Positions 1-64,000 of a stretch of 64,000 nt of DNA are shown here, piece after piece; positions within the stretch are counted from its first letter, which is position 1; each line of letters begins with the position of its first letter. Below the pieces are notes generated by a model, which searched no databases, was not told the DNA's origin, and saw nothing but the letters and a program-made list of their open reading frames with translations. This stretch comes from Cordylochernes scorpioides (Eukaryota; Arthropoda; Arachnida; Pseudoscorpiones; Chernetidae). Made by a program: the position numbers and the translations under genes. The stretch lies in NCBI GenBank assembly GCA_030710605.1, contig CP092869.1, positions 16,225,494 through 16,289,493 on the forward strand. Reading direction: 5' to 3'.

Positions 1-224
1 GAAAATAAGACCTAAACTAAATAAATAAATAGTGTGTGACGTTTCGGTAACAGCATTGTCACCTTCATCATGCAAAAGGATAAAATCTTCATTTTGGAAT
101 TCATTTTCTTCGGCTCATAGGAAGAATAACTTCTTAGGTCCATTGAAGTCTATCAAAAATGATAAAGCACAATTTGGATTATAGATACAAGAAAATAAGA
201 CCTAATCCAAATAATTTATTAGTG

Positions 225-264
225 TGTGATGTTTTGGCAACAGCATTGTCACCATCATCAGACA
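225..264 (-). ncRNA. Hammerhead-like motif, family B (core damaged)
   Basis: On the minus strand CTGATGA (255-261) is followed by a 7 bp stem II closed by ATGC. GAAA is replaced by AAAA, so the catalytic core is broken. Stem I is only TGT/ACA. It probably cannot cleave. Confidence 0.45.
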
Positions 265-349
265 AAAGAATAAATGAGAGAATCACAGCAAGTTGATAAC
301 AGTACTATTTAAGAACTTGCTGTGATATTTTTTTTATCGTTTATTCTTT

Positions 350-389
350 TGTCTGATGATGGTGACACTGCTGTTGCTGAAACGTCACA
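350..389 (+). ncRNA. Hammerhead-like motif, family B
   Basis: CTGATGA at 353-359, stem II GGTGACA/TGTTGCT (361-378, with wobbles), GAAAC at 379-383, cleavage triplet GTC at 384-386, and a short stem I TGT/ACA. Stem III is a single C-G pair without a loop, so activity would need a dimer. All core bases are present. Confidence 0.5.
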
Positions 390-522
390 CACTATTAAAT
401 TATTTGGATTAGGTCTTATCCTCTTGTATTTTTTTTTTCTTATCGAGTTGATTCTGGGTTGGGCTCTCTCTGTGAGTCAGATTAAATAGCATAGTAATAC
501 ATTACAATAACGCTCCATCCAT

Positions 523-861
523 ACAAATGAAAACACCAAAACGCGAATGTTTCTTTTTCACAAATAAACCAAACTTCTACTGTCCTTACTGCGATGAAAG
601 AAATCGATATGGAGGGCTTGGCTCATCAGTGGTGAACCCTTCAGCGGTTTCGCTAATTTAATCTACCAGACCGCTTCTTTAGAGCTCTAATACTGTATTG
701 GATCATTCTGCTTTTATATTTTACACTGAAGGGTGGAATCTTAGAAATGGTATTTAAGTAAACTATGGACATAAGCTTTTAGGACAGTAGAATTACATTC
801 AAATATTTGTATCGAGCAATGCTCTTCCGTAAATAATAAGGATTTTGGTGTTTTCATTTGT
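523..861. mobile_element. Family M element
   Basis: Ends in a 19 bp perfect inverted repeat (523-541 and 843-861, ACAAATGAAAACACCAAAA). Inside, on the minus strand, is the family M core: GAAACC, a GGG-rich arm and CTGATGAGCC. One helix has a mismatch here (TTAGC against GCCAA). No ORF. The counterpart is at 32451-32789. Confidence 0.65.
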
Positions 862-1028
862 AGAATAGTATTTTGGATAATTGGGGTTTGTATTCTTCAC
901 GGAGCTTTCAACGACTGGCTATATGATCATACACTTAAGAGATGACATCACAGAAAAATGAGAAAAAATTGCTCATATCCTTTCTTAAGAATCCTTCCTT
1001 GAATAAAAAATCTCTGAATGATGTTTTT
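862..1028. other. Unassigned; empty site for a SINE present in copy 2
   Basis: AT-rich sequence with no feature recognised. The stretch GACTGGCTATAT near 917-928 is the single-copy target that is duplicated around the SINE at 32853-33075 in copy 2. Confidence 0.6.
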
Positions 1029-1211
1029 ATTGTGGCGTAGAAATCAAGTCTTTGTATATCTGTGGAGATGTGAAAGTATTTATTGATGACGTCACGGCGA
1101 CAAGTCGACAATTATTAACAAATTAACCAAACTACAGCTAGGGAATCTTGAACAACCAAGCAAAATAAATATTTTCAAGATGATTTTCCAAATACAGAGT
1201 AATATATATAT

Positions 1212-1358
1212 CTCTAGGTGGACGCTTCTCAGTTTGCCAAAGCTGGTGTTGTGGCTTTGTCTCCGACCCGAGGCCGCTAGTTGCGGCGACGGTCAATAGA
1301 TGGCGTCAGGTTTTTGACGTTTATTTTGACGGGAGAGGCGCCCTATGCTTCTATAGAG
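1212..1358. mobile_element. Fold-back MITE (family P), one arm
   Basis: One arm of the palindromic family best seen at 14958-15172, with the shared run through GGCCGCTAGTTGCGGCGACG. No coding content. The counterpart is at 33390-33536. Confidence 0.6.
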
Positions 1359-1550
1359 TAACATATATTTTTTATAATCTGTTGAATATTTTCATTGAAT
1401 AATATTAAATCGCCACAATACAGTACTGGGAAATCCCTGTAAAGCACAGTAATATGCACAATTATTACAATGGTGTTTAGCTGTAGAGAACAACTTTTTG
1501 ATTACCATTGCTATATTGGGTTAATATAAAAGAAGAAAAAAAAAAAAAGA

Positions 1551-1654
1551 AATTCTTGTGTAGCACAACGTTTATTCCTCTAGCTTTGGATCAACAACGT
1601 TCTTCAACGACGACATCGTTCCAAAGCTAGCGGAATGTTATACACAAGAAGTTC
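1551..1654. repeat. Small fold-back hairpin element
   Basis: An imperfect inverted repeat of about 100 bp: AATTCTTGTG at the left and CACAAGAAGTT at the right, with CTAGCTTTGG and CCAAAGCTAG facing each other inside. The counterpart is at 33734-33835. Confidence 0.5.
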
Positions 1655-1660
1655 CTTTTT

Positions 1661-1829
1661 GTAAAACGACATTTGAAATACTATCCCGCATGTGTTTCTT
1701 TTCAACGAAACATCAAAATTTTTTTCAAGGAGAAATAACGATTATTTCTAACCTTTTGGATGAGGTATGAACGGGTGAATTGTGAAGAGTAATGATAAAC
1801 GGAAAAATAAAAGTGTCCAGGGATGGGAA
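1661..1829 (-). mobile_element. SINE-1 remnant, truncated in the tRNA head
   Basis: Minus-strand SINE-1 running from within the B-box region (CCCATCCCTGGAC) to the end GTCGTTTTAC. It stops at the same nucleotide as the copies at 33844-34011 and 62064-62231, so the truncation is recurrent. Confidence 0.65.
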
Positions 1830-1848
1830 GCTCCTTTTTATTATTTTA

Positions 1849-2253
1849 CTAGCCGAATGACCCGGTCAACGCCCGTGTTTTACCCGATTGAATGTTTTGA
1901 TTCAAATACTATTTGTTACAATTATAAATTGGCGCCTTAATTAATTGCATATGTTAGTTAATAACTATAGCCTATTTGCTTTATCTGTCTATGTACTGTT
2001 GGCTTCCGTAGGCGTCTCTTACTGGGAAAAAGAAAGAGAAGATTCCATTTGGTTATTATCTAATATATGCATTTATTTAGGGAGCGACCCGCTCCAACAC
2101 AATAGTTACATAAATAGCGTGTGGGGGGGCAAAGGTGGCGTGACCGTAGCCAACCAATAGGAGGGCGCCATTCCAAAAAAAAAGCAAACGGTGACAGAGA
2201 GAGAGAGATGACTGATTAGGAGATGAGGAAAGACGCTCGTAACTGTATATAGA
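1849..2253 (-). mobile_element. Non-autonomous Helitron (family H2)
   Basis: On the minus strand it starts TCTATATACAG, ends in a CGGGCGTT-type hairpin about 10 nt before the terminal CTAG (1849-1852), and lacks terminal inverted repeats, which together are the Helitron hallmarks. The short ORF inside has no helicase motif. Other copies are at 18320-18692, 34032-34454 and 52707-53139. Confidence 0.75.
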
Positions 2254-2599
2254 ATTTATATTATCGCAATACAGTTTTTAGATGTATTATTAATATTTTT
2301 TTGATGACCATTGACCAAGTTGAATTTAGTTTCTATAAGGTAATTCTAATGCTATTCATCATATTGTGGGGCGAAGAAATAATTTATTATTTAATTTAAT
2401 TATTCAACGAAAATATTTTAAAACAGATTTAAAATTTGACATTTGTTAAATCATCATTTAATTACCTAGCTTGCTTACTCGATATTCTCTAGCTGTAGAT
2501 GGTTTAGTTGAGTTGTTAATAATTGTCGACTGGTCGCCGTGACGTCATCAATAAATACATCTCCAGATATACAAAGACTTGATTTCTACCCTACAATAC

Positions 2600-3060
2600 A
2601 ATTTAAATTTCGCAGTAAAGACAGCAGAAGTTTGATTTGCTTGTGAACATTCGCGTGTTAATGTCTATTCATTCGTTATATATTTAGATCTATCTATAAT
2701 AAAGGAATATATTCGGTAACTATGGAGCAATGTGCTGTTCACCATTGAATTATCGAATTTTAAATCGGAGGAATATAAGAATTTGTACTGATAGCAAGAG
2801 AGATAGGATCATTCTAATCATTGTGAACTGAATTTTGCGGTTGTTTGTATTGTAAATACACTATTTATAGAAAATAAAATTTATAGGAAATAAAGAAAGC
2901 ATAAAGAAGTTCCAAAAATGCAATATAACAGCGGTACGGTAGATTAAACTGGCGAAACCGCTGGGAGGGTTCACTACTGATGAGCCAGGCCCTCCCATTA
3001 ATTTTTCCATTGCAGTAAGGGCAGGGGAAATTGTTTTATTTTAAAAAGAATCATATGCGT
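2600..3060 (+). mobile_element. Family M fragment(s)
   Basis: Contains an intact M core on the plus strand: CTGGC 2949-2953, GAAA 2954-2957, TGGGAGGG 2962-2969, CTGATGA 2977-2983, GCCAG 2984-2988, CCCTCCCA 2990-2997. Outer M sequence (GCAGTAAAGACAGCAGAAG) also occurs near 2625. The counterpart is at about 34800-35270. Confidence 0.6.
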
Positions 3061-3090
3061 CTAAAATAGTTTCGTATTTTGATAAAAGAA

Positions 3091-3345
3091 AGCATATCCT
3101 GACCAGGAGCACATGTGCTTTTTAGATGATAGAGCGCCATCTAGTGGAACAGAAATCAACTAAACGTACATATATATATATATAAAAAATGGCATATCCT
3201 GACCAGGAGCACATGTGCTTTACAGAAGGCAGAGCGCCATCTGGTGGAACAGAAATCAACTAAACATTGATTTAGCCTGTTCCCTGATATTTGGCCAACC
3301 CAATTTCTTGATAAATCAAGAAAAGCCATCCACGAATATATATAT
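3091..3345. mobile_element. PLE-A' fragments
   Basis: Two pieces (3091-3165 and 3191-3345) of the family that carries a full hammerhead at 31525-31566; both include AGAGCGCCATCT and the CACATGTGCT block. The ribozyme itself is lost: sequence stops at CATCCACG before an AT repeat. In copy 2 only the first piece remains (35312-35389). Confidence 0.55.
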
Positions 3346-4211
3346 ATATATATATGGTAAGGTAACACCACTCTTGTAATCGGAGACCTTTATCCAGTCT
3401 CAGGTTTGAAGGACTCTCAACAAAACTTTATTGTTTTGCATTACATGATGGCGTGTTGAATTGTGTTTATATTTCGGGGCTGTTACATTTTTATAATTAT
3501 GGTAGTATATATGTAAATATGGTGTATATTGACATATATTACTACATATATATATATTTACACATGTCAAATCAGTTCTATTTAGCATTTAAAAAAAAGT
3601 ATTTGACCTCATATAATTACGTTCGCAGGAAAATACACATTAGGAAAAAAAACTCTTTATCTAAAAAATTATTCAAACATCGATGGCGTATAAAACATAT
3701 TTCACCACTGCAAAAAAAAAACCCAACATATTTAAAAATACTATTTTATCACGTTTAATCACTGCATTAAATGTTTATTATTTGGGTTTATTTTGGAACA
3801 GTAAAACATAAAATTCAGGGGAAAGACAAAATTTGGCTGGATAACACAGGTTGTGGTCTCTTAATACAGGTTGTTCAAGTACTTATAACCTCTTAACTAA
3901 ATGGATTTATCACCAAAAGATTATTTCCGCTTAAAACAGTGTCTGTCTTGATAGGTATTACTGCATATTCATAGATTTCTTGAATCATTTATAATTTATA
4001 CAAACTTCACAATCTGGAGAGACCGTAGTGCTCTGTTAGTAAACAAAAAAATAATCCTATATTTTTGTTTATTTATACTTATTATAAACACACACATTCA
4101 ATAATTTTAAATGTGTGAAAAAAAAACCCCGATATTTTTAATCAATTTTACGAAAATTAAAAAAATCTATATACACCAAGAAAAGAGGTAAAAGCAATGA
4201 ATAGAAAAAAA
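3346..4211. other. No gene recognised
   Basis: AT-rich sequence with short open frames that have no family signature. It is shared with about 35892-36748. A CAACAAAACTTTATTG stretch near 3418 may be an old LINE 3' end on the minus strand. Confidence 0.5.
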
Positions 4212-4366
4212 AAAAGGTTGTGCGCATGCGCCCTGAGGCAGTGTCCTGGATTATACGACAGCAGCCGACGACCTTGAACTACGTAACGTGCGTGTGTCCC
4301 AGATATCAGGGCCGCCGTCGGCTGCTCGCTATTTTGGTGGCAGAGGGTAACGCGCTAGGATGATAA
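4212..4366. promoter_or_regulatory. GC-rich block with NRF1-type palindrome and hairpin
   Basis: A CpG-containing island in AT-rich surroundings. It begins with TGCGCATGCGC (4221-4231), the canonical NRF1 core-promoter motif, and contains an 11 bp inverted repeat AGCAGCCGACG/CGTCGGCTGCT about 50 nt apart. Near-identical at 36749-36900. A promoter of an unseen transcript is possible; the motif alone does not prove it. Confidence 0.35.
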
Positions 4367-4517
4367 ATGTGATGTTATTTTACACTTTTTTTTTTTAAAT
4401 TTTTAATACAGAGTTTTAGAGAATTGTTAGATAAAGGTTGTTAGATAAGTTTAAATATAAATATGAATAAGGATAATAGAGATTAATAAATATAAATATA
4501 TAAAATTGTATAAAATT

Positions 4518-4810
4518 GGAAGGATGTTCTAAACCGTTGGTTTTCGACCGCTACGACCCGGGTTCGATTCCCGCATTGGGCACTTTTTTTTCTGATAAAA
4601 AATGCTCCAATGCCCCCGATTCTTGTAAAAGTCCAACCCCACCAGCGAGTGCAAGTAACCAAATGGGGCTCTGGAACATTTGTAAGTGTACTGCTTTTCA
4701 CATGTGTAGACATGTGGTGCACTTACAGTAAAAGCAGTCGCCTACTTCTACCCACCATGATTATCATGGCCTGTACTTCGTGTACTAGGGATAAGCAAAA
4801 AAAAAAAACT
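4518..4810 (+). mobile_element. tRNA-derived SINE-S
   Basis: A tRNA-like head with a perfect Pol III B box (GGTTCGATTCC near 4561) is followed by the body with CCAACCCCACCAGCGAGTG and an A-rich tail ending about 4810. Copy 2 has the fold-back MITE 37108-37312 near the corresponding position instead. Related copies are at 20690-20990 and 55131-55366. Confidence 0.65.
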
Positions 4811-4919
4811 TCAGCTATATTTGGTAGATCCAGAATTTCCACCAAAAGTTCGTGTTTTTATTAAAACGTAGTTTTTTAATTTACGGCGAATACATAATAA
4901 TACATAATACAATTGCTCA

Positions 4920-5398
4920 TCTATATTAATAAAATGCAAATTTCATAAGTGTTGTTCGCTAAAAACTTTCGTTACAATGCATCAATTTCGACCAAATTTT
5001 CAACATTTATGTAAAACGAGATGGAGCAGGTTTTGCTTAACATCAAAATATTTTTCCTAACTTTAACATGCGTAACTTCGCTGTTATCGATTAAATACTA
5101 AAAAAATCAACAGAGTTAATTTTATTTATATATAAATACAAAAAAAAAAATTCAGCAATTCATTCAACTCAATCTAAAAAAATATTCAAAACAAGCAATT
5201 TTAAGATAGCACCATATGTAAAACAGTCGGCCAAGAAAACAACAACGATATTACATCTTTCTCACATATTCACACACAATCTTGATTAATAATTAAAACT
5301 AATCTTTAACATTGTTTATTATACTTCATAATATATAATATTCGTTAGGCAAACTTTCACTCGGATAAAACGCGGGCGGAGCCGGGTACACCCGCTAG
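4920..5398 (+). mobile_element. Non-autonomous Helitron (family H1), copy 1 only
   Basis: Starts TCTATATTAATAAAATG at 4920, inserted between A and T, and ends with a GC-rich hairpin and CTAG at 5395-5398. It has no ORF with Rep or helicase motifs. The matching place in copy 2 (near 37615) is uninterrupted. The same family sits in opposite orientation at 35412-35891 in copy 2 only. Confidence 0.8.
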
Positions 5399-5712
5399 TA
5401 GATAATACAAAGACATTATACATAACGGTAAATAATATTGGTATTTCATTTTTTTTTTTTTTTTTTGCAAGTGTTTACGAACTTTTGGGAGAACCTTGTA
5501 TTTAGGATTTCTCATTTTCACGATTCCAGAAGGTGGCCGGTTGCTTTTTTTTTTTTTTGTACTCATTAATAAGTTTACAATACCACAAAACATTTTTAAA
5601 GAGAACTAGAAACGATTTACATGGCATATTTTGATATGAAATTGAACCTAGAGCCACGTGCACCTCAAGCTAAAACTTTACGTAGGTATAAAATCCAACA
5701 TAATTACAATTA
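5399..5712. other. No gene recognised
   Basis: AT-rich flank shared with about 37620-37926, including homopolymer T runs. No feature seen. Confidence 0.5.
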
Positions 5713-5909
5713 TGAAAAAGGCATCTCCTTATCGTGCAACTGAAATTTGCTGATGGCTTGCGCCATCTATTGGAATAAATATAAAATATTCTCGTTGATT
5801 TCTAATTATTCCAGAATTGGCCAAATACCCATTCTTGATTAATCAAGAAAAGCTAACCACGGACGTGTTTCGGGCTGTTGGCCCTCATCAGCGTGGTGTA
5901 AGCTGTACT
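5713..5909 (-). mobile_element. PLE-A element end with hammerhead
   Basis: Carries the PLE-A landmarks in minus orientation: AAAAAGGCATCTCCTTATCG, GCGCCATCTATTGGAATAAA, a TTGATTAATCAA palindrome, then the ribozyme at 5856-5897. No ORF. The copy 2 counterpart (37927-38305) is longer and keeps an inverted distal end. Confidence 0.65.
5856..5897 (-). ncRNA. Hammerhead ribozyme, family A
   Basis: On the minus strand: stem I ACCACG/CGTGGT (perfect 6 bp), CTGATGA (5885-5891), stem II GGGC/GCCC closed by CAACA, GAAAC (5867-5871), a two-base loop, then GTC (5862-5864) as cleavage triplet. Every core nucleotide of a type I hammerhead is present. Stem III is one C-G pair plus the A-U pair, the minimal form known from Penelope-like elements, which are thought to act as dimers. 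Confidence 0.85.
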
Positions 5910-6376
5910 TCAATTATAAATACCTCAATAATTGTTAATACTATAATCCCTTCGGTAAAAGTATAAATAAAATACAATTCGCTGAGAGGGAAGTATTTCA
6001 CTTTATAAATAACGGCAATACAAGGTTTACAAGCAGCGCAGTTATACCTGTCTAAGTTACGGGTTCTCACACAATGTGGAAATTACTAGGACCTAAAGTA
6101 ATTGTAACTTAACACACAGAAAAGCGTACACTCAACAGTACAACAACAAAAGGGAGTTAAATAAACACGATTTGCTATATAAAAACAAAACAGTACTTAT
6201 CTTTTATTGTAGCTTTGGTAGGGATCGGACCGGGGTCACACAGGTATGCGAGGAGATCACCAGACACGGATAAATCACGCAGAAAACACTTTAAGTGTCT
6301 CCACACGATAATCCACCACACTGGCCTCTCGCAATGAATTCTTGAAATCCGGGCTAATTGGCCTTTATGAAAAAAA

Positions 6377-6401
6377 TTCCCACGCCGGGGAATCGAACCC
6401 G
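6377..6401 (-). tRNA. 3' half of a tRNA (Glu/Asp-like), remnant
   Basis: On the minus strand CGGGTTCGATTCCCCGGCG plus an acceptor-like TGGGAA is followed at once by a T run. This resembles the T arm, acceptor strand and Pol III terminator of a tRNA whose 5' half is missing. Confidence 0.4.
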
Positions 6402-6420
6402 AAAAAAAAAAAAAAAAAAC

Positions 6421-6492
6421 GCCCGAGCAGGGGCTCGAACCCTGGACCGTTAGGTTAAAAGCCTAACGCTCTACCGACTGAGCTACCCGGGC
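6421..6492 (-). tRNA. tRNA-Lys (UUU)-like gene
   Basis: A 72 nt minus-strand cloverleaf: acceptor GCCCGGG/CTCGGGC (7 bp, one G-T), D arm GCTC/GAGC, anticodon stem TTAGG/CCTAA with loop CTTTTAA (anticodon TTT), T stem CAGGG/CCCTG with loop TTCGAGC. A and B boxes are intact. A T run directly downstream (complement of the A run at 6402-6419) is a good Pol III terminator. It lies inside an insertion missing from copy 2, so it could be a mobile tRNA copy rather than an ancestral gene. Confidence 0.85.
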
Positions 6493-6915
6493 TTAAAATA
6501 AAATAAAACCCGGGCCTCTCGCAATTCCATAGCTCCCTTTTATATACAAACATGGCCACAATTGTCCAATGAGAAGGCGTGAGAGATTGGTTCACTATCA
6601 AACGAAAACAAAGTTCTTCCCGCTAAAAACTGAGATAAGATAAAAGTGCAAATTTTTGTCAATATAATTTGAAAAAAGGGCTGTTACACCCTAAGGCTTA
6701 TATTGCCGTTATATGAGAGAGACCATGGTTTTACGGGATAATAACCGAAGTGTTTTCCCAAGCCGCTATATAGCAAGAAAGTCTTCCCTCAACGAATTGC
6801 TTTATATATTGACAATTCCACAAAAAGTACTATCGCTATGTAATACAAGCCTATTTGTAGAGTACATACAGTCCATGGTAGGTAGTGTAAGTGCACTACA
6901 ATATTGTAACAGAGC

Positions 6916-7241
6916 GTAAAACGACACTTGAAGTTTCACCGCATGAGTTTCTTTTAAACGAAAAATCAAAATTTTATTTCAAGGTGAAATATTGACATTT
7001 CTATCCTTTTTTTGGATGAGGTATGAAAGGGTGAATTATAAAGAATAATGACGAACGGAAAAATAAAAGTGTCCAGAGATGGGAATCGAACCCACAATGT
7101 TCCATCATTACTCTTCATAATTCACCCTTTCATACCTCATCCAAAAAAAGGATAGAAATAGTCGATATTTCACCTTGAAATGAAATTTTGATTTTTCGTT
7201 CAAAAGAAACTCATGCGGTGAAACTTCAAGTGTCGTTTTAC
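6916..7241. mobile_element. SINE-1 inverted pair (palindrome)
   Basis: Two SINE-1 bodies in opposite orientation around a partial tRNA-like centre (CCAGAGATGGGAATCGAACC). The arms pair for about 150 bp. One arm lacks the rest of the tRNA head. The copy 2 palindrome (38847-39251) sits at a different position relative to flanking sequence. Confidence 0.6.
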
Positions 7242-7288
7242 AATCACAGGCCGCAGTGTATTATATTGTTTTGTAACAGAGTATTTAT

Positions 7289-7652
7289 ACATATAAAATG
7301 AAAGTATTCAAAAGCACGAATGTTTCTTTTATACACATTATACAAACTTCTACTGCTCTTACTGCTATGAAAAAATATATTGGGAGGGCTTGGCTCATCA
7401 GTGGTGAACCCTCCCAGCGGTTTCGCCAATTTAATCCACCAGACCGCTTCTCAGAGCTCTAATACTGTATTGGATCATTCTGATTATATATGCCGCACTG
7501 AAGGGTGGAATTTCAGAAATGGTTTTCAGGAAAACTATGGACATAAGCTTATAGGACAGTAGAATTTCATCGCAGTAAGGGCAGAAGAAGTTTGTATTAT
7601 GTATAAAAGAAACATTCGTGCTTTTAAATGTGGTTAATTCGTGGTTTTTGTT
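7289..7652. mobile_element. Family M element, complete, copy 1 only
   Basis: Flanked by an 11 bp direct repeat AGAGTATTTAT (7278-7288 and 7653-7663); copy 2 has one uninterrupted copy near 39443. Ends are imperfect inverted repeats of about 65 bp (AAAAGCACGAATGTTTC outward). The M core is on the minus strand: GCCAA/TTGGC and TGGGAGGG/CCCTCCCA around GAAA and CTGATGA (7381-7429). No ORF. Confidence 0.75.
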
Positions 7653-7663
7653 AGAGTATTTAT

Positions 7664-8229
7664 TAATTTGATTATTTTTTATTAACAGAGTGGTCATTTT
7701 TATGTTTATATTTTTGTCTACTCTGTAAATTTCCCTCGTGGTTTATCTTTTGTTTACCATTCATAGTTTGTCCTTTCCTGAAATAAATTGTTGTCTCATC
7801 CTGAAGTCTTCCCTCCACGTGGCAATGTCTACACTTGTAGAAGCCCACTGTGTACTTACCTGGTGATAGAATTCCCGTTTAAGTTCCTTGTCAGGTTGGA
7901 GTTTTGAATGGGGAAGTTATCGAAGACTTTTAGGATTAAACTAGAACTCCCGTCACTATGGAGATTTAGAGATTAAGTTTGTATTGGAAAGGACAAAGGA
8001 TCCCTGTACAGAGAACCAAGAAGAGTTCTATATGAGCACGACTTCCAAGATCTTGTCTAATTTAGACTAATAAAAGGATAAGTAAAAAAAAAAGAGATAA
8101 AGTCAAACTGAAAATATAATTGAACGCAATTTTCACAGCCAAAGCGTCAGATTCTGATAATACAGAGTGGCGCTTAGTACCGATGGAACTCTCTACAGAA
8201 TCCCAGTTTAAATCTGTGATAGAAAAAAT
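7664..8229. other. No gene recognised
   Basis: Unassigned AT-rich sequence; the first half is shared with about 39460-39708, after which copy 2 is replaced by other repeats until about 40840. Confidence 0.45.
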
Positions 8230-8330
8230 GTAAAAAAAGAGTCGGTGGAAGAGTAGTTAACACCCTCGATTCCCGACAGCCATGAACAGGGATCTAATCC
8301 CGCGTTGGACCCTTTGTTTTAATATGTGAA
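8230..8330 (+). mobile_element. tRNA-Ser-like SINE remnant (SINE-L)
   Basis: GTCGGTGGAAGAGTAGTTAA followed by CCCTCGATTCCCGAC and GGGATCTAATCCCG looks like a degenerate tRNA head with a long variable arm. It is shared with copy 2 at 40965-41045; a minus-strand relative is at 15932-16119. Confidence 0.45.
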
Positions 8331-8767
8331 TAACCTTCCCATAGTATTCATTGTTGCAATTATCCTAAACTAGGTTGCTCTTTTCGAGCGGTACCTAATG
8401 AAGTGATTTTGGAACAAATATGTAAAACGTTTATTTGTAAATGATCGAGATGTACTCAGAAACTTCTGGTTACAAGAGCCGCGACTTTTGACTGAGAGAA
8501 GAAATTCAAGGGCAGCAACAGTGGCTTAGCCCCCGGGGTTACCATAGCAACCTTAATGTAATATTCACCAGAGGGCTGCCCTCTGGGGGCGACACGTGGA
8601 ACTACTCGCCAAGCTGTCGTCTGCTGCTGTTACAATACCAGCTGGGGAACTGAAGGATCCTTAGAAATAAATAATGTTTGTTCCGCACACACAATCTATC
8701 TGAATCAAACAGAATATAGAATTCTCGGTCTGGAAGGCACAGTTTTGACTCCCGAATATGCTAATCA

Positions 8768-8954
8768 GACCAATTTGCATACTTTGGAGGTCAGAATATG
8801 CTAATCACACCGATAACAGACCAATTTTCATACTTTGGAGGTCAGAATATGCTAATCAGACCGATAACAGACCAATTTGCATACTTTGGAGGTCAGAATA
8901 TGCTAATCAGACCGATAACAGACCAATTTGCATACTTTGGAGGTCAGAATATGC
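8768..8954 (+). repeat. 51 bp tandem array with octamer motifs
   Basis: Units start at 8768, 8819, 8870 and 8921. Each unit carries ATTTGCAT (ATTTTCAT in the second) and most carry ATGCTAAT, both forms of the POU/octamer site, plus ACTTTGGAGGTCAGAAT. Copy 2 has three units (41492-41627). An inverted relative lies at about 39893-40145. Confidence 0.85.
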
Positions 8955-8984
8955 ATTTTTGATTTGTTACAAACAACACGATAT

Positions 8985-9300
8985 ATATGTTGCCACTTTT
9001 GTACTATCTTTCACATTGATTGGCGTTCTTACGCCCTTCCGGCCTAAATACCTGCTTCATGGTTTTTTCAAGATGCCCCAAAGACCAGTTTTTTGGTCGT
9101 TGAGGTACAGCTTACACCACGCTGACGAGGGCCAACAGCCCGAAAGGCGTACGTGGTTAGCTTTTCTTGTTTTCTCAAGAAACGGTATTTGGAAAATTCT
9201 GAAATAATTAAAAATCAACAATTAGTTGATATTTATTCTGATAGATGGCGCAAGCCATCAGAAACTTTTAGTTGCACGATCAGGAAATTCCATTTTTTTA
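8985..9300 (+). mobile_element. PLE-A element end with hammerhead
   Basis: Plus orientation: a TTCAAGATGCC region, the ribozyme at 9116-9157, then TATTTATTCTGATAGATGGC and a body ending in an AGGAAATTCC variant of the usual tail. No ORF. The counterpart is at about 41655-41975. Confidence 0.65.
9116..9157 (+). ncRNA. Hammerhead ribozyme, family A (GAAAG variant)
   Basis: Stem I ACCACG/CGTGGT, CTGACGA (9122-9128), stem II GGGC/GCCC, then GAAAG instead of GAAAC, which removes the C-G pair of the tiny stem III. The allelic copy at 41789-41830 keeps GAAAC, so this one is probably weakened. Confidence 0.7.
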
Positions 9301-10494
9301 AAGATATATCTTATGTAGATATACGCTCGTACATATTTCCATATAAGTTATATTATATACAGAAGATTTCTCGTATTAGAGAGGGAGTTACGATCAATTC
9401 GTATTTGCATATTTGGATGGATATAGAATGATGATAATACTATTTATCACGTTATCATCATCATCATTACTACTACCACCAATAAATACTAGGAGTGGTA
9501 TAATCATACAATGATATTCATGGTAAACGGTTTGCGGATTTCGACAATTTAGAAAGAGGGAATCATATATCGCCGCAACTCTTTTTATTAACGCGATTAA
9601 GGAAGCTTTCGGGCAAGCCCTTCTTCAGCTAATTATATTGTACAAACAAGGCAAGCGAAAGAGATTATATATCGTTTTTTAATATAAATACAAAAATGGC
9701 ATTGTCTGACCGCTCACTTGAGCATTTTTAGATGACAGAGCGCCATCTAGTGGAACAAAAATAAACTAAACGTTGAATTAGCTTGTTCCCTGATATTTGG
9801 CCAAACAAAATAATATATAAACTTTTATTAAGCCACCGTATTGTTTGGCTAACGTTTATTCGAACAGAATCTGAACTGTGTTATTCGTTCAGTCTTTCAA
9901 CATTTTACATCAATATTGCGGCTTCATGATAATCACGATGTTACAGATATGGAAAATATGTAAAATAGAATTCTATGGAGACCTCTGCTTTGTATGAATG
10001 GTGTCCCATCAACTTGATCTGTACGGCCCAAACTATGGCTTCGTTTTATCTCCATGTCTTTTTAGGATTAATATTCCAAGATATTTCTAGATACACATAG
10101 AGGCACGGGTGATTCTATTGGCTACAAGAACGACAGAGATATCGGATCAAAGCTTGCTCACAATATTGTAGCGTTAGCCGACTTCATGGAACAGGAAGCT
10201 CGTGCCGGGTTGTTCCACGCGAGCTAGTGTTTCTTTGCTCTCCTATAAACAATATTTATAAACTTCTCTCGCTTATTGCATTGTTATTAATTGCCATTAT
10301 TTCATCACTACAATATAAGTGCACCTATCCCTTTTAATAAATCCATCAAAACAAAATGCAATTGAGCACGAAAGACCTTCTATAGGATAAAAACAACTAT
10401 TTTTTTTTAAATTATAATATTATAAAATAAATAAAGCTTCCAAGTTTCTTGTTCAAATTTTTTATTTTCAAGCTTTCGTCAGTCCTTCAATATA
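9301..10494. other. No gene; PLE-A' fragment inside
   Basis: Shared with about 41976-43600. The only recognisable piece is a PLE-A' fragment at about 9690-9820 (GACAGAGCGCCATCTAGTGG). The rest is unassigned. Confidence 0.5.
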
Positions 10495-11437
10495 CAAGGT
10501 GCGTTCATTAATTTCCAGGACTGGTTAAAAAATAAAATAAATAAAAAAGCTAGAGAAAATATTTTTTACAGAGTTAAATATTGGACATTCGACCACACCT
10601 GACTGAAAGCACGAGTCTCGTGGCGCACGCGCCGATCTAAAAATAGAACAAAACAACTTCCTTGTAAGGTTCGCATTTCTAATTTTAAAATGGCCATTTT
10701 CGAAGAGCAGAGAATCTGCATTAAGTTTTGTTTTAAATTGAAAAAAAGGTGCTACTGAGACGTAGGTATTGATTAAAGAAGCTTTTGGCGATGCGGCTTT
10801 ATCCCATTCAAGAACTTTTGAATGATTTTCACACGCTTCCAAAAAGGTCGGGAAAAGGTAAACGATGAGCAGCATACGGGGCGTCCAAAATCATTTCGTT
10901 GCGAGGAAAACAAGCTCAAAATAAAGGAGTTAATTAAATATCTAACAGAAGAATTATTTTCAGAGACTGGACTATCTGTTTATTTGGGGATAATGAGGTG
11001 CTTAAGGAACGCAGTGCGCCTTAAAAGACCTGAAAGATGGCAAAACAATGAATGGATACTTCACGTCGGTATTGCGCGGCCGCACACAGCCCATGTTGTT
11101 TTGCAGTTCTTGGCCAAGCATTCAACCATACAGATTCCTCATCCACCCTATTCCCCCGACTTAGCCCCCAATGACTTTTTCCTCTATCCTAAATTGAAAA
11201 TGAACTTGAAAGGACGGAAATTTGACAACGTTGATATGATACAAGCTGAATCGAAGGCAACCTTGAGGAACCTCTCAAAAAGTGATTTTATCTCCTGCTT
11301 CGACAATTGGAAAAAAAGATGGAACGGGTGTATTGAGGCAGGAGGGGCATATTTTGAAAAATATTAAATTAGTTTTTTTATTTGTTTTATTTTTTCAAAG
11401 ATACAGAGCAGTCCTGGAAATTAATGAACGCACCTTG
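10495..11437 (+). mobile_element. Mariner-type transposon, internally deleted, copy 1 only
   Basis: Terminal inverted repeats CAAGGTGCGTTCATTAATTT (right end 11409-11437 is the complement), flanked by TA at 10493-10494 and 11438-11439. The empty site with a single TA is at 43600-43601 in copy 2. At 943 bp it is about 350 bp shorter than a full mariner because the central transposase region is deleted. Confidence 0.92.
10690..11367 (+). pseudogene. Mariner transposase, dead remnant
   Basis: The frame from the ATG at 10690 begins MAIFEEQRICIKFCFK, then breaks by frameshift and stops. A later frame shows KVNDEQHTGRPKSF, skips the region with the first catalytic aspartate, and resumes with RPERWQNNEWILHV. 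The usual HHDNAPAH motif reads HVGIARPH, so the second aspartate is lost, while YSPDLAPNDFF keeps the third. It ends GAYFEKY. It cannot be active. Confidence 0.9.
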
Positions 11438-11444
11438 TAGTTTT

Positions 11445-11712
11445 GCGTTCTCACGCACTTTTGTCCACGAATACCTATTCCATGATTGTGTCAGCAAACC
11501 TCTAGGTAGCAGCTATTTTGTTCATTGAGGTACAATCTGTATTATGCTGATGAGGGCCAAAAACCCGAAACGTGTACCTGGTTTCCTTTCTTGATTTGTT
11601 ATGTAAGGGTATTTAGTCAATATTCTGGAATAATTAGAAATTCAAAGATTGATTGGTTATTTTTCGGAAAGAAGGCGCAAGCCATCATCAACGTTAATTT
11701 GCATAATTAGAT
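11445..11712 (+). mobile_element. Diverged PLE-A relative with eroded hammerhead
   Basis: Contains CTGATGA (11547-11553), a GGG/CCC stem II, GAAAC (11567-11571) and GTA (11574-11576), but the flanks do not form stem I. The GGCGCAAGCCATCA block follows. The counterpart is at 43606-43880 with the same core at 43709. Confidence 0.5.
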
Positions 11713-11771
11713 GCTTTTTTTTTCTTAACAGAACCAAGTTTATAATACAATATAATGCGGCTTATGATATT

Positions 11772-12073
11772 GTAGAACGACGTTTAACAATTTTACCGCA
11801 AATGTTTCTTTTGAACGAAAAATCGAAATTTATTTTAAGGAGAAATAACGACTATTTCTAACCTTAGGGATGAAGTATGAAAGGATGAATTGTGAAGAGT
11901 AATGATGAACGGAAAATTCCCATCCCTGGACACTTTTTTTTTCTGTTCATCATTACTCTTCACAATTCATCCTTTCATACTTCATCCCTAAGGATAGAAA
12001 TAGTCGTTATTTCTCCTTAAAATAAATTTCGTTCAAAAAGAAACATTTGCGGTGTAGTTGTCAAATTTCGTTC
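11772..12073. mobile_element. SINE-1 inverted pair (palindrome)
   Basis: Two opposed SINE-1 bodies meeting at CCCATCCCTGGACAC; the arms pair over about 140 bp. The counterpart is at 43933-44240. Confidence 0.6.
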
Positions 12074-12484
12074 TAGAACCAAGTATATTCGGATGTTTGA
12101 ATCTCCCCCAACTATGGTTAGAACTCCAGAGTTGATTCCACCCCTGGCAATGGGGGCGAAGGGTCGGGGTGACCCGAGGATGACTCATTGGGAACACCTC
12201 TCTCACTCCAAGAGAATAACTTATTTACACATTAGGAAAGTTCACCTGATCCTTGTCTACAAGATTGGTCGTTCAGTGGAGAGATAACCATATTCCTCTC
12301 GATAAAGGAATAAAAGCTAAGGGCGAAGAGATTCTTTATTTACGCGATATAAGAATAAAGAAACATCGCATAAATGACGAATATTGTCACCGCTAACTTC
12401 TATTCTTTCTTCGATGGTTGCAAGGTACTATGTACTTAGTGTCAACCTGTAACCCCAATACATATTAATGACTGTATTGATTCA
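12074..12484. other. No gene recognised
   Basis: Unassigned sequence shared with about 44241-44644. A short frame (12093-12287) is not kept intact between copies. Confidence 0.45.
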
Positions 12485-12590
12485 TCCATTGATGAACTAT
12501 ACTCTTCCCCGGCAAACACCATCAACAAGCTCTACAAGCTTGATACCTTAGTGTGATTGAGTGGAGATAAGAAAGAAGAAGATTGCTTTT
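12485..12590 (+). mobile_element. LINE 3' end (GCCGGTCCC family), plus strand
   Basis: The block CACCATCAACAAGCTCTACA through GTGGAGATAAGAAAGAAGA equals the 3' terminus of the elements at 16902-17315 and 24894-25230, here in plus orientation and strongly 5'-truncated. The counterpart is at 44645-44756. Confidence 0.6.
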
Positions 12591-12840
12591 TCGAAATTAT
12601 ATTTATAACGATTCCCCATCTCTTGTAATCATATTCCTGTTTTTGAAATTCACTCATCGTTCATTGTTCTAACAACAACCATACTTCTGTACAGTAATTT
12701 AGAGTCGAGTTAGTTATCGTAATTAACTAGACAAATCACATTGCAATGTCATCTTAGAACGGCCAACAATACAATGTAGTACAATGTAGTACAATGAAGA
12801 AAGAGCTATTCAGATAGGATATTAGACCTTTTAGCAGCTA

Positions 12841-13262
12841 GGATTACAATTACAATTATTTTATTTCCAAAGCGCTATATCCCGCAAGGGATACTTGCGC
12901 CAAACAAGGAGAAAAGTTTATTTACATAAGTTATTTACATTATTCAACGCATGAAAACATTAGAGATCCAGATTTTGTAGAAAGTTTAGAATGTATTTAC
13001 AAAATGAATTGAACTTTAAATATGATTTTTTATCGGAAATCAAATCGTTAAGTTCACAAACAACTAGTTCATTCTTCATTCTATAATCTTGAAATGCTGG
13101 GCAATCGATCAGTAGATGCCTTGAGGTATGTTCCTCAATACCACAAAAGCAACTTGAATCCTCCACTGCCTTTATTCTATTTAAAAAACTTTTGAAATTT
13201 CCGTGGTTTGTAGGATCGAGACAGTGTGAAAGAAGATCCTGACATTCTCTTTGTGGCTGAGA
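12841..13262 (-). mobile_element. 5'-truncated LINE
   Basis: Minus-strand non-LTR retroelement: ORF C-terminus (12960-13262), a short 3' UTR with GATATAGCGCTTTGG, and a tail of ATTGTA-like repeats at 12841-12870. Present in both copies (45000-45417), so it predates their divergence. Confidence 0.75.
12960..13262 (-). pseudogene. LINE reverse-transcriptase ORF, C-terminal fragment
   Basis: About 100 codons open from just after a TGA (13263-13265) to the stop at 12960. Near the middle is a zinc-knuckle-like motif CFCGIEEHTSRHLLIDCPAF (C-x-C then H and C), placed as in the tail of many LINE ORF2 proteins. The reverse-transcriptase catalytic region is missing. The copies differ by H to Q in this motif. 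The LINE assignment is firm; the clade is not. Confidence 0.75.
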
Positions 13263-14201
13263 TCAAGGCTATGTGTGAAGCGAAGAAAAAAATATTCTGA
13301 GAACCTATTGGCTACGATCGAGGCTATATGGAAGGGTCAGAGAAGATCCTGACACCTCGCCGCTATGTGAATAGAAGAAGCTGACAGCCAGGACAACAGT
13401 CGAGGCCACGTTAAAGAAGATGCTGAGAGCCAGAGCTGTGACATCCAGATCGGTGACAAATATTTTACCCGCAGGTTGCGACACCATCCCGGACTCTCCA
13501 CAACACACCGCTGTTGACACCGCGACAGGTACTAGACGTGCTGGACATACTACTGTCACCTTAACTACCGTCTTGTAGCAAGCCCCCGCCTGGATGATGA
13601 TTCTATCTACCACCAGCTAGCATATGTGGAAGTACCAGGGTCCATGGGTTGTTAGAATGACGTCTTTAGGACACTGTGTAGCGTGTGATTCATGTCAGAT
13701 AGAGAAGCCATTTCCCTCCTAAAATGAAATTCTGTATAATCAGAGGACTAGACAATTTTTGGTTGCTGTTGCTAAGAGAAACAAAGAGGGGAACTCGTGA
13801 GTGATTTATCCTCGTCTCAATCCGATAGTCAACACATATATAACTGGATGAATGATGTTTGATCAAGATCTTTGGTTTATATAAATTCTACAAGACCGCA
13901 GTCACCGTTCGGAGGAGATTATTGGATTCGCCGAATGTCGTGGTCCATTTGGATGAGGAAAGCGAAGACTAGAACGTGGCTGATTCCACACTCGCCTTTC
14001 AGTGATATGCTAACCTTGACGTATGCACGGTGTGGCCACTGTGTCGGACCTGGAGGCTGTTGTTGGGTTCTGCGCTGCCTGGAGTACAGTAGCTCTATCT
14101 ATTATGCTTTCTTTCTTCCTATGGTTGTATATCTGTATATTTTTTACCGAACTGTGAACAAGTAGACATAGCTTTCATTGTTAACGACTCAGAAAGAAGC
14201 T
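13263..14201. other. GC-richer unassigned block
   Basis: Shared with about 45418-46370. GAAGATCCTGACA recurs with variation, and open frames exist on both strands, but none carries a known domain. It could be an old element body or a decayed exon region. Confidence 0.35.
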
Positions 14202-14572
14202 TTTAGTGGTGGTGTCTTGTCCCTCCATAGAAAGGGGAGTTACATTGCCCCGTTAGTCAGCCACATTTCAGAGTTCCCTGTTCACAGTTACTGTAGCGGC
14301 TCACGACACCGTACTACAGGACAGTCTCTTACTTGTGCTGTTTCTCCCCACGTAGAGGAGGACTTCTGGGCAGGACATTTTTTAGTGGTGGTGTCTTGTC
14401 CCTCCATGGAAAGGGGAGTGCCATTGCCCCGTTAGTCAGCCACATTTCAGAGCTCCCTGTTCACAGTTACTGTAGCGGTTCGGGGCTCACGACACCGTAC
14501 TACAGGGCAGTCCCTTACTTGTGCTGTTTCTCCCCACGTATAGGAGGACTTCTGGGCAGGACATTTTTACTT
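14202..14572 (+). repeat. Two-unit direct repeat (~180 bp)
   Basis: TTTAGTGGTGGTGTCTTGTC starts units at about 14202 and 14381; both run through a CTCCCCACGTA block to GGGCAGGACATTTTT. Open frames inside are by-products of the duplication. The counterpart is at 46371-46732. Confidence 0.8.
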
Positions 14573-14957
14573 ATTTCGTTGATAGATAGACATGTGTAGC
14601 TGCTAATTTTGGTCTAATCTTCCCTGAAGTTGGGAGCAATGAAGTAGGATCTTGTAGTTCATCTCCGCAAAACTAGTAGAACGGTGAACTGGATAGGTGG
14701 AGACAACTGTGAAAATTAATCCATCACCAATTCTGGCTTCCCTTTGTGATGAAATACCAATTTGGTATGAGGGAGAGAGAGTAAACCGAAGTGTGACTCC
14801 ACCAGCAAACATCTACAGTAGCGATCTGTCTCCTTTTAACACAGAAAGGCGTTGAAACATGGATTTCAAGCAGACATACCTACCGAGACTTTCATGGGAA
14901 TTTTGGGCATGTTGGAACAGGGATTATATGTGGAAATTTTGCCGGGAGGATATTGAT
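14573..14957. other. No gene recognised
   Basis: A 69-codon minus-strand frame (14603-14812) is open in both copies, but the differences I compared between them change the amino acid, which argues against constraint. Nothing else seen. Confidence 0.45.
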
Positions 14958-15172
14958 CTAAAGAGACAAAGGTCGCCTCTCCCGTCAAAATAGACGTAAA
15001 AACTAGACGCCATCTATTGACTGTCACCGCAAACTAGCGGTCTCGGGTCTGTGACAAAGCCACAACACCAGCTTTGTCACCGACCCGAGACCGCTAGTTT
15101 GCGGTGACGGTCAATAGATGGCGTCTAGTTTTTACGTCTATTTTGACGGAGAGGCGACCTTTGTCTCTTTAG
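14958..15172. mobile_element. Fold-back MITE (family P), full palindrome
   Basis: A nearly perfect palindrome: the left arm from CTAAAGAGACAAAGGTCGCC pairs with the right arm ending GGCGACCTTTGTCTCTTTAG; the centre is near CACAACACCAGC. No ORF. Copies are at 47120-47335 (full) and 37108-37312, 1212-1358, 33390-33536 (partial). Confidence 0.8.
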
Positions 15173-15630
15173 GGATTATATGTAGCAGTCCTATTACAAT
15201 TGGTAATCATTTGTCTTGGAATTATATTGAAAGTTTAGCAAAAAGTATTTTATCCTGGAAATCTGTATGTAGGGCAGTAGTGAAAATATGCCATATGTTT
15301 TTATTGAATATATAAATAAATTATGTTTTTTTTTCTATGTTTCATATTTATTACTTTGCTAAGCAAAGGCGAGTTAATGCCTCATCTACGGCCTAATGAT
15401 AAACATAGAAACAGACAGTGTATATGGAAAAATCCGTTGTATTTGATGTTCACTGAAGAAAATTTGTTATAAAACTATGAAAAAGACTTTGCAATAACAA
15501 GAAATTGAGTTGATATGCATTCTTCATTGTGGAAAAAGTTTAATAGTCTCTTTTCTAAGGATTCTTTTTAAAATAAGATATTCAATGAAGGACAACCTAT
15601 TTTTCAAGACGATATAGAAGGGGGGTCCTT
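15173..15630. other. No gene recognised
   Basis: AT-rich sequence shared with about 47336-47798. Confidence 0.5.
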
Positions 15631-15735
15631 ATAAAGGAGTCCTCAACCCGGATTCGACCCAGGGGACTTTCCCCATCACGTGACCACCACCCTTCTGACC
15701 TAGAATGCCGATCCACTCGGTCAGCTGAGGTTCCA
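15631..15735 (-). mobile_element. tRNA-Leu/Ser-like sequence
   Basis: Minus strand: CAGCTGACCGAGTGGATCGG resembles an A box and D arm, and TGGGTCGAATCCGGG a B box and T arm, with a long variable region between. Acceptor pairing is poor. Either a tRNA pseudogene or a SINE head; the counterpart is at 47799-47901. Confidence 0.45.
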
Positions 15736-15931
15736 ATTTGCATATGCATTTATTCCTTCAGTCTGCGCACGCGCGGTACCTATACATAATGGATGGAGTC
15801 GTCTGCTCACGAAGAATGATGATGATAAGCTATCAGTGAAGTAATAAATATAAATCACGTAAAATCATGGCCGCATATATATATATTTAAAAATTTCGTT
15901 TTTTTTCTTATATACTGTATATTATATTAAA

Positions 15932-16119
15932 CCGGTTCAAAATCACATTAATAGGTACCGCTCAGCAAGAGCAACCTAGTTCATGATAATTGAAACGGTG
16001 AATAATATGTGAAGGTTATTCACATATATTAAACAAAATTTTAACGTGGGATTCAATCCCGGTTCATGACTTTCGGGAATCGAGGGTGTTACCCACTCGT
16101 CCACCGACTTTTTTATGTT
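15932..16119 (-). mobile_element. tRNA-Ser-like SINE (SINE-L), copy 1 only
   Basis: Flanked by an 11-12 bp near-perfect duplication (ATTATATTAAA at 15921-15931, ATTATATTGAAA at 16120-16131); copy 2 keeps a single target near 48460. The minus-strand head GTCGGTGGACGAGTGGGTAA and GGGATTGAATCCCAC give A- and B-box-like sequences. Confidence 0.65.
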
Positions 16120-16901
16120 ATTATATTGAAATATATTCATTTATTATATATTATTTTATAGCATGTATAAAATGGTCTTTTTTTGTTTGAAATGTATTTT
16201 CAAAAACGGCTGAAAATGTATTGTTTGTATGTTATACAAATACATTAAATAAAGGATAAGGGAATATGCATGTTAATATGTTACTTATCAATTTTAATAT
16301 GATGAATCAGCGCGTGGTCCCGAAGTAGAAAAATGAAAAAGATTTACTGGTCGAAGTATATCTTAATTCTAAGAACGCCAGCCAGGCAACCTGTATCTAC
16401 AATTTATTTTGATTTTAATATTTAGTTGGTATTTTGAGCATTGCTTTTTCTATCGCGTTTTCTCTTTAGATTTTTCAAGTTCATTTTTTCAATAGTTGCT
16501 AAGAAGTTTTCCCCGAGTTATATTGCAGCGGATGTATGTAAGTTTTTCTTTTATAGCTATTTTTAATGTAAAGGAAATAAATAATCAAGAATGTATGTCT
16601 CGTTAGTTTTTTATTTTTAACCAACGTCTCCTTTTTACCAAGGTCGTCATGTAAACAATGCTAAGTGATGATGATTATTGGAATAAAGTTCTATGAAAAA
16701 TTAAATATGAGAATAATAATTTTGAGATGTTTACAGCACGTATCAATATAAAGAAATATTAGCAAACGACTGATCATTTTGTTTCGTATTTAACACTTCC
16801 CCCTATTTAACGATTTATAGAATTGTTGCTTCTCTTAATTATCTTTTGATATTCAATTAATTATATCACAAAAATATTTTTGCCGTACATTATCTTATTC
16901 G
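16120..16901. other. No gene; family C fragment inside
   Basis: AT-rich. The piece at about 16345-16395 (TTTACTGGTCGAAGTAT) belongs to the family C elements. In copy 2 about 2 kb of extra sequence interrupts this region (48640-50650). Confidence 0.5.
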
Positions 16902-17315
16902 TCTTTCTTATCTTCACTCAATCATATTGGGTATTAAGCTTGTAGAGCTTGTTGATGGTGTCTGTGCTGGGGATGAGCCAATACAATAGATGATGCGGTT
17001 TTTGACAACCATCATACCTGGGTGAAGTAGAATGTTAATAACGAGTTTACAAGGTAAAATGTGTCTGACTTTGTCATTAAGACTGGGAGCACTACTCAGT
17101 AGCAGGCCACTGACTTAGCTCCAATATGTAATGTCTGACATGAGGAATAGATACCATGTACAGCTGCTCCTAACATAGGTACAGACTCATCCTGTATCCC
17201 TGGAGCCCTTACAGGATACTATCAGCCGGGCCAGCTGAGCCCAGGTTTTTTAGCAAACTTATTACTGCTCCCCCTCCTCCTTTTTTATCCGGGCTTGGGA
17301 CCGGCAAAGATGGAG
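16902..17315 (-). mobile_element. LINE 3' end (GCCGGTCCC family)
   Basis: On the minus strand it begins in the GCCGGTCCCAAGCCCGGATA block and ends in CACCATCAACAAGCTCTACA and AGATAAGAAAGACGA. It is non-coding as preserved. The counterpart 51205-51726 has an extra internal tandem copy of about 120 bp. The conserved 3' block suggests an RTE-like LINE, which is an inference. Confidence 0.6.
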
Positions 17316-17344
17316 TTACGTATAATGTCATTATTATAATGCAA

Positions 17345-18015
17345 TAAGGCGCCATCTATCTATATAAAATGGAAGTATTTAAGCTCGAATGTTTCTTTTT
17401 TTTACATAGAACAAACTTCTACTGTCCTTATAGATGGCGCGTTATTGCTTTGTGTTAATTTATACCTAACTGGCCTTGTCTTTATTGTTTGTGGAAGAGC
17501 ATTGCTCGATGCAAACATTTAAATGTAATTCTACTGTCCTATAAGCTTATTGATATATATAGTTGTTTATTTGTTTTGCATATATTTCATTTATAAATTA
17601 ATCTCATAATTTAGTCTGTGAAAATAAAAAATATTGGACCGGTGACGAAAACAAAACAAAAAATGGTTGGCTTAATGTTATGTAGTTATGATATATAATT
17701 GTTTGTGATGTTATATAATTAAATGTGATGTTTATGTAATTTTGATCTTCATTGAATAAAATATATAAAGTTTAAATGTGTTTTAAACTTTAATAACAAG
17801 CACAAAACACTTATGTCCATAGTTTTCTTGAATACCATTTCTGGGATTCCACCCTTCAGTGTAGCATATATAAGTAGAATCGTCCATTATAGTATTATAG
17901 CTCTAAAGAAGCGGTTTGGGAGGGTTCACCACTGATGAGCCAAGCCCTCCAAATATTTTTTGATCGCAGTAGAAGTTTGTTGTGTGTATAAAATAAAGTG
18001 CTTAAATCCCTTCAT
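17345..18015 (-). mobile_element. Family M, rearranged
   Basis: Outer M sequence at 17345-17450 and an M core at about 17900-17950 that has lost the GGCGAAACC part. A 9 bp helix with one bulge (TTTGGGAGGG/CCCTCCAAA) is kept. A non-M AT-rich stretch separates the parts. The counterpart is at 51750-52400. Confidence 0.5.
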
Positions 18016-18097
18016 TATATATATAGTTAATGATATTAATTATCGTCTGCTATATTTTATAGAGATTGAAACTGATTTATTACAATGTTCATATATA

Positions 18098-18240
18098 CAC
18101 ACACACAAAAGCCTTTATTAAGACACACTGGTCTTATAGAAGATTCTCCCCGAGATTACAAGAGAGATAGACCTGTGAAAGTGGGGAATATACAGAAGAA
18201 GAAGACTCCACTGCAGGATAATATACAATGCCCACATAAG
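18098..18240 (-). mobile_element. LINE 3' tail
   Basis: The AAAAGCCTTTATTAAGACAC block with a GGTCTTATAGAAGATTC stretch matches the 3' end of the LINE at 42118-42506 in reverse. The counterpart is at 52490-52630. Confidence 0.55.
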
Positions 18241-18319
18241 ATTATATAGGGTTAAATACAGAATAAAATATATATATGAATAATTATGATTGTATAATGA
18301 TAAATATGTAAATAAATAT

Positions 18320-18692
18320 TCTATATACAGTTACGAACGTCATGCGTTCTTAATCCGTCATTCATTTTTCATGGTCTGTCACGGTTTGCTTTTTTTTTTT
18401 TGGAAGGGCGCCCCCCCCCCCCCCCATTTCTGTAACTATTGTGTTGGAGCGGGTCGCTCCTTAAATAAATACATATATTAGTTAATAACCAAATGGAATC
18501 CTCTCTTTCTTTTTCCCAGTAAGAGACGCCTACGGAAGCCAACAGTACATAGACAGATAAAGCACATAGGCTATAGTTATTAACAAAAATATGCATTTAT
18601 TTAAGGCGCCAATTTATAATTGTAACAAATAGTATTTGAATCAAAACATTCAATCGGGTAAAACACGGGCGTTGCCCGGGTCATTCGGCTAG
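18320..18692 (+). mobile_element. Non-autonomous Helitron (family H2)
   Basis: Starts TCTATATACAGTTACG and ends with the hairpin ACGGGCGTTGCCCG followed by GGTCATTCGGCTAG (CTAG 18689-18692). It contains a poly-C run near 18411. The counterpart 52707-53139 is longer because of an expanded C-rich block. Confidence 0.75.
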
Positions 18693-19089
18693 TCTAAAAT
18701 AAGAGAGAGAGAATTGCATAAAACATTGTAATATCTAAATAAGAAATAACTGTATAGAATATTTTTTTAAAAAATCAAGGTTATTATTGCCCAATTATAC
18801 ATTTTAAAATATGCTACAATTCTAAATATTTAGAAATAGTTTGTTATATAAACTGGTGTGAGTTTAGAATATTGATGTGGAGGCGTCACGCAGCAGCCAT
18901 TGCGGCACGTGACCTGAATCCCCAGTTGTAGGCCAAGGGTACGACACCGGTGGTAATCCTTTGTTGTCCTGGAACAACTTCTGGAGTTTAATGGCGGTGG
19001 TTTCATTCTGACAGCATTCTTTGCTTCATCTTTACTGGGCTGAGGCTTCCACCTCTTGTACATCCATCTCTTAATTTACAATGAGGTTT

Positions 19090-20065
19090 CGTTGTCGTGT
19101 CCAATGAAGAGCCTCAGATGTCTCCATACATCTCTATCACAGCAGTTGCAATGTTCTTGGATTTGTAAAGCTGCTGTTCTGGGTCCATGTTAATTTTCTG
19201 TTGTTGTCGTGTCCAATGAAGAGCCTCAGATGTTTCCATACATCTCTATCACAGCAATGTCCTCTATCTTGGGTGTGTAAAGCTGCTGTTCTGGGTCCAT
19301 GTCAATTTTCTGTTGTTGTTGTGTCCAATGAAGAGCCTCAGATGTATCCATACATCTCTATCACAGCAATATCCTCTATCTTGGGTGTGTAAAGCTGCTG
19401 TTCTGGCTCCATGTCAATTTTCTGTTGTTGTTGTGTCCAATGAAGAGCCTCAGATATATCCATACATCTCTATCACAGCAATGTCCTCTATCTTGGGTGT
19501 GTAAAGCTGCTGTTCTGGGTCCATGTCAATTTTCTGTTGTTGTCGTGTCCAATGAAGAGCCTCAGATGTCTCCATACATCTCTATCACAGCAATGTCCTC
19601 TATCTTGGGTGTGTAAAGCTGCTGTTCTGGGTCCATGTCAATTTTCTGTTGTTGTCGTGTCCAATGAAGAGCCTCAGATGTCTCCATACATCTCTATCAC
19701 AGCAATGTTCTCTATCTTGGGTGTGTAAAGCTGCTGTTCTGGGTCCATGTCAATTTTATGTTGTTGTTGTCGTGTCCAATGAAGAGCCACAGATGTCTCC
19801 ATACATCTCTATCACAGCAATGTCCCTCTATCTTGGGTGTGTAAAGCTGCTGTTCTGGGTCCATTCAATTTTGTGTTGTTGTTGTCGTGTCCAATGAAGA
19901 GCCTCAGATGTTTCCATACATCTCTATCACAGCAATATCCTCTATCTTGGGTGTGTAAAGCTGCTGTTCTGGGTCCATGTCAATTTTCTGTTGTTGTCGT
20001 GTCCAATGAAGAGCCTCAGATGTTTCCATGCATCTCTATCACAACAGTCGCAATGTCCTCTATCT
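19090..20065 (+). repeat. 112 bp minisatellite, nine units
   Basis: Units containing TGTCCAATGAAGAGCCTCAG start at about 19097, 19209, 19321, 19433, 19545, 19657, 19771, 19887 and 20000. 112 is not a multiple of three, so the overlapping open frames it generates are artefacts. Copy 2 has eight units (53672-54525). Confidence 0.95.
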
Positions 20066-20689
20066 TATGATATCCTATGATAAATTAAAATTTTAAGATT
20101 TTACTTATTTTTCGATCATCTAAGAAACCACTTCACTTTTTCATTAATAGATTCCACCATCAGAGAATTTTAGTACCGTTTGATAGCTGTAATTTCCATC
20201 TAACAATTATTCCAATTTAATCATTTCTGCATTTATCTGAAAGTATAGGTTAACCTCTTCAACACAATTGATTAAATTATAATTTAATAATCATCAATAG
20301 TTTACCTCTCTATTCTATCGCCGTTTAAATTTCATCAATATATTTCATCTTCTAAATTTGATCACCTTAATGGAAAAACGCATGGACCGGTTATCATATG
20401 CAAATGGAATATTAAAAATAGCTTATTTATTGCCATCTTATCACCCCCCACTTATAACACATCTTTTGGTTATAATTTGAGAGAGGTCTAATCTCTCTCC
20501 ATCAAACTTTTCCTTGACGTCTGACCGTTATTAGCTAAATAGGCTTACCCCGCCTATTTTTAGCTCTTTTTTTGTCTTTCCTTCTCCATACCTAATATTA
20601 GATAGCACCCCTTTAACCTAATTACTTAACTATCTTTCATATACGATAGAAAGGGAGTAGCGATATATATATATTATTATGCGATATAT
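20066..20689. other. No gene recognised
   Basis: AT-rich sequence shared with about 54526-55130. Confidence 0.5.
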
Positions 20690-20990
20690 ATTATTTTGCT
20701 TATCCCTAGTACACGTAGTACAGGCCATGATAATCATGGTGGGTAGAAGTAGGCGACTGCTTTTATTGTAAGTACACCACATGTCTACACATCTGAAAAG
20801 CAGATCGACTTTGCACTTACAAATGTGTCATAGCCCCGTTTAGTTACTTGCACTCGCTGGTGGGGTTGGACTTTTGCAAGAATTGGGGGCCATTGGAGCA
20901 TTTTAAACAAAAAAAAAAAGTGTCCAATGCGGTAATCGAACCCGGGTCCTAGTGGTCGAAACGGTTTAACCAGCCTTCCACCGACCCCCA
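20690..20990 (-). mobile_element. tRNA-derived SINE-S with target duplication
   Basis: Flanked by TGCGATATAT at 20680-20689 and 20991-21000. On the minus strand it begins GGGGGTCGGTGGAAGGCTGG, has B box GGGTTCGATTACC, then the CCAACCCCACCAGCGAGTG body and a tail ending CTAGGGATAAGC. The copy 2 version (55131-55366) has lost about 70 bp of body. Confidence 0.75.
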
Positions 20991-21018
20991 TGCGATATAT
21001 TTAACTAGTGTTGCATAA

Positions 21019-21290
21019 CTGGTTTATTACTTTGGATATATGTAAAGTTAGAGGCTGCCTAGTCGGTATTCATAGTTCTTTAAATTAAAGATACTTCGGC
21101 CAGTAAATCTTTTTTGTTATCTCGACGTTTCGACAAAAATCTTTTGTCCTCGTCAGGAGCAAACAAAAATTAAAACATTTGGCAAAGCGTTAAAAATTAT
21201 TCAATTTTTTTTGTTCGCTCCTGACGAGGACAAACGTTGAGACAATAAAAAGGAGATTTACTGGCCGATTAATTTGAAGAAATACTTAGG
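21019..21290. mobile_element. Inverted element with hammerhead family C
   Basis: Two opposed arms carry a ribozyme at 21121-21159 (minus) and a damaged one at about 21219-21244 (plus; CTGACGAGGACAAACG, with GAAA deleted). Arms end in AAATTAAAGATACTTCGGCC and TTTACTGGCCGATTAATTTG. The counterpart is at 55415-55665. Confidence 0.6.
21121..21159 (-). ncRNA. Hammerhead ribozyme, family C
   Basis: Minus strand: CTC/GAG stem I (3 bp), CTGACGA (21150-21156), a 7 bp stem II GACAAAA/TTTTGTC with one bulged G, GAAAC, GTC (21124-21126). The core is complete; stem III is minimal. Confidence 0.7.
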
Positions 21291-21786
21291 ATATATGTAA
21301 ATATGTATGTTTTTAAATATAATTATTTGGATACATCTATATCTCTTCATGATTTGATTCTTAACTTTGAGAGAGGGAGACGGTTGAAGATTGGTAGAGT
21401 TTAAATGACATCTTGTCAATACGGGTGCACACATCGCGATGAGGGTGGCAAAAATGGGTGAAATATATGCTATGTGAAATGTACATGGCGTCACCGCTCA
21501 GAGTTTGATGGAGGATCGCCGGAAGGTCTCCAGCGACACCACGTATTTCGCGATCTACGAGGAAAGCATATATCGAATGCTTCGCCGCTGAGGAGATGGC
21601 GTGGTTCTCAAGGCTCACCGCCTTTGTATATGCATTTATATATATCTCTAACAATATTGAAGAAATACTATCATTTCACCATAGAGAGTTAGTTCTTAGT
21701 TGTAGAGTGTTAAGAACTATAAAGTATGTGTTTATCCATTCCAATATAATGTATTTTACAAACAGCATTTTTCACTTATTATACAA
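21291..21786. other. No gene recognised
   Basis: Shared with about 55666-56142. Several overlapping short frames, none with a recognisable domain or preserved between copies. Confidence 0.45.
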
Positions 21787-22010
21787 CAACTACAAAAGCC
21801 TTTATTGAGGACCTCTCGTCCTATAAAGGATTCGCCAGTTTACAGAGTAATTGAAGAGAACTAAGAATACAGAGATATATGTAGTAGGTATAGTATAGTA
21901 TTTTCTACACTGTGACTATATACAACAGCAGCAACAAGCCTTTTACTGGAATCAAAGTCCCATACAGGATTCGTCATTCTAATCCTGACAAAGATTATTT
22001 ACATATAATT
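21787..22010 (-). mobile_element. Two LINE 3' tails
   Basis: Pieces at about 21787-21880 (AAAAGCCTTTATTGAGGACC) and 21924-22010 (CAGCAACAAGCCTTTTACTG, CCCATACAGGATTCG) match the 3' end of the LINE at 42118-42506 in reverse, including its TTG-type tail. The counterpart is at 56145-56370. Confidence 0.6.
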
Positions 22011-22230
22011 ATTTGCATCAATTAGATCTTGACCTCACGGACAATACAGCAGCTCACTTCTTTTTTCTAGATTTAATTCATTTTGTCTCCTCTCTAATTG
22101 TAAATACGCTGCTGTATCATCATAAGCATAAATAAATAAATAAATAAATTAGATTATGTATATAGCTTCCTCTTCTCTTCAGCCGTCTTCCAAAATTTGA
22201 ACAACGCTTTTTCACTTATTATAAACGAAT

Positions 22231-22514
22231 ATAAAACGACATTTGAAAATTATCCGGCATGTGTTTCTTTTCAACGAAAAACACAATTTATTTTAAGGAG
22301 AAATAACGATTTTTTCTAACCTTAGGGATGAAGTATGAAAGGATGAATTGTGAAGAGTAATGATAAACGGAAAAATAAAAGTGTCCAGGGATGGGAATCG
22401 AACCCACAGTGTTACGCTTACCGGGTAGATGCCATGTCCACTAAGCTACCCTGGACATATTTTTCCGTTCGTTGAAGAGAAACACATGCGGGATAATTTC
22501 GAATGTCGTTTTAC
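22231..22514 (-). mobile_element. SINE-1 with full tRNA-like head plus inverted arm
   Basis: The minus-strand tRNA-like head at 22383-22456 has a perfect 7 bp acceptor GTCCAGG/CCTGGAC, A box TAGCTTAGTGG and B box GGTTCGATTCC; its anticodon arm does not pair well. The body runs to 22231. A short inverted arm lies beyond the head. The counterpart is at 56461-56747. Confidence 0.7.
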
Positions 22515-22619
22515 AATTACAAGCCGTATTATATTATATTATATTATAAACGAATATAATAATGCTAGAAAGATTTAAGACTTTCTATATGACGCTCTGC
22601 CCTTTTTTAACAAAATATT

Positions 22620-22700
22620 GGCAGGATCTGGCTCATCAGTGATTTCGCCAGTTCAATCTAAAAGACCGCTCGTTTGTAGCTGTTCTGCTTATTTATCCGG
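22620..22700 (-). repeat. Short family M relic
   Basis: Minus strand CTGGC-GAAA-TCA-CTGATGA-GCCAG: the M core with the second helix deleted, leaving a hairpin. The counterpart is near 56870. Confidence 0.5.
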
Positions 22701-23317
22701 AAATTTGACATCGCCAAGGATTACTCTAAATTGACAAAAAAAAAAAAGAATTCGACATCAGACGACGTTTTATTCATTATATATGTCCTCTTGTAGAATG
22801 GCAGAGATGTCTGAAAGCTTGCGATGGTATTTGAAATACAATTTTAAAACTGCTGGACCGTGACGGCGGGGCGGTTAACTTCGGCAACACCGGAGCTGAC
22901 GTCATACCCGTACTTTCATAATCTGTTTTTGTATCCTGCATCGGCGTAGCCGCGCTGACTTATATTTTCTTTCCCCATGATTACCATTTCATCAATATAT
23001 ATGATCCTTTCACCTTGTTGTAGTTAATAAAAGAATAATTAACGTTAAGCGCTGTGTGTGTGTAATCAAATTGAAATACAACAAAAACTCCGGAAACCTT
23101 TATAATTGTTTAAATAGATAAGGATAGATGGTTGTACGTGATTCTTGCACGTCGCAAGTTGCCGTCCTATAGTGTGTTCTACAGGTTCAAGTTAACGTCT
23201 GTTCCAAGCTCGAGGATGGAGGTACCATTCATCGGGATTCTACACTCGCATTGAAGCAGTTTTATAAACTAACTAATATTTGAATGAGCAAAATTTGGGA
23301 CAAAAATTATGAAATAA
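22701..23317. promoter_or_regulatory. Unassigned block with a CRE
   Basis: GC-richer patch at about 22850-22960 containing the palindromic CRE TGACGTCA (22897-22904), unchanged in copy 2 (57124-57131). It could be a promoter fragment of an element. No ORF. Confidence 0.25.
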
Positions 23318-23640
23318 AAAAGGCATCTCCTTATCGTGCAATTGAAAGTTGCTGATGGCTTGCGCCATCTATCGGAATAAATATCAACTATTCTCGTTGA
23401 TTTCTAATTATTCCAGAATTGGCCAATTCTTGATTAATCAAGAAAAGCTAACCACTTACGCGTTTAATCAAGAATGGGTAATTGGCCCATTCTGGAATAA
23501 TTAGAAATCAACGAGAATAGTTGATATTTATTCCGATAGATGGCGCAAGCCATCAGCAGCTTTCAGTTACACGATAAGGAGATGCCTTTTTCATAATTTA
23601 TGCAACTTATCCCAGTACAATATCACATTTGTACTGTTTC
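23318..23640. mobile_element. PLE-A palindromic element, ribozyme deleted
   Basis: Both inverted ends AAAAAGGCATCTCCTTATCG and CGATAAGGAGATGCCTTTTT are present with facing bodies. The centre keeps AACCAC and ACGCGTTT, but CTGATGA and stem II are gone. The counterpart is at about 57544-57880. Confidence 0.6.
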
Positions 23641-24117
23641 CAGATATAAGTTTCTTTACTTCCAAGTTTTCGAGCAAAACTGTACAACGGGCAAATCCAA
23701 AATAAATGAAGTGAGATGTGGCATGGATGAGATTGGTCTCGAAATATTCGAATGACCAAAAATAAGAGCAAAGAGTTTCTTTGAGATTCTCGAAAGCTTG
23801 CAACACTCAAAAATAAAGAACAAATTCCCCTGTTTTTTGCTCATTAGAATATTTCTGGAGAACTATCTCTCGCCTTAACTAATATTACTTCAATGGGGCT
23901 CTCTGTTGTTGTTTAAAATTCACCACTCAGTGTAAGTAGCTAAATCACATCTTGTAATCCGTCTCAGCGCGTGGAGATAGAAATTCAAGATAGGATGTCT
24001 CACAGTATTCTTATTAAGCTGGAAATATCAAGATTCCAAGAATAATTTTCTTTTTAACATTTTTTATTCCTAAATCTCTATAGCTTTTGGGCATGGAACC
24101 CCTTCTTTAGGAGAAAT
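23641..24117. other. No gene recognised
   Basis: Shared with about 57881-58358. Three overlapping minus-strand frames are present; none is preserved or recognisable. Confidence 0.45.
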
Positions 24118-24240
24118 ACACACACAGACACACACATACACAAAAGCCTTTATTAGGGACATGCCCCATACAGATTCTCCCAATTAGGTAAGGTAATAAT
24201 TGTGTTATTTACATAGAAATTGAACTGGCTTTACTCTTCG
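24118..24240 (-). mobile_element. LINE 3' tail
   Basis: An AC-rich stretch followed by AAAAGCCTTTATTAGGGACA and CCATACAGATTCTCCC. The counterpart 58359-58470 has a longer, pure AC repeat. Confidence 0.55.
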
Positions 24241-24386
24241 TCTCAAAGTCATTCACTTGTTGACTGGTCCTTACATAATGATGATCTAAAATATTCTACA
24301 GGAGAAATACACAATACAATAAATCACCAGAAGAAGTTTATAATCAAATACTATTTTACATATTTACATAAAACTGATGTAGTATT

Positions 24387-24644
24387 TATTTATTTTTATT
24401 TAACAGTTGGGAGAGACACGCCATATCCACAATTTGGATAATTGCGTGTATATTTTAAATTATATACAATTAATACAATTGAACATTAAAATTAAACGTT
24501 CAATGTCAAATTTTACATATAGCAATTATAAGTAGTAGCTTGAAATATGTACAGTCAACGCTTTCGCCTCAAAATATACATCCTGCAGAATCTATTAAAC
24601 TTGATGTATTGGTCTTTATTGCAAGCAGCTTGTTTTGTTGTATT
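24387..24644 (-). mobile_element. Retroelement insertion, copy 1 only
   Basis: Flanked by ATGTAGTATT at 24377-24386 and 24645-24654; copy 2 has a single copy near 58630. On the minus strand the 3' end is a TAAA-type tail next to GGCGTGTCTCTCCC. Similar sequence at about 48970-49020. The family is unknown. Confidence 0.7.
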
Positions 24645-24865
24645 ATGTAGTATTCTTCTTGTCCCTAGTTACATGGAGAAAGACAAAATTTGACAGTTTC
24701 ACCTTGTCTATCAACGTAACCAGTCAAATATGTTTACAAAGTTTTCTCTGATTCATTGACAGATGGGAGCTTTGTACCACCAGTTCTAGAGTTCAACGGA
24801 GAGTTGAGGGTATCGTTAGAAAATTAATCTAAAAGACAATGTGGTACCTCACCACCAAGTATAGC

Positions 24866-25330
24866 AACAACAACAAAGCTTTATTAAGACCTTCTTCTTC
24901 TTTCTTATCTTAACTCAATCAAGCTTGTAGGGTTTGAGATATTTGACAACCATCATGACTGTGGAAGTAGAATGCCTTTTGTCATTAAGACTGGGAGCAC
25001 TACTCAGTAGCAGGCCGACTTAGCTCCAAAAGAAATGGCCGCTTCTGACATGAGGAACAGACGCCATGTGCAGCCGCTCCTAACATGGAGTAAAAACGCT
25101 GCTCATCCTGTATCCCTGGAGCCCTTACAGGGTACTATCAGCATGGACAGCTGAGCCCAGGTTTTTTAGTGAGCTTGTTACTGCTCCCCCTCCTCCTTTT
25201 CATCCGAGCTTGGGACCGGCAAAGGCGGAGATTAAGAACTTATAGTCTTATACAGATTCTCCGAGCAGAAATGCAGGGTATATGTTGGAATAAGAGTAAT
25301 AGCACCAGTAATCAGCAATGTTATTTACAG
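24866..25330 (-). mobile_element. LINE 3' tail split by another LINE
   Basis: The outer element (CAACAAAGCTTTATTAAGACC ... TATAGTCTTATACAGATTC) is interrupted by 24894-25230. Copy 2 has the uninterrupted outer element at about 58852-58960. Confidence 0.6.
24894..25230 (-). mobile_element. LINE 3' end (GCCGGTCCC family), copy 1 only
   Basis: The minus-strand element starts at CTCCGCCTTTGCCGGTCCC and ends AGATAAGAAAGAAGAAG. Target duplication ATTAAGACCTT / ATTAAGAACTT (24883-24893 and 25231-25241); empty in copy 2. Confidence 0.75.
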
Positions 25331-25452
25331 CGTATTAAATATGGGTAAAAAAAGAAAGAAAAGGCTTAGCATAAACTTATATTTGATACAAACAGTCGAG
25401 AACAAGCAGTTATTTTTCTTAAAGAACAATAATTAGAATAATTGAGACAGTA

Positions 25453-25636
25453 CAGTAGAACAACCTCCATGAGAGGACACTCGCGCTAGAGGGCACTTCT
25501 CTGTAAAGGACAGTTTTCATTTGCAAAATTACCATTTTTACTATTTAGTAACTTTCCGGTAAGAGGACATCTCTCCGTAAAGGACACTTTGGCTCTGTAA
25601 TTAGGTGTTGTCCTTTACAGGGAGGTAGTTCTACTG
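25453..25636. mobile_element. pogo/Tigger-like MITE
   Basis: Terminal inverted repeats CAGTAGAACAACCTCC and GGAGGTAGTTCTACTG, TA duplication on both sides, and a body of alternating AGAGGACA and AAAGGACA. The CAGTAGAACCTCC-type end is typical of pogo-class elements. The counterpart is at 59096-59269. Confidence 0.8.
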
Positions 25637-25909
25637 TAATATAAATAAATATTGGGCATCTATACAGTTTCATACATGGATGGATCAAGGGAAGAGGGTT
25701 GTCTAAAGTCAGAATATAAAGTCTTAGCGGTTGATTAATTAGTTCATTAACCCAGTTGTTCAGTAGAAGACACCGGATTCATTAGCTTACTTCGAACCAC
25801 CAAGTATAGCTGGAATTGCTATTACCATTGTGTAAGTTGTTTTTTTCTTCTTCTTCTTGGGCTCCAGCAGGAGTCGAGATAAGGCGAGATGTCTTAATTT
25901 ATTATAGAT

Positions 25910-26323
25910 ATGTGGATATGTAATGCACTAAAGCATGGAATATGGTTAGACACCATGGGATACCATCCCTTAGTATCAGAAAAATGCTATGGGCATCAAT
26001 CTTACGGCCAGCATGACCAACCAACCAACCCTATGGCTCCAAGAAGGGCGCCACGGATCAAGGCCAAGCCTCGAGCACGTTTCAAGGCCACGCAATCTGG
26101 AACAGGTGTCGGCGCCATCTTGAAACAATATACGCAAAAAATGGCGGCGCGAGCTAAATATAGGTCGTGTCCTACATCAGACTCGTCTGCCTGTGTTTTG
26201 TCGACCGTTTGCATATTCATACTTCCCACACGGATCGTTTGGCTTCAAACAGATGCATTGTGGGATATGGGGTCGTCGTCTGTTAGTATCAGAGCTTGTT
26301 TCCTGTTGGGGTTACATCCTTGA
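25910..26323. promoter_or_regulatory. CpG-rich block with two YY1-type sites and open frames
   Basis: GC-rich patch at about 26030-26170. AAGATGGCGCC (minus, starting near 26121) and AAAATGGCGGCG (plus, about 26138) are opposed YY1-type sites. A 137-codon plus-strand frame spans the block in both copies but with three silent and three replacement differences, so coding is not supported. On the minus strand an ATG at 26118 opens 37 codons to a possible donor at 26005. The counterpart is at 59543-59956. Confidence 0.3.
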
Positions 26324-27290
26324 ATTTTGACCATTTTCTGGAAATATATAAATTAGTAGAGATTGTCATTTGTACCATGCCAGTTGAGTTTAAGCTGAGG
26401 CATTGTGGAACACGGGGTCATTGCTTGTTTGAAAGCTCGTTTACCTTTGAGGATACACATCTTTGAATTTTGACTATTTTCTGTGAAATTATGGATTAGT
26501 AAAGATTGTCGTTTGTACCGTGCCAGTTGAATTTAAGCTGAGGCATTGTGGAACATGGGGTCATTGCTTGTTTGCAAGCTCGTTTACCTTTGAGGATACA
26601 CATCCTTGAAATTTGACTATTTTCTGTGAAATTATGGATTAGTAAAGATTGTCATATGTTCCGAACCAGTTGAGTTTAAGAAGAGGTATTGTGGAATAAA
26701 GGGTCATTGCTTGCTTGCAAGCTCGTTTACCTTTGAGGATACACATCCTTGAATTTTGACTATTTTCTGTGAAATTATGGATTAGTAAAGATTGTCATAT
26801 GTTCCGAACCAGTTGAGTTTAAGAAGAGGTATTGTGGGGTCATTGCTTGTTTGTTTAAAGCTCGTTTCCCATTGAGGATACTCATCCTTGAATTTTGACC
26901 ATTTTCTGGAAATTTATAGATTAGTAAAGGTAGTCATATGTTCCGAACCAGTTGAGTTTAAGAAGAGGTATTGTGGGGTCATTGCTTGTTTGTTTGCAAG
27001 CTCGTTTACCTTTGAGGATACACACCCTTGAATTTTGACTATTTTCTGTGAAATTATGGATTAGTAAATATTCTCATATCTCCAGCACCAGTTGAGCTTA
27101 GGCAGAGGTATTGTGAAATAAAGGGTCATTGCTTGTTTGTTTGCAAGCTCGTTTCCCTTTGAAGATACACATCCTTGAATTTTTAAATATTTTCTGTGAA
27201 ATTATACACGACTTTACACAATTATACACTTGTAGATTAGTAGAGATAGTCATTTATCCCGTGCAAGTTGAGTTTAAGCTGAGGTATGGG
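26322..27290 (+). repeat. ~143 bp minisatellite, about seven units
   Basis: Units share TTTGAGGATACACATCCTTG, GACTATTTTCTGTGAAATTA and GGGTCATTGCTTG, spaced 143-145 bp. Copy 2 has about five units (59950-60645). Confidence 0.92.
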
Positions 27291-27295
27291 AGAAT

Positions 27296-27430
27296 ATGGA
27301 GAATAGTTGATATTTATTCGGATAGATGGCGCAAGCCATCAGCAACTTTCAGTTGCACGTTAAGGAGATGCCTTTTTCATAATTTATGCACCTTATCCCA
27401 GTACAATATCACATTTGTACTATTTTTTCA
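27296..27430 (+). mobile_element. PLE-A terminal fragment
   Basis: GATAGATGGCGCAAGCCATC, the GGAGATGCCTTTTTC end, and the tail to CATTTGTACTATTTTTTC. No ribozyme. The counterpart is at 60651-60784. Confidence 0.65.
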
Positions 27431-27871
27431 TAATGCTTATATTTATTGCTAAAATTTCATATTACGTGTAAGATATATGGAGACAGGCGCTCACGCCGTC
27501 TATTTTTATAAAATCTATTATTAAATAAAAAGGAAAACTTGTGTAGAAAATTATTTTCTGTACATTTTTTCCTTCAGTGATTGATTTATTGAATAGTATA
27601 TAATAGGGGTCTCTCGCGTGCAAGTATTGTCTCTGTAGGAAGCTATAAATAGACACTCGTCTGACATCTTATTCACTGATTGGTTTTTATTGGCAAACGA
27701 TTATGTTATTTTTATTGTCTGTTTTTTCTTCTTCCCTATATTGACCAATCAAAATGATGGCAGTCGTCCATGTGTTTAGAAACTTGTACGTTTGTATGAA
27801 TAGCAGAAGACATGGGGAAAGGTAATTGTTTATTTACTTTAAATTTCGTGTTTATAGCTGTGATAATTTTG
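27431..27871. other. No gene established
   Basis: AT-rich, with CCAAT-type motifs in both orientations (27680-27690, 27743-27750). A short ATG frame from 27754 to a GT at 27822 shifts phase between copies, so it is not called. Confidence 0.4.
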
Positions 27872-27985
27872 ACAATTAAACAACTTTATTGACATCTCGT
27901 CAATCTTTACACTCAAAGAGAGTTATAAGGTAATAATAATGGTAGGAATGAAGAGAGATATATACAATCGACGTAGGGCACGTCC
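27872..27985 (-). terminator. Poly(A) signal region or LINE 3' end
   Basis: Minus strand: AATAAA at 27884-27889 in GATGTCAATAAAGTTG, about 100 nt past the stop of the coding segment 27989-28243. The sequence also resembles the 3' ends of the LINE tails here (GACGAG..GTC..CAATAAAG), so it may be a LINE terminus. Confidence 0.4.
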
Positions 27986-27988
27986 GGA

Positions 27989-28243
27989 TCAGGAGCTTAA
28001 AGCCGCCTTGAATCTAGATAGATCCCTGCCATTTGGGGAGTTCATGTTCGGAACATGTTTGATGATAATGTCGAAGAATTTGTTGAGAAGAATCTTGTCT
28101 TCAGGCGTGAGTAGCCCAAGGAGGTGCTCCGTTTCTTCTTCGTAATAGACCGCGATATCCATCCTGACCACATTATTCTTGTTATATAGGGAGTGCAGGA
28201 ATTCTCGATCCTTCAATCGGATGAGTAACTTTTTATAGAGTAT
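27989..28243 (-). CDS. C-terminal coding segment, product unknown
   Basis: About 84 codons open from just after an in-frame TAA (28244-28246) to TGA at 27989. The segment reads LKDREFLHSLYNKNN, then AVYYEEETEHLLGLLTPEDK, then NKFFDIIIKHVPNMNS, and ends FKAALSS. It looks soluble and has no motif I recognise. Compared with 61348-61590 there are three differences over about 250 nt (CTA/CTG, ACG/ACT, CTT/CTC), all silent, as expected under protein constraint. It may be the terminal exon of a minus-strand gene whose upstream exons lie across the gap, or the end of a recently active LINE ORF. AATAAA follows about 100 nt downstream. Confidence 0.55.
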   Translation of the reverse strand: MLYKKLLIRLKDREFLHSLYNKNNVVRMDIAVYYEEETEHLLGLLTPEDKILLNKFFDIIIKHVPNMNSPNGRDLSRFKAALSS

Positions 28244-28273
28244 TTAGTTGTAGTATTGTGTAGTATATATATT

Positions 28274-28373
28274 NNNNNNNNNNNNNNNNNNNNNNNNNNN
28301 NNNNNNNNNNNNNNNNNNNNNNNNNNNNNNNNNNNNNNNNNNNNNNNNNNNNNNNNNNNNNNNNNNNNNNNNN
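28274..28373. other. Assembly gap (100 N)
   Basis: A run of exactly 100 N, the usual size for a scaffold gap of unknown length. It interrupts copy 1 at the point corresponding to about 61900 in copy 2, so the two large copies come from different contigs. Confidence 0.99.
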
Positions 28374-28530
28374 ATCTAAAGAAGCGGTCTGGTGGATTAA
28401 ATTGATGAAACCGCTAGGAGGGTTCACCACTGATGAGCCAAACCCTCCCAATATTTTTTCATCGCAGTAAGGACAGTAGAAGTTTGATTTATCTGTGAAA
28501 AGAAACATTCGCGATTTAATGTCTTCATTC
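28374..28530 (+). mobile_element. Family M fragment next to the gap
   Basis: Plus strand: GATGAAACC, AGGAGGG, CACTGATGAGCCA, CCCTCCCA and the outer GCAGTAAGGACAGTAGAAG. The first helix has decayed (TTGAT against GCCAA). The 5' part is lost in the gap. Confidence 0.6.
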
Positions 28531-28599
28531 GTTATATAGATATTTAAAAGTACAAACGGCAACTAATCGTGTCCACAGAGAGTAACGTAAAAATGGATT

Positions 28600-28702
28600 C
28601 TCCCCGTGTGGGAGCGAGGTGAGCCAACTTCACATAGAGGTCTCCGAACATTGATCCTGTCACGTGCTGTGACGTCACGGCACCACGTGATACGGCCCTG
28701 AG
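28600..28702 (+). promoter_or_regulatory. Candidate promoter: CRE plus two CACGTG E-boxes
   Basis: CACGTG at 28661-28666 and 28684-28689 flank a perfect palindromic CRE TGACGTCA at 28670-28677, in a CpG-rich patch surrounded by AT-rich DNA. Such spacing is typical of animal promoters bound by CREB/ATF and bHLH factors. A strong donor-like GAGGTGAGC lies at 28617-28625. It is not in either large copy. Confidence 0.45.
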
Positions 28703-28755
28703 ATGGAGATCTGGCCGGTCTCGGAGAACGGAGCGTTTCCCCTCAAGTTTGAACA
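28703..28755 (+). CDS. Candidate first coding exon, product unknown
   Basis: ATG at 28703 in a good Kozak context (G at -3 and +4) opens MEIWPVSENGAFPLKFE and runs into a donor-like GTAAGTTT at 28756. The frame stops (TAA) only inside the putative intron. Third positions are mostly G or C, unlike the surrounding AT-rich DNA. The next 2.5 kb is AT-rich, as for an intron. I do not recognise the peptide. A real gene start is plausible but rests on promoter motifs, codon bias and one splice site. Confidence 0.35.
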
Positions 28756-28757
28756 GT

Positions 28758-31287
28758 AAGTTTCCTTTTTAACATATTTACACACTTCCAAACTCTATGC
28801 AACTTTTTCTAGGTATTCGCTCACAAAATATCCCTTTTTTTCTCTCTGCAACCTGTTCAAACACTTCCCCCTCCCAAGTTATTTTAGGGGTTAGACAGGT
28901 GCAGAAAAAATTTGACCTAGTTTCATTTTGGGTGACGATAAGCTTTTTTAGCTCTCTATCATTATTTATATTTACACACGAGATCTTTTGATATATCTAT
29001 TTTTGATAAAATGTTTTGTATTGTTTATTTTTTGACATGTTAAACTAAAACTTAAGTATCGTTTGTTATTTGAGATAAAATGTTTCATTTAAGTATCATA
29101 CTTAAATATAAATATTTAAATAAATATATTCTAAATACTCTTATATATTTTGTAGGTGTATTTGAAAATTTAAAAAAAATCTTCCTTTAAAATATAAATA
29201 AATTTAATTGAGATTGTTAGTCAAAGAAAATACACATAATATACTGTGTGCTTGGGTTATTTTCGTTAATAGTATATTTTGAATTTACACACTTTTGTCG
29301 GAAGTAATTAGAAAATATAAATGTACGTAAATATCTTTATTTACGGGGCTGCTAACCAAAATGAATGATTTTTGAGCCCCGAAAATATAAATGTACGTTT
29401 AAACTATCAATTTATATGTTGACAGAAGTGATGATATAAATTACATTTTAAAAACACTTAAAATGTAAAAGGAACGAAAAAATGTTACTTAATTTTAATA
29501 ATTAATTTGACGTGTGCGTATATGTGGAATATTAAATGGGAAGAAAATAAGAAGAGGAAGAAAATCAAATTTTAATAGGCCCTCTTTTCTCTTTTATAAC
29601 ACCAAACGAACTTTTTCTTTCAGAATTTATTTAAGAAAATAAACTAATGTTTGTTTATATTTTAAATGTCGATTAAATATATTTTTTATGAAAACACACA
29701 TTATGAATTCCATTGTAAAATATAAAATTTGATTTTGCTTCCAAAATACAACCACGAAAAGTGAAGAAAAAAAAAACACCTTCCATACGGTTATTAATAA
29801 TCAGGTAATAAATAAATGACAACATCTGCTGAAGGAAGAGCTTTTTTTTATACCACGAAAATGATTATATAGATATTCAAAAACATAATTTTTAAATTCA
29901 AATATATCTATACATATGGAAACAATATTTTTAACATGTTCATTTTCTATTTTATAGTAGCTTTATAAGAGAGTGTCAAAATATTACATACTTGTAGCAG
30001 CTGGAAAAAAATGTTGTAATTATTATAATCTAATTATGGCATATATATTAATTTTTCTTTAATTAAATATAAAAACTTAATTACTCTATGAATTGTAAAT
30101 AAAAATAAGAGTAAAAATATTTTGATTAGGAATGATACTTAATATGTTTTAGCTTGCGATAGATATTTGCATTGATGTAAAAAATAATATAATTTACATG
30201 TTTTAAATTTAAAAAATGTTTTCCTTTAATCAACGGTGGTGAATGAATTCTGATTACTGAATCCCTGATAACACTTACATGTTCATAAATAACATAATTT
30301 GTTAAATATATATCAAGCTCAAAATGTTTATCGATAAAATTAAATACACATTTGTATAAACAAAATTATTTTAAAATAATTTCACCTGTTATCAATTTTA
30401 CAAGGTCAAAAAAATTATAAAATAAACTCGAAGTATATTTACATTTAACAAAGCCATACAATAATTTATATCCGAAATGATAATATAATTTAAAAATGAA
30501 CTTTTAAAATATTTATTAAAAGAGAGAGAGGAAAGTATGAAATTCAATAGAATAATTATATATAGAAATATAATTAGAAAAAAAAAGATAAAGTAATCGC
30601 CTATTGGTGCTGCCTAAAGTAACCAAACAGAAGAAAAAAAAATTATTGAATCTTCCTGATGACTACTGCACGGGGAAAATAAGTAAGTTGTGTGCGGTAT
30701 TACATATAGATATATATCTGCATATTGCTAAAATATATATAGGTTGAATTACACGCAATCTATGTTTCCATTGTTAACCCAATGTTGGTTTTTCCCTTAA
30801 AATTTTCTTTGAAAGCAAGCAATAATTTCAAGAGTTTCGATTTGAAATAAGGTTTTACAACTTCCTACCTTTTTTCATTAGCATTTACAGTTACTATATC
30901 ACACTGACAAATATGACACAAAAGATATGTTAAAGGTTATATAATTAAAAAAATATTAATATATTTTTCATTAAAATGTGTGTATTGACATTTAAAGGCA
31001 CAAAAAAAGCTCTTACCGGCGTTTACGGCTTAATTATAAGACAAAATATCATTTATTTCCATTTCCATAACATATCTTTGAATTTAAAGTTAATAAAAAT
31101 ACCGCTCTTTTTTGTTGTTGTTGTTGTTGCAAATCACGAGCATTTGTGAACTCCAAAAATAAATATTTTGTTGTTTTATAAACCGCATTACAAACACCTC
31201 ACATAGATAAATATATCGAGTCGAGTACTAGCAAAACAAAATGGTACTTATTAAAAATATGATAATGTTATTATATATTAAAAATAA
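28758..31287. other. AT-rich single-copy stretch, no gene
   Basis: 2.5 kb of very AT-rich sequence with no ORF, no repeat family seen elsewhere in the window and only short homopolymers. It could be an intron of a gene starting at 28703, or intergenic. Confidence 0.5.
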
Positions 31288-31708
31288 AGAAGGCATATCC
31301 TGACCAAAAGCACATGTGCCTTTTAGATGGTAGAGCGCCATCTAGTGGAACAGAAATCAACTAAACATTGATTTAACTCGTTTTAATATCAACACCTGAC
31401 CTTTTTATTTTTTTTTCTATTGTATTTTTTATTATTAATATATATATAAAGTTGCAATTATTTTCTTTTTAACAATAACTTTGATGAATATTGAGAAAAT
31501 GTTTACATACCATAAACAGCCTACTCCACGCTGACGAGCGCCAAAAGCGCGAAACGCGTTCGTGGATAGTTTTTCTTGATTTATTAAGAAATTGGGTTGG
31601 CCAAATATCAGGGAACAAACTAAAATCAATGTTTAGTTGATTTCTGTTCCACCAGATGGCGCTCTGCCTTCTGAAAAGCACATATGCTCCTGGTCAGGAT
31701 ATGCATTT
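31288..31708 (+). mobile_element. PLE-A' element with hammerhead
   Basis: Inverted ends GGCATATCCTGACC (left) and GGTCAGGATATGC (right), opposed bodies with GAGCGCCATCTAGTGGAAC and CCACCAGATGGCGCTC, and a ribozyme between them. No ORF. The structure parallels PLE-A with different sequence, implying a separate family. Confidence 0.7.
31525..31566 (+). ncRNA. Hammerhead ribozyme, family A'
   Basis: TCCACG/CGTGGA stem I (6 bp), CTGACGA (31531-31537), stem II GCGC/GCGC closed by CAAAA, GAAAC (31551-31555), two-base loop, GTT (31558-31560). All invariant core bases are present. Stem I and II differ from family A while keeping pairing, which supports the fold. Confidence 0.85.
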
Positions 31709-32074
31709 TTATTTTTAATACCATAAATAACCCATAATTCATTATGTTATAATGGATAGACAAATATGCAGTTAACATTTAAGCTAAGATGTAGGAAATT
31801 TCCAATGATTTAGTCACATTTTTTCCCATTGGACTTAGAAATATTTGATCAGACTGTACATTAAAAATGAAAAAAGTACGTTTTCGTAGTGGAAGAAAGG
31901 TCTCAAGGAAAGATTTGACTGAAGGACCATATAACTAGACAAGCTATGACCTCATCCCTAACAAATTCTTCTACATGACGCATCAGTTCAAGCACAGAGC
32001 GTATTACCATTTTTTAACTAGCACAGCAGTGCCCTTACGTCACTTATTTACTCTAATTTTGTTTTTTTTCTTAT
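31709..32074. other. No gene recognised
   Basis: Unassigned AT-rich sequence before copy 2 begins. Confidence 0.5.
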
Positions 32075-32154
32075 CGAAAATGATAAAGCACAATTTGGAT
32101 TATAGATAATAATACAATAAAATAAGACCTAAACTAAATAAATAAATAGTGTGT

Positions 32155-32188
32155 GACGTTTCGGTAACAGCATTGTCACCATCATCAG
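32155..32188 (-). ncRNA. Hammerhead-like core, family B
   Basis: CTGATGA (32182-32188), a 7 bp stem II GGTGACA/TGTTACC closed by ATGC, GAAAC and GTC (32155-32157). The core is perfect, but the flanks do not form stem I. Confidence 0.5.
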
Positions 32189-32277
32189 GCAAAAGAATAA
32201 ATGAGAAAATCACAGCAAGTTGATAACAGTACTATTTAAGAACTTGCTGTGATATTTTTTTTTATCGTTTATTACTT

Positions 32278-32317
32278 TGTCTGATGATGCTGACAATGCT
32301 GTTGCTGAAACGTCACA
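32278..32317 (+). ncRNA. Hammerhead-like motif, family B
   Basis: TGT/ACA stem I, CTGATGA (32281-32287), stem II with one mismatch, GAAAC (32307-32311), GTC (32312-32314). Confidence 0.45.
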
Positions 32318-32450
32318 CACTATTAAATTATTTGGATTAGGTCTTATCCTCTTGTATTTTTTTTTTCTTATCGAGTTGATTCTGGGTTGGGCTCTCTCTG
32401 TGAGTCAGATTAAATAGCATAGTAATACATTACTACAACGCTCCATCCAT

Positions 32451-32789
32451 ACCAATGAAAACACCAAAACGCGAATGTTTCTTTCTCACAAATAAACCAA
32501 ACTTCTACTGTCCTTACTGCGATGAAAGAAATCGATATGGAGGGCTTGGCTCATCAGTGGTGAACCCTTCAGCGGTTTCGCTAATTTAATCTACCAGACC
32601 GCTTCTTTAGAGCTCTAATACTGTATTGGATCATTCTGCTTATATATGTTACACTGAAGGGTGGAATCTTAGAAATGGTATTTAAGTAAACTATGGACAT
32701 ACGCTTTTAGGACAGTAGAATTACATTCAAATATTTGTACCGAGCAATGCTCTTCCGTAAATAATAAGGATTTTGGTGTTTTCATTTGT
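32451..32789. mobile_element. Family M element
   Basis: Counterpart of 523-861 with the same ends. Confidence 0.65.
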
Positions 32790-32852
32790 AAAATAGTATA
32801 TTGGATAATTGGGGTTTGTATTCTTAACGGAGCTTTGAACGACTGGCTATAT

Positions 32853-33075
32853 GTAAAACGACATTTGAAAATTATCCCGCATGTGTTTCTTTTCCACGAA
32901 AAATCAAAATTTATTCCAAGGAGAAATAACGATCATTTCTAACCTTAGGGATGAAGTATGAAAGGAGGAATTGTGAAGAGTAATCATAAATGGAAAAATA
33001 AAGTGTCCAGGGATGGGAATCGAACCCACAGTGCTCCGTTTACCGGGCAGATGCCATGTCCACTAGGCTAACCTG
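32853..33075 (-). mobile_element. SINE-1, full length, copy 2 only
   Basis: Flanked by a perfect 12 bp duplication GACTGGCTATAT (32841-32852 and 33076-33087); copy 1 has one copy at 917-928. On the minus strand the tRNA-like head (to 33005) with A box TAGCCTAGTGG and B box GGTTCGATTCC leads into the body, which ends GTCGTTTTAC. This defines the 5' and 3' limits of the family. Confidence 0.88.
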
Positions 33076-33843
33076 GACTGGCTATATGATCATATACTTA
33101 AGAGATGATATCACAGAAAAAAATGGAAAAAAATATATTGCTCATATCCTTTCTTAAGAATAGATTTTTTTTCCTCTTCCTTGAATAAAAAATATCTGAA
33201 TGATGTTTATATTGTATCGTAGAAATCAAGTCTTTGTATATCTGGAGATGTGAAAATATTTATTGATGACGTCACGGCGACCTGTCGACAATTATTAACA
33301 AATTAACCAAACTACAGCTAGAGAATCTTGAACAACCAAGCAAAATAAATATTTTAAAGATGATTTTCCAAATACAGAGTAATATATATCTCTAGATGGA
33401 CGCTTCTCAGTTTGCCAAAGCTGGTGTTGTGGCTTTGTCACCGACCCGAGGCCGCTAGTTGCGGCGACGGTCAATAGATGGCGTCAGGTTTTTGACGTTT
33501 ATTTTGACGGGAGAGGCGGCCTAGGCTTCTATAGAGTAATATATATTTTTTATAATCTGTTGAATATTTTCATTGAATAATATTAAATTATTTATTCGCC
33601 ACAATATAGTACTGGGAAATCCCTGTAAAGCACAGTAATATGCACAATTATTACAATGGTGTTTAGCTGTAGAGAACAACTTTTTGATTACCATTGCTAT
33701 ATTGGGTTAATATAAAAGAAGAAAAAAAAAGGAAATTCTTGCGTAGAACAACGTTTATTCCTCTAGCTTTGGATCGACAACGTTCTTCAACGACGGCATC
33801 GTTCCAAAGCTAGCGGAATGTTCTACCCAAGAAGTTCCTTTTT

Positions 33844-34011
33844 GTAAAACGACATTTGAAATACTATCCCGCATGTGTTTCTTTTCAACGAAAAATCAAA
33901 ATTTATTTCAAGGAGAAATAACGATTATTTTTAACCTTTTGGATGAGGTATGAAAGGGTGAATTGTGAAGAGTAATGATAAACGGAAAAATAAAATTGTC
34001 CAGGGATGGGA
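33844..34011 (-). mobile_element. SINE-1 remnant
   Basis: Counterpart of 1661-1829, with the same truncation point in the B-box region. Confidence 0.65.
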
Positions 34012-34031
34012 AGCTCCTTTTTATTATTTTA

Positions 34032-34454
34032 CTAGCCGAATGACCCGGGCAACGCCCGTGTTTTACCCGATTGAATGTTTTGAATCAAATACTATTTGTT
34101 ACAATTATAAATTGGCGCCTTAATTAATTGCATATGTTAGTTAATAACTATAGCCTATGTGCTTTATCTGTCTATGTACTGTTGGCTTCCGTAGGCGTCT
34201 CTTACTGGGAAAAAGAAAGAGAGGATTCCATTTGGTTATTATCTAATATATGCATTTATTTAGGGAGCGACCCGCTCCAACACAATAGTTACATAAATAG
34301 CGTGTGGGGGGGCATGATGGGGGGGGTGGCAAAGGTGGCGTGACCGTAGCCAACCAATAGGAGGGCGCCATTCAAAAAAAAAAAGCAAACGGTGACAGAG
34401 AGAGAGAAATGACTGATTAGGAGATGAGGAAAGACGCTCGTAACTGTATATAGA
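34032..34454 (-). mobile_element. Non-autonomous Helitron (family H2)
   Basis: Counterpart of 1849-2253; the terminal CTAG is at 34032-34035. Confidence 0.75.
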
Positions 34455-34799
34455 ATTTATATTATCGCAATACAGTTTTTAGATGTATTATTAATATTTT
34501 TTTTTGATGACCATTGACCAAGTTGAATTTAGTTTCTATAAGGTAATTCTAATGATGTTCATCATATTGTGGGGCGAAGAAATAATTTAATTATTTAATT
34601 TAATTATTCAACGAAAATATTTTAAAACAGATTTAAAATTTGACATTTGTTAAATCATCATTTAATTACCTAGCTTGCTTACTCGATATTCTCTAGCTGT
34701 AGATAGTTTGGTTGGTTTGTTAATATCTGTCGACTGGTCGCCGTGACGTCATCAATAAATACATCTCCAGATATACAAAGACTTGATTTCTACCCTACA

Positions 34800-35270
34800 A
34801 TACAATTTCTTTTTCGCAGTAAAGACAGCAGAAGTTTGATTTGCTTGTGAACATTCGCGTGTTAATGTCTATTCATTCGTTCTATATTTAGATCTATCTA
34901 TAATAAAGGAATATATTCGGTAACTATGGAGCAATGTGCACCATTGAATTATCGAATTTTAAATCGGAGGAATATAAGAATTTGTACTGATAACAAGGGA
35001 TATAGGACTATAGGATCATTCTAATCATTGTGAACTGAATTTTGCGGTTGTTTGTATTGTAAATACACTATATATATATATATATTTATAGAAAATAAAA
35101 TTTATAGTAAATAAAGAAAGCATAAAGAAGTTCCAAAAATGCAATATAACAGCGGTACGGTAGATTAAACTGGCGAAACCGCTGGGAGGGTTCACTACTG
35201 ATGAGCCAGGCCCTCCCATTAATTTTTCCATTGCAGTAAGGGCAGGAGAAATTGTTTTATTTTAAAAAGA
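34800..35270 (+). mobile_element. Family M fragment(s)
   Basis: Counterpart of 2600-3060, with an identical M core (CTGGC/GCCAG and TGGGAGGG/CCCTCCCA). A PLE-A' fragment follows at 35312-35389. Confidence 0.6.
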
Positions 35271-35411
35271 ATCATATGCGTCTAAAATAGTTTCGTATTT
35301 TGATAAAAGAAAGCATATCCTGACCAGGAGCACATGTGCTTTTTAGATGATAGAGCGCCATCTAGTGGAACAGAAATCAACTAAACGTACATATATATAT
35401 ATATATATATA

Positions 35412-35891
35412 CTAGCGGATGTGTACCCGGCTTCGCCCGGGTTTTATCCGAGTGAAAGTTTGCCTAACGAATATTATATATTATGAAGTATAATAAACAA
35501 TGTTAAAGATTAGTTTTAATTATTAATCAAGATTGTGTGTGAATATGTGAGAAAGATGTAATATCGTTGTTGTTTTCTTGGCCGACTGTTTTACATATGG
35601 TGTTATCTTAAAATTGCTTGTTTTGAATATTTTTTTAGATTGAGTTGAATGAATTGCTGAATTTTTTTTTGTATTTATATATAAATAAAATTAACTCTTT
35701 TGATTTTTTTTTGTATTTAATCGATAACAGCGAAGTTACGCATGTTAAAGTTAGGAAAAATATTTTGATGTTAAGCAAAACCTGCTCCATCTCGTTTTAC
35801 ATAAATGTTGAAAATTTGGTCGGAATTGATGCATTGTAACGAAAGTTTTTAGTGAACAACACTTATGAAATTTGCATTTTATTAATATAGA
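35412..35891 (-). mobile_element. Non-autonomous Helitron (family H1), copy 2 only
   Basis: Minus-strand start TCTATATTAATAAAATGC at 35891; end hairpin and CTAG at 35412-35415. It lies between an AT repeat and TGTGGTAAGG. Copy 1 has the PLE-A' piece (3191-3345) in this interval instead. Confidence 0.8.
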
Positions 35892-36748
35892 TGTGGTAAG
35901 GTAACACGACTCTTGTAATCGGAGACCTTTATCCAGTCTCAGGTTTGAAGGACTCTCAACAAAACTTTATTGTTTTGCATTACATGATGGTCAAGCTGGC
36001 GTGTTGAATTGTGTTTATATTTCGGGGCTGTTACATTTTTATAATTATGGTAGTATATATGTAAATATGGTGTATATTGACATATAATTACTACATATAT
36101 ATATTTACACATGTCAAATCAGTTCTATTTAGCATTTTAAAAAAAGTATTTGACCTCATATAATTACGTTCGCGGGAAAATACACATTAGGAAAAAACTC
36201 TAAAAAATGATTCAAACATCGATGGCATATAAAACATATTTCACCACTGCAAAAAAAAAAAAAACCAACATATTTTTAAAAAATACTATTTTATCACGTT
36301 TAATCACTGCATTAAATGTTTATTATTTGGGTTTATTTTGGAACAGTAAAACATAAAATTCAAGGGAAAGACAAAATTTGGCTGGATAACACAGGTTGTG
36401 GTCTCTTAACACAGGTTGTTCAAGTACTTATAACCTCTTAACTAAATGGATTTATCACCAAAAGATTATTTCCGCTTAAAACAGTGTCTGTCTTGATAGG
36501 TATTACTGCATATTCATAGATTTCTTCAATCATTTATAATTTATACAAACTTCACAATTTGGAGACCGTAGTGCTCTGTTAGTAAACAAAAAAAATAATC
36601 CTATATTTTTGTTTATTTATACTTTTTATAAACACACACATGTCAATAATTTTAAATGTGTGAAAAACAACGATATTTTTAATCAATTTTACGAATAAAA
36701 AAAATCTATATACCAAGAAAAGAGGTAAAAGCAATGAATAGAAGAAAA
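35892..36748. other. No gene recognised
   Basis: Counterpart of 3346-4211. Confidence 0.5.
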
Positions 36749-36900
36749 AAAAGGTTGTGCGCATGCGCCCTGAGGCAGTGTCCTGGATTATACGACAGCA
36801 GCCGACGACCTTGAACTACGTAACGTGCGTGTGTCCCAGATATCAGGGCCGCCGTCGGCTGCTCGCTATTTTGGTGGCAGAGGGTAACGCGCTAGGATGA
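36749..36900. promoter_or_regulatory. GC-rich block with NRF1-type palindrome and hairpin
   Basis: Counterpart of 4212-4366. TGCGCATGCGC at 36758-36768; the inverted repeat is unchanged. Confidence 0.35.
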
Positions 36901-37107
36901 TAAATGTGATGTTATTTTACACTTTTTATTTTTTTTTATTTTTAATACAGAGTTTTTCTTTTAGAGAATTTTTAGATAAAGGTTGTTAGATAAGGTTAAA
37001 TATAAATTTGAATAAATAAGGATAATAGAGATTAATAAGTATAAATATATAAAATTGATAAATATACATATAAATATAGATGGGAATGTTGCCGGGAGGA
37101 TAATGAT

Positions 37108-37312
37108 CTAAAGAGACAAGGGTCGCCTCTCCCGTCAAAACCCAGACGCCATCTATTCTCTTTAAGTCTCTAGGTGGACGCTTTTCAGTTTGCTAAAGCT
37201 GGTGTTGTGGCTTTGTCACCGACCCGAGGCCGCTAGTTTACGGCGACGGTCAATAGATGGCGTCTGGTTTTGACGTCTATTTTGACGGGAGAGGCGACCT
37301 TTGTCTCTTTAG
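37108..37312. mobile_element. Fold-back MITE (family P), arms unequal, copy 2 only
   Basis: Ends CTAAAGAGACAAGGGTCGCC and GGCGACCTTTGTCTCTTTAG. One arm is partly replaced (TCTCTTTAAGTCTCTAGGTG), so it is no longer a full palindrome. Confidence 0.65.
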
Positions 37313-37926
37313 AATAAGTTTCTTGTATTATGTGTTATTTGAAAGAACAACTTTGAGCCAAGGTTCTTTAATAGACCAACTTCCCAGACTACCTGTACGT
37401 CTTTTGTAATTCTTAATTAACATTTATTGAATTGAAGAAATCAGAGGAAACCCGCGCTTAGATCTTATTTCTCTATTGCATATATAAATACATCTGGTAC
37501 ACACACAATATATAAGATTGTCACAAAAGTTCGTGTTTTTATTAAAACCTTTTTTTTTTATTACATGGCGAATAATATTATTACGGTGAATACATAATAA
37601 TACATAATACAATTACTTTATACATAATATAAATACATTATACATAACGGCGAATAATATTGGTATTTATATATATATATATTTTTGCAAGTGTTTACAA
37701 ACTTTTGAGACAACCTTGTAGATAAGATTTTGCATTTTCACGATCCCAGAAGGTAACTGTTTGTCTTTTTCAGTACTCTTTAATAAGTTTACACGAAATA
37801 TTGTTAAAGAGAGCTAGAAACGATTTACATTTAAAATGGCATATTTTGATATGAAATTGAACCTAGAGCCACGTGCACCTTAAGCTAAAACTTTACGTAG
37901 GTATAAAATCCAACATAATTACAATT

Positions 37927-38305
37927 ATGAAAAAGGCATCTCCTTATCGTGCAACTGAAAGTTGCTGATGGCTTGCGCCATCTATCGGAATAAATATCAA
38001 CTATTCTCGTTGATTTTTAATTATTCCAGAATTGGCCAAATACCCATTCTTGATTAATCAAGAAAAGCTAACCACGGACGCGTTTCGGGCTGTTGGCCCT
38101 CATCAGCATGGTGCAAGCTGTACCTCAAAGACCAAAAAACTGGTCATTCAGGCATCCTGAAAAATCATGAAACGGGTAGTTAAGGCCAGAATGGCGTGAG
38201 ACCGCGACACAATGATAAAAAAAATAGTACAAATGTGATATTGTACTGGGATAAGGTGCATAAATTATGAAAAATGCATCTCCTTATGGTGCAACTACGT
38301 AGTTA
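37927..38305 (-). mobile_element. PLE-A element with both inverted ends
   Basis: Minus orientation: AAAAAGGCATCTCCTTATCG end, body, ribozyme at 38071-38112, then a distal part with GGCATCCTGAAAAATC and an inverted copy of the tail to about 38305. No ORF. Confidence 0.7.
38071..38112 (-). ncRNA. Hammerhead ribozyme, family A
   Basis: Counterpart of 5856-5897. Stem I ACCATG/CGTGGT has a U-G pair instead of A-U. CTGATGA (38100-38106), GGGC/GCCC stem II, GAAAC (38082-38086), GTC (38077-38079) are intact. Confidence 0.85.
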
Positions 38306-38559
38306 ATATTGTTAACATTATAATTCCTTCGGTAAAATTATAAATAAAATAAAATTTGATGAGGAGGAAGTGTTTCTCTTTATACATAACGGCAAGATAA
38401 GGTTTACAAGCTGTTAGTACCGTAGTTATACGTGTCGAGGGGCTGTTTACATCCTCAAGTTTATATTGCAGCTATATAAGAGAAAGTTAATGTGGTTTTA
38501 CGGGCTACTAAACAAAGTGTATGATTTATAATATGATGCACTAGCGCGCCATCTGTTAT
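38306..38559. other. No gene recognised
   Basis: Counterpart of about 5910-6053 joined directly to the sequence after 6688: the empty site of the LTR-like insertion. Confidence 0.45.
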
Positions 38560-38835
38560 CAAAATTCGAAACTATTTTAAAGGCGTAAGATTCTTTTTGA
38601 TATTAAACAATTTCTACTGTCCTTACTGCAATGGAAAAATTAATGAGAGGGCCTGGCTCATCAGTGGTGAACCCTCTCAGCGGTTTCGCCAGTTTATAAA
38701 ACAGCGGTAGATTAAACTAGCGAAACCGCTGAGAGGGTTCACCACTGATGAGCCAGGCCCTCTCATTAATTTTTCCATTGCAGTAAGGACAGTAGAAATT
38801 GTTTAATATCAAAAAGAATCTTACGCCTTTAAAAA
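38560..38835. mobile_element. Family M inverted pair (palindrome)
   Basis: Two M cores face away from each other. Minus-strand core: CTGGC/GCCAG and TGAGAGGG/CCCTCTCA (38644-38692). Plus-strand core: CTAGC/GCCAG (one mismatch) and TGAGAGGG/CCCTCTCA (38717-38765). GAAA and CTGATGA are intact in both. The GAGAGGG version against GGGAGGG elsewhere is a compensated change. Confidence 0.75.
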
Positions 38836-38846
38836 AGTGTATGATT

Positions 38847-39251
38847 GTAAAACAACACTTGAAGTTACACCGCATGAGTTTCTTTTCAATGAAAAATCAA
38901 AATTTATTTCAAGGTGAAATATTGACTATTTCTAACCTTTTTGGATGAGGTATGAAAGGGTGAATTATGAAGAGTAATGATGAACACGGAAAAATAAAAG
39001 TGTCCAGGGATGGGAATCGAACCCACACAATGGCATCTGCCCGGTAAGCGGAACATTGTGGGTTCGATTCCCATCCCTGGACACTTTTATTTTTCCGTGT
39101 TCATCATTACTCTTCATAATTCACCCTTTCATACCTCATCCAAAAAGGTTAGAAATAGTCGATATTTCACCTTGAAATAAAATTTTGATTTTTCATTGAA
39201 AAGAAACGCATGCGGTGTAACTTCAAGTGTTGTTTTACAATCACAAGCCGC
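38847..39251. mobile_element. SINE-1 head-to-head palindrome with target duplication
   Basis: Two SINE-1 units share one tRNA-like centre (AACCCACACAATGG ... CATTGTGGGTTCG). Arms of about 180 bp pair almost perfectly. Flanked by AGTGTATGATT (38836-38846 and 39252-39262), so the palindrome was inserted as one unit. Confidence 0.8.
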
Positions 39252-39262
39252 AGTGTATGATT

Positions 39263-39708
39263 TTCGAGCCCCAAAGCCGCTATATAAAAAGAAACTTTTC
39301 CCTCAACGAATTGTCTTTTATTTATAAATATATTTGTAAAAAAAGTATTATCGTTTGTAATACACGCGTATGTGTCGAGTACATACAGATTAGGGTAGGT
39401 AAGAGACTGCCTGTACTGTAAGTGCACTACAATATTGTAACAGAGTATTTATTAATTTGATAATTTTTTTATTAACAGAGTGGTCATTTTTATGATTATA
39501 TTTTTGGCTACTCTGTAAATTTCCCTCGTGGTTTATCTTTTGTTTACCATTCATAGTTTGTCCTTGCCTGAAATAAATTGTTGTCTCATCCTGAAGTTTT
39601 TGTCTTCCCTAATTTTACACGTGGCAATAACGACACATGTAAAAGCCCACTGTGTACTTACATGGTGACAGAATTCCTGTTAAAGTTCCTTGTCAGGTTG
39701 GAGTTTTG
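39263..39708. other. No gene recognised
   Basis: Shared with parts of 6750-6915 and 7664-7905. AT-rich, with no coding signal. Confidence 0.45.
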
Positions 39709-39892
39709 AATTACCACGCTGCCTCTCACATTACCATAGCCCCCTCTTATATACAAACATGGCCACATTCGTCCAATGAGAAGGCGGGGGAGATTGGTTC
39801 ACTAACAAACAACCATCTTCCCACTAAAAATGAGATAAGATAAAAAGTGAAAATTTTTGTTAATATAATTTGAAAAAGGGCTGTTACACCCC
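39709..39892 (-). mobile_element. LTR-like fragment, copy 2 only
   Basis: Matches the promoter half of 6054-6688: minus-strand start TGTAACAGCCC, ATTGGACGAATG, then TATATAAGAGGGGGC. Confidence 0.45.
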
Positions 39893-40145
39893 GAATTTGC
39901 ATATTCTGACATCTAAAGTATGCAAATTGGTCTGTTATCGGTTTGCATATTACAGAGTCAAAACTGTGCCTTCCAGACCGAGAACTCTATATTCTGTTTG
40001 ATTCAGATAGATTGTGTGTGCGGAACAAACATTATTTATTTCTAAGGAGTTCTCCAGCTGGTATTGTAACAGCAGCAGACGACAGCTTGGCGAGTAGTTT
40101 CACGTGTCGCCCCCAGAGCCCTCGTCACTGTGGACAATTTGACAA
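39893..40145 (-). repeat. Inverted relative of the octamer-array region
   Basis: Reverse complement of about 8570-8810: one octamer unit (ATGCAAATTGGTCTG) followed by TTCCAGACCGAGAACTC and the GCCCCCAGAG block. It shows that the octamer array and its flank form a mobile or duplicated unit. Confidence 0.65.
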
Positions 40146-40184
40146 TTTAAACAATTTTACATATTAATACAAAGCAATAACACG

Positions 40185-40330
40185 CCATCTATATATAACG
40201 AATAAAGTCATTAAGACGTGAATGTTTCTTTTCATAAATCAAACTTCTACTGTCCTTAATCTAACTCTATTGTTCTAAAAACTTATGTCCACAGTTTACT
40301 TAAATATCATTGTTTCTTCTAATCAATTGT
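40185..40330 (+). mobile_element. Family M outer fragment
   Basis: AATGTTTCTTTTCATAAATC and ACTTCTACTGTCCTTA, joined to the ACTTATGTCCACAG end; the core is deleted. Confidence 0.5.
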
Positions 40331-40477
40331 TACAAAGGTGGAAAAATATAAAATAGTAAATAAAGGGTAGATAAAATGTAGGGAAATATATATATAGTTG
40401 TTTTGAAAATAGAGCAATCCATACTTAATTCATTAGATAATAAAAGCCATGTATGGATTTAATAAAAGATTTATTTT

Positions 40478-40517
40478 GCCAATATTTCGGCTGGCTGAAC
40501 GCCAACCTTTATCGAAG
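40478..40517 (-). ncRNA. Eroded hammerhead, family D
   Basis: Mirror image of 40645-40684: a TCGATAAAG core box, a stem II around GTTGGC, CGAAATATTGGC. The core bases deviate, so it is probably inactive. Confidence 0.35.
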
Positions 40518-40644
40518 CATTACATTTTTGTACACACAAACTCAGCGCCGCATATTTCTCCCACCTACTCTGTATTTTAATTGATTTTAACTGTGATATT
40601 ATAACACTATGCGGCGCTGAGTTTGTGTATACAAAAATGCAATG

Positions 40645-40684
40645 CCTCGATAAAGGTTGGCGCTCAGCCAGCCGAAATATTGGC
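40645..40684 (+). ncRNA. Eroded hammerhead, family D
   Basis: CTCGATAA in place of CTGATGA, a 6 bp stem II GTTGGC/GCCAGC closed by GCTCA, GAAAT, ATT, and a GCC/GGC stem I. The layout is that of a hammerhead but three core sites have changed. Confidence 0.4.
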
Positions 40685-40964
40685 AAAATAAATCTTTTAT
40701 TAATTCAAATATATGCCTTTTATTATCTAATATATAGTTGTGTATATGTACAAATTTCTTCAGCAAGGAAGACTTCCCCACCTTGAGAGAGTTCTCCTCC
40801 AGACAAGGTCTTCTTGAACATTCCTCAATACTCCCGTCACTTGAATGCAATTTTCACAGATCAAACGCCAGATGTTGATAATACAGAGTAGAGCTTAGTG
40901 CCTGGTATCGATGGAACTCTCTACAGAATCCCAGTTTAAATCTGTGATAGAAAAATATGTATAA

Positions 40965-41045
40965 AAGATTCGATGGACGAGTAGGTAACACCCTCGATTC
41001 CCGACAGCCATGAACAGGCATCGAATCCCGCGTTAATATTTTGTG
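40965..41045 (+). mobile_element. tRNA-Ser-like SINE remnant (SINE-L)
   Basis: Counterpart of 8230-8330. Confidence 0.45.
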
Positions 41046-41491
41046 TTAATATATGAATAACCTTCACATATTATTCATTGTTATAAATATCCTAAACTAG
41101 GTTGCTCTTGTTGAGCGGCACCTAATAAAGTTACTTTGGAACAAATATGTAAAACGTTTATGTAAATTACCGAGATGTACTCAGAAACTTGTGGTTACAA
41201 GAACCGCGACTTTTGACTGAGAGAAGAAATTCAAGGGCAGCAACAGTGGCTTACCCCCGGGGTTACCATAGCAACCTTAATGTAATATTCACCAGAGGGC
41301 TGCCCTCTGGGGGCGACACGTGGAACTACTCGCCAAGCTGTCGTCTGCTGCAGTTACAATACCAGCTGGAGAACTGAAGGCTCCTTAGAGATAAATAATG
41401 TTTGTTCCGCACACACAATCAATCTGAATCAAACAGAATATAGAGTTCTCGGTCTGGAAGGCACAGTTTTGACTCCCGAATATGCTAATCA

Positions 41492-41627
41492 GACCAATTT
41501 GCATACTTTGGAGGTCAGAATATGCTAATCAGACCGATAACAGACCAATTTGCATACTTTGGAGGTCAGAATATGCTAATCAGACCGATAACAGACCAAT
41601 TTGCATACTTTAGAGGTCAGAATATGC
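41492..41627 (+). repeat. 51 bp octamer array, three units
   Basis: Counterpart of 8768-8954 with one unit fewer; units start at 41492, 41543 and 41594. ATTTGCAT is intact in all three. Confidence 0.85.
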
Positions 41628-41654
41628 ATTTTTGATTTGTTACAAACAACACGA

Positions 41655-41975
41655 TATATATGTTGCCACTTTTGTACTATCTTTCACATTGATTGGCGTT
41701 CTTACGCCCTTCCGGCCTAAATACCTGCTTCATGGTTTTTCAAGATGCCCCAAAGACCAGCCTTTTTGGTCGTTGAAGTACAGCTTACACCACGCTGACG
41801 AGGGCCAACAGCCCGAAACGCGTACGTGGTTAGCTTTTATTTATTTATCAAGAAACGGTATTTGGAAAATTCTGGAATAATTAAAAATAAACAATTATTT
41901 GATATTTATTTCGGTAGATGGCGCAAGCCATCAGCAACTTTTAGTTGCATGATCAGGAAATTCCTTTTTTTTAAA
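41655..41975 (+). mobile_element. PLE-A element end with hammerhead
   Basis: Counterpart of 8985-9300, with an intact ribozyme. Confidence 0.65.
41789..41830 (+). ncRNA. Hammerhead ribozyme, family A
   Basis: ACCACG/CGTGGT stem I, CTGACGA (41795-41801), GGGC-CAACA-GCCC stem II, GAAAC (41815-41819), loop GC, GTA (41822-41824). Complete type I core. Confidence 0.88.
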
Positions 41976-42117
41976 GATATATCTTATGTAGATATACGCT
42001 CTACATATTTCCATATAAGTTATATTATATACAGAAGATTTCTCGTATTAGAGAGGGAGTTACGATCAATTCGTATTTGCATATTTGGATGGATATAGAA
42101 TGATGATAATACAAGGA

Positions 42118-42285
42118 ATTTTTGATTGCTCTGCTCTGAAAGAAGAAAGAAGAACCCTTATGCTCAAAACTGGGCAACTCTGTGCTTCACTTCCATCAAT
42201 AATTGACAATATGACCCAGAATAAGTATATTGCTACGGCGTTTTATGGTTTTCACAAGTCCATATCTCAGAAGAAGGCCAAGTGA
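42118..42285 (+). pseudogene. LINE ORF2 C-terminal fragment
   Basis: 55 codons to the stop at 42283-42285, reading FDCSALKEERRTLM, then QNKYIATAFYGFHKSI, ending KKAK. Such a C-terminal Cys followed by Arg-rich sequence is usual for LINE ORF2 ends. The catalytic part is absent. Confidence 0.6.
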
Positions 42286-42506
42286 TACTCACTCCTCACT
42301 TTCTTACTGCTACTCTTTTTGTGTTGATTTCTTGCTTCCCTCTTTCTTATTATTATTTTTTTTCCTTTTCTTGTTTTTTTTTCTTTCTCTTTTTACTCTG
42401 TATATATCGTTATTTCCTTTGTCTCACTGCTTTGTTCTTATGCATACCTCTGGTGAATCCTGTATAGGGTCAGTGACCCTAAATAAAGGCTTTTTGTTGT
42501 TGTTGT
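42118..42506 (+). mobile_element. 5'-truncated LINE, copy 2 only
   Basis: Flanked by TGATAATACAAGGA (42104-42117 and 42507-42520). It contains the end of an ORF, a pyrimidine-rich 3' UTR, the GAATCCTGTATAGGGTCAG block and a TTG-repeat tail (GCTTTTTGTTGTTGTTG). The 3' block defines the family of the many short LINE tails in the window. Copy 1 is uninterrupted near 9435. Confidence 0.85.
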
Positions 42507-42599
42507 TGATAATACAAGGATTATTTCTCCTGTTATCATCGTTACTACTACCACCAATAAATACTAGGAGTGGTATAATCATACAATGATATATTAAAT

Positions 42600-42722
42600 A
42601 CAAAAATGTCATTGCCTGACCGCTCACTTGATCATTTTTAGATGACAGAGCGCCATCTAGTGGAACAAAAATGAACTAAACGTTGATTTAGCTTGTTCCC
42701 TGATATTTGGCCAACCAAACTA
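42600..42722 (+). mobile_element. PLE-A' fragment
   Basis: Counterpart of the piece at 9690-9820. Confidence 0.55.
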
Positions 42723-42868
42723 ATATATAAATTTTTATTAAGCCACCGTATTGTTTGGCTAACGTTTATTCGAACAGAATATGAACTGTGTTATTCGTTC
42801 AGTCTTTCAACATTTTACATCAATATTGCGGCTTCGTGATAATCATGGTGTTACAGATATGTAAAAAT

Positions 42869-43055
42869 TAAGAAAAAGGCATCTCCTTATCGTGCAACTG
42901 AAAGTTGCTGATGGCTTGCGCCATCTATCGGAATAAATATAAACTATTCTCGTTGATTTTTAATTATTTCAGAATTGGCTAAATGGGAGATGCCTTTTTC
43001 TTAATTTATGCACCTTATCCCAGTGCAATATTACATTTGTACTATTTTTTCTTAT
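42869..43055. mobile_element. PLE-A mini-insertion without ribozyme, copy 2 only
   Basis: The AAAAAGGCATCTCCTTATCG end, body to CAGAATTGGCTAAAT, then directly GGAGATGCCTTTTTC and the tail to GTACTATTTTTTC. The ribozyme segment is deleted. Copy 1 reads through at about 9950. Confidence 0.65.
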
Positions 43056-43605
43056 GTATATATGGAAAATAGAATTCTATGGAGACCTCTGCTCTGTATG
43101 AATGGTGTCCCACCAACTTGATCTGTACGGCCCAAACTATGGCTTCGTTTTATCTCCATGTTATTTTAGGATTAATATTCCTAGATATTTCTAGATACAT
43201 AGAGGCACGGGTGATTCTATTGGCTGTTAGAAAGACAGAGATAGCGGATCAAAGCTTGCTCACAATATTGTAGCGTATGCCGACTTCATGGAACAGGAAG
43301 CTCGTGCCGGGTTGTTCCACGCGCGCTAGTGATTCTTTGCTCTCCTATAAACAATATTTATAAACTTCTCTCGCTTATTGCATTGTTATTAATTGCCATT
43401 ATTTCATCACTACAATATAATCATTTAGTGCACCTATCCCTTTTAATAAATCCATCAAAACAAAATGCAATTGGGCACGAAAGACCTTCCATAGGATAAA
43501 AACAACTATTTTTTAAAATTATAATATTATAAAATAAATAAAGCTTCCAAGTTTCTTGTTCAACTTTTTTATTTTCAAGCTTTCGTCAGTCCTTCAATAT
43601 AGTTT
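43056..43605. other. No gene; mariner empty site
   Basis: Counterpart of about 9960-10494. The TA at 43600-43601 is the unoccupied target of the mariner at 10495-11437. Confidence 0.6.
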
Positions 43606-43880
43606 TGCGTTCTCACGCACTTTTGTTCACGAATACCTATTCCATGATCGTGTCAGGAAATCTCTAGGTAACAGCTATTTTGTTCATTGAGGTACAATCT
43701 GTATTATGCTGATGAGGGCCAAAAACCCGAAACGTGTACCTGGTTTCCTTTTCTTGATTTGTTATGTAAGGATATTTAGCCAATATTCTGGAATAATTAG
43801 AAATTCAAAGATTGGTTGGTTATTTTTCGGAAAGAAGGCGCAAGCCATCATCAACGTTAATTTGCATAATCAGATGCTTT
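43606..43880 (+). mobile_element. Diverged PLE-A relative with eroded hammerhead
   Basis: Counterpart of 11445-11712; CTGATGA starts at 43709, GAAAC follows stem II, stem I is absent. Confidence 0.5.
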
Positions 43881-43932
43881 TTTTTTCTTAGCAGAACCAA
43901 GTTTATAATACAACATAATGCGGCTTATGATT

Positions 43933-44240
43933 GTAGAACGAAATTTGACAATTATACCGCGAATGTTTCTTTTTGAACGAAAAATCTAAATTTATTTTAA
44001 GGAGAAATAACGAATATTTCTAATATTAGGGATGAAGTATGATAGGATGAATTGTGAAGAGTAATGATGAACGGAAAATTCCCATCCCTGGACACTTTAT
44101 TTTTCTGTTCATCATTACTCTTCACAATTCATCCTTTCATACTTCATCCCTAAGGTTAGAAATATTCGTTATTTCTCTTTAAAATAAATTTCGATTTTTC
44201 GTTCGAAAATAAACATTTGCGGTAAAATTATTAAATTTCT
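43933..44240. mobile_element. SINE-1 inverted pair
   Basis: Counterpart of 11772-12073. Confidence 0.6.
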
Positions 44241-44644
44241 GCTAGAACCAAGTTTATTCGGATGTTTGAATCTCCCCCAGCTACGGTTAGAACTCCAGAG
44301 TTCACCCCTGGCAATGGGGGCGAAGGGTCGGGGTGACCCGATGATGACTCATTGGGAACACCTCTCTCACTCCAAGAGAATAACTTATTTACACATTAGG
44401 AAAGTTCACCTGATCCTTGTCTACAAGATTGGTCGTTCAGTGGAGAGATCCCTGGATAATCATATTCCTCTCGAAGAAGGAGGCTAAAGCCGAAGAGATT
44501 CTTTATTTACGAGATATAAGAATAAAGAAACATCGCATAAATGACGAATAGTGTCACCGTTAACTTCTATTCTTTCTTCGATGGTTGCAAGGTACTATGT
44601 ACTTAGTGTCAACCTGCAACCCCAATACATATTAATGACTGTAT

Positions 44645-44756
44645 TGACTCATCCATTGATGAGCTATACTCTTCCCCGGCAAACACCATCAACAAGCTCT
44701 ACAAGCTTGATACCTTAGTGTGATTGAGTGGAGATAAGAAAGAAGAAGAATATTGC
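44645..44756 (+). mobile_element. LINE 3' end (GCCGGTCCC family)
   Basis: Counterpart of 12485-12590. The preceding 44241-44644 has no recognised feature. Confidence 0.6.
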
Positions 44757-45114
44757 TTTTTCGAAACGATATTTCCAACGATTCTCCATCTCTTGTAATC
44801 ATATTCCTGTTTTTGAAATTCACTCATCGTTCATTGTTCTAGCAACAACCATACTTCTATACAGTAATTTAGAGTCGAGTTAGTTATCGTTATTAACTAG
44901 ACAAATCACATTGCAATGTCATCTTAGAACGGCCAACAGTAGTACAATGAAGAAAGAGCTATTCAGATAGGATATTAGACCTCTTTTAGCAGCTAGGATT
45001 ACAATTACAATTATTTTATTTCCAAAGCGCTATATCCCGCAAGGGATACTTGCGCCAAACAAGGAGAAAAGTTAATTTACATAAGTTATTTACATTATTC
45101 AACGCATGAAAACA

Positions 45115-45417
45115 TTAGAGATCCAGATTTTGTAGAAAGTTTAGAATGTATTTACAAAATGAATTGAACTTTAAATATGATTTTTTATCGGAAATCAAAT
45201 CGTTAAGTTCACAAACAACTAGTTCATTCTTCATTCTATAATCTTGAAATGCTGGGCAATCGATCAGTAGATGTCTTGAGGTTTGTTCCTCAATACCACA
45301 AAAGCAACTTGAATCCTCCACTGCCTTTATTCTATTTAAAAAACTTTTGAAATTTCCGTGGTTTGTAGGATCGAGACAGTGTGAAAGAAGTTCCCGACAT
45401 TCTCTTTGTGGCTGAGA
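45115..45417 (-). pseudogene. LINE reverse-transcriptase ORF, C-terminal fragment
   Basis: Counterpart of 12960-13262 with Q for H in the zinc-knuckle-like motif (CFCGIEEQTSRHLL). The tail lies at about 45000-45015. Confidence 0.75.
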
Positions 45418-46370
45418 TCAAAGCTATGTGTGAAGCGAAGAAAAAATATTCTGACACTTCTTGCCTACGATCGAGGCTATATGGAAGGATCAAAGAAGAT
45501 CCTGACACCTCACCGCTATGTGAATAGAAGAAGCTGACAGCCAGGGCAACAGTCGAGGCCACGTTAAAGAAGATGCTGAGAGCCAGAACTGTGACATCCA
45601 GATCGGTGACAAATATTTTACCCGCAGGTTGCGACACCATCCCGGACTCTCCACAACACACCGCTGTTGACACCGCGACAGGTACTAGACGTGCTGGACA
45701 TACTACTGTCACCTTAACTACCGTCTTGTAGCAAGCCCTCCCCCCTGGATGATAATTCTATCTACCAACTGCTAGCATATGTGGAAGTACCAGGGTCCAT
45801 GGGTTGTTAGAATGACGTCTTTGAAACACTGTAGCGTGTGATTCATGTGAGTTAGCGAAGCCTTCCCCTCCTAAAATGAAATTCCGTATAATCAGCTGAC
45901 TATACAATATTTGGTTGCTGTTGCTAAGAGAAACAAAGAGGGGAACTCGTGAGTGATTTATCCTCGTCTCTCAATCCGATAGTCAACAAATATATAACTG
46001 GATGAATGATGTTTGATCAAGGTCTTTGGTTTATATAAATTCTACAAGGCCGCAGTCACCGTTCGGAGGAGATTTATAGAATCGCCGAATGTCGTGGTCC
46101 ATTTGGATGAGGAAAGCGAAGACTAGAACGCGGCTGATTCCACACTCGCCTTTCAGTGATATGCTAACCTTGACGTATGTACGGTGTGGCCACTGGACAT
46201 GTGTCGGACCTGGAGGCTGTTGTTGGGTTCTGTGTTGCCTGGAGTACAGTAGCTCTATCTATTATGCTTTCTTTCTTCCTTTGGTTGTATATCAGTATAT
46301 TTTTTACCGAACTGTGAACAAGTAGACATAGCTTTCATTGTTAACGACTCAGAAAGAAGCTTGTACATTA
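45418..46370. other. GC-richer unassigned block
   Basis: Counterpart of 13263-14201; no assignable gene. Confidence 0.35.
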
Positions 46371-46732
46371 TTTAGTGGTGGTGTTTTGTCCCTCCATGGA
46401 AAGGGGGGTGCCCCGTTAGTCAGCCACATTTCAGAGTTCCCTGTTCACGGTTACCGTAGCGGCTCACGACACCGTACTACAGGGCAGTCCCTTACTTGTG
46501 CTGTTTCTCCCCACGTAGAGGAGGATTTCTGGGCAGGACATTTTTTAGTGGTGGTGTCTTGTCCCTCCATTGAAAGGGGAGGTGCCATTGCCTCGTTAGT
46601 CAGCCACATTTCAGAGCTCCCTGTTCACAGTTACTGTAGCGGCTCGGGGCTTACAACACCGTACTAAAGGGCAGTCCCTTACTTGTGCTGCTTCTTCCCA
46701 GTAGAAGAGGACTTCTGAGCAGGACATTTTTT
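46371..46732 (+). repeat. Two-unit direct repeat (~180 bp)
   Basis: Counterpart of 14202-14572, with a small deletion in the first unit. Confidence 0.8.
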
Positions 46733-47119
46733 GTTGTTTCGTTGATAGATAGACATGTGAAGCTGCTAATTTTGGTCTAATCTCTCCTGAAGTAGGAAAC
46801 AAAGAAGTAGGATCTTGTAGTTCATCTCCGCAAAACTAGTAGAACGGTGAACTGGATAGGTGGAGACAACTGTGAAAATTAATCCATCACCAATTCTGCC
46901 TTCCCTTTGTGATGAAATACCAATTTGGTATGAGGGAGAGAGAGTAAACCGAAGTGTGACTCCACCAACAAACATCTACAGTAGCGATCCGTCGTCTTCT
47001 AACACAGAATGGCGTTGAAACATGGATTTCAAGCAGAAATACCTACCGAGACTTTCATGGGAATTTTGGCATGTTGGAACAGGGGTTATATGTGGAAATT
47101 TTGCCGGGGGGATATTGAT

Positions 47120-47335
47120 CTAAAGAGACAAAGGTCGCCTCTCCCGTCAAAATAGACGTTAAAACTAGACGCCATCTATTGACTGTCACCGCAAACTAGC
47201 GGTCTCGGGTCGGTGACAAAGCCACAACACCAGCTTTGTCACCGACCCGAGACCGCTAGTTTGCGGTGACGGTCAATAGATGGCGTCTAGTTTTGACGTC
47301 TATTTTGACGGGAGAGGCGACCTTTGTCTCTTTAG
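47120..47335. mobile_element. Fold-back MITE (family P), full palindrome
   Basis: Counterpart of 14958-15172; arms pair almost perfectly. Confidence 0.8.
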
Positions 47336-47798
47336 GGATTATATGTAGCAGTCCTGTTACAATTGGTGATCATTTTGTCTTGGAATTATATTGAAAGTTT
47401 AGCAAAAAGTATTTTATCCTGGAAATCTGTATGTAGGGCAGTAGTGAAAATATGCCTATATATTTTTATTGAATATATAAATAAATTATGTTTTTTTTTC
47501 TATGTTTCATAGTTATTACTTTGCTAAGCAAAGGCGAGTTAATGCCTCATCTACGGCCTAATGATAAACATAGAAACAGACAGTGTAATATGGAAAAAAT
47601 CCGTTGTATTTGATGTTCACTGAAGAAAATTTGTTATAAAACTATGAAAAAGACTTTGCAATAACAAGAAATTGAGTTGATATGCATTCTTCATTGTGGA
47701 AAAAGTTTAATATTCTCTTTTCTAAGGATTATTTTTAAAATAAGAGATTCAATGAGGGACAACCTCTTTTCTAAGACGATATAGAAGTGGGGTCCTTA

Positions 47799-47901
47799 TA
47801 AAGGAGTCCTCAACCCGGATTCGACCCAGGGGACTTTCCCCATCACGTGACCACCACCCTTCTGACCTAGAATGCCGATCCACTCGGTCAGCTGAGGTTC
47901 C
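47799..47901 (-). mobile_element. tRNA-Leu/Ser-like sequence
   Basis: Counterpart of 15631-15735. 47336-47798 and 47902-48640 hold no recognised gene. Confidence 0.45.
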
Positions 47902-48649
47902 AATTTGCATATACATTTATTCCTTCAGTCTGCGCACGCGCGGTACCTATACATAATGGATGGAGTCGTCTGCTCACGAAGAATGATGATGATGATAAGC
48001 TATCAGTGAAGTAATAAATATAAATCACGTAAAATCATGGCCGCATATATATATGTTATATAAAAATATTATTTTATTTTAAATTATATGATTTCATAGA
48101 TTCAAATACTCTGCTAAATCGACCGCCAGAGGTCACAATTCCCCTATAAAAACTCGTTGTTGTTTTATCCCAATGGCCGGCTCAAAACTTTTGTATATTA
48201 TGTAAATAATATTTTGTTTTCCTTATTCTCCTCGCCTTAAGCCAGGCAGTACTTTTATCAAATTATGTTTTTCATATATATTCCTTAGCTCAAATAAAGA
48301 AATCTCTGATCAAAACTATATATTTTCAAGATTATTATTTCAACCACGACTCCATTACCATACCATAATCCTCAACATGATCTAAATTAAAGCTGAAAAT
48401 CTCTTTTCTATTTATAATATATATATTTTAAAAAGTTTCGTTTTTTTCCTTATATATATTATATTAAAATATATTCATTTATTATATATTATTTTTTTAT
48501 AGAATGTATATAAAAATGATCCTTTTGTTTTAAAATATAGTTTCAAAAACACACGCCTGAAAAAACGTATTGTTTGTATGTTACACAAATACACTAAATA
48601 AAGGATAAGGGAATGTGCTAATATGTAAATATGTTACTTATCAATTTTA

Positions 48650-48840
48650 ATGCGTGGCGCCATCTGTTGTAATAAATCTGAACTATTTTTGGCGCTTATG
48701 TTTCTTTAAAAAAATAAATCAAATAAATTGTCGAAACCGCTGGGAGGGGTTCACCACTGATGAGCTAGCGCCCTACCATAATTTTTTTTTATCATTACGG
48801 TAAAATCAGTAGAAAATGAATCATAAGCGTCCAAAAATAG
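48650..48840 (+). mobile_element. Family M, decayed
   Basis: GTCGAAACCGCTGGGAGGGG, CACCACTGATGAGCTAG, CCCTACC: both helices are eroded. It lies in a block absent from copy 1. Confidence 0.5.
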
Positions 48841-49029
48841 TTTAAATTTCAGATATCTATAGTGAATAGAAGGTTGTAGCTGTACTGTATATATAGGTAT
48901 TGTAAAGATACCTGGCCAGCATTCATAGTTCTTAGAATTAAAGCTACTTCGGTCAGTATACATCTTTTTATTTATTTATTACCAGTTAAGACACGCTATA
49001 TCCGATCTGGATAATTGCGCGAGAAACTA

Positions 49030-49807
49030 TCTATATATATAATTGCCTTATTCTGTCTGAAGCTCACGGATAGAATGCGCGCCCATTGGCTGCCGGCGAA
49101 CACATGTCCTCCCTGCCCCCCTCTAGACAACCCTGTTATCAGCAGTGTGTTACATCCACCTGTCTATACAGACCACCCTGTCTATAGCGACCACTGACCA
49201 CCCTGCCTATAGCGGCCACTCTAGACAACCCTGTTATCAGCTGTGTGATACATACACCTGTCTATAGCGGCCATTCTAGACAACCCTGTTATCAGCAGTG
49301 TGTTACATCCACCTGTCTATACAGACCACCCTGTCTATAGCGACCACTGACCACCCTGCCTATAGCGGCCACTCTAGACAACCCTGTTATCAGCTGTGTG
49401 ATACATCCACCTGTCCATACAGGCCACCCTGTCTATAGCGGTCACTTTAGGCAACCCTGTTATCATCAGTGTGTTACATTCACCTGTCTATACAGACCAC
49501 CCTGTCTATAGCGGTCACTTTAGGCAACCCTGTTATCAGCTGTGTGATACATACACCTGTCTATACAGACCACCCTGTCTATAGCGGTCACTTTAGGCAA
49601 CCCTGTTATCAGCTGTGTGATACATACACCTGTCTATACAGACCACCCTGTCTATAGCGGCCACTCTAGACAACCCTGTTATCAGCTGTGTGATACATAC
49701 ACCTGTCTATACAGACCACCCTGTCTATAGCGACCACCCAAGACAACGTTTTTAAAATATATTCGCACTCGGGTAAAACCCGGGCGTTGCCCGGGCCATT
49801 CGTCTAG
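49030..49807 (+). mobile_element. Helitron carrying a minisatellite, copy 2 only
   Basis: Starts TCTATATATATAATTGCC after an A and ends with the hairpin CCCGGGCGTTGCCCGGG and CTAG (49804-49807) before T. Most of the interior is the array at 49125-49740. No Rep/helicase ORF. Confidence 0.78.
49125..49740 (+). repeat. ~70 bp minisatellite inside a Helitron
   Basis: About nine units sharing CAACCCTGTTATCAGC, GTGTGATACATACACCTGTC and ACCACCCTGTCTATAGCGG, with some units shortened. Frames inside are repeat by-products. Confidence 0.9.
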
Positions 49808-49991
49808 TTTACAATAATTGTAGTAGAGTAGGTAACAGAATTATCAAAAAGAAAATAAACAATTAAGAGCATTAAATAAACATATACATTAAACAAATAA
49901 GCAACAACATAAGCAGATAGAAGAAATCGCAAGGTAGTTATTTACAGTATGTTAAGCAAATCTTTGTATGTTAAATAAATCTTTTTATTAT

Positions 49992-50031
49992 CTCGACGTT
50001 TCGACCAAAATTCTTTTGTCTTCTTCAGAAG
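49992..50031 (-). ncRNA. Hammerhead ribozyme, family C
   Basis: Minus strand: CTT/GAG stem I with a U-G pair, CTGAAGA (50022-50028), stem II GACAAAA against TTTTGGTC with one bulge, GAAAC, GTC (49995-49997). Confidence 0.65.
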
Positions 50032-50101
50032 CGAAAATCATAGTCTCCTCTAGTTGCCATCTTGAATACCTCAGGGACCAAAATTGGTTTCTTGATTATC
50101 G

Positions 50102-50140
50102 CTCCTGACGAAGACAAAATAATTTTGTCGAAATGTCGAG
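50102..50140 (+). ncRNA. Hammerhead ribozyme, family C
   Basis: CTC/GAG stem I, CTGACGA (50105-50111), 7 bp stem II GACAAAA/TTTTGTC, GAAAT, GTC (50135-50137). The stem III pair is U-G. Confidence 0.65.
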
Positions 50141-50198
50141 ATTATAAAAAGTTTTACTGACCGAAGTATCTTTAATTTGAAGAACTATGTATAAATAA

Positions 50199-50418
50199 TA
50201 AGACACAATTTGGATTATAGATTATAAACACAAGGTAATAAGACCAAATCCAATGATAAGGCACAATTTGGATTATAAACACAAGGTAATAAGACCAAAT
50301 CCAATGATAAGGCACAATTTGGATTATAGATTATAAACACAAGGTAATAAGACCAAATCCAATGATAAGGCACAATTTGGATTATAGATTATAAACACAA
50401 GGTAATAAGACCAAATCT
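50199..50418 (+). repeat. Short tandem array of a family B end
   Basis: Four units of about 55-63 bp sharing AAGGCACAATTTGGATTATA and AAACACAAGGTAATAAGACC. It leads into a short palindrome (50425-50490) with relics of the family B hammerhead, where GAAA and CTGATGA are lost. Confidence 0.85.
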
Positions 50419-51204
50419 TAATAAATAAATAGTGTGTGACGTTTCAGTAACAACGCTGTTACCAAAACATCACACACTATTTATTTATTTGGATTTGGTC
50501 TTATTACCTTGTGTTTATAATCTATGTATATATAAGTGCGCATGTAAAAAAATGTGAAAAAAAACAATAAAACAAGGTTACAGCCTCTATCTTTCAGATA
50601 ATCAAGACCTATTGTGGTCTTGAGGTAGAGAAAACTTTTATTGTGGCTGAAGTGTCTCTTATTCTAAGATCTATGAATGCTGGCCAGGCAACCTCTTTCT
50701 ACAATTTATTTTCATTTTAATATTTAGTTGGTATTTTAATCAATGCTTTTTCTATCGCGTTTTCTCTTTAGATTTTTTTTCAAGTTAGTATTTCAATAGT
50801 TGCTAAGAAGTCTTCCCCGGGTTATATTGTAGCGGATGTATGTAAGTTTTTCTTTTATAGCTATTTTTAATGTAAAGGAAATAAATAATCAAGAATGTAT
50901 GTCTCGTTAGTTTTTATTTTTAACCAACGTCTGCTTTTTTACCAAGGTCGTCATGTAAACAATGCTAAGTGATGATGATTATTGGAATAAAGTTCTATGA
51001 AAAATTAAATATGAGAATAATAATTTTGAGATGTTTACAGCACGTATCAATATAAAGAAATATTACCAAACGACTGATCATTTTGTTTCGTATTTAACAC
51101 TTCCCCCTATTTAACGATTTATAGAATTGTTGCTTCTCTTAATTATCTTTTGATATTCTATTAATTATATCACAAAAATATTTTCGCCGTACATTATCTT
51201 ATTC

Positions 51205-51726
51205 GTCTTTCTTATCTCCACTCAATCATATCAGGGTATCAAGCTTGTAGAGCTTGTTGATGATGTCTGTGCTGGGGATGAGCCAATACAATAGATAATG
51301 CGGTTTTTGGCAACCATCATACCTGGGTGAAGTAGAATGTGTCTGACTTTGTCATTAAGACTGGGAGCACTACTCAGTAGCAGGCCACTGACTTAGCTCC
51401 AATATGAAATGTCTGACATGAGGAATCGACACCATGTACAGCCGCTCCTAACATGGAGTACATAATGTATCTCCTTTGTCATTAAGACTGGGAGCACTAC
51501 TCAGTAGCAGGCCACTGACTTAGCTCCAATATGAAATGTCTGACATGAGGAACAGACACCATGTACAGCCGCTCCTAACATAGGTACAGACTCATCCTGT
51601 ATCCCTGGAGCCCTTACAGGATACTATCAGCCGGGCCAGCTGAGCCCAGGTTTTTTAGCAAACTTATTACTGCTCCCCCTCCTCCTTTTTTTATCCGGGC
51701 TTGGGACCGGCTAAGATGGAGTTACG
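51205..51726 (-). mobile_element. LINE 3' end (GCCGGTCCC family)
   Basis: Counterpart of 16902-17315 with an internal tandem copy of about 120 bp (GTCATTAAGACTGGGAGCAC occurs twice). Confidence 0.6.
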
Positions 51727-51749
51727 TATAATATCATTATTATAATGCA

Positions 51750-52400
51750 ATAAGGCGCCATCTATCTATATAAAATGGAAGTATTTAAGCACGAATGCTT
51801 CTTTTTTTACATAGAACAAACTTCTACTGTCCTTATAGATGGCGCGTTATTGCTTTGTGTTAATTTATACCTAACTGGCCTTGTCCTTATTGTTTGCCGA
51901 ATAGCATTGCTCGATGCAAATATTTGAATGTAATTCTATTGTCCTATAAGCTTATTGATGTATATAGTTGTTTATTTGTTTTGCATATTTTTCATTTATA
52001 AATTAATCTCATAATTTAGTCTGTGAAAATAAAAATATTGGACCAGTGACGAAAACAAAAAAAATATATGGTTGGCTTAATGTTATGTAGTTATGATATA
52101 TAATTAAATGTGATGTTTATGTAATTTTGATCTTAATTGAATAAAATATATAAAGTTTAAATGTGTTTTAAACTTTAATAATAAGTACAAAACAATTATG
52201 TCCATAGTTTTCTTGAATACCATTTCTGGGATTCCACCCTTCATTGTAGCATATATAAGCAGAATAGTCCAATATAGTATTTTAGCTCTAAAGAAGCGGT
52301 TTGGGAGGGTTCACAACTGATGAGCCAAGCCCTCCAAATATTTTTTCATCGCAGTAGAAGTTTGTTGTGTGTATACAAGAAATCATTCGTGCTTAAATCC
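51750..52400 (-). mobile_element. Family M, rearranged
   Basis: Counterpart of 17345-18015. Confidence 0.5.
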
Positions 52401-52489
52401 CTTCATTATATATATTGTTAATGATATCAATTATCATCTGCTATATTTTATAGAGATTGAGATTGATTTATTACAATGTTCATATATAC

Positions 52490-52630
52490 ACACACACAAA
52501 AGCCTTTATTAAGACACACTGGTCTTATAGAGGATTCTCCCCGAGATTACAAGAGAGATAGGCCTGTGAACGTGGGGAATATACAGAAGAAGAAGACTCG
52601 ACTGCAGGATATACAATGCCCACATAAGAT
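52490..52630 (-). mobile_element. LINE 3' tail
   Basis: Counterpart of 18098-18240. Confidence 0.55.
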
Positions 52631-52706
52631 TATATAGGGTTAAATACAGAATAAATATAAATATGAATAATTATGATTATATAATGATAAATATGTAAAT
52701 AAATAT

Positions 52707-53139
52707 TCTATATACAGTTACGAACGTCATGCGTTCTTAATCCGTCATTCATTTTTCATGTCTGTCACGGTTTGCTTTTTTTTTTTTGGAATGGCGCCCC
52801 CCTATTGGTCGGCTACGATCACGCCACCTTTGCCCCCCCCCCCCCCCCATTCATGTCCCCCCCCCCCCCCCCATTTCTGTAACTATTGTGTTGGAGCGGG
52901 TCGCTCCTTAAATAAATACATATATTAGATAATAACCAAATGGAATCCTCTCTTTCTTTTTCCCAGTAAGAGACGCCTACGGAAGCCAACAGTACATAGA
53001 CAGATAAAGCACATAGGCTATAGTTATTAACTAAAATATGCATTTATTTAAGGCGCCAATTTATAATTGTAACAAATAGTATTTGAATCAAAACATTCAA
53101 TCGGGTAAAACACGGGCGTTGCCCGGGTCATTCGGCTAG
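52707..53139 (+). mobile_element. Non-autonomous Helitron (family H2)
   Basis: Counterpart of 18320-18692; CTAG at 53136-53139. It carries two poly-C runs around 52832-52872. Confidence 0.75.
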
Positions 53140-53502
53140 TTTAAAATAAGAGAGAGAGAGAATTCCATAAAACATTGCAATATCCAAATAAGAAATAACT
53201 GGATAGAATATTTTTTAAAAATCAAGGTTATTATTGCCCAATTATACATTTTAAAATACGCTACAATTCTAAATATTTAGAAATAGTTTGTTATATAAAG
53301 TGGTGTGAGTTTAGAATATTGATGTGGAGGCGTCACGCAGCAGCCATTGCGGCACGTGACCTGAATCCCCAGTTGTAGGCCAAGGGTACGACACCGGTGG
53401 TAATCCTTTGTTGTCCTGGAACAACTTCTGGAGTTTAATGGCGGCGGTTTCATTCTGACAGCATTCTTTGCTTCATCTTTGCTGGGCTGAGGCTTCCACC
53501 TC

Positions 53503-53656
53503 TTGTACATCCATCTCTTGTACATGCATCTCTTGTACATCCATCTCTTGTACATGCATCTCTTGTACATCCATCTCTTGTACATGCATCTCTTGTACAT
53601 GCATCTCTTGTACATCCATCTCTTGTACATCCATCTCTTGTACATCCATCTCTTGA
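53503..53656 (+). repeat. 15 bp VNTR, about ten units
   Basis: Units TCTTGTACATCCATC and TCTTGTACATGCATC alternate. Copy 1 has a single unit (near 19055-19072). Because 15 is a multiple of three it creates long open frames on both strands, which are not genes. Confidence 0.95.
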
Positions 53657-53671
53657 TTTACAATGAGGTTT

Positions 53672-54525
53672 CGTTGTCGTGTCCAATGAAGAGCCTCAGA
53701 TGTCTCCATACATATCTACCACAGCAGTTGCAATGTTCTTGGATTTGTAAAGTTGCTGTTCTGGGTCCATGTAAATTTTCTGTTGTTGTCGTGTTCAATG
53801 AAGAGCCTCAGATGTCTCCATGCATCTCTATCACAGCAGTTGCAATGTTCTTGGATTTGTAAAGTTGCTGTTCTGGGTCCATGTAATTTTTCTGTTGTTG
53901 TCGTGTTCAATGAAGAGCCTCAGATGTTTCCATACATCTCTATCACAGCAGTTGCAATGTTCTTGGATTTGTAAAGCTGCTGTTCTGGGTCCATGTTAAT
54001 TTTCTGTTGTTGTCGTGTCCAATGAAGAGCCTCAGATGTTTCCATACATCTCTATCACAGCAATGTTCTCTATCTTGGGTGTGTAAAGCTGCTGTTCTGG
54101 GTCCATGTCAATTTTCTGTTGTTGTTGTGTCCAATGAAGAGCCTCAGATATATCCATACATCTCTATCACAGCAATGTCCTCTATCTTGGGTGTGTAAAG
54201 CTGCTGTTCTGGGTCCATGTCAATTTTCTGTTGTTGTCGTGTCCAATGAAGAGCCTCAGATGTCTCCATACAACTCTATTACAGCAATGTCCTCTATCTT
54301 GGGTGTGTAAAGCTGCTGTTCTGGGTCCATGTCAATTTTCTGTTGTTGTCGTGTCCAATGAAGAGCCTCAGATGTCTCCATACATCTCTATAACAGCAGT
54401 TGCAATGTTCTTGGATGTGTAAAACTGCTGTTCTGGGTCCATGTCAATTTTCTGTTGTTGTGGCCAATGAAGAGCCTCAGATGTCTCCATACACCTCTAT
54501 CACAACAGTCGCAATGTCCTATATC
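53672..54525 (+). repeat. 112 bp minisatellite, eight units
   Basis: Counterpart of 19090-20065; units at about 53679, 53791, 53903, 54015, 54127, 54239, 54351 and 54461. Confidence 0.95.
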
Positions 54526-55130
54526 TTATGAAATCCTATGATAAATTAAAATTTTAAGATTTTACTTCTTTTTTGACCATCTAAGAAACCACTTCACTTT
54601 TCCATTAATAGAATCCACCTTCAGAGAATTTTACCACCGTTTAATGGCTTTAATTTCCATCTAACAATTATTCCAATTTTAATCATTTCTGCATTTATCT
54701 GAAAGTATAGGTTAACCTCTTCAACACAATTGATTACATTATCAATAGTTTACCTCTCTATTCTGTCGCCATTTAAGCTTCATCAATATATTTCATCTTC
54801 TAAATTTGATTACCTTTATGGAAAAACGCATGGACCGGTTATCATATGCAAATTGATTATTAAAAATAGCTTATTTATTGCCATCTTATCACCCCCTCCC
54901 CACTTATAACACATCTTTTGGTTATAATTTGAGAGAGGGCTAATCTCTCTCCATCAAACTTTTCCTTGACGTCTGACCGTTATTAGCTAAATAGGCTTAC
55001 CCCGCCTATTTTTAGCTCTTTTTTGTCTTTCGTTCTCCATACCTAATATTAGATAGCACCCCTTTAACCTAATTACTTAACTATCTTTCATATACGATAG
55101 AAAGGGGGAGTAGCGATATATATATATATT

Positions 55131-55366
55131 ATTTTGCTTATCCCTAGTACACGTAGTACAGGCCATGATAATCATGGTGGGTTGAAGTAGGCGACTGCTT
55201 TTATTGTAAGTACACCACATGTCTACACATCTGAAAAGCAGATCGACTTTGCACTTACAAATGTGCCAGAGCCCCGTTTAGTTACTTGCACTCGCTGGTG
55301 GGAATCGAACCCGGGTCCTAGTGGTCGAAAACCAAACGGTTTAACCAGCCTTCCACCGACCCCCCA
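55131..55366 (-). mobile_element. tRNA-derived SINE-S, internally deleted
   Basis: Counterpart of 20690-20990. The tRNA-like head is better preserved here (GGTTTTCGACCACTAGGACC, GGGTTCGATTCCC), but about 70 bp after it are missing. 54526-55130 before it has no recognised gene. Confidence 0.7.
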
Positions 55367-55414
55367 TGCGATATATTTAACTAGTGTTGCATAACTGGTT
55401 TATTACTTGGGATA

Positions 55415-55665
55415 TATGGAAAGTTAGAGGTTGCCTGGTCGGCAGAATTCATAGTTCTTTAAATTAAAGATATTTCGGTCAGTAAATCTTGTTTATTATC
55501 TCGACGTTTCGACAAATCTTTTGTCCTCGTCAGGAGCAAACAAAAATTAAAACATTTGGCAAAGCGTTAGAAATTATTCAATTTTTTTGTTCGCTCCTGA
55601 CGAGGACAAACGTTGAGACAATAAAAAAAGATTTACTGGCCGATTAATTTAAAGAACTACTTAAT
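55415..55665. mobile_element. Inverted element with hammerhead family C
   Basis: Counterpart of 21019-21290. Confidence 0.6.
55500..55536 (-). ncRNA. Hammerhead ribozyme, family C
   Basis: Counterpart of 21121-21159 with stem II shortened to 6 bp (GACAAA/TTTGTC); CTGACGA (55527-55533), GAAAC and GTC (55503-55505) intact. Confidence 0.7.
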
Positions 55666-56144
55666 ATATATGTGAATATGTATGTTTTTTAATATAATTA
55701 TTTGAATACATCTATCTCTCTTCATGATTTGTTTCTTAACTTTGAGAGAGGGAGACGGTTGGAGATTGGTCGAGTTTTTAATGACATCTTGTCAATACGG
55801 GTGCACACATCGCGATGAGTGTGGCAAAAATGGGTGAAATATATGCTATGTGAAATGAATATGTAGATGGCGTCACCGCTGCAGAGTTTGATGGAGGATC
55901 GCCGGCGCGACACCACGTATTTCGCGATCTACGAGCAAAGCATATATCGAATGCTTCTCCGCTGAGGAGATGGCGTGGTTCTCAAGGCCCACCGCCTTTG
56001 TATATACATATATTGAAGACATACTAACATTTCACCATAGAGAGTTAGTTCTTAGTTGTAGAGTTTTAAGATCTATAAAGTATGTGTTTATCCATTCCCA
56101 TATAATGTATTTTACAAACAGCATTTTTCACTTATTATACAACA

Positions 56145-56370
56145 ACTACAAAAGCCTTTATTGAGGACCTCTCGTCCTATAAAGGATTCGCCAGTTTACA
56201 GAGTAAGAGAAGAGAACTAAGAATACAGAGATATATGTAGTAGGTATAGTATAGTATTTTCTACACTGTGACTATATACAACAACAACAACAAGCCTTTT
56301 ACTGGAATCAAAGTCCCATACAGGATTCGTCATTCTAATCCTGACAAAGATTATTTACATATAATTATTT
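56145..56370 (-). mobile_element. Two LINE 3' tails
   Basis: Counterpart of 21787-22010, with an extended CAACAACAACAAC-type tail. Confidence 0.6.
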
Positions 56371-56460
56371 ACATCAATTAGATTATATATATAGCTTCCT
56401 CTTCTCTTCAGCCGTCTTCCAAAATTTGAACAACGCTTTTTCACTTATTATAAACGAATA

Positions 56461-56747
56461 TAAAACGACATATTCGAAAATTATCCCGCATGTGTTTTTT
56501 TTTCAACGAAAAACACAATTTATTTTAAGGAGAAATAACGAGTATTTCTAACCTTAGGGATGAAGTATGAAAGGATGAATTGTGAAGAGTAATGATAAAC
56601 GGAAAAATAAAAGTGTCCAGGGATGGGAATCGAACCCACATTGTTCCGCTTACCGGGTAGATGCCATGTCCACTAGGCTACCCTGGACATATTTCTCCGT
56701 TCGTTGAAAAGAAACACATGCGGGATAATTTTGGAATGTCGTTTTAC
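56461..56747 (-). mobile_element. SINE-1 with tRNA-like head plus inverted arm
   Basis: Counterpart of 22231-22514; tRNA-like head at 56615-56688 (minus). Confidence 0.7.
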
Positions 56748-57084
56748 AATCACAAGCCGCATTATATTGTATTATAAACGAATATAATACTGCTAGAAAG
56801 AATTAAGACTTTCCACATGACGCTCTGCCCTTTTTTAACAAAATATTGTCAGGATCTGGTTCATCAGTGATTTCGCCAGTTCAATCTAAAAGACCGCGTG
56901 TTTATAGATGTTCCGCCTATATATCCGGCAATTTGTCATCGCCAAGGATTACTCTAAATTGACAAAAAAAAAAAAGAATTCGACATCAGACGACGTTTTA
57001 TCCATTATATATGTCCTCCTGTAGAAGGGCAGAGATGTCTGAAAGCTTGCGATGGTATTTGAAATAAAATTTTAAAACTGCTGG

Positions 57085-57185
57085 ACCGTGACGGTAGGCG
57101 GTTAACTTCGGCAACACCGGAGCTGACGTCACACCCGTACTTTCATAATCTGTTTTTGTATCCTGCATCGGCGTAGCCGCGCTGA
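57085..57185. promoter_or_regulatory. GC-richer patch with a CRE
   Basis: Counterpart of about 22850-22960; TGACGTCA at 57124-57131. Confidence 0.25.
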
Positions 57186-57543
57186 CTTATATTTTCTTTC
57201 CCCATGATTACCATTTCATCAATATATATGATCCTTTCACCTTGTTGTAGTTAATAAAAGAATAATTAACGTTAAGCGCTGTGTTGTGTAATCAAATTGA
57301 AAAATACAACAAAAACTCCGGAAACCTTTATAATTGTTTAAATAGATAAGGATAGATGGTTGAACGTGATTCTTGCCCGTCGCAAGTTGCCGTTCTATAG
57401 CGTGTTCTACAGGTTCAAGTTAACGTCAGCTCCAAGCTCGAGGATGGCGGTACCATTCACCAGGATTCTACACTCGCATTGAAGCAGTTTTATAAATTAA
57501 CTAATATTTAAATGAGCAAAACTTGGGACAAAAATTATGAAAA

Positions 57544-57880
57544 AAAAAAGGCATCTCCTTATCGTGCAACTGAAAGTTGCTGGTGGCTTGCGCCATCTAT
57601 CAGAATAAATATCAACTATTCTCGTTGATTTCTAATTATTCCAGAATTGGCCAATTACCCATTCTTGATTAATCAAGAAAATCTAACCACATACGTATTT
57701 AATCAAGAATGGGTAATTGGCCAATTCTGGAATAATTAGAAATCAACGAGAATAGTTGATATTTATTCCGATAGATGGCGCAAGCCATTAGCAACTTTCA
57801 GTTGCACGATAAGGAGATGCCTTTTTCATAATTTATGCACCTAATCCCAGTACAATATTACATTTGTACTATTTTCACAT
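57544..57880. mobile_element. PLE-A palindromic element, ribozyme deleted
   Basis: Counterpart of 23318-23640. 57881-58358 holds no recognised gene. Confidence 0.6.
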
Positions 57881-58356
57881 TCCAGATATATGTTTCTTTA
57901 CTTTCAAGTTTTCGAGCAAAAGTCTACAACGGGCAAATCCAAAATAAATGAAGTGAGATGTGACATGGATGAGATTGGTCTCGAAATATTCGAATGACCA
58001 AAAATAAGAGCAAAGAGTTTCTTTGAGTTTCTCGAAAGCCCGCAACGCTCAAAAATAAAGAACAAATTCCCTGTTTTTTGCTCATTAGAATATTTCTGGA
58101 GAACTATCTCTCGCCTTAACTAATATTACTTCAATGGGGCTCTCTGTTGTTGTTTAAAATTCACCACTCAGTGTAAGTAGCTAAATCACACCTTGTAATC
58201 CGTCTCAGCGCGTGGAGATAGAAATTCAAGGTAGGATGTCTCACAGTATTCTTATTAAGCTGGAAATATCAAGATTCCAAGAATAATTTTCTTTTTAACA
58301 TTTTTTATTCCTAAATCTCTATAGCTTTTGGGCATGGAAGCCCTTTTACAGGAGAA

Positions 58357-58358
<2 letters not shown>

Positions 58359-58401
<43 letters not shown>

Positions 58402-58470
58402 CCTTTATTAGGGACATGCCCCATACAGATTCTCCCAATTGGGTAAGGTAATAATTGTGTTATTTACATA
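58359..58470 (-). mobile_element. AC repeat and LINE 3' tail
   Basis: About 38 bp of pure AC repeat followed by AAAAGCCTTTATTAGGGACA. Counterpart of 24118-24240. Confidence 0.6.
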
Positions 58471-58851
58471 GAAATTGAACTGGCTTTACTCTTCGTCTCA
58501 AAGTCATTCACTTGTTGACTGGCCCTTACATAATGATGATCTAAAAATTTTACAGGAGAAATACACAATACAATAAATCACCAGAAGGAGTTTAAATCAA
58601 ATACTATTTTACATATTTACATAAAACTGATGTAGTATTCTTCTTGTCCCTAGTTACATGGAGAAAGACAAAATTTGACAGTTTCACCTTGTCTATCAAC
58701 GTAACCAGTCAAATATGTTTACAAAGTTTTCTATGATTCATTGACAGATGGGAGCATTTGTACCACCAGTTCTACAGTTCAACGGAGAGTTGAGGATGTC
58801 GTTAGAAAACGAAATCTGGAAGACAATGTGGTATCTCACCACCAAGTATAG

Positions 58852-58960
58852 CAGCAATAACAAAAAGCTTTATTAAGACCTTATAGTCTTATACAGATTC
58901 TCATAGTAGAAATGTAGGGTACATACGGGAATAAAAGTAATAGTACCAGTAATCAGCAAT
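58852..58960 (-). mobile_element. LINE 3' tail, uninterrupted
   Basis: Unsplit version of the element at 24866-25330. Confidence 0.6.
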
Positions 58961-59095
58961 GTTATTTACAGCGTATCAAATATGGGTAAAAAAAAAAGAA
59001 AGGAAGGGTTTAGAATAAGCTTATATTACAAGCAGTCGAGAACAAGCAGTTCTTTTTCTTAATAATTAGAAGAATTGAGACAGTACAGTAGAACA

Positions 59096-59269
59096 ACCTC
59101 CATGAGAGGACACTCACGCTAGAGGAAACCTCTCTGTAAAGGACAGCTTTCATTGGCAAAATTACCATTTTTACTATATAGTAACTTTCCAGTAAGAGGA
59201 CACCTCTCCCTAAAGGACACTTTGGCTCTGTAATTAGGTGTTGTCCTTTACAGGGAGGTATTTCTACTG
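59096..59269. mobile_element. pogo/Tigger-like MITE
   Basis: Counterpart of 25453-25636; ends and TA duplications kept. Confidence 0.8.
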
Positions 59270-59542
59270 TAATATAAATAAATATTGGGCATCTTTATAG
59301 CTTTATACATGGATGGATCAAGGGAAGAGGGTTGTCTAGTGTCGGGATATAAAGTCTTAGCGGTTGATCAATTTGTTCATCTACCCAGTTGTTCAGTAGA
59401 AGACACCGGATTCATTAGCTTACTTCGAACCACCAAGTATAGCTGGAATTGCTATTACCATTGTGTAAGCTGTTTTTTTCTTCTTCTTCTTGGGCTCCAG
59501 CAGGAGTCGAGATAAGGCGAGATGTCTTAATTTATTATAGAT

Positions 59543-59956
59543 GTGTGGATATGTGACGCACTAAAGCATGGACTATGGCTAGACACCATGGGATACCATC
59601 CCTTAGTATCAGAAAAATGCTATGGACATCAATCATACGGCCAGCATGACCAACCAACCAACCCTATGGCTCCAAGAAGGGCGCCACGGATCAAGGCCAA
59701 GCCTCGAGCACGTTTCAAGGCCACGCAATCTGGAACAGGTGTCGGCGCCATCTTGAAACAATATACGCAAAAAATGGCGGCGCGAGCTAAATATAGGTCG
59801 TGTCCTACATCAGACTCGTCTGCCTGTGTTTTGTCGGCCGTTTGCATATTCATACTTCCCACACGGATCGTTTGGCTTCAAACAGATGCATTGTGGGATA
59901 TGGGGTCGTCGTCTGTTAGTATCAGAGCTTGTTTCCTGTTGGGGTTACATCCTTGA
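59543..59956. promoter_or_regulatory. CpG-rich block with two YY1-type sites and open frames
   Basis: Counterpart of 25910-26323. The possible donor on the minus strand reads GTATGA here. Confidence 0.3.
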
Positions 59957-60645
59957 ATTTTGACCATTTTCTGGAAATATATAAATTAGTAGAGATTGTC
60001 ATTTGTACCGTGCCAGTTGAGTTTAAGCTGAGGCATTGTGGAACACGGGGTCATTGCTTGTTTGCAAGCTCGTTTACCTTTGAGGATACACAGCCTTGAA
60101 ATTTGACCATTTTCTGTGAAATTATGGATTAGTAAAGATTGTCATATGTTCTGAACCAGTTGAGTTTAAGAAGAGGTATTGTGGAATAAAGGGTCATTGC
60201 TTGTTTGCAAGCTCGTTTACCTTTGAGGATACACATCCTTGAATTTTGACTATTTTCTGACAATTATAGATTAATAAAGATTGTCATTTGTACCGTGCCA
60301 GTTGAGTTAAAGCTGAGGCATTGTGGAATAAAGGGTCATTGCTTGTTTGCAAGCTCGTTTTCCCTTTGAGGATACTCATCCTTGAATTTTGACTATTTTC
60401 TGTGAAATTTATAGATTAGTAGAGATAGCCATTTGTACCGTGCCAGTTGAGTTTAAGAAGAGATATTGTGGAACACGGGGTCATTGCTTGTTTGCAAGCT
60501 CGTTTTCCCTTTGAAGATACACATCTTTGAATTTTTGACTATTTTCTGTGAAATTATACACGACTTTACACAATTATACACTTGTAGATTAGTAGAGATA
60601 GTCATTTATCCCGTGCCAGTTGAGTTTAAGCTGAGGTATGGGAGA
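59950..60645 (+). repeat. ~143 bp minisatellite, about five units
   Basis: Counterpart of 26322-27290 with about two units fewer. Confidence 0.92.
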
Positions 60646-60650
60646 ATATG

Positions 60651-60784
60651 AAGAATAGTTGATATTTATTCCGATAGATGGCGCAAGCCATCAGCAACTT
60701 TCAGTTGCACGATAAAGAGATGCCTTTTTCATAATTTATGCACCTTATCCCAGTACAATATCACATTTGTACTATTTTTTTCAC
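60651..60784 (+). mobile_element. PLE-A terminal fragment
   Basis: Counterpart of 27296-27430. 60785-61240 has no recognised gene. Confidence 0.65.
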
Positions 60785-61347
60785 AATGCTTATATTTATT
60801 GCTAAAATTTCATATTATGTGTAGAATATATGGAGGCAGGCGCTCACGCCGCCTATTTTTATAAAATCTATTATTAAATAAAAAGGAAAACTTGTGTAGA
60901 AAATTATTTTCTGTACATTTTTTCCTTCAGTGATTGATTTATTGAATATTATATAATAAGGGTCGCGTGCAAGTATTGTCTCTGTAGGAAGCTATAAATA
61001 GACACTCGTCTGACATCTTATTCACTGATTGGTTTTTATTGGCAAACGATTATGTTATTTTTATTGTCTGTTTTTTTTTTCTTCCCTATATTGACCAATC
61101 AAAATGATGGCAGCCGTCCATGTGTTTAGAAACTTGTACGTTTGTATGAATAGAAAAGACACGGGAAAAGGTAATTGTTTATTTACTTTAAATTTCGTTT
61201 TTATAGCTGTGATATAGAGTGTTTAGACAATTAAACAACTTTATTGATATCTCGTCAATCTTTACACTCAAAGGGAGTTATAAGGTAATAATAATGGTAG
61301 GAATGAAGAGTGATATATACAATCGACGTAGCCCGGGCACGTCCGGA

Positions 61348-61590
61348 TCAGGAGCTTAAAGCCGCCTTGAATCTAGACAGATCCCTGCCATTTGGGGAGT
61401 TCATGTTCGGAACATGTTTGATGATAATGTCGAAGAATTTGTTGAGAAGAATCTTGTCTTCAGGAGTGAGTAGCCCGAGGAGGTGCTCCGTTTCTTCTTC
61501 GTAATAGACCGCGATATCCATCCTGACCACATTATTCTTGTTATATAGGGAGTGCAGGAATTCTCGATCCTTCAATCGGATGAGTAACTT
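61348..61590 (-). CDS. C-terminal coding segment, product unknown
   Basis: Counterpart of 27989-28243 with an identical protein over the shared stretch. The PLE-A insertion begins within its upstream edge (target duplication 61589-61600), so the frame runs on into element sequence (61591-61656) that does not belong to the gene. If this is an exon, the insertion lies at or next to its splice acceptor. Confidence 0.55.
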   Translation of the reverse strand, partial: KLLIRLKDREFLHSLYNKNNVVRMDIAVYYEEETEHLLGLLTPEDKILLNKFFDIIIKHVPNMNSPNGRDLSRFKAALSS

Positions 61591-61600
61591 TTTATAGAGT

Positions 61601-61872
61601 ATGAAAAAAGGCATCTCCTTATCGTGCAACTGAAAGTTGCTGATGGCTTGCGCCATCTATCGGAATAAATATCAACTATTCTCGTTGTTTTTTAATTATT
61701 CCTGAATTGGTCAAATACCCATTCTTGATTAATCAAGAAAAGCTAACCACGGACGCGTTTCGGGCTGTTGGCCCTCATCAGCGTGCGTCATCTGCACGAT
61801 AAGGAGATGCCTTTTTTCATAATCATGCACCTTATCCCAGTACAATATCACATTTGTACTATTTTTTCACAT
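61601..61872 (-). mobile_element. Minimal PLE-A mobile unit with hammerhead, copy 2 only
   Basis: A 272 bp insertion flanked by a perfect 12 bp duplication TTTTTATAGAGT (61589-61600 and 61873-61884); copy 1 has one copy at the corresponding place (about 28230). It consists of the AAAAAAGGCATCTCCTTATC end, body, hammerhead, then the inverted end GATAAGGAGATGCC and the tail to GTACTATTTTTTC. No ORF, so it must have been mobilised in trans. Confidence 0.88.
61746..61787 (-). ncRNA. Hammerhead ribozyme, family A
   Basis: CTGATGA, GGGC/GCCC stem II, GAAAC and GTC all intact; stem I is 4 bp because the deletion junction replaces its outer side (CGCACG against CGTGGT). Confidence 0.78.
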
Positions 61873-62063
61873 TTTTTATAGAGTGTTTAGTTGTAATATC
61901 GTATATATATTTACAGTACTGTATAATAGTAATTTAGTAGTAATGGTAGAATGTACATAGAAATAATGAAGAATGAAACAGAAATAAAATGATTATAGGG
62001 AAGTTTATATTATTATTTTTGGGGTGAATATTTTAAATGCATCAATAAATAGTTTAAATGTTT

Positions 62064-62231
62064 GTAAAACGACATTTGAAATACTATCCCGCATGTGTTT
62101 CTTTTCAACGAAAAATCAAAATTTATTTCAAGGAGAAATAACGATTATTTCTAACCTTTTGGATGAGGTATGAAAGGGTGAATTGTGAAGAGTAATGATG
62201 AACGGAAAAATAAAAGTGTCCAGGGATGGGA
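62064..62231 (-). mobile_element. SINE-1, 5'-truncated, with target duplication
   Basis: Flanked by AGTTTAAATGTTT (62051-62063 and 62232-62244). It begins in the B-box region (TCCCATCCCTGGACAC) and ends GTCGTTTTAC, a 168 bp unit. Confidence 0.85.
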
Positions 62232-62439
62232 AGTTTAAATGTTTAACGACAAGATATAACAATGGAACCAAAGCTTATAAATCGGCTTTGACATGTCATG
62301 AGCTTGTCCAAAAAACAACTGAGGTAACGAACCAGATATTCTTCAATTAAAAAGAATAAAGTAAAAGAGTAATATATACACACATACATATATATGCATA
62401 TTATGCATGTTAAATTGATTATATGCATATATATATATA

Positions 62440-63761
62440 CGAGGTGTGTTCAAAAGGTATCGTGACTTTTGTGTTTTTTTCAAAAATTATTTATTGATTC
62501 ATGAATACCTATTTTGTCCCCTTCAAAGTAATCCCCATGAGATATTATACACTTGTGCCAACGGTTTTTCCAATCTTCGAAGCACTACAAAAAATCATTT
62601 TTTAAAATCTTTTTCAGCTCCTCCTTCGATGCCGTCTTTATCTCGTCAAGCGTAGCGTAACGTCGTCCTTTCATGGGCCTCTTCAGTTTAAGGAACAAGA
62701 AAAAGTCACAGGGGGCCAGATCTGAGGAATACGGTGGCTGCGGCATCATTAGTGTGTTGTTTTTGGTCAAAAAGTCGCGCACAAGCAACGATGTGTGAGC
62801 AGGGGCGTTATCGTGGTGCAAAAGCCAATTTTTGTTGTTCCACAAATCCGGGCGTTTCTGGCGGATTGCTTCGCGCAAATTGCGCATAACTTGCAGGTAA
62901 TATTCCTTATTGACCGTTCTACCCTGTGGCAAGAACTTATGATGCACCACGCCCCTGCAATCGAAGAAAACTGTCAGCAAAACTTTCACATTCGACCGAA
63001 CTTGGCGCGCTTTTTTCGGTCTTGGTTCGTGCGGCAGCTTCCATTGAGATGATTGAGCTTTGGTTTCCACGTCATAACCATAAACCCACGCTTCGTCACC
63101 AGTTATGACCCTCTGGAGCAAATTTGGGTCGTCGCGGACAGAGTCCAACATCTCATTAGCAATGTTCATGCGATGCTGTTTTTGGTCGCAATTGAGCAAT
63201 TTTGGTACGAATTTCGCGGCGACCCGTCTCATGTCCAAATCATTGATAAAAATCGAATGGCAGGAGCCAATCGATATGTTTAGGTCCTCAGCAACTTCTC
63301 TAACGGTGATTCGACGATTGGCCAATATCATTTTCTCCACTTCATTAATTTTTCGTCTGTTGTTGAAGTGCTCGGGCGTCCGGCACGCTCTTCGCCGTTC
63401 ACATCTTCTCGGCCTTCTGAGAACATTTTGTACCATCGATAAACGTTGCTTCGGTCCAAAGTAGCTTCTCCGTATGCCACAGTCAACATTCGGAATGCAT
63501 CCGCGCACTTAATTTCGTTTTTCACATAAAATTTGATACAGGTTCTTTGATCCATTTTTTTTAATAGGTAAAAATCGAAGACGATCCAAAACACCTGAAA
63601 GCAAAGCAGCTGTCAACAATTAAGTGAACATTCAAAATGGTCGAGATTGTCGGCATAAGTGAGAGACATGAGTACCAACATAAAGCCACAAAGAGATCGA
63701 AATTCTAATATACGTAACCCGCGAAAATTCAAAAGTCGCGATACTTTTTGAACACACCTCG
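62440..63761 (-). mobile_element. Mariner transposon, nearly intact
   Basis: 1322 bp, normal for mariner. Terminal inverted repeats CGAGGTGTGTTCAAAAGGTA (left) and the complement at 63732-63761; TA on both sides (62438-62439, 63762-63763). The flanks TATGCATATTATGCATGTTA recur on both sides of the element, a longer direct repeat than the TA alone. Confidence 0.95.
62480..63555 (-). pseudogene. Mariner transposase, one frameshift and one stop
   Basis: ATG at 63555 (MDQRTCIKFYVKNEIKC). The N-terminal paired-type DNA-binding region includes the linker motif GRPSTS. The DDE domain has GDEAWVYGYD, then HHDNAPAH, then YSSDLAPCDFFLF; spacing from the second to the third aspartate is 34 residues (D34D), as in mariner. 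All three catalytic aspartates are present. Defects: a one-base loss in an A run near 63347-63353 after STSTTDEK, and an in-frame TAG at 62585 before CFEDWKNRWHKCI; the natural C-terminus with GDYFEGDK continues to about 62480. Inactive as it stands, but young. Confidence 0.93.
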
Positions 63762-63763
63762 TA

Positions 63764-64000
63764 TATATGCATATTATGCATGTTAATTTGATTTTATGCA
63801 TATATATATATGCAAATTAACATGCATTAAAATGGTCAATGAATAAACAACAGAATAATTACTCACAGATATATTCTCGAATTGTTTACTTTTAACAAAA
63901 ATCCACATTTCTATTTTATAAATGTAGATCAACCAGGCAGTATATTCTGTATTTGCATAAAATATATAAATTCAATGGCATTCATATTTTAATCTTTGCG
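63764..64000. other. No gene recognised
   Basis: AT-rich, with repeated TATGCATATATATATATG hairpin-like sequence next to the mariner. Confidence 0.5.

What the first reader, a model, noticed from the sequence alone, without database searches (positions are those of the whole stretch)
2949..38765. Dispersed family M: permuted hammerhead-like boxes inside a covarying pseudoknot
At least eight copies share, in order, helix strand a, GAAACCGC, helix strand b, TTCACCACTGATGA, a', one base, b'. Strand a/a' is TTGGC/GCCAA at 7390-7429 but CTGGC/GCCAG at 2949-2988 and 38653-38692. Strand b/b' is TGGGAGGG/CCCTCCCA in some copies and TGAGAGGG/CCCTCTCA at 38644-38679 and 38730-38765. So each helix shows a compensated change. 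The order a-b-a'-b' gives an H-type pseudoknot. GAAAC and CTGATGAG are the hammerhead core boxes in circularly permuted order (open stem II), yet stem I is missing. This could be a decayed permuted hammerhead, an unrecognised self-cleaving or packaging RNA, or a DNA-level structure. One complete copy (7289-7652) has an 11 bp target duplication and no ORF.
Basis: partly seen in the sequence, partly recalled or inferred. Interest (0 to 1): 0.8.

Follow-up and report, generated by a model that had tools for sequence, protein, structure and literature searches.

The report
Jumping element with a reshuffled hammerhead ribozyme
A very abundant 372-letter mobile element in this animal-like genome carries what looks like a complete self-cutting RNA (hammerhead) whose three parts are joined in an order so far reported from environmental RNA, and it seems to spread as small RNA circles copied back into the chromosomes.

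Summary
Just upstream on the same strand lies AGCGGU-C|UGGUGGA, which supplies stem III (with ACCGCU), the cleavage site (GUC or GUA) and stem I (with UUCACCA). All hammerhead core nucleotides are present, ordered site, GAAA, CUGAUGA: the non-circular "type-SGC" permutation validated in vitro by Eckert et al. 2023 (PMC10085705). That paper found no SGC RNA in the genome of a known organism. Here it sits in a 2.62 Gb eukaryote genome: 77,290 exact copies of a core 17-mer, 32,751 of the site+GAAA blocks, 15,932 perfect 67-mers of two lineages. The unit is 371/372 bp, non-coding, with a TATA-like box. Target duplications of 11-19 bp were found in 32 of 116 elements; 17 of 25 mapped inserts are head-to-head double arms whose outer ends share one zone of the unit; tandem arrays repeat every 371-373 bp. 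This reads as a retrozyme: circular RNA reverse-transcribed from both target strands, perhaps by Penelope-like machinery. Cleavage, circles and helper are inferred, not shown. One window copy (7289-7652, minus strand) is intact.

The parts
7289..7652 (-). complete two-arm insertion of the element (364 bp): minus-strand arm 7289-7570 (unit coordinates 151 back round to 244) followed by a short plus arm, aligned 7565-7629 (unit 70-134)
   Evidence: TSD and mapping to the circular unit
7278..7288 (.). target site duplication, left copy AGAGTATTTAT
7653..7663 (.). target site duplication, right copy AGAGTATTTAT
7382..7448 (-). type-SGC hammerhead ribozyme, intact copy
   Evidence: descriptor hit; sequence
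7443..7448 (-). block S: stem III 3' strand AGCGGU
   Evidence: pairs with 7416-7421
7442..7442 (-). predicted cleavage site: cut 3' of C (H17), between 7442 and 7441
   Evidence: structural analogy with hammerhead, not tested
7435..7441 (-). block S: stem I 5' strand UGGUGGA
   Evidence: pairs with 7402-7408
7416..7424 (-). block G: GAA + stem III 5' strand ACCGCU
   Evidence: pairs with 7382-7388
7402..7408 (-). block C: stem I 3' strand UUCACCA
7395..7401 (-). block C: CUGAUGA core
7483..7490 (-). TATA-like box TATATAAT, 48 nt upstream of the predicted cut
   Evidence: sequence; TATAAAAG present in both lineage units
2904..3084 (+). single-arm insertion, lineage S2; stem I weakened by changes on both strands; 12-bp TSD AAAGAAAGCATA at 2892-2903 and 3085-3096
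35125..35305 (+). segmental duplicate of the 2904-3084 insertion
38527..38833 (.). two-arm palindromic insertion, both arms with G and C blocks and the TGAGAGGG/CCCTCTCA helix; block S truncated or lost; 13-bp TSD AAAGTGTATGATT
525..798 (-). copy of the element, ribozyme partly decayed (stem II mismatch)
32466..32726 (-). segmental duplicate of the 525-798 copy
28380..28537 (+). copy with block S kept, stem II decayed; sequence upstream reads N
17810..18025 (+). copy lacking most of blocks S and G
52196..52413 (+). segmental duplicate of 17810-18025
48724..48818 (+). truncated, diverged copy with G and C blocks

Best explanation
The family is a non-autonomous, retrozyme-like retroelement of 371-372 nt whose self-cleaving ribozyme is a type-SGC (non-circularly permuted) hammerhead. 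Proposed working: an internal TATA promoter drives transcripts through tandem copies; the ribozyme folds from stems I, II, III plus the helix joining stems I and II and cuts after AGCGGU(C/A); the resulting 371/372-nt monomers are ligated into circles; a reverse transcriptase, most likely of a Penelope-like element that shares the unit's 3' region, starts inside the RNA (unit position about 125-190) from the nicked ends of both target strands and may run round the circle more than once. This leaves head-to-head double arms, tandem arrays and target duplications of 11-19 bp. Shown from sequence: all core nucleotides, the four helices, their order, the copy numbers, the unit length, the insert anatomy. 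Inferred: cleavage, transcription, circles, the helper.
For: Core and order: AGCGGU-H-UGGU(G/A)GA...(U/C)UGGC-GAAACCGCU-GGGAGGG-UUCACCA-CUGAUGA-GCCA(A/G)-G-CCCUCCC read directly. Strict descriptor (core nucleotides, three stems of at least 4 bp): 35 of 134 pulled copies; window 1 versus 0 in 20 shuffles; 72 hits in 331,384 fetched bases versus 0 in the same sequence reversed; with stems of at least 3 bp 79 versus 0, 78 of the 79 in the family (overlapping loci counted more than once). On 44 chosen copies 89.9% of cells pair, 85-92% per helix, against 30-51% when slid; covariation score 0.135 against 0.109 shuffled (0 of 500 as high) and at most 0.089 slid; stem II pair 20-59 is C-G in 22 and U-A in 22, none mismatched. 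In the wider set of 99 copies that pair is C-G 51, U-A 45, other 3, and the I-II pair 35-66 is A-U in 6. Between the two lineage units the ribozyme is 62/68 identical against 193/304 for the rest. Abundance: 77,290 exact 17-mers, 32,751 S+G 33-mers, 10,069 S1 and 5,863 S2 perfect 67-mers, each with 0 in the backward-read control. Inserts: shared flank stretch of 11-19 bp in 32 of 116 elements versus 2 of 288 mismatched pairings with at least 11; 17 of 25 mapped inserts are minus-then-plus double arms, their 34 outermost aligned ends all at unit 125-180; 83 of 102 3'-type ends at 121-200; opposite-strand neighbours within 1 kb among the listed perfect copies: 22 minus-then-plus, 0 plus-then-minus (12 and 10, counted by hand in the capped lists, all on contig C1). 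L100: 12 minus and 4 plus units spaced exactly 372 inside one candidate 15-bp duplication. PLE-type ORF remnants are followed by the unit's 3' region. The published type-SGC fold has the same four helices, each shown necessary by disruption and rescue in SGC-3 (PMC10085705).
Against: No cleavage, transcript or circle was observed. The 44 copies were chosen for keeping block S; in the 99, stem III pairs hold in 62-79, stem I in 27-91 (pair 12-43 only 27), stem II in 80-96, the I-II helix in 88-95, and many copies have lost block S. Two of the five covariation measures are weak: pairs with a change on both sides 7 (23 of 500 shuffles as high; 8 when slid by -1) and further pair types 22 (118 of 500). 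Stem I in S2 is only UGGU/ACCA followed by an A.C mismatch; stems I and III show hardly any compensated change. Stem III abuts the I-II helix with no linker, a connection that Eckert et al. also find not obviously compatible with the crystal structure. An apparent excess of 5' breakpoints at the cleavage site (19 of 74 in the permitted zone, 7.4 expected) did not hold up when the junctions were read: most look like decayed copies or joints at the stem III or stem I inverted repeats, so there is no clean genomic footprint of cleavage. 84 of 116 elements showed no duplication of 11 bp or more. The circular unit does not fold better than shuffles (z -0.39 and -0.86). Tandem arrays can also grow by unequal crossing-over; L100 shows signs of it (units -0 = -3, -1 = -4). 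PLE evidence is weak: GIY-YIG hits are below Pfam's cut-off (E 0.0019 and 0.01), no RT domain was called in those pieces, five of the six loci share one junction and may go back to one insertion, and a genome-wide PLE search did not complete.
Confidence: 0.83

Rival explanations
1. Former ribozyme: the element descends from a type-SGC hammerhead retrozyme, but the RNA no longer needs to cut itself; unprocessed transcripts are mobilised in trans and the conserved core now serves as a binding or initiation signal for the reverse transcriptase.
For: [quoted passage not shown] The 3' part of the core (C block and I-II helix) is also found after PLE remnants without blocks S and G. Stem I is weak in S2. 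Hairpin-only copies without S and G occur more than once (L064 and L065). No clean cleavage footprint.
Against: Blocks S and G, of no use to a mere 3' signal, are perfectly kept in 32,751 copies; the lineage with the most perfect copies, S1, has a better stem I (G12-C43) than S2; the S3 lineage that lost block G has only 3 exact copies of its 38-mer, all on C1 (copies with a base changed, such as L012, L019 and L026, are not in that count).
Confidence: 0.22
2. DNA transposon (MITE or foldback element) with terminal inverted repeats; the RNA-like pairings are inverted-repeat by-products.
For: Inverted termini and palindromic copies; duplications with a modal length of 12.
Against: Outer ends vary over unit 125-180; duplication length varies, 11-19 bp; 8 of 25 mapped inserts have a single arm and no inverted repeat; tandem units of 371-373 bp; the 22 opposite neighbours seen are all head-to-head; stems I, II and III lie within one arm.
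Confidence: 0.04
3. The canonical hammerhead topology is formed across two monomers of a dimeric transcript (blocks G1-S2-C2 or S1-C1-G2), not by the pseudoknotted monomer.
For: Tandem dimers exist; dimeric hammerheads are reported for vertebrate retrozymes (abstract of PMC7229834).
Against: It would need pairing across about 370 nt, while all strands lie within 67 nt in the order already shown to cleave as a monomer (PMC10085705); it gives no role to the I-II helix b/b', which is kept.
Confidence: 0.04

Closest known systems
Type-SGC hammerhead ribozymes, HRIMA-1 motif and variants (Eckert, Friedrich, Weinberg and Weinberg 2023, PMC10085705)
   Same: Block order site-GAAA-CUGAnGA; all core nucleotides; stems I, II, III and a helix joining stems I and II; two pseudoknots in the core; in a few of theirs, as here, no nucleotide between stem III and the I-II helix.
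   Different: Theirs (583 sequences) come from environmental data; [quoted passage not shown] Here it is chromosomal DNA of a eukaryote at tens of thousands of copies in a mobile unit. The linker between stems I and II is 5 nt (typically 3 there).
Metazoan retrozymes with type I hammerheads (Cervera and de la Pena 2020, PMC7229834)
   Same: Non-autonomous repeats of about 170-400 nt with a hammerhead, tandem copies, up to 120,000 copies in axolotl (section heading), circRNA intermediates and PLE helper proposed there.
   Different: Ribozyme is type SGC, not type I; head-to-head double arms are common here; circRNA not shown here.
Penelope-like retroelements (e.g. PAc, PMC11167929)
   Same: PAc cuts and extends both target strands, starts reverse transcription inside the RNA, prefers AT-rich DNA and carries a hammerhead; PLE-type ORF remnants here are followed by the unit's 3' region.
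   Different: The unit codes for no protein; PLE hammerheads are described as atypical type I variants (PMC7229834, section 14).
Rfam hammerhead families (RF00163 and relatives)
   Same: Same core nucleotides and three stems.
   Different: No hammerhead family matched the window at gathering, the intact element up to E 5 or L100; that these models assume the circular orders is recalled.

Membership tests
Type-SGC hammerhead ribozyme | Order block S, block G, block C on one strand | tested here: met
   perfect 67-mers
Type-SGC hammerhead ribozyme | Invariant core: CUGAnGA, GAA, A15.1-U16.1, H17 at the site, G-C closing stem II | tested here: met
   descriptor, 35 of 134 copies with all three stems at least 4 bp; per-position table
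Type-SGC hammerhead ribozyme | Stems I, II and III | tested here: met
   85-92% of cells paired in 44 chosen copies versus 30-51% slid; stem I is 7 bp in S1 but interrupted by an A.C mismatch in S2; lower figures in the unchosen 99
Type-SGC hammerhead ribozyme | Helix joining the outer sides of stems I and II | tested here: met
   GGGAGGG/CCCUCCC, 90.9% of cells paired
Type-SGC hammerhead ribozyme | Covariation in the stems | tested here: inconclusive
   one fully compensated pair in stem II, one in the I-II helix in 6 of 99; almost none in stems I and III; two of five measures not clearly above shuffles
Type-SGC hammerhead ribozyme | Self-cleavage at the predicted site, abolished by the CUGAnGA G mutation | not testable with these tools
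   needs transcription in vitro
Retrozyme (metazoan, non-LTR) | Non-coding unit of 170-400 nt bearing a hammerhead, tandem copies with unit-length spacing | tested here: met
   units 371 and 372 nt; tandems spaced 371-373; L100
Retrozyme (metazoan, non-LTR) | Target site duplications | tested here: met
   at least 11 bp in 32 of 116 versus 2 of 288 mismatched pairings
Retrozyme (metazoan, non-LTR) | Type I hammerhead | tested here: not met
   the order is S-G-C, not C-G-S; so it works like a retrozyme but is not a member as so defined
Retrozyme (metazoan, non-LTR) | Expressed as linear and circular RNA | not testable with these tools
   no transcriptome available
Penelope-like element (autonomous) | RT plus GIY-YIG ORF within the unit | tested here: not met
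   the 371/372-nt unit is non-coding; PLE-type ORF fragments lie only beside some copies
DNA transposon / MITE | Fixed terminal inverted repeats and fixed TSD length | tested here: not met
   ends vary over unit 125-180, TSD 11-19 bp, 8 of 25 inserts single-armed
   S-G-C is not a rotation of C-G-S

The most novel reading that the evidence does not exclude
Type-SGC hammerheads are not confined to RNA of unknown hosts: an animal-like genome is filled with a retrozyme built on one. Its inserts record reverse transcription of a 371/372-nt RNA circle, in places more than one round, started at the same internal zone from both ends of a staggered cut, so that one event can leave a two-armed rolling-circle array. 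If so, the SGC RNAs seen in metatranscriptomes may partly stem from such genomic retroelements.
Probability: 0.6. Interest if true: 0.86.

Novelty: new variant of a known kind. Interest (0 to 1): 0.8.

Why it matters
Non-circular permutation of a functional RNA fold was reported in 2023 from sequences without known hosts. A genomic, mobile, vastly amplified example would give the fold a host, a biological role (circle-making for retrotransposition) and a natural series of thousands of variants. It makes two open questions directly testable: whether pseudoknotted hammerheads work in an animal, and whether retrozyme RNA circles are the true templates of retrotransposition, since arm lengths and joints can be read from the genome.

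Tried and rejected
Rejected: circularly permuted type II hammerhead (block order wrong); DNA transposon termini (see rivals); a Jockey-type LINE as the home of the ribozyme (an S2 unit is fused upstream of its ORF1 in L021, L028 and L030, but only these three of the 40 listed matches reach into the unit); a viral carrier (viral contigs gave 2 contigs with the same stretch, which has no S or G block); a special fold of the whole circle (z -0.39, -0.86). Tried and inconclusive: breakpoint peak at the cleavage site (dropped after reading the junctions); Rfam RF00163 in the own genome (0 matches, but only 74 of 285,298 candidates were scored and no control genome rang); S3 progenitor (4 exact 20-mers). 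Never answered: genome-wide searches for GIY-YIG and for the PLE protein.

Full report
WHAT WAS CHECKED. The window is part of an unnamed 2.62 Gb, 24-contig genome (G000:C7:16225494-16289493). A mariner-like ORF (recognised from memory) and a LINE with RVT_1, Exo_endo_phos_2 and PRE_C2HC domains ('Jockey-type' is recalled) point to an animal, arthropod-like by my own judgement; no species is named. The eight window copies with the full box order reduce to about five independent insertions, because the window contains a ~32-34 kb segmental duplication and 38671/38738 are arms of one insert.

THE MISSING HALF. Read on the minus strand at 7448-7382: AGCGGU-C|UGGUGGA-UUAAA-UUGGC-GAA-ACCGCU-GGGAGGG-UUCACCA-CUGAUGA-GCCAA-G-CCCUCCC. 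AGCGGU pairs with ACCGCU (stem III, with the A15.1-U16.1 pair), UGGUGGA with UUCACCA (stem I, one G.U), UUGGC with GCCAA (stem II), GGGAGGG with CCCUCCC. The site triplet is GUC in one lineage (S1) and GUA in the other (S2). So the hammerhead core is complete, but the order is site, GAAA, CUGAUGA. That cannot be reached by rotating the known types; it is the non-circular permutation called type SGC by Eckert et al. (PMC10085705; I saw the outline, parts 2-6 of 8 of the text, and passages; not parts 1, 7, 8 nor the supplement). In SGC-3 they disrupted and rescued all four helices in vitro. They also note that in a few sequences stem III and this helix are joined without a nucleotide, as here, and that this is not obviously compatible with the known crystal structure.

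IS IT MORE THAN CHANCE. A strict descriptor gives 1 hit in the window against 0 in 20 dinucleotide shuffles, and 35 of 134 pulled copies have all three stems of at least 4 bp, 39 of at least 3. Over 331,384 fetched bases there are 79 hits with stems of at least 3, 0 when the sequence is reversed, 78 of 79 in the family (overlapping loci inflate the count). In 44 copies chosen for keeping block S (of 82 distinct) 85-92% of cells pair per helix, 30-51% when slid; the covariation score is 0.135 against 0.109 shuffled and at most 0.089 slid, cells with double changes 29 against 11 shuffled; but pairs with a change on both sides (7; 23 of 500 shuffles as high, 8 at slide -1) and further pair types (118 of 500) are not clearly above the controls. 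In the wider 99 copies (all windows within 22 mismatches of two templates, identical ones dropped) pairing is lower, stem III 62-79 of 99 per pair, stem I 27-91, stem II 80-96, I-II helix 88-95, because many copies have lost block S. Only pair 20-59 in stem II is fully compensated between lineages (C-G 51, U-A 45, other 3); pair 35-66 of the I-II helix is A-U in 6 of 99. By eye the S3 copies (L009, L012, L019, L020, L023, L026) show a third type, A-U, at the stem II pair. Between the S1 and S2 units the ribozyme is 62/68 identical, the rest 193/304, so it was kept while the rest diverged; one other stretch is also well kept (87% over 68 nt). The pseudoknot-free minimum energy fold of the S1 and S2 68-mers already contains stem III and the I-II helix side by side.

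ABUNDANCE. Exact matches genome-wide: 77,290 for a 17-mer of block C, 32,751 for a 33-mer of blocks S+G with three two-fold positions, 10,069 and 5,863 for perfect 67-mers of S1 and S2; each with 0 in the control read backwards. A derivative without block G (S3) has 3 exact copies of its 38-mer, all on contig C1; copies with a base changed are not counted there.

THE MOBILE UNIT. In tandem copies the distance from predicted cut to predicted cut is 372 (S1, L045) or 371 nt (S2, L034). The unit is non-coding and has TATAAAAG about 49 (S1) or 39 nt (S2) upstream of the cut (sequences; position). Of 154 merged elements, 116 were long enough and away from locus ends; 32 of these have a shared flank stretch of 11-19 bp, modal 12, against 2 of 288 mismatched pairings with at least 11; 84 have none. 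By my count the 32 hold 26 distinct sequences. I mapped 25 of the 32 (dropped: L018, L073, L091 and window 35124 as duplicates; L038, L048:8529 and L065 not mapped; L011 and L030 are duplicates of each other). 17 are minus-then-plus double arms whose 34 outermost aligned ends all lie at unit 125-180 (in L064 and the 7289 insert the right alignment stops about 20 nt short of the insert's end); 8 are single arms. In a wider count, with matches under 85% identity or 50 nt and repeated junctions dropped, 83 of 102 3'-type ends fall at 121-200. Among the perfect copies listed (the first places only, all on C1), opposite-strand neighbours within 1 kb are minus-then-plus 12 times (S1) and 10 times (S2), never the reverse (hand count). 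L034 holds about 1.9 and L045 about 1.4 contiguous rounds of the unit. L100 (C1:7155700-7162600) holds 12 minus and 4 plus units spaced exactly 372, head to head, inside a single candidate 15-bp duplication; shared variants between units -0/-3 and -1/-4 suggest that part of the array grew later by unequal exchange.

MECHANISM. These features fit a retrozyme: transcription from the internal promoter, self-cleavage to unit-length RNA, circularisation, reverse transcription. Metazoan retrozymes (PMC7229834: outline with abstract, sections 14 and 17) are 170-400 nt, tandem, carry type I hammerheads, reach 120,000 copies in axolotl, and are suspected to use PLE machinery. A PLE enzyme studied in vitro (PMC11167929: passages and part 1 of section 3) cuts and extends both target strands, prefers AT-rich sites and starts inside the RNA; double arms with a common outer zone look like the product of such a reaction. 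The same paper says that hammerhead cleavage is not needed for insertion in vitro, which favours the 'former ribozyme' rival. PLE-type ORF remnants lie beside several copies: L019 and L071 have sub-threshold GIY-YIG matches (E 0.0019 and 0.01; the RT motif I recognised from memory, no RT domain was called). In L010, L014, L017, L024, L029 and in L019 the end of the PLE-type match is followed 187-257 nt downstream by block C, and the unit's 3' part is present from about position 22-26 on (78-81% identical over 144-149 nt in the five, 74% over 93 nt in L019). The five share one junction and may go back to one insertion. This suggests, no more, that unit and PLE share the 3' region that the enzyme uses.

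WHAT DOES NOT FIT OR IS NOT SHOWN. Cleavage, transcripts and circles were not observed. Breakpoints seemed to peak at the cleavage site (19 of 74, 7.4 expected), but of the junctions printed most read as decayed copies or joints at the inverted stem strands, so I do not count this. Stem I is weak in S2 (UGGU/ACCA plus an A.C mismatch). The circle's fold is unremarkable. The PLE search over the genome did not complete.

NOVELTY. Eckert et al. [quoted passage not shown] In the open library the term type-SGC with hammerhead gives only that paper; two other papers hold its title phrase (listing only); a search for retrozyme, hammerhead and insect (8 listed) and one for later work (15 of 138 listed; PMC11300833 seen in passages only, a pistol-like pseudoknotted hammerhead in which the word permut- does not occur) showed no type SGC in a genome. 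Subscription papers and supplements were not searched. Rfam 15 has no hammerhead model that matches. I therefore file it as a new variant of a known kind: a type-SGC hammerhead in the first genomic and mobile setting that I know of.

Noticed in passing
window 151-28243 versus 32072-61602: Segmental tandem duplication of about 32-34 kb, about 88-98% identical in the larger blocks; makes several repeat copies in the window non-independent.
   Followed up: partly
window 19091-20043, 53673-54517, 26314-27205, 59947-60558: Tandem repeats with units of 112 and 143 bp, present in both halves of the duplication.
   Followed up: no
window 62585-63508 (-): ORF of 307 aa that looks like a mariner-type transposase (recognised from memory, not searched).
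   Followed up: no
L045 unit, about coordinates 208-275 (TTTGCTGAAGAGCATTGCTCGAAGCAAAT ... TTCTACTGTCCTATAAGCTTATGTC): Second well-conserved stretch of the unit (87% over 68 nt between lineages) with a possible hairpin holding an asymmetric GAA/GA internal loop; possible binding signal.
   Followed up: no
L021, L028, L030: S2 ribozyme unit fused directly upstream of a Jockey-type LINE (RVT_1, PRE_C2HC, Exo_endo_phos_2), with one 5' sequence shared by two different flanks: a LINE that may have captured a ribozyme-bearing promoter.
   Followed up: partly
L042, L054, L063, L064, L065: Hairpin-like derivatives: two arms joined near the b/b' helix with the CUGAUGA segment as loop, as if cDNA had snapped back there.
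   Followed up: no
window 6420-6492, 22383-22455, 33005-33077, 56615-56687 (-): Four tRNA genes or tRNA-like copies (Lys, Tyr, Thr, Thr); the Tyr and Thr copies score 36.8-46.3 bits against 71.2 for Lys and may be SINE-like.
   Followed up: no
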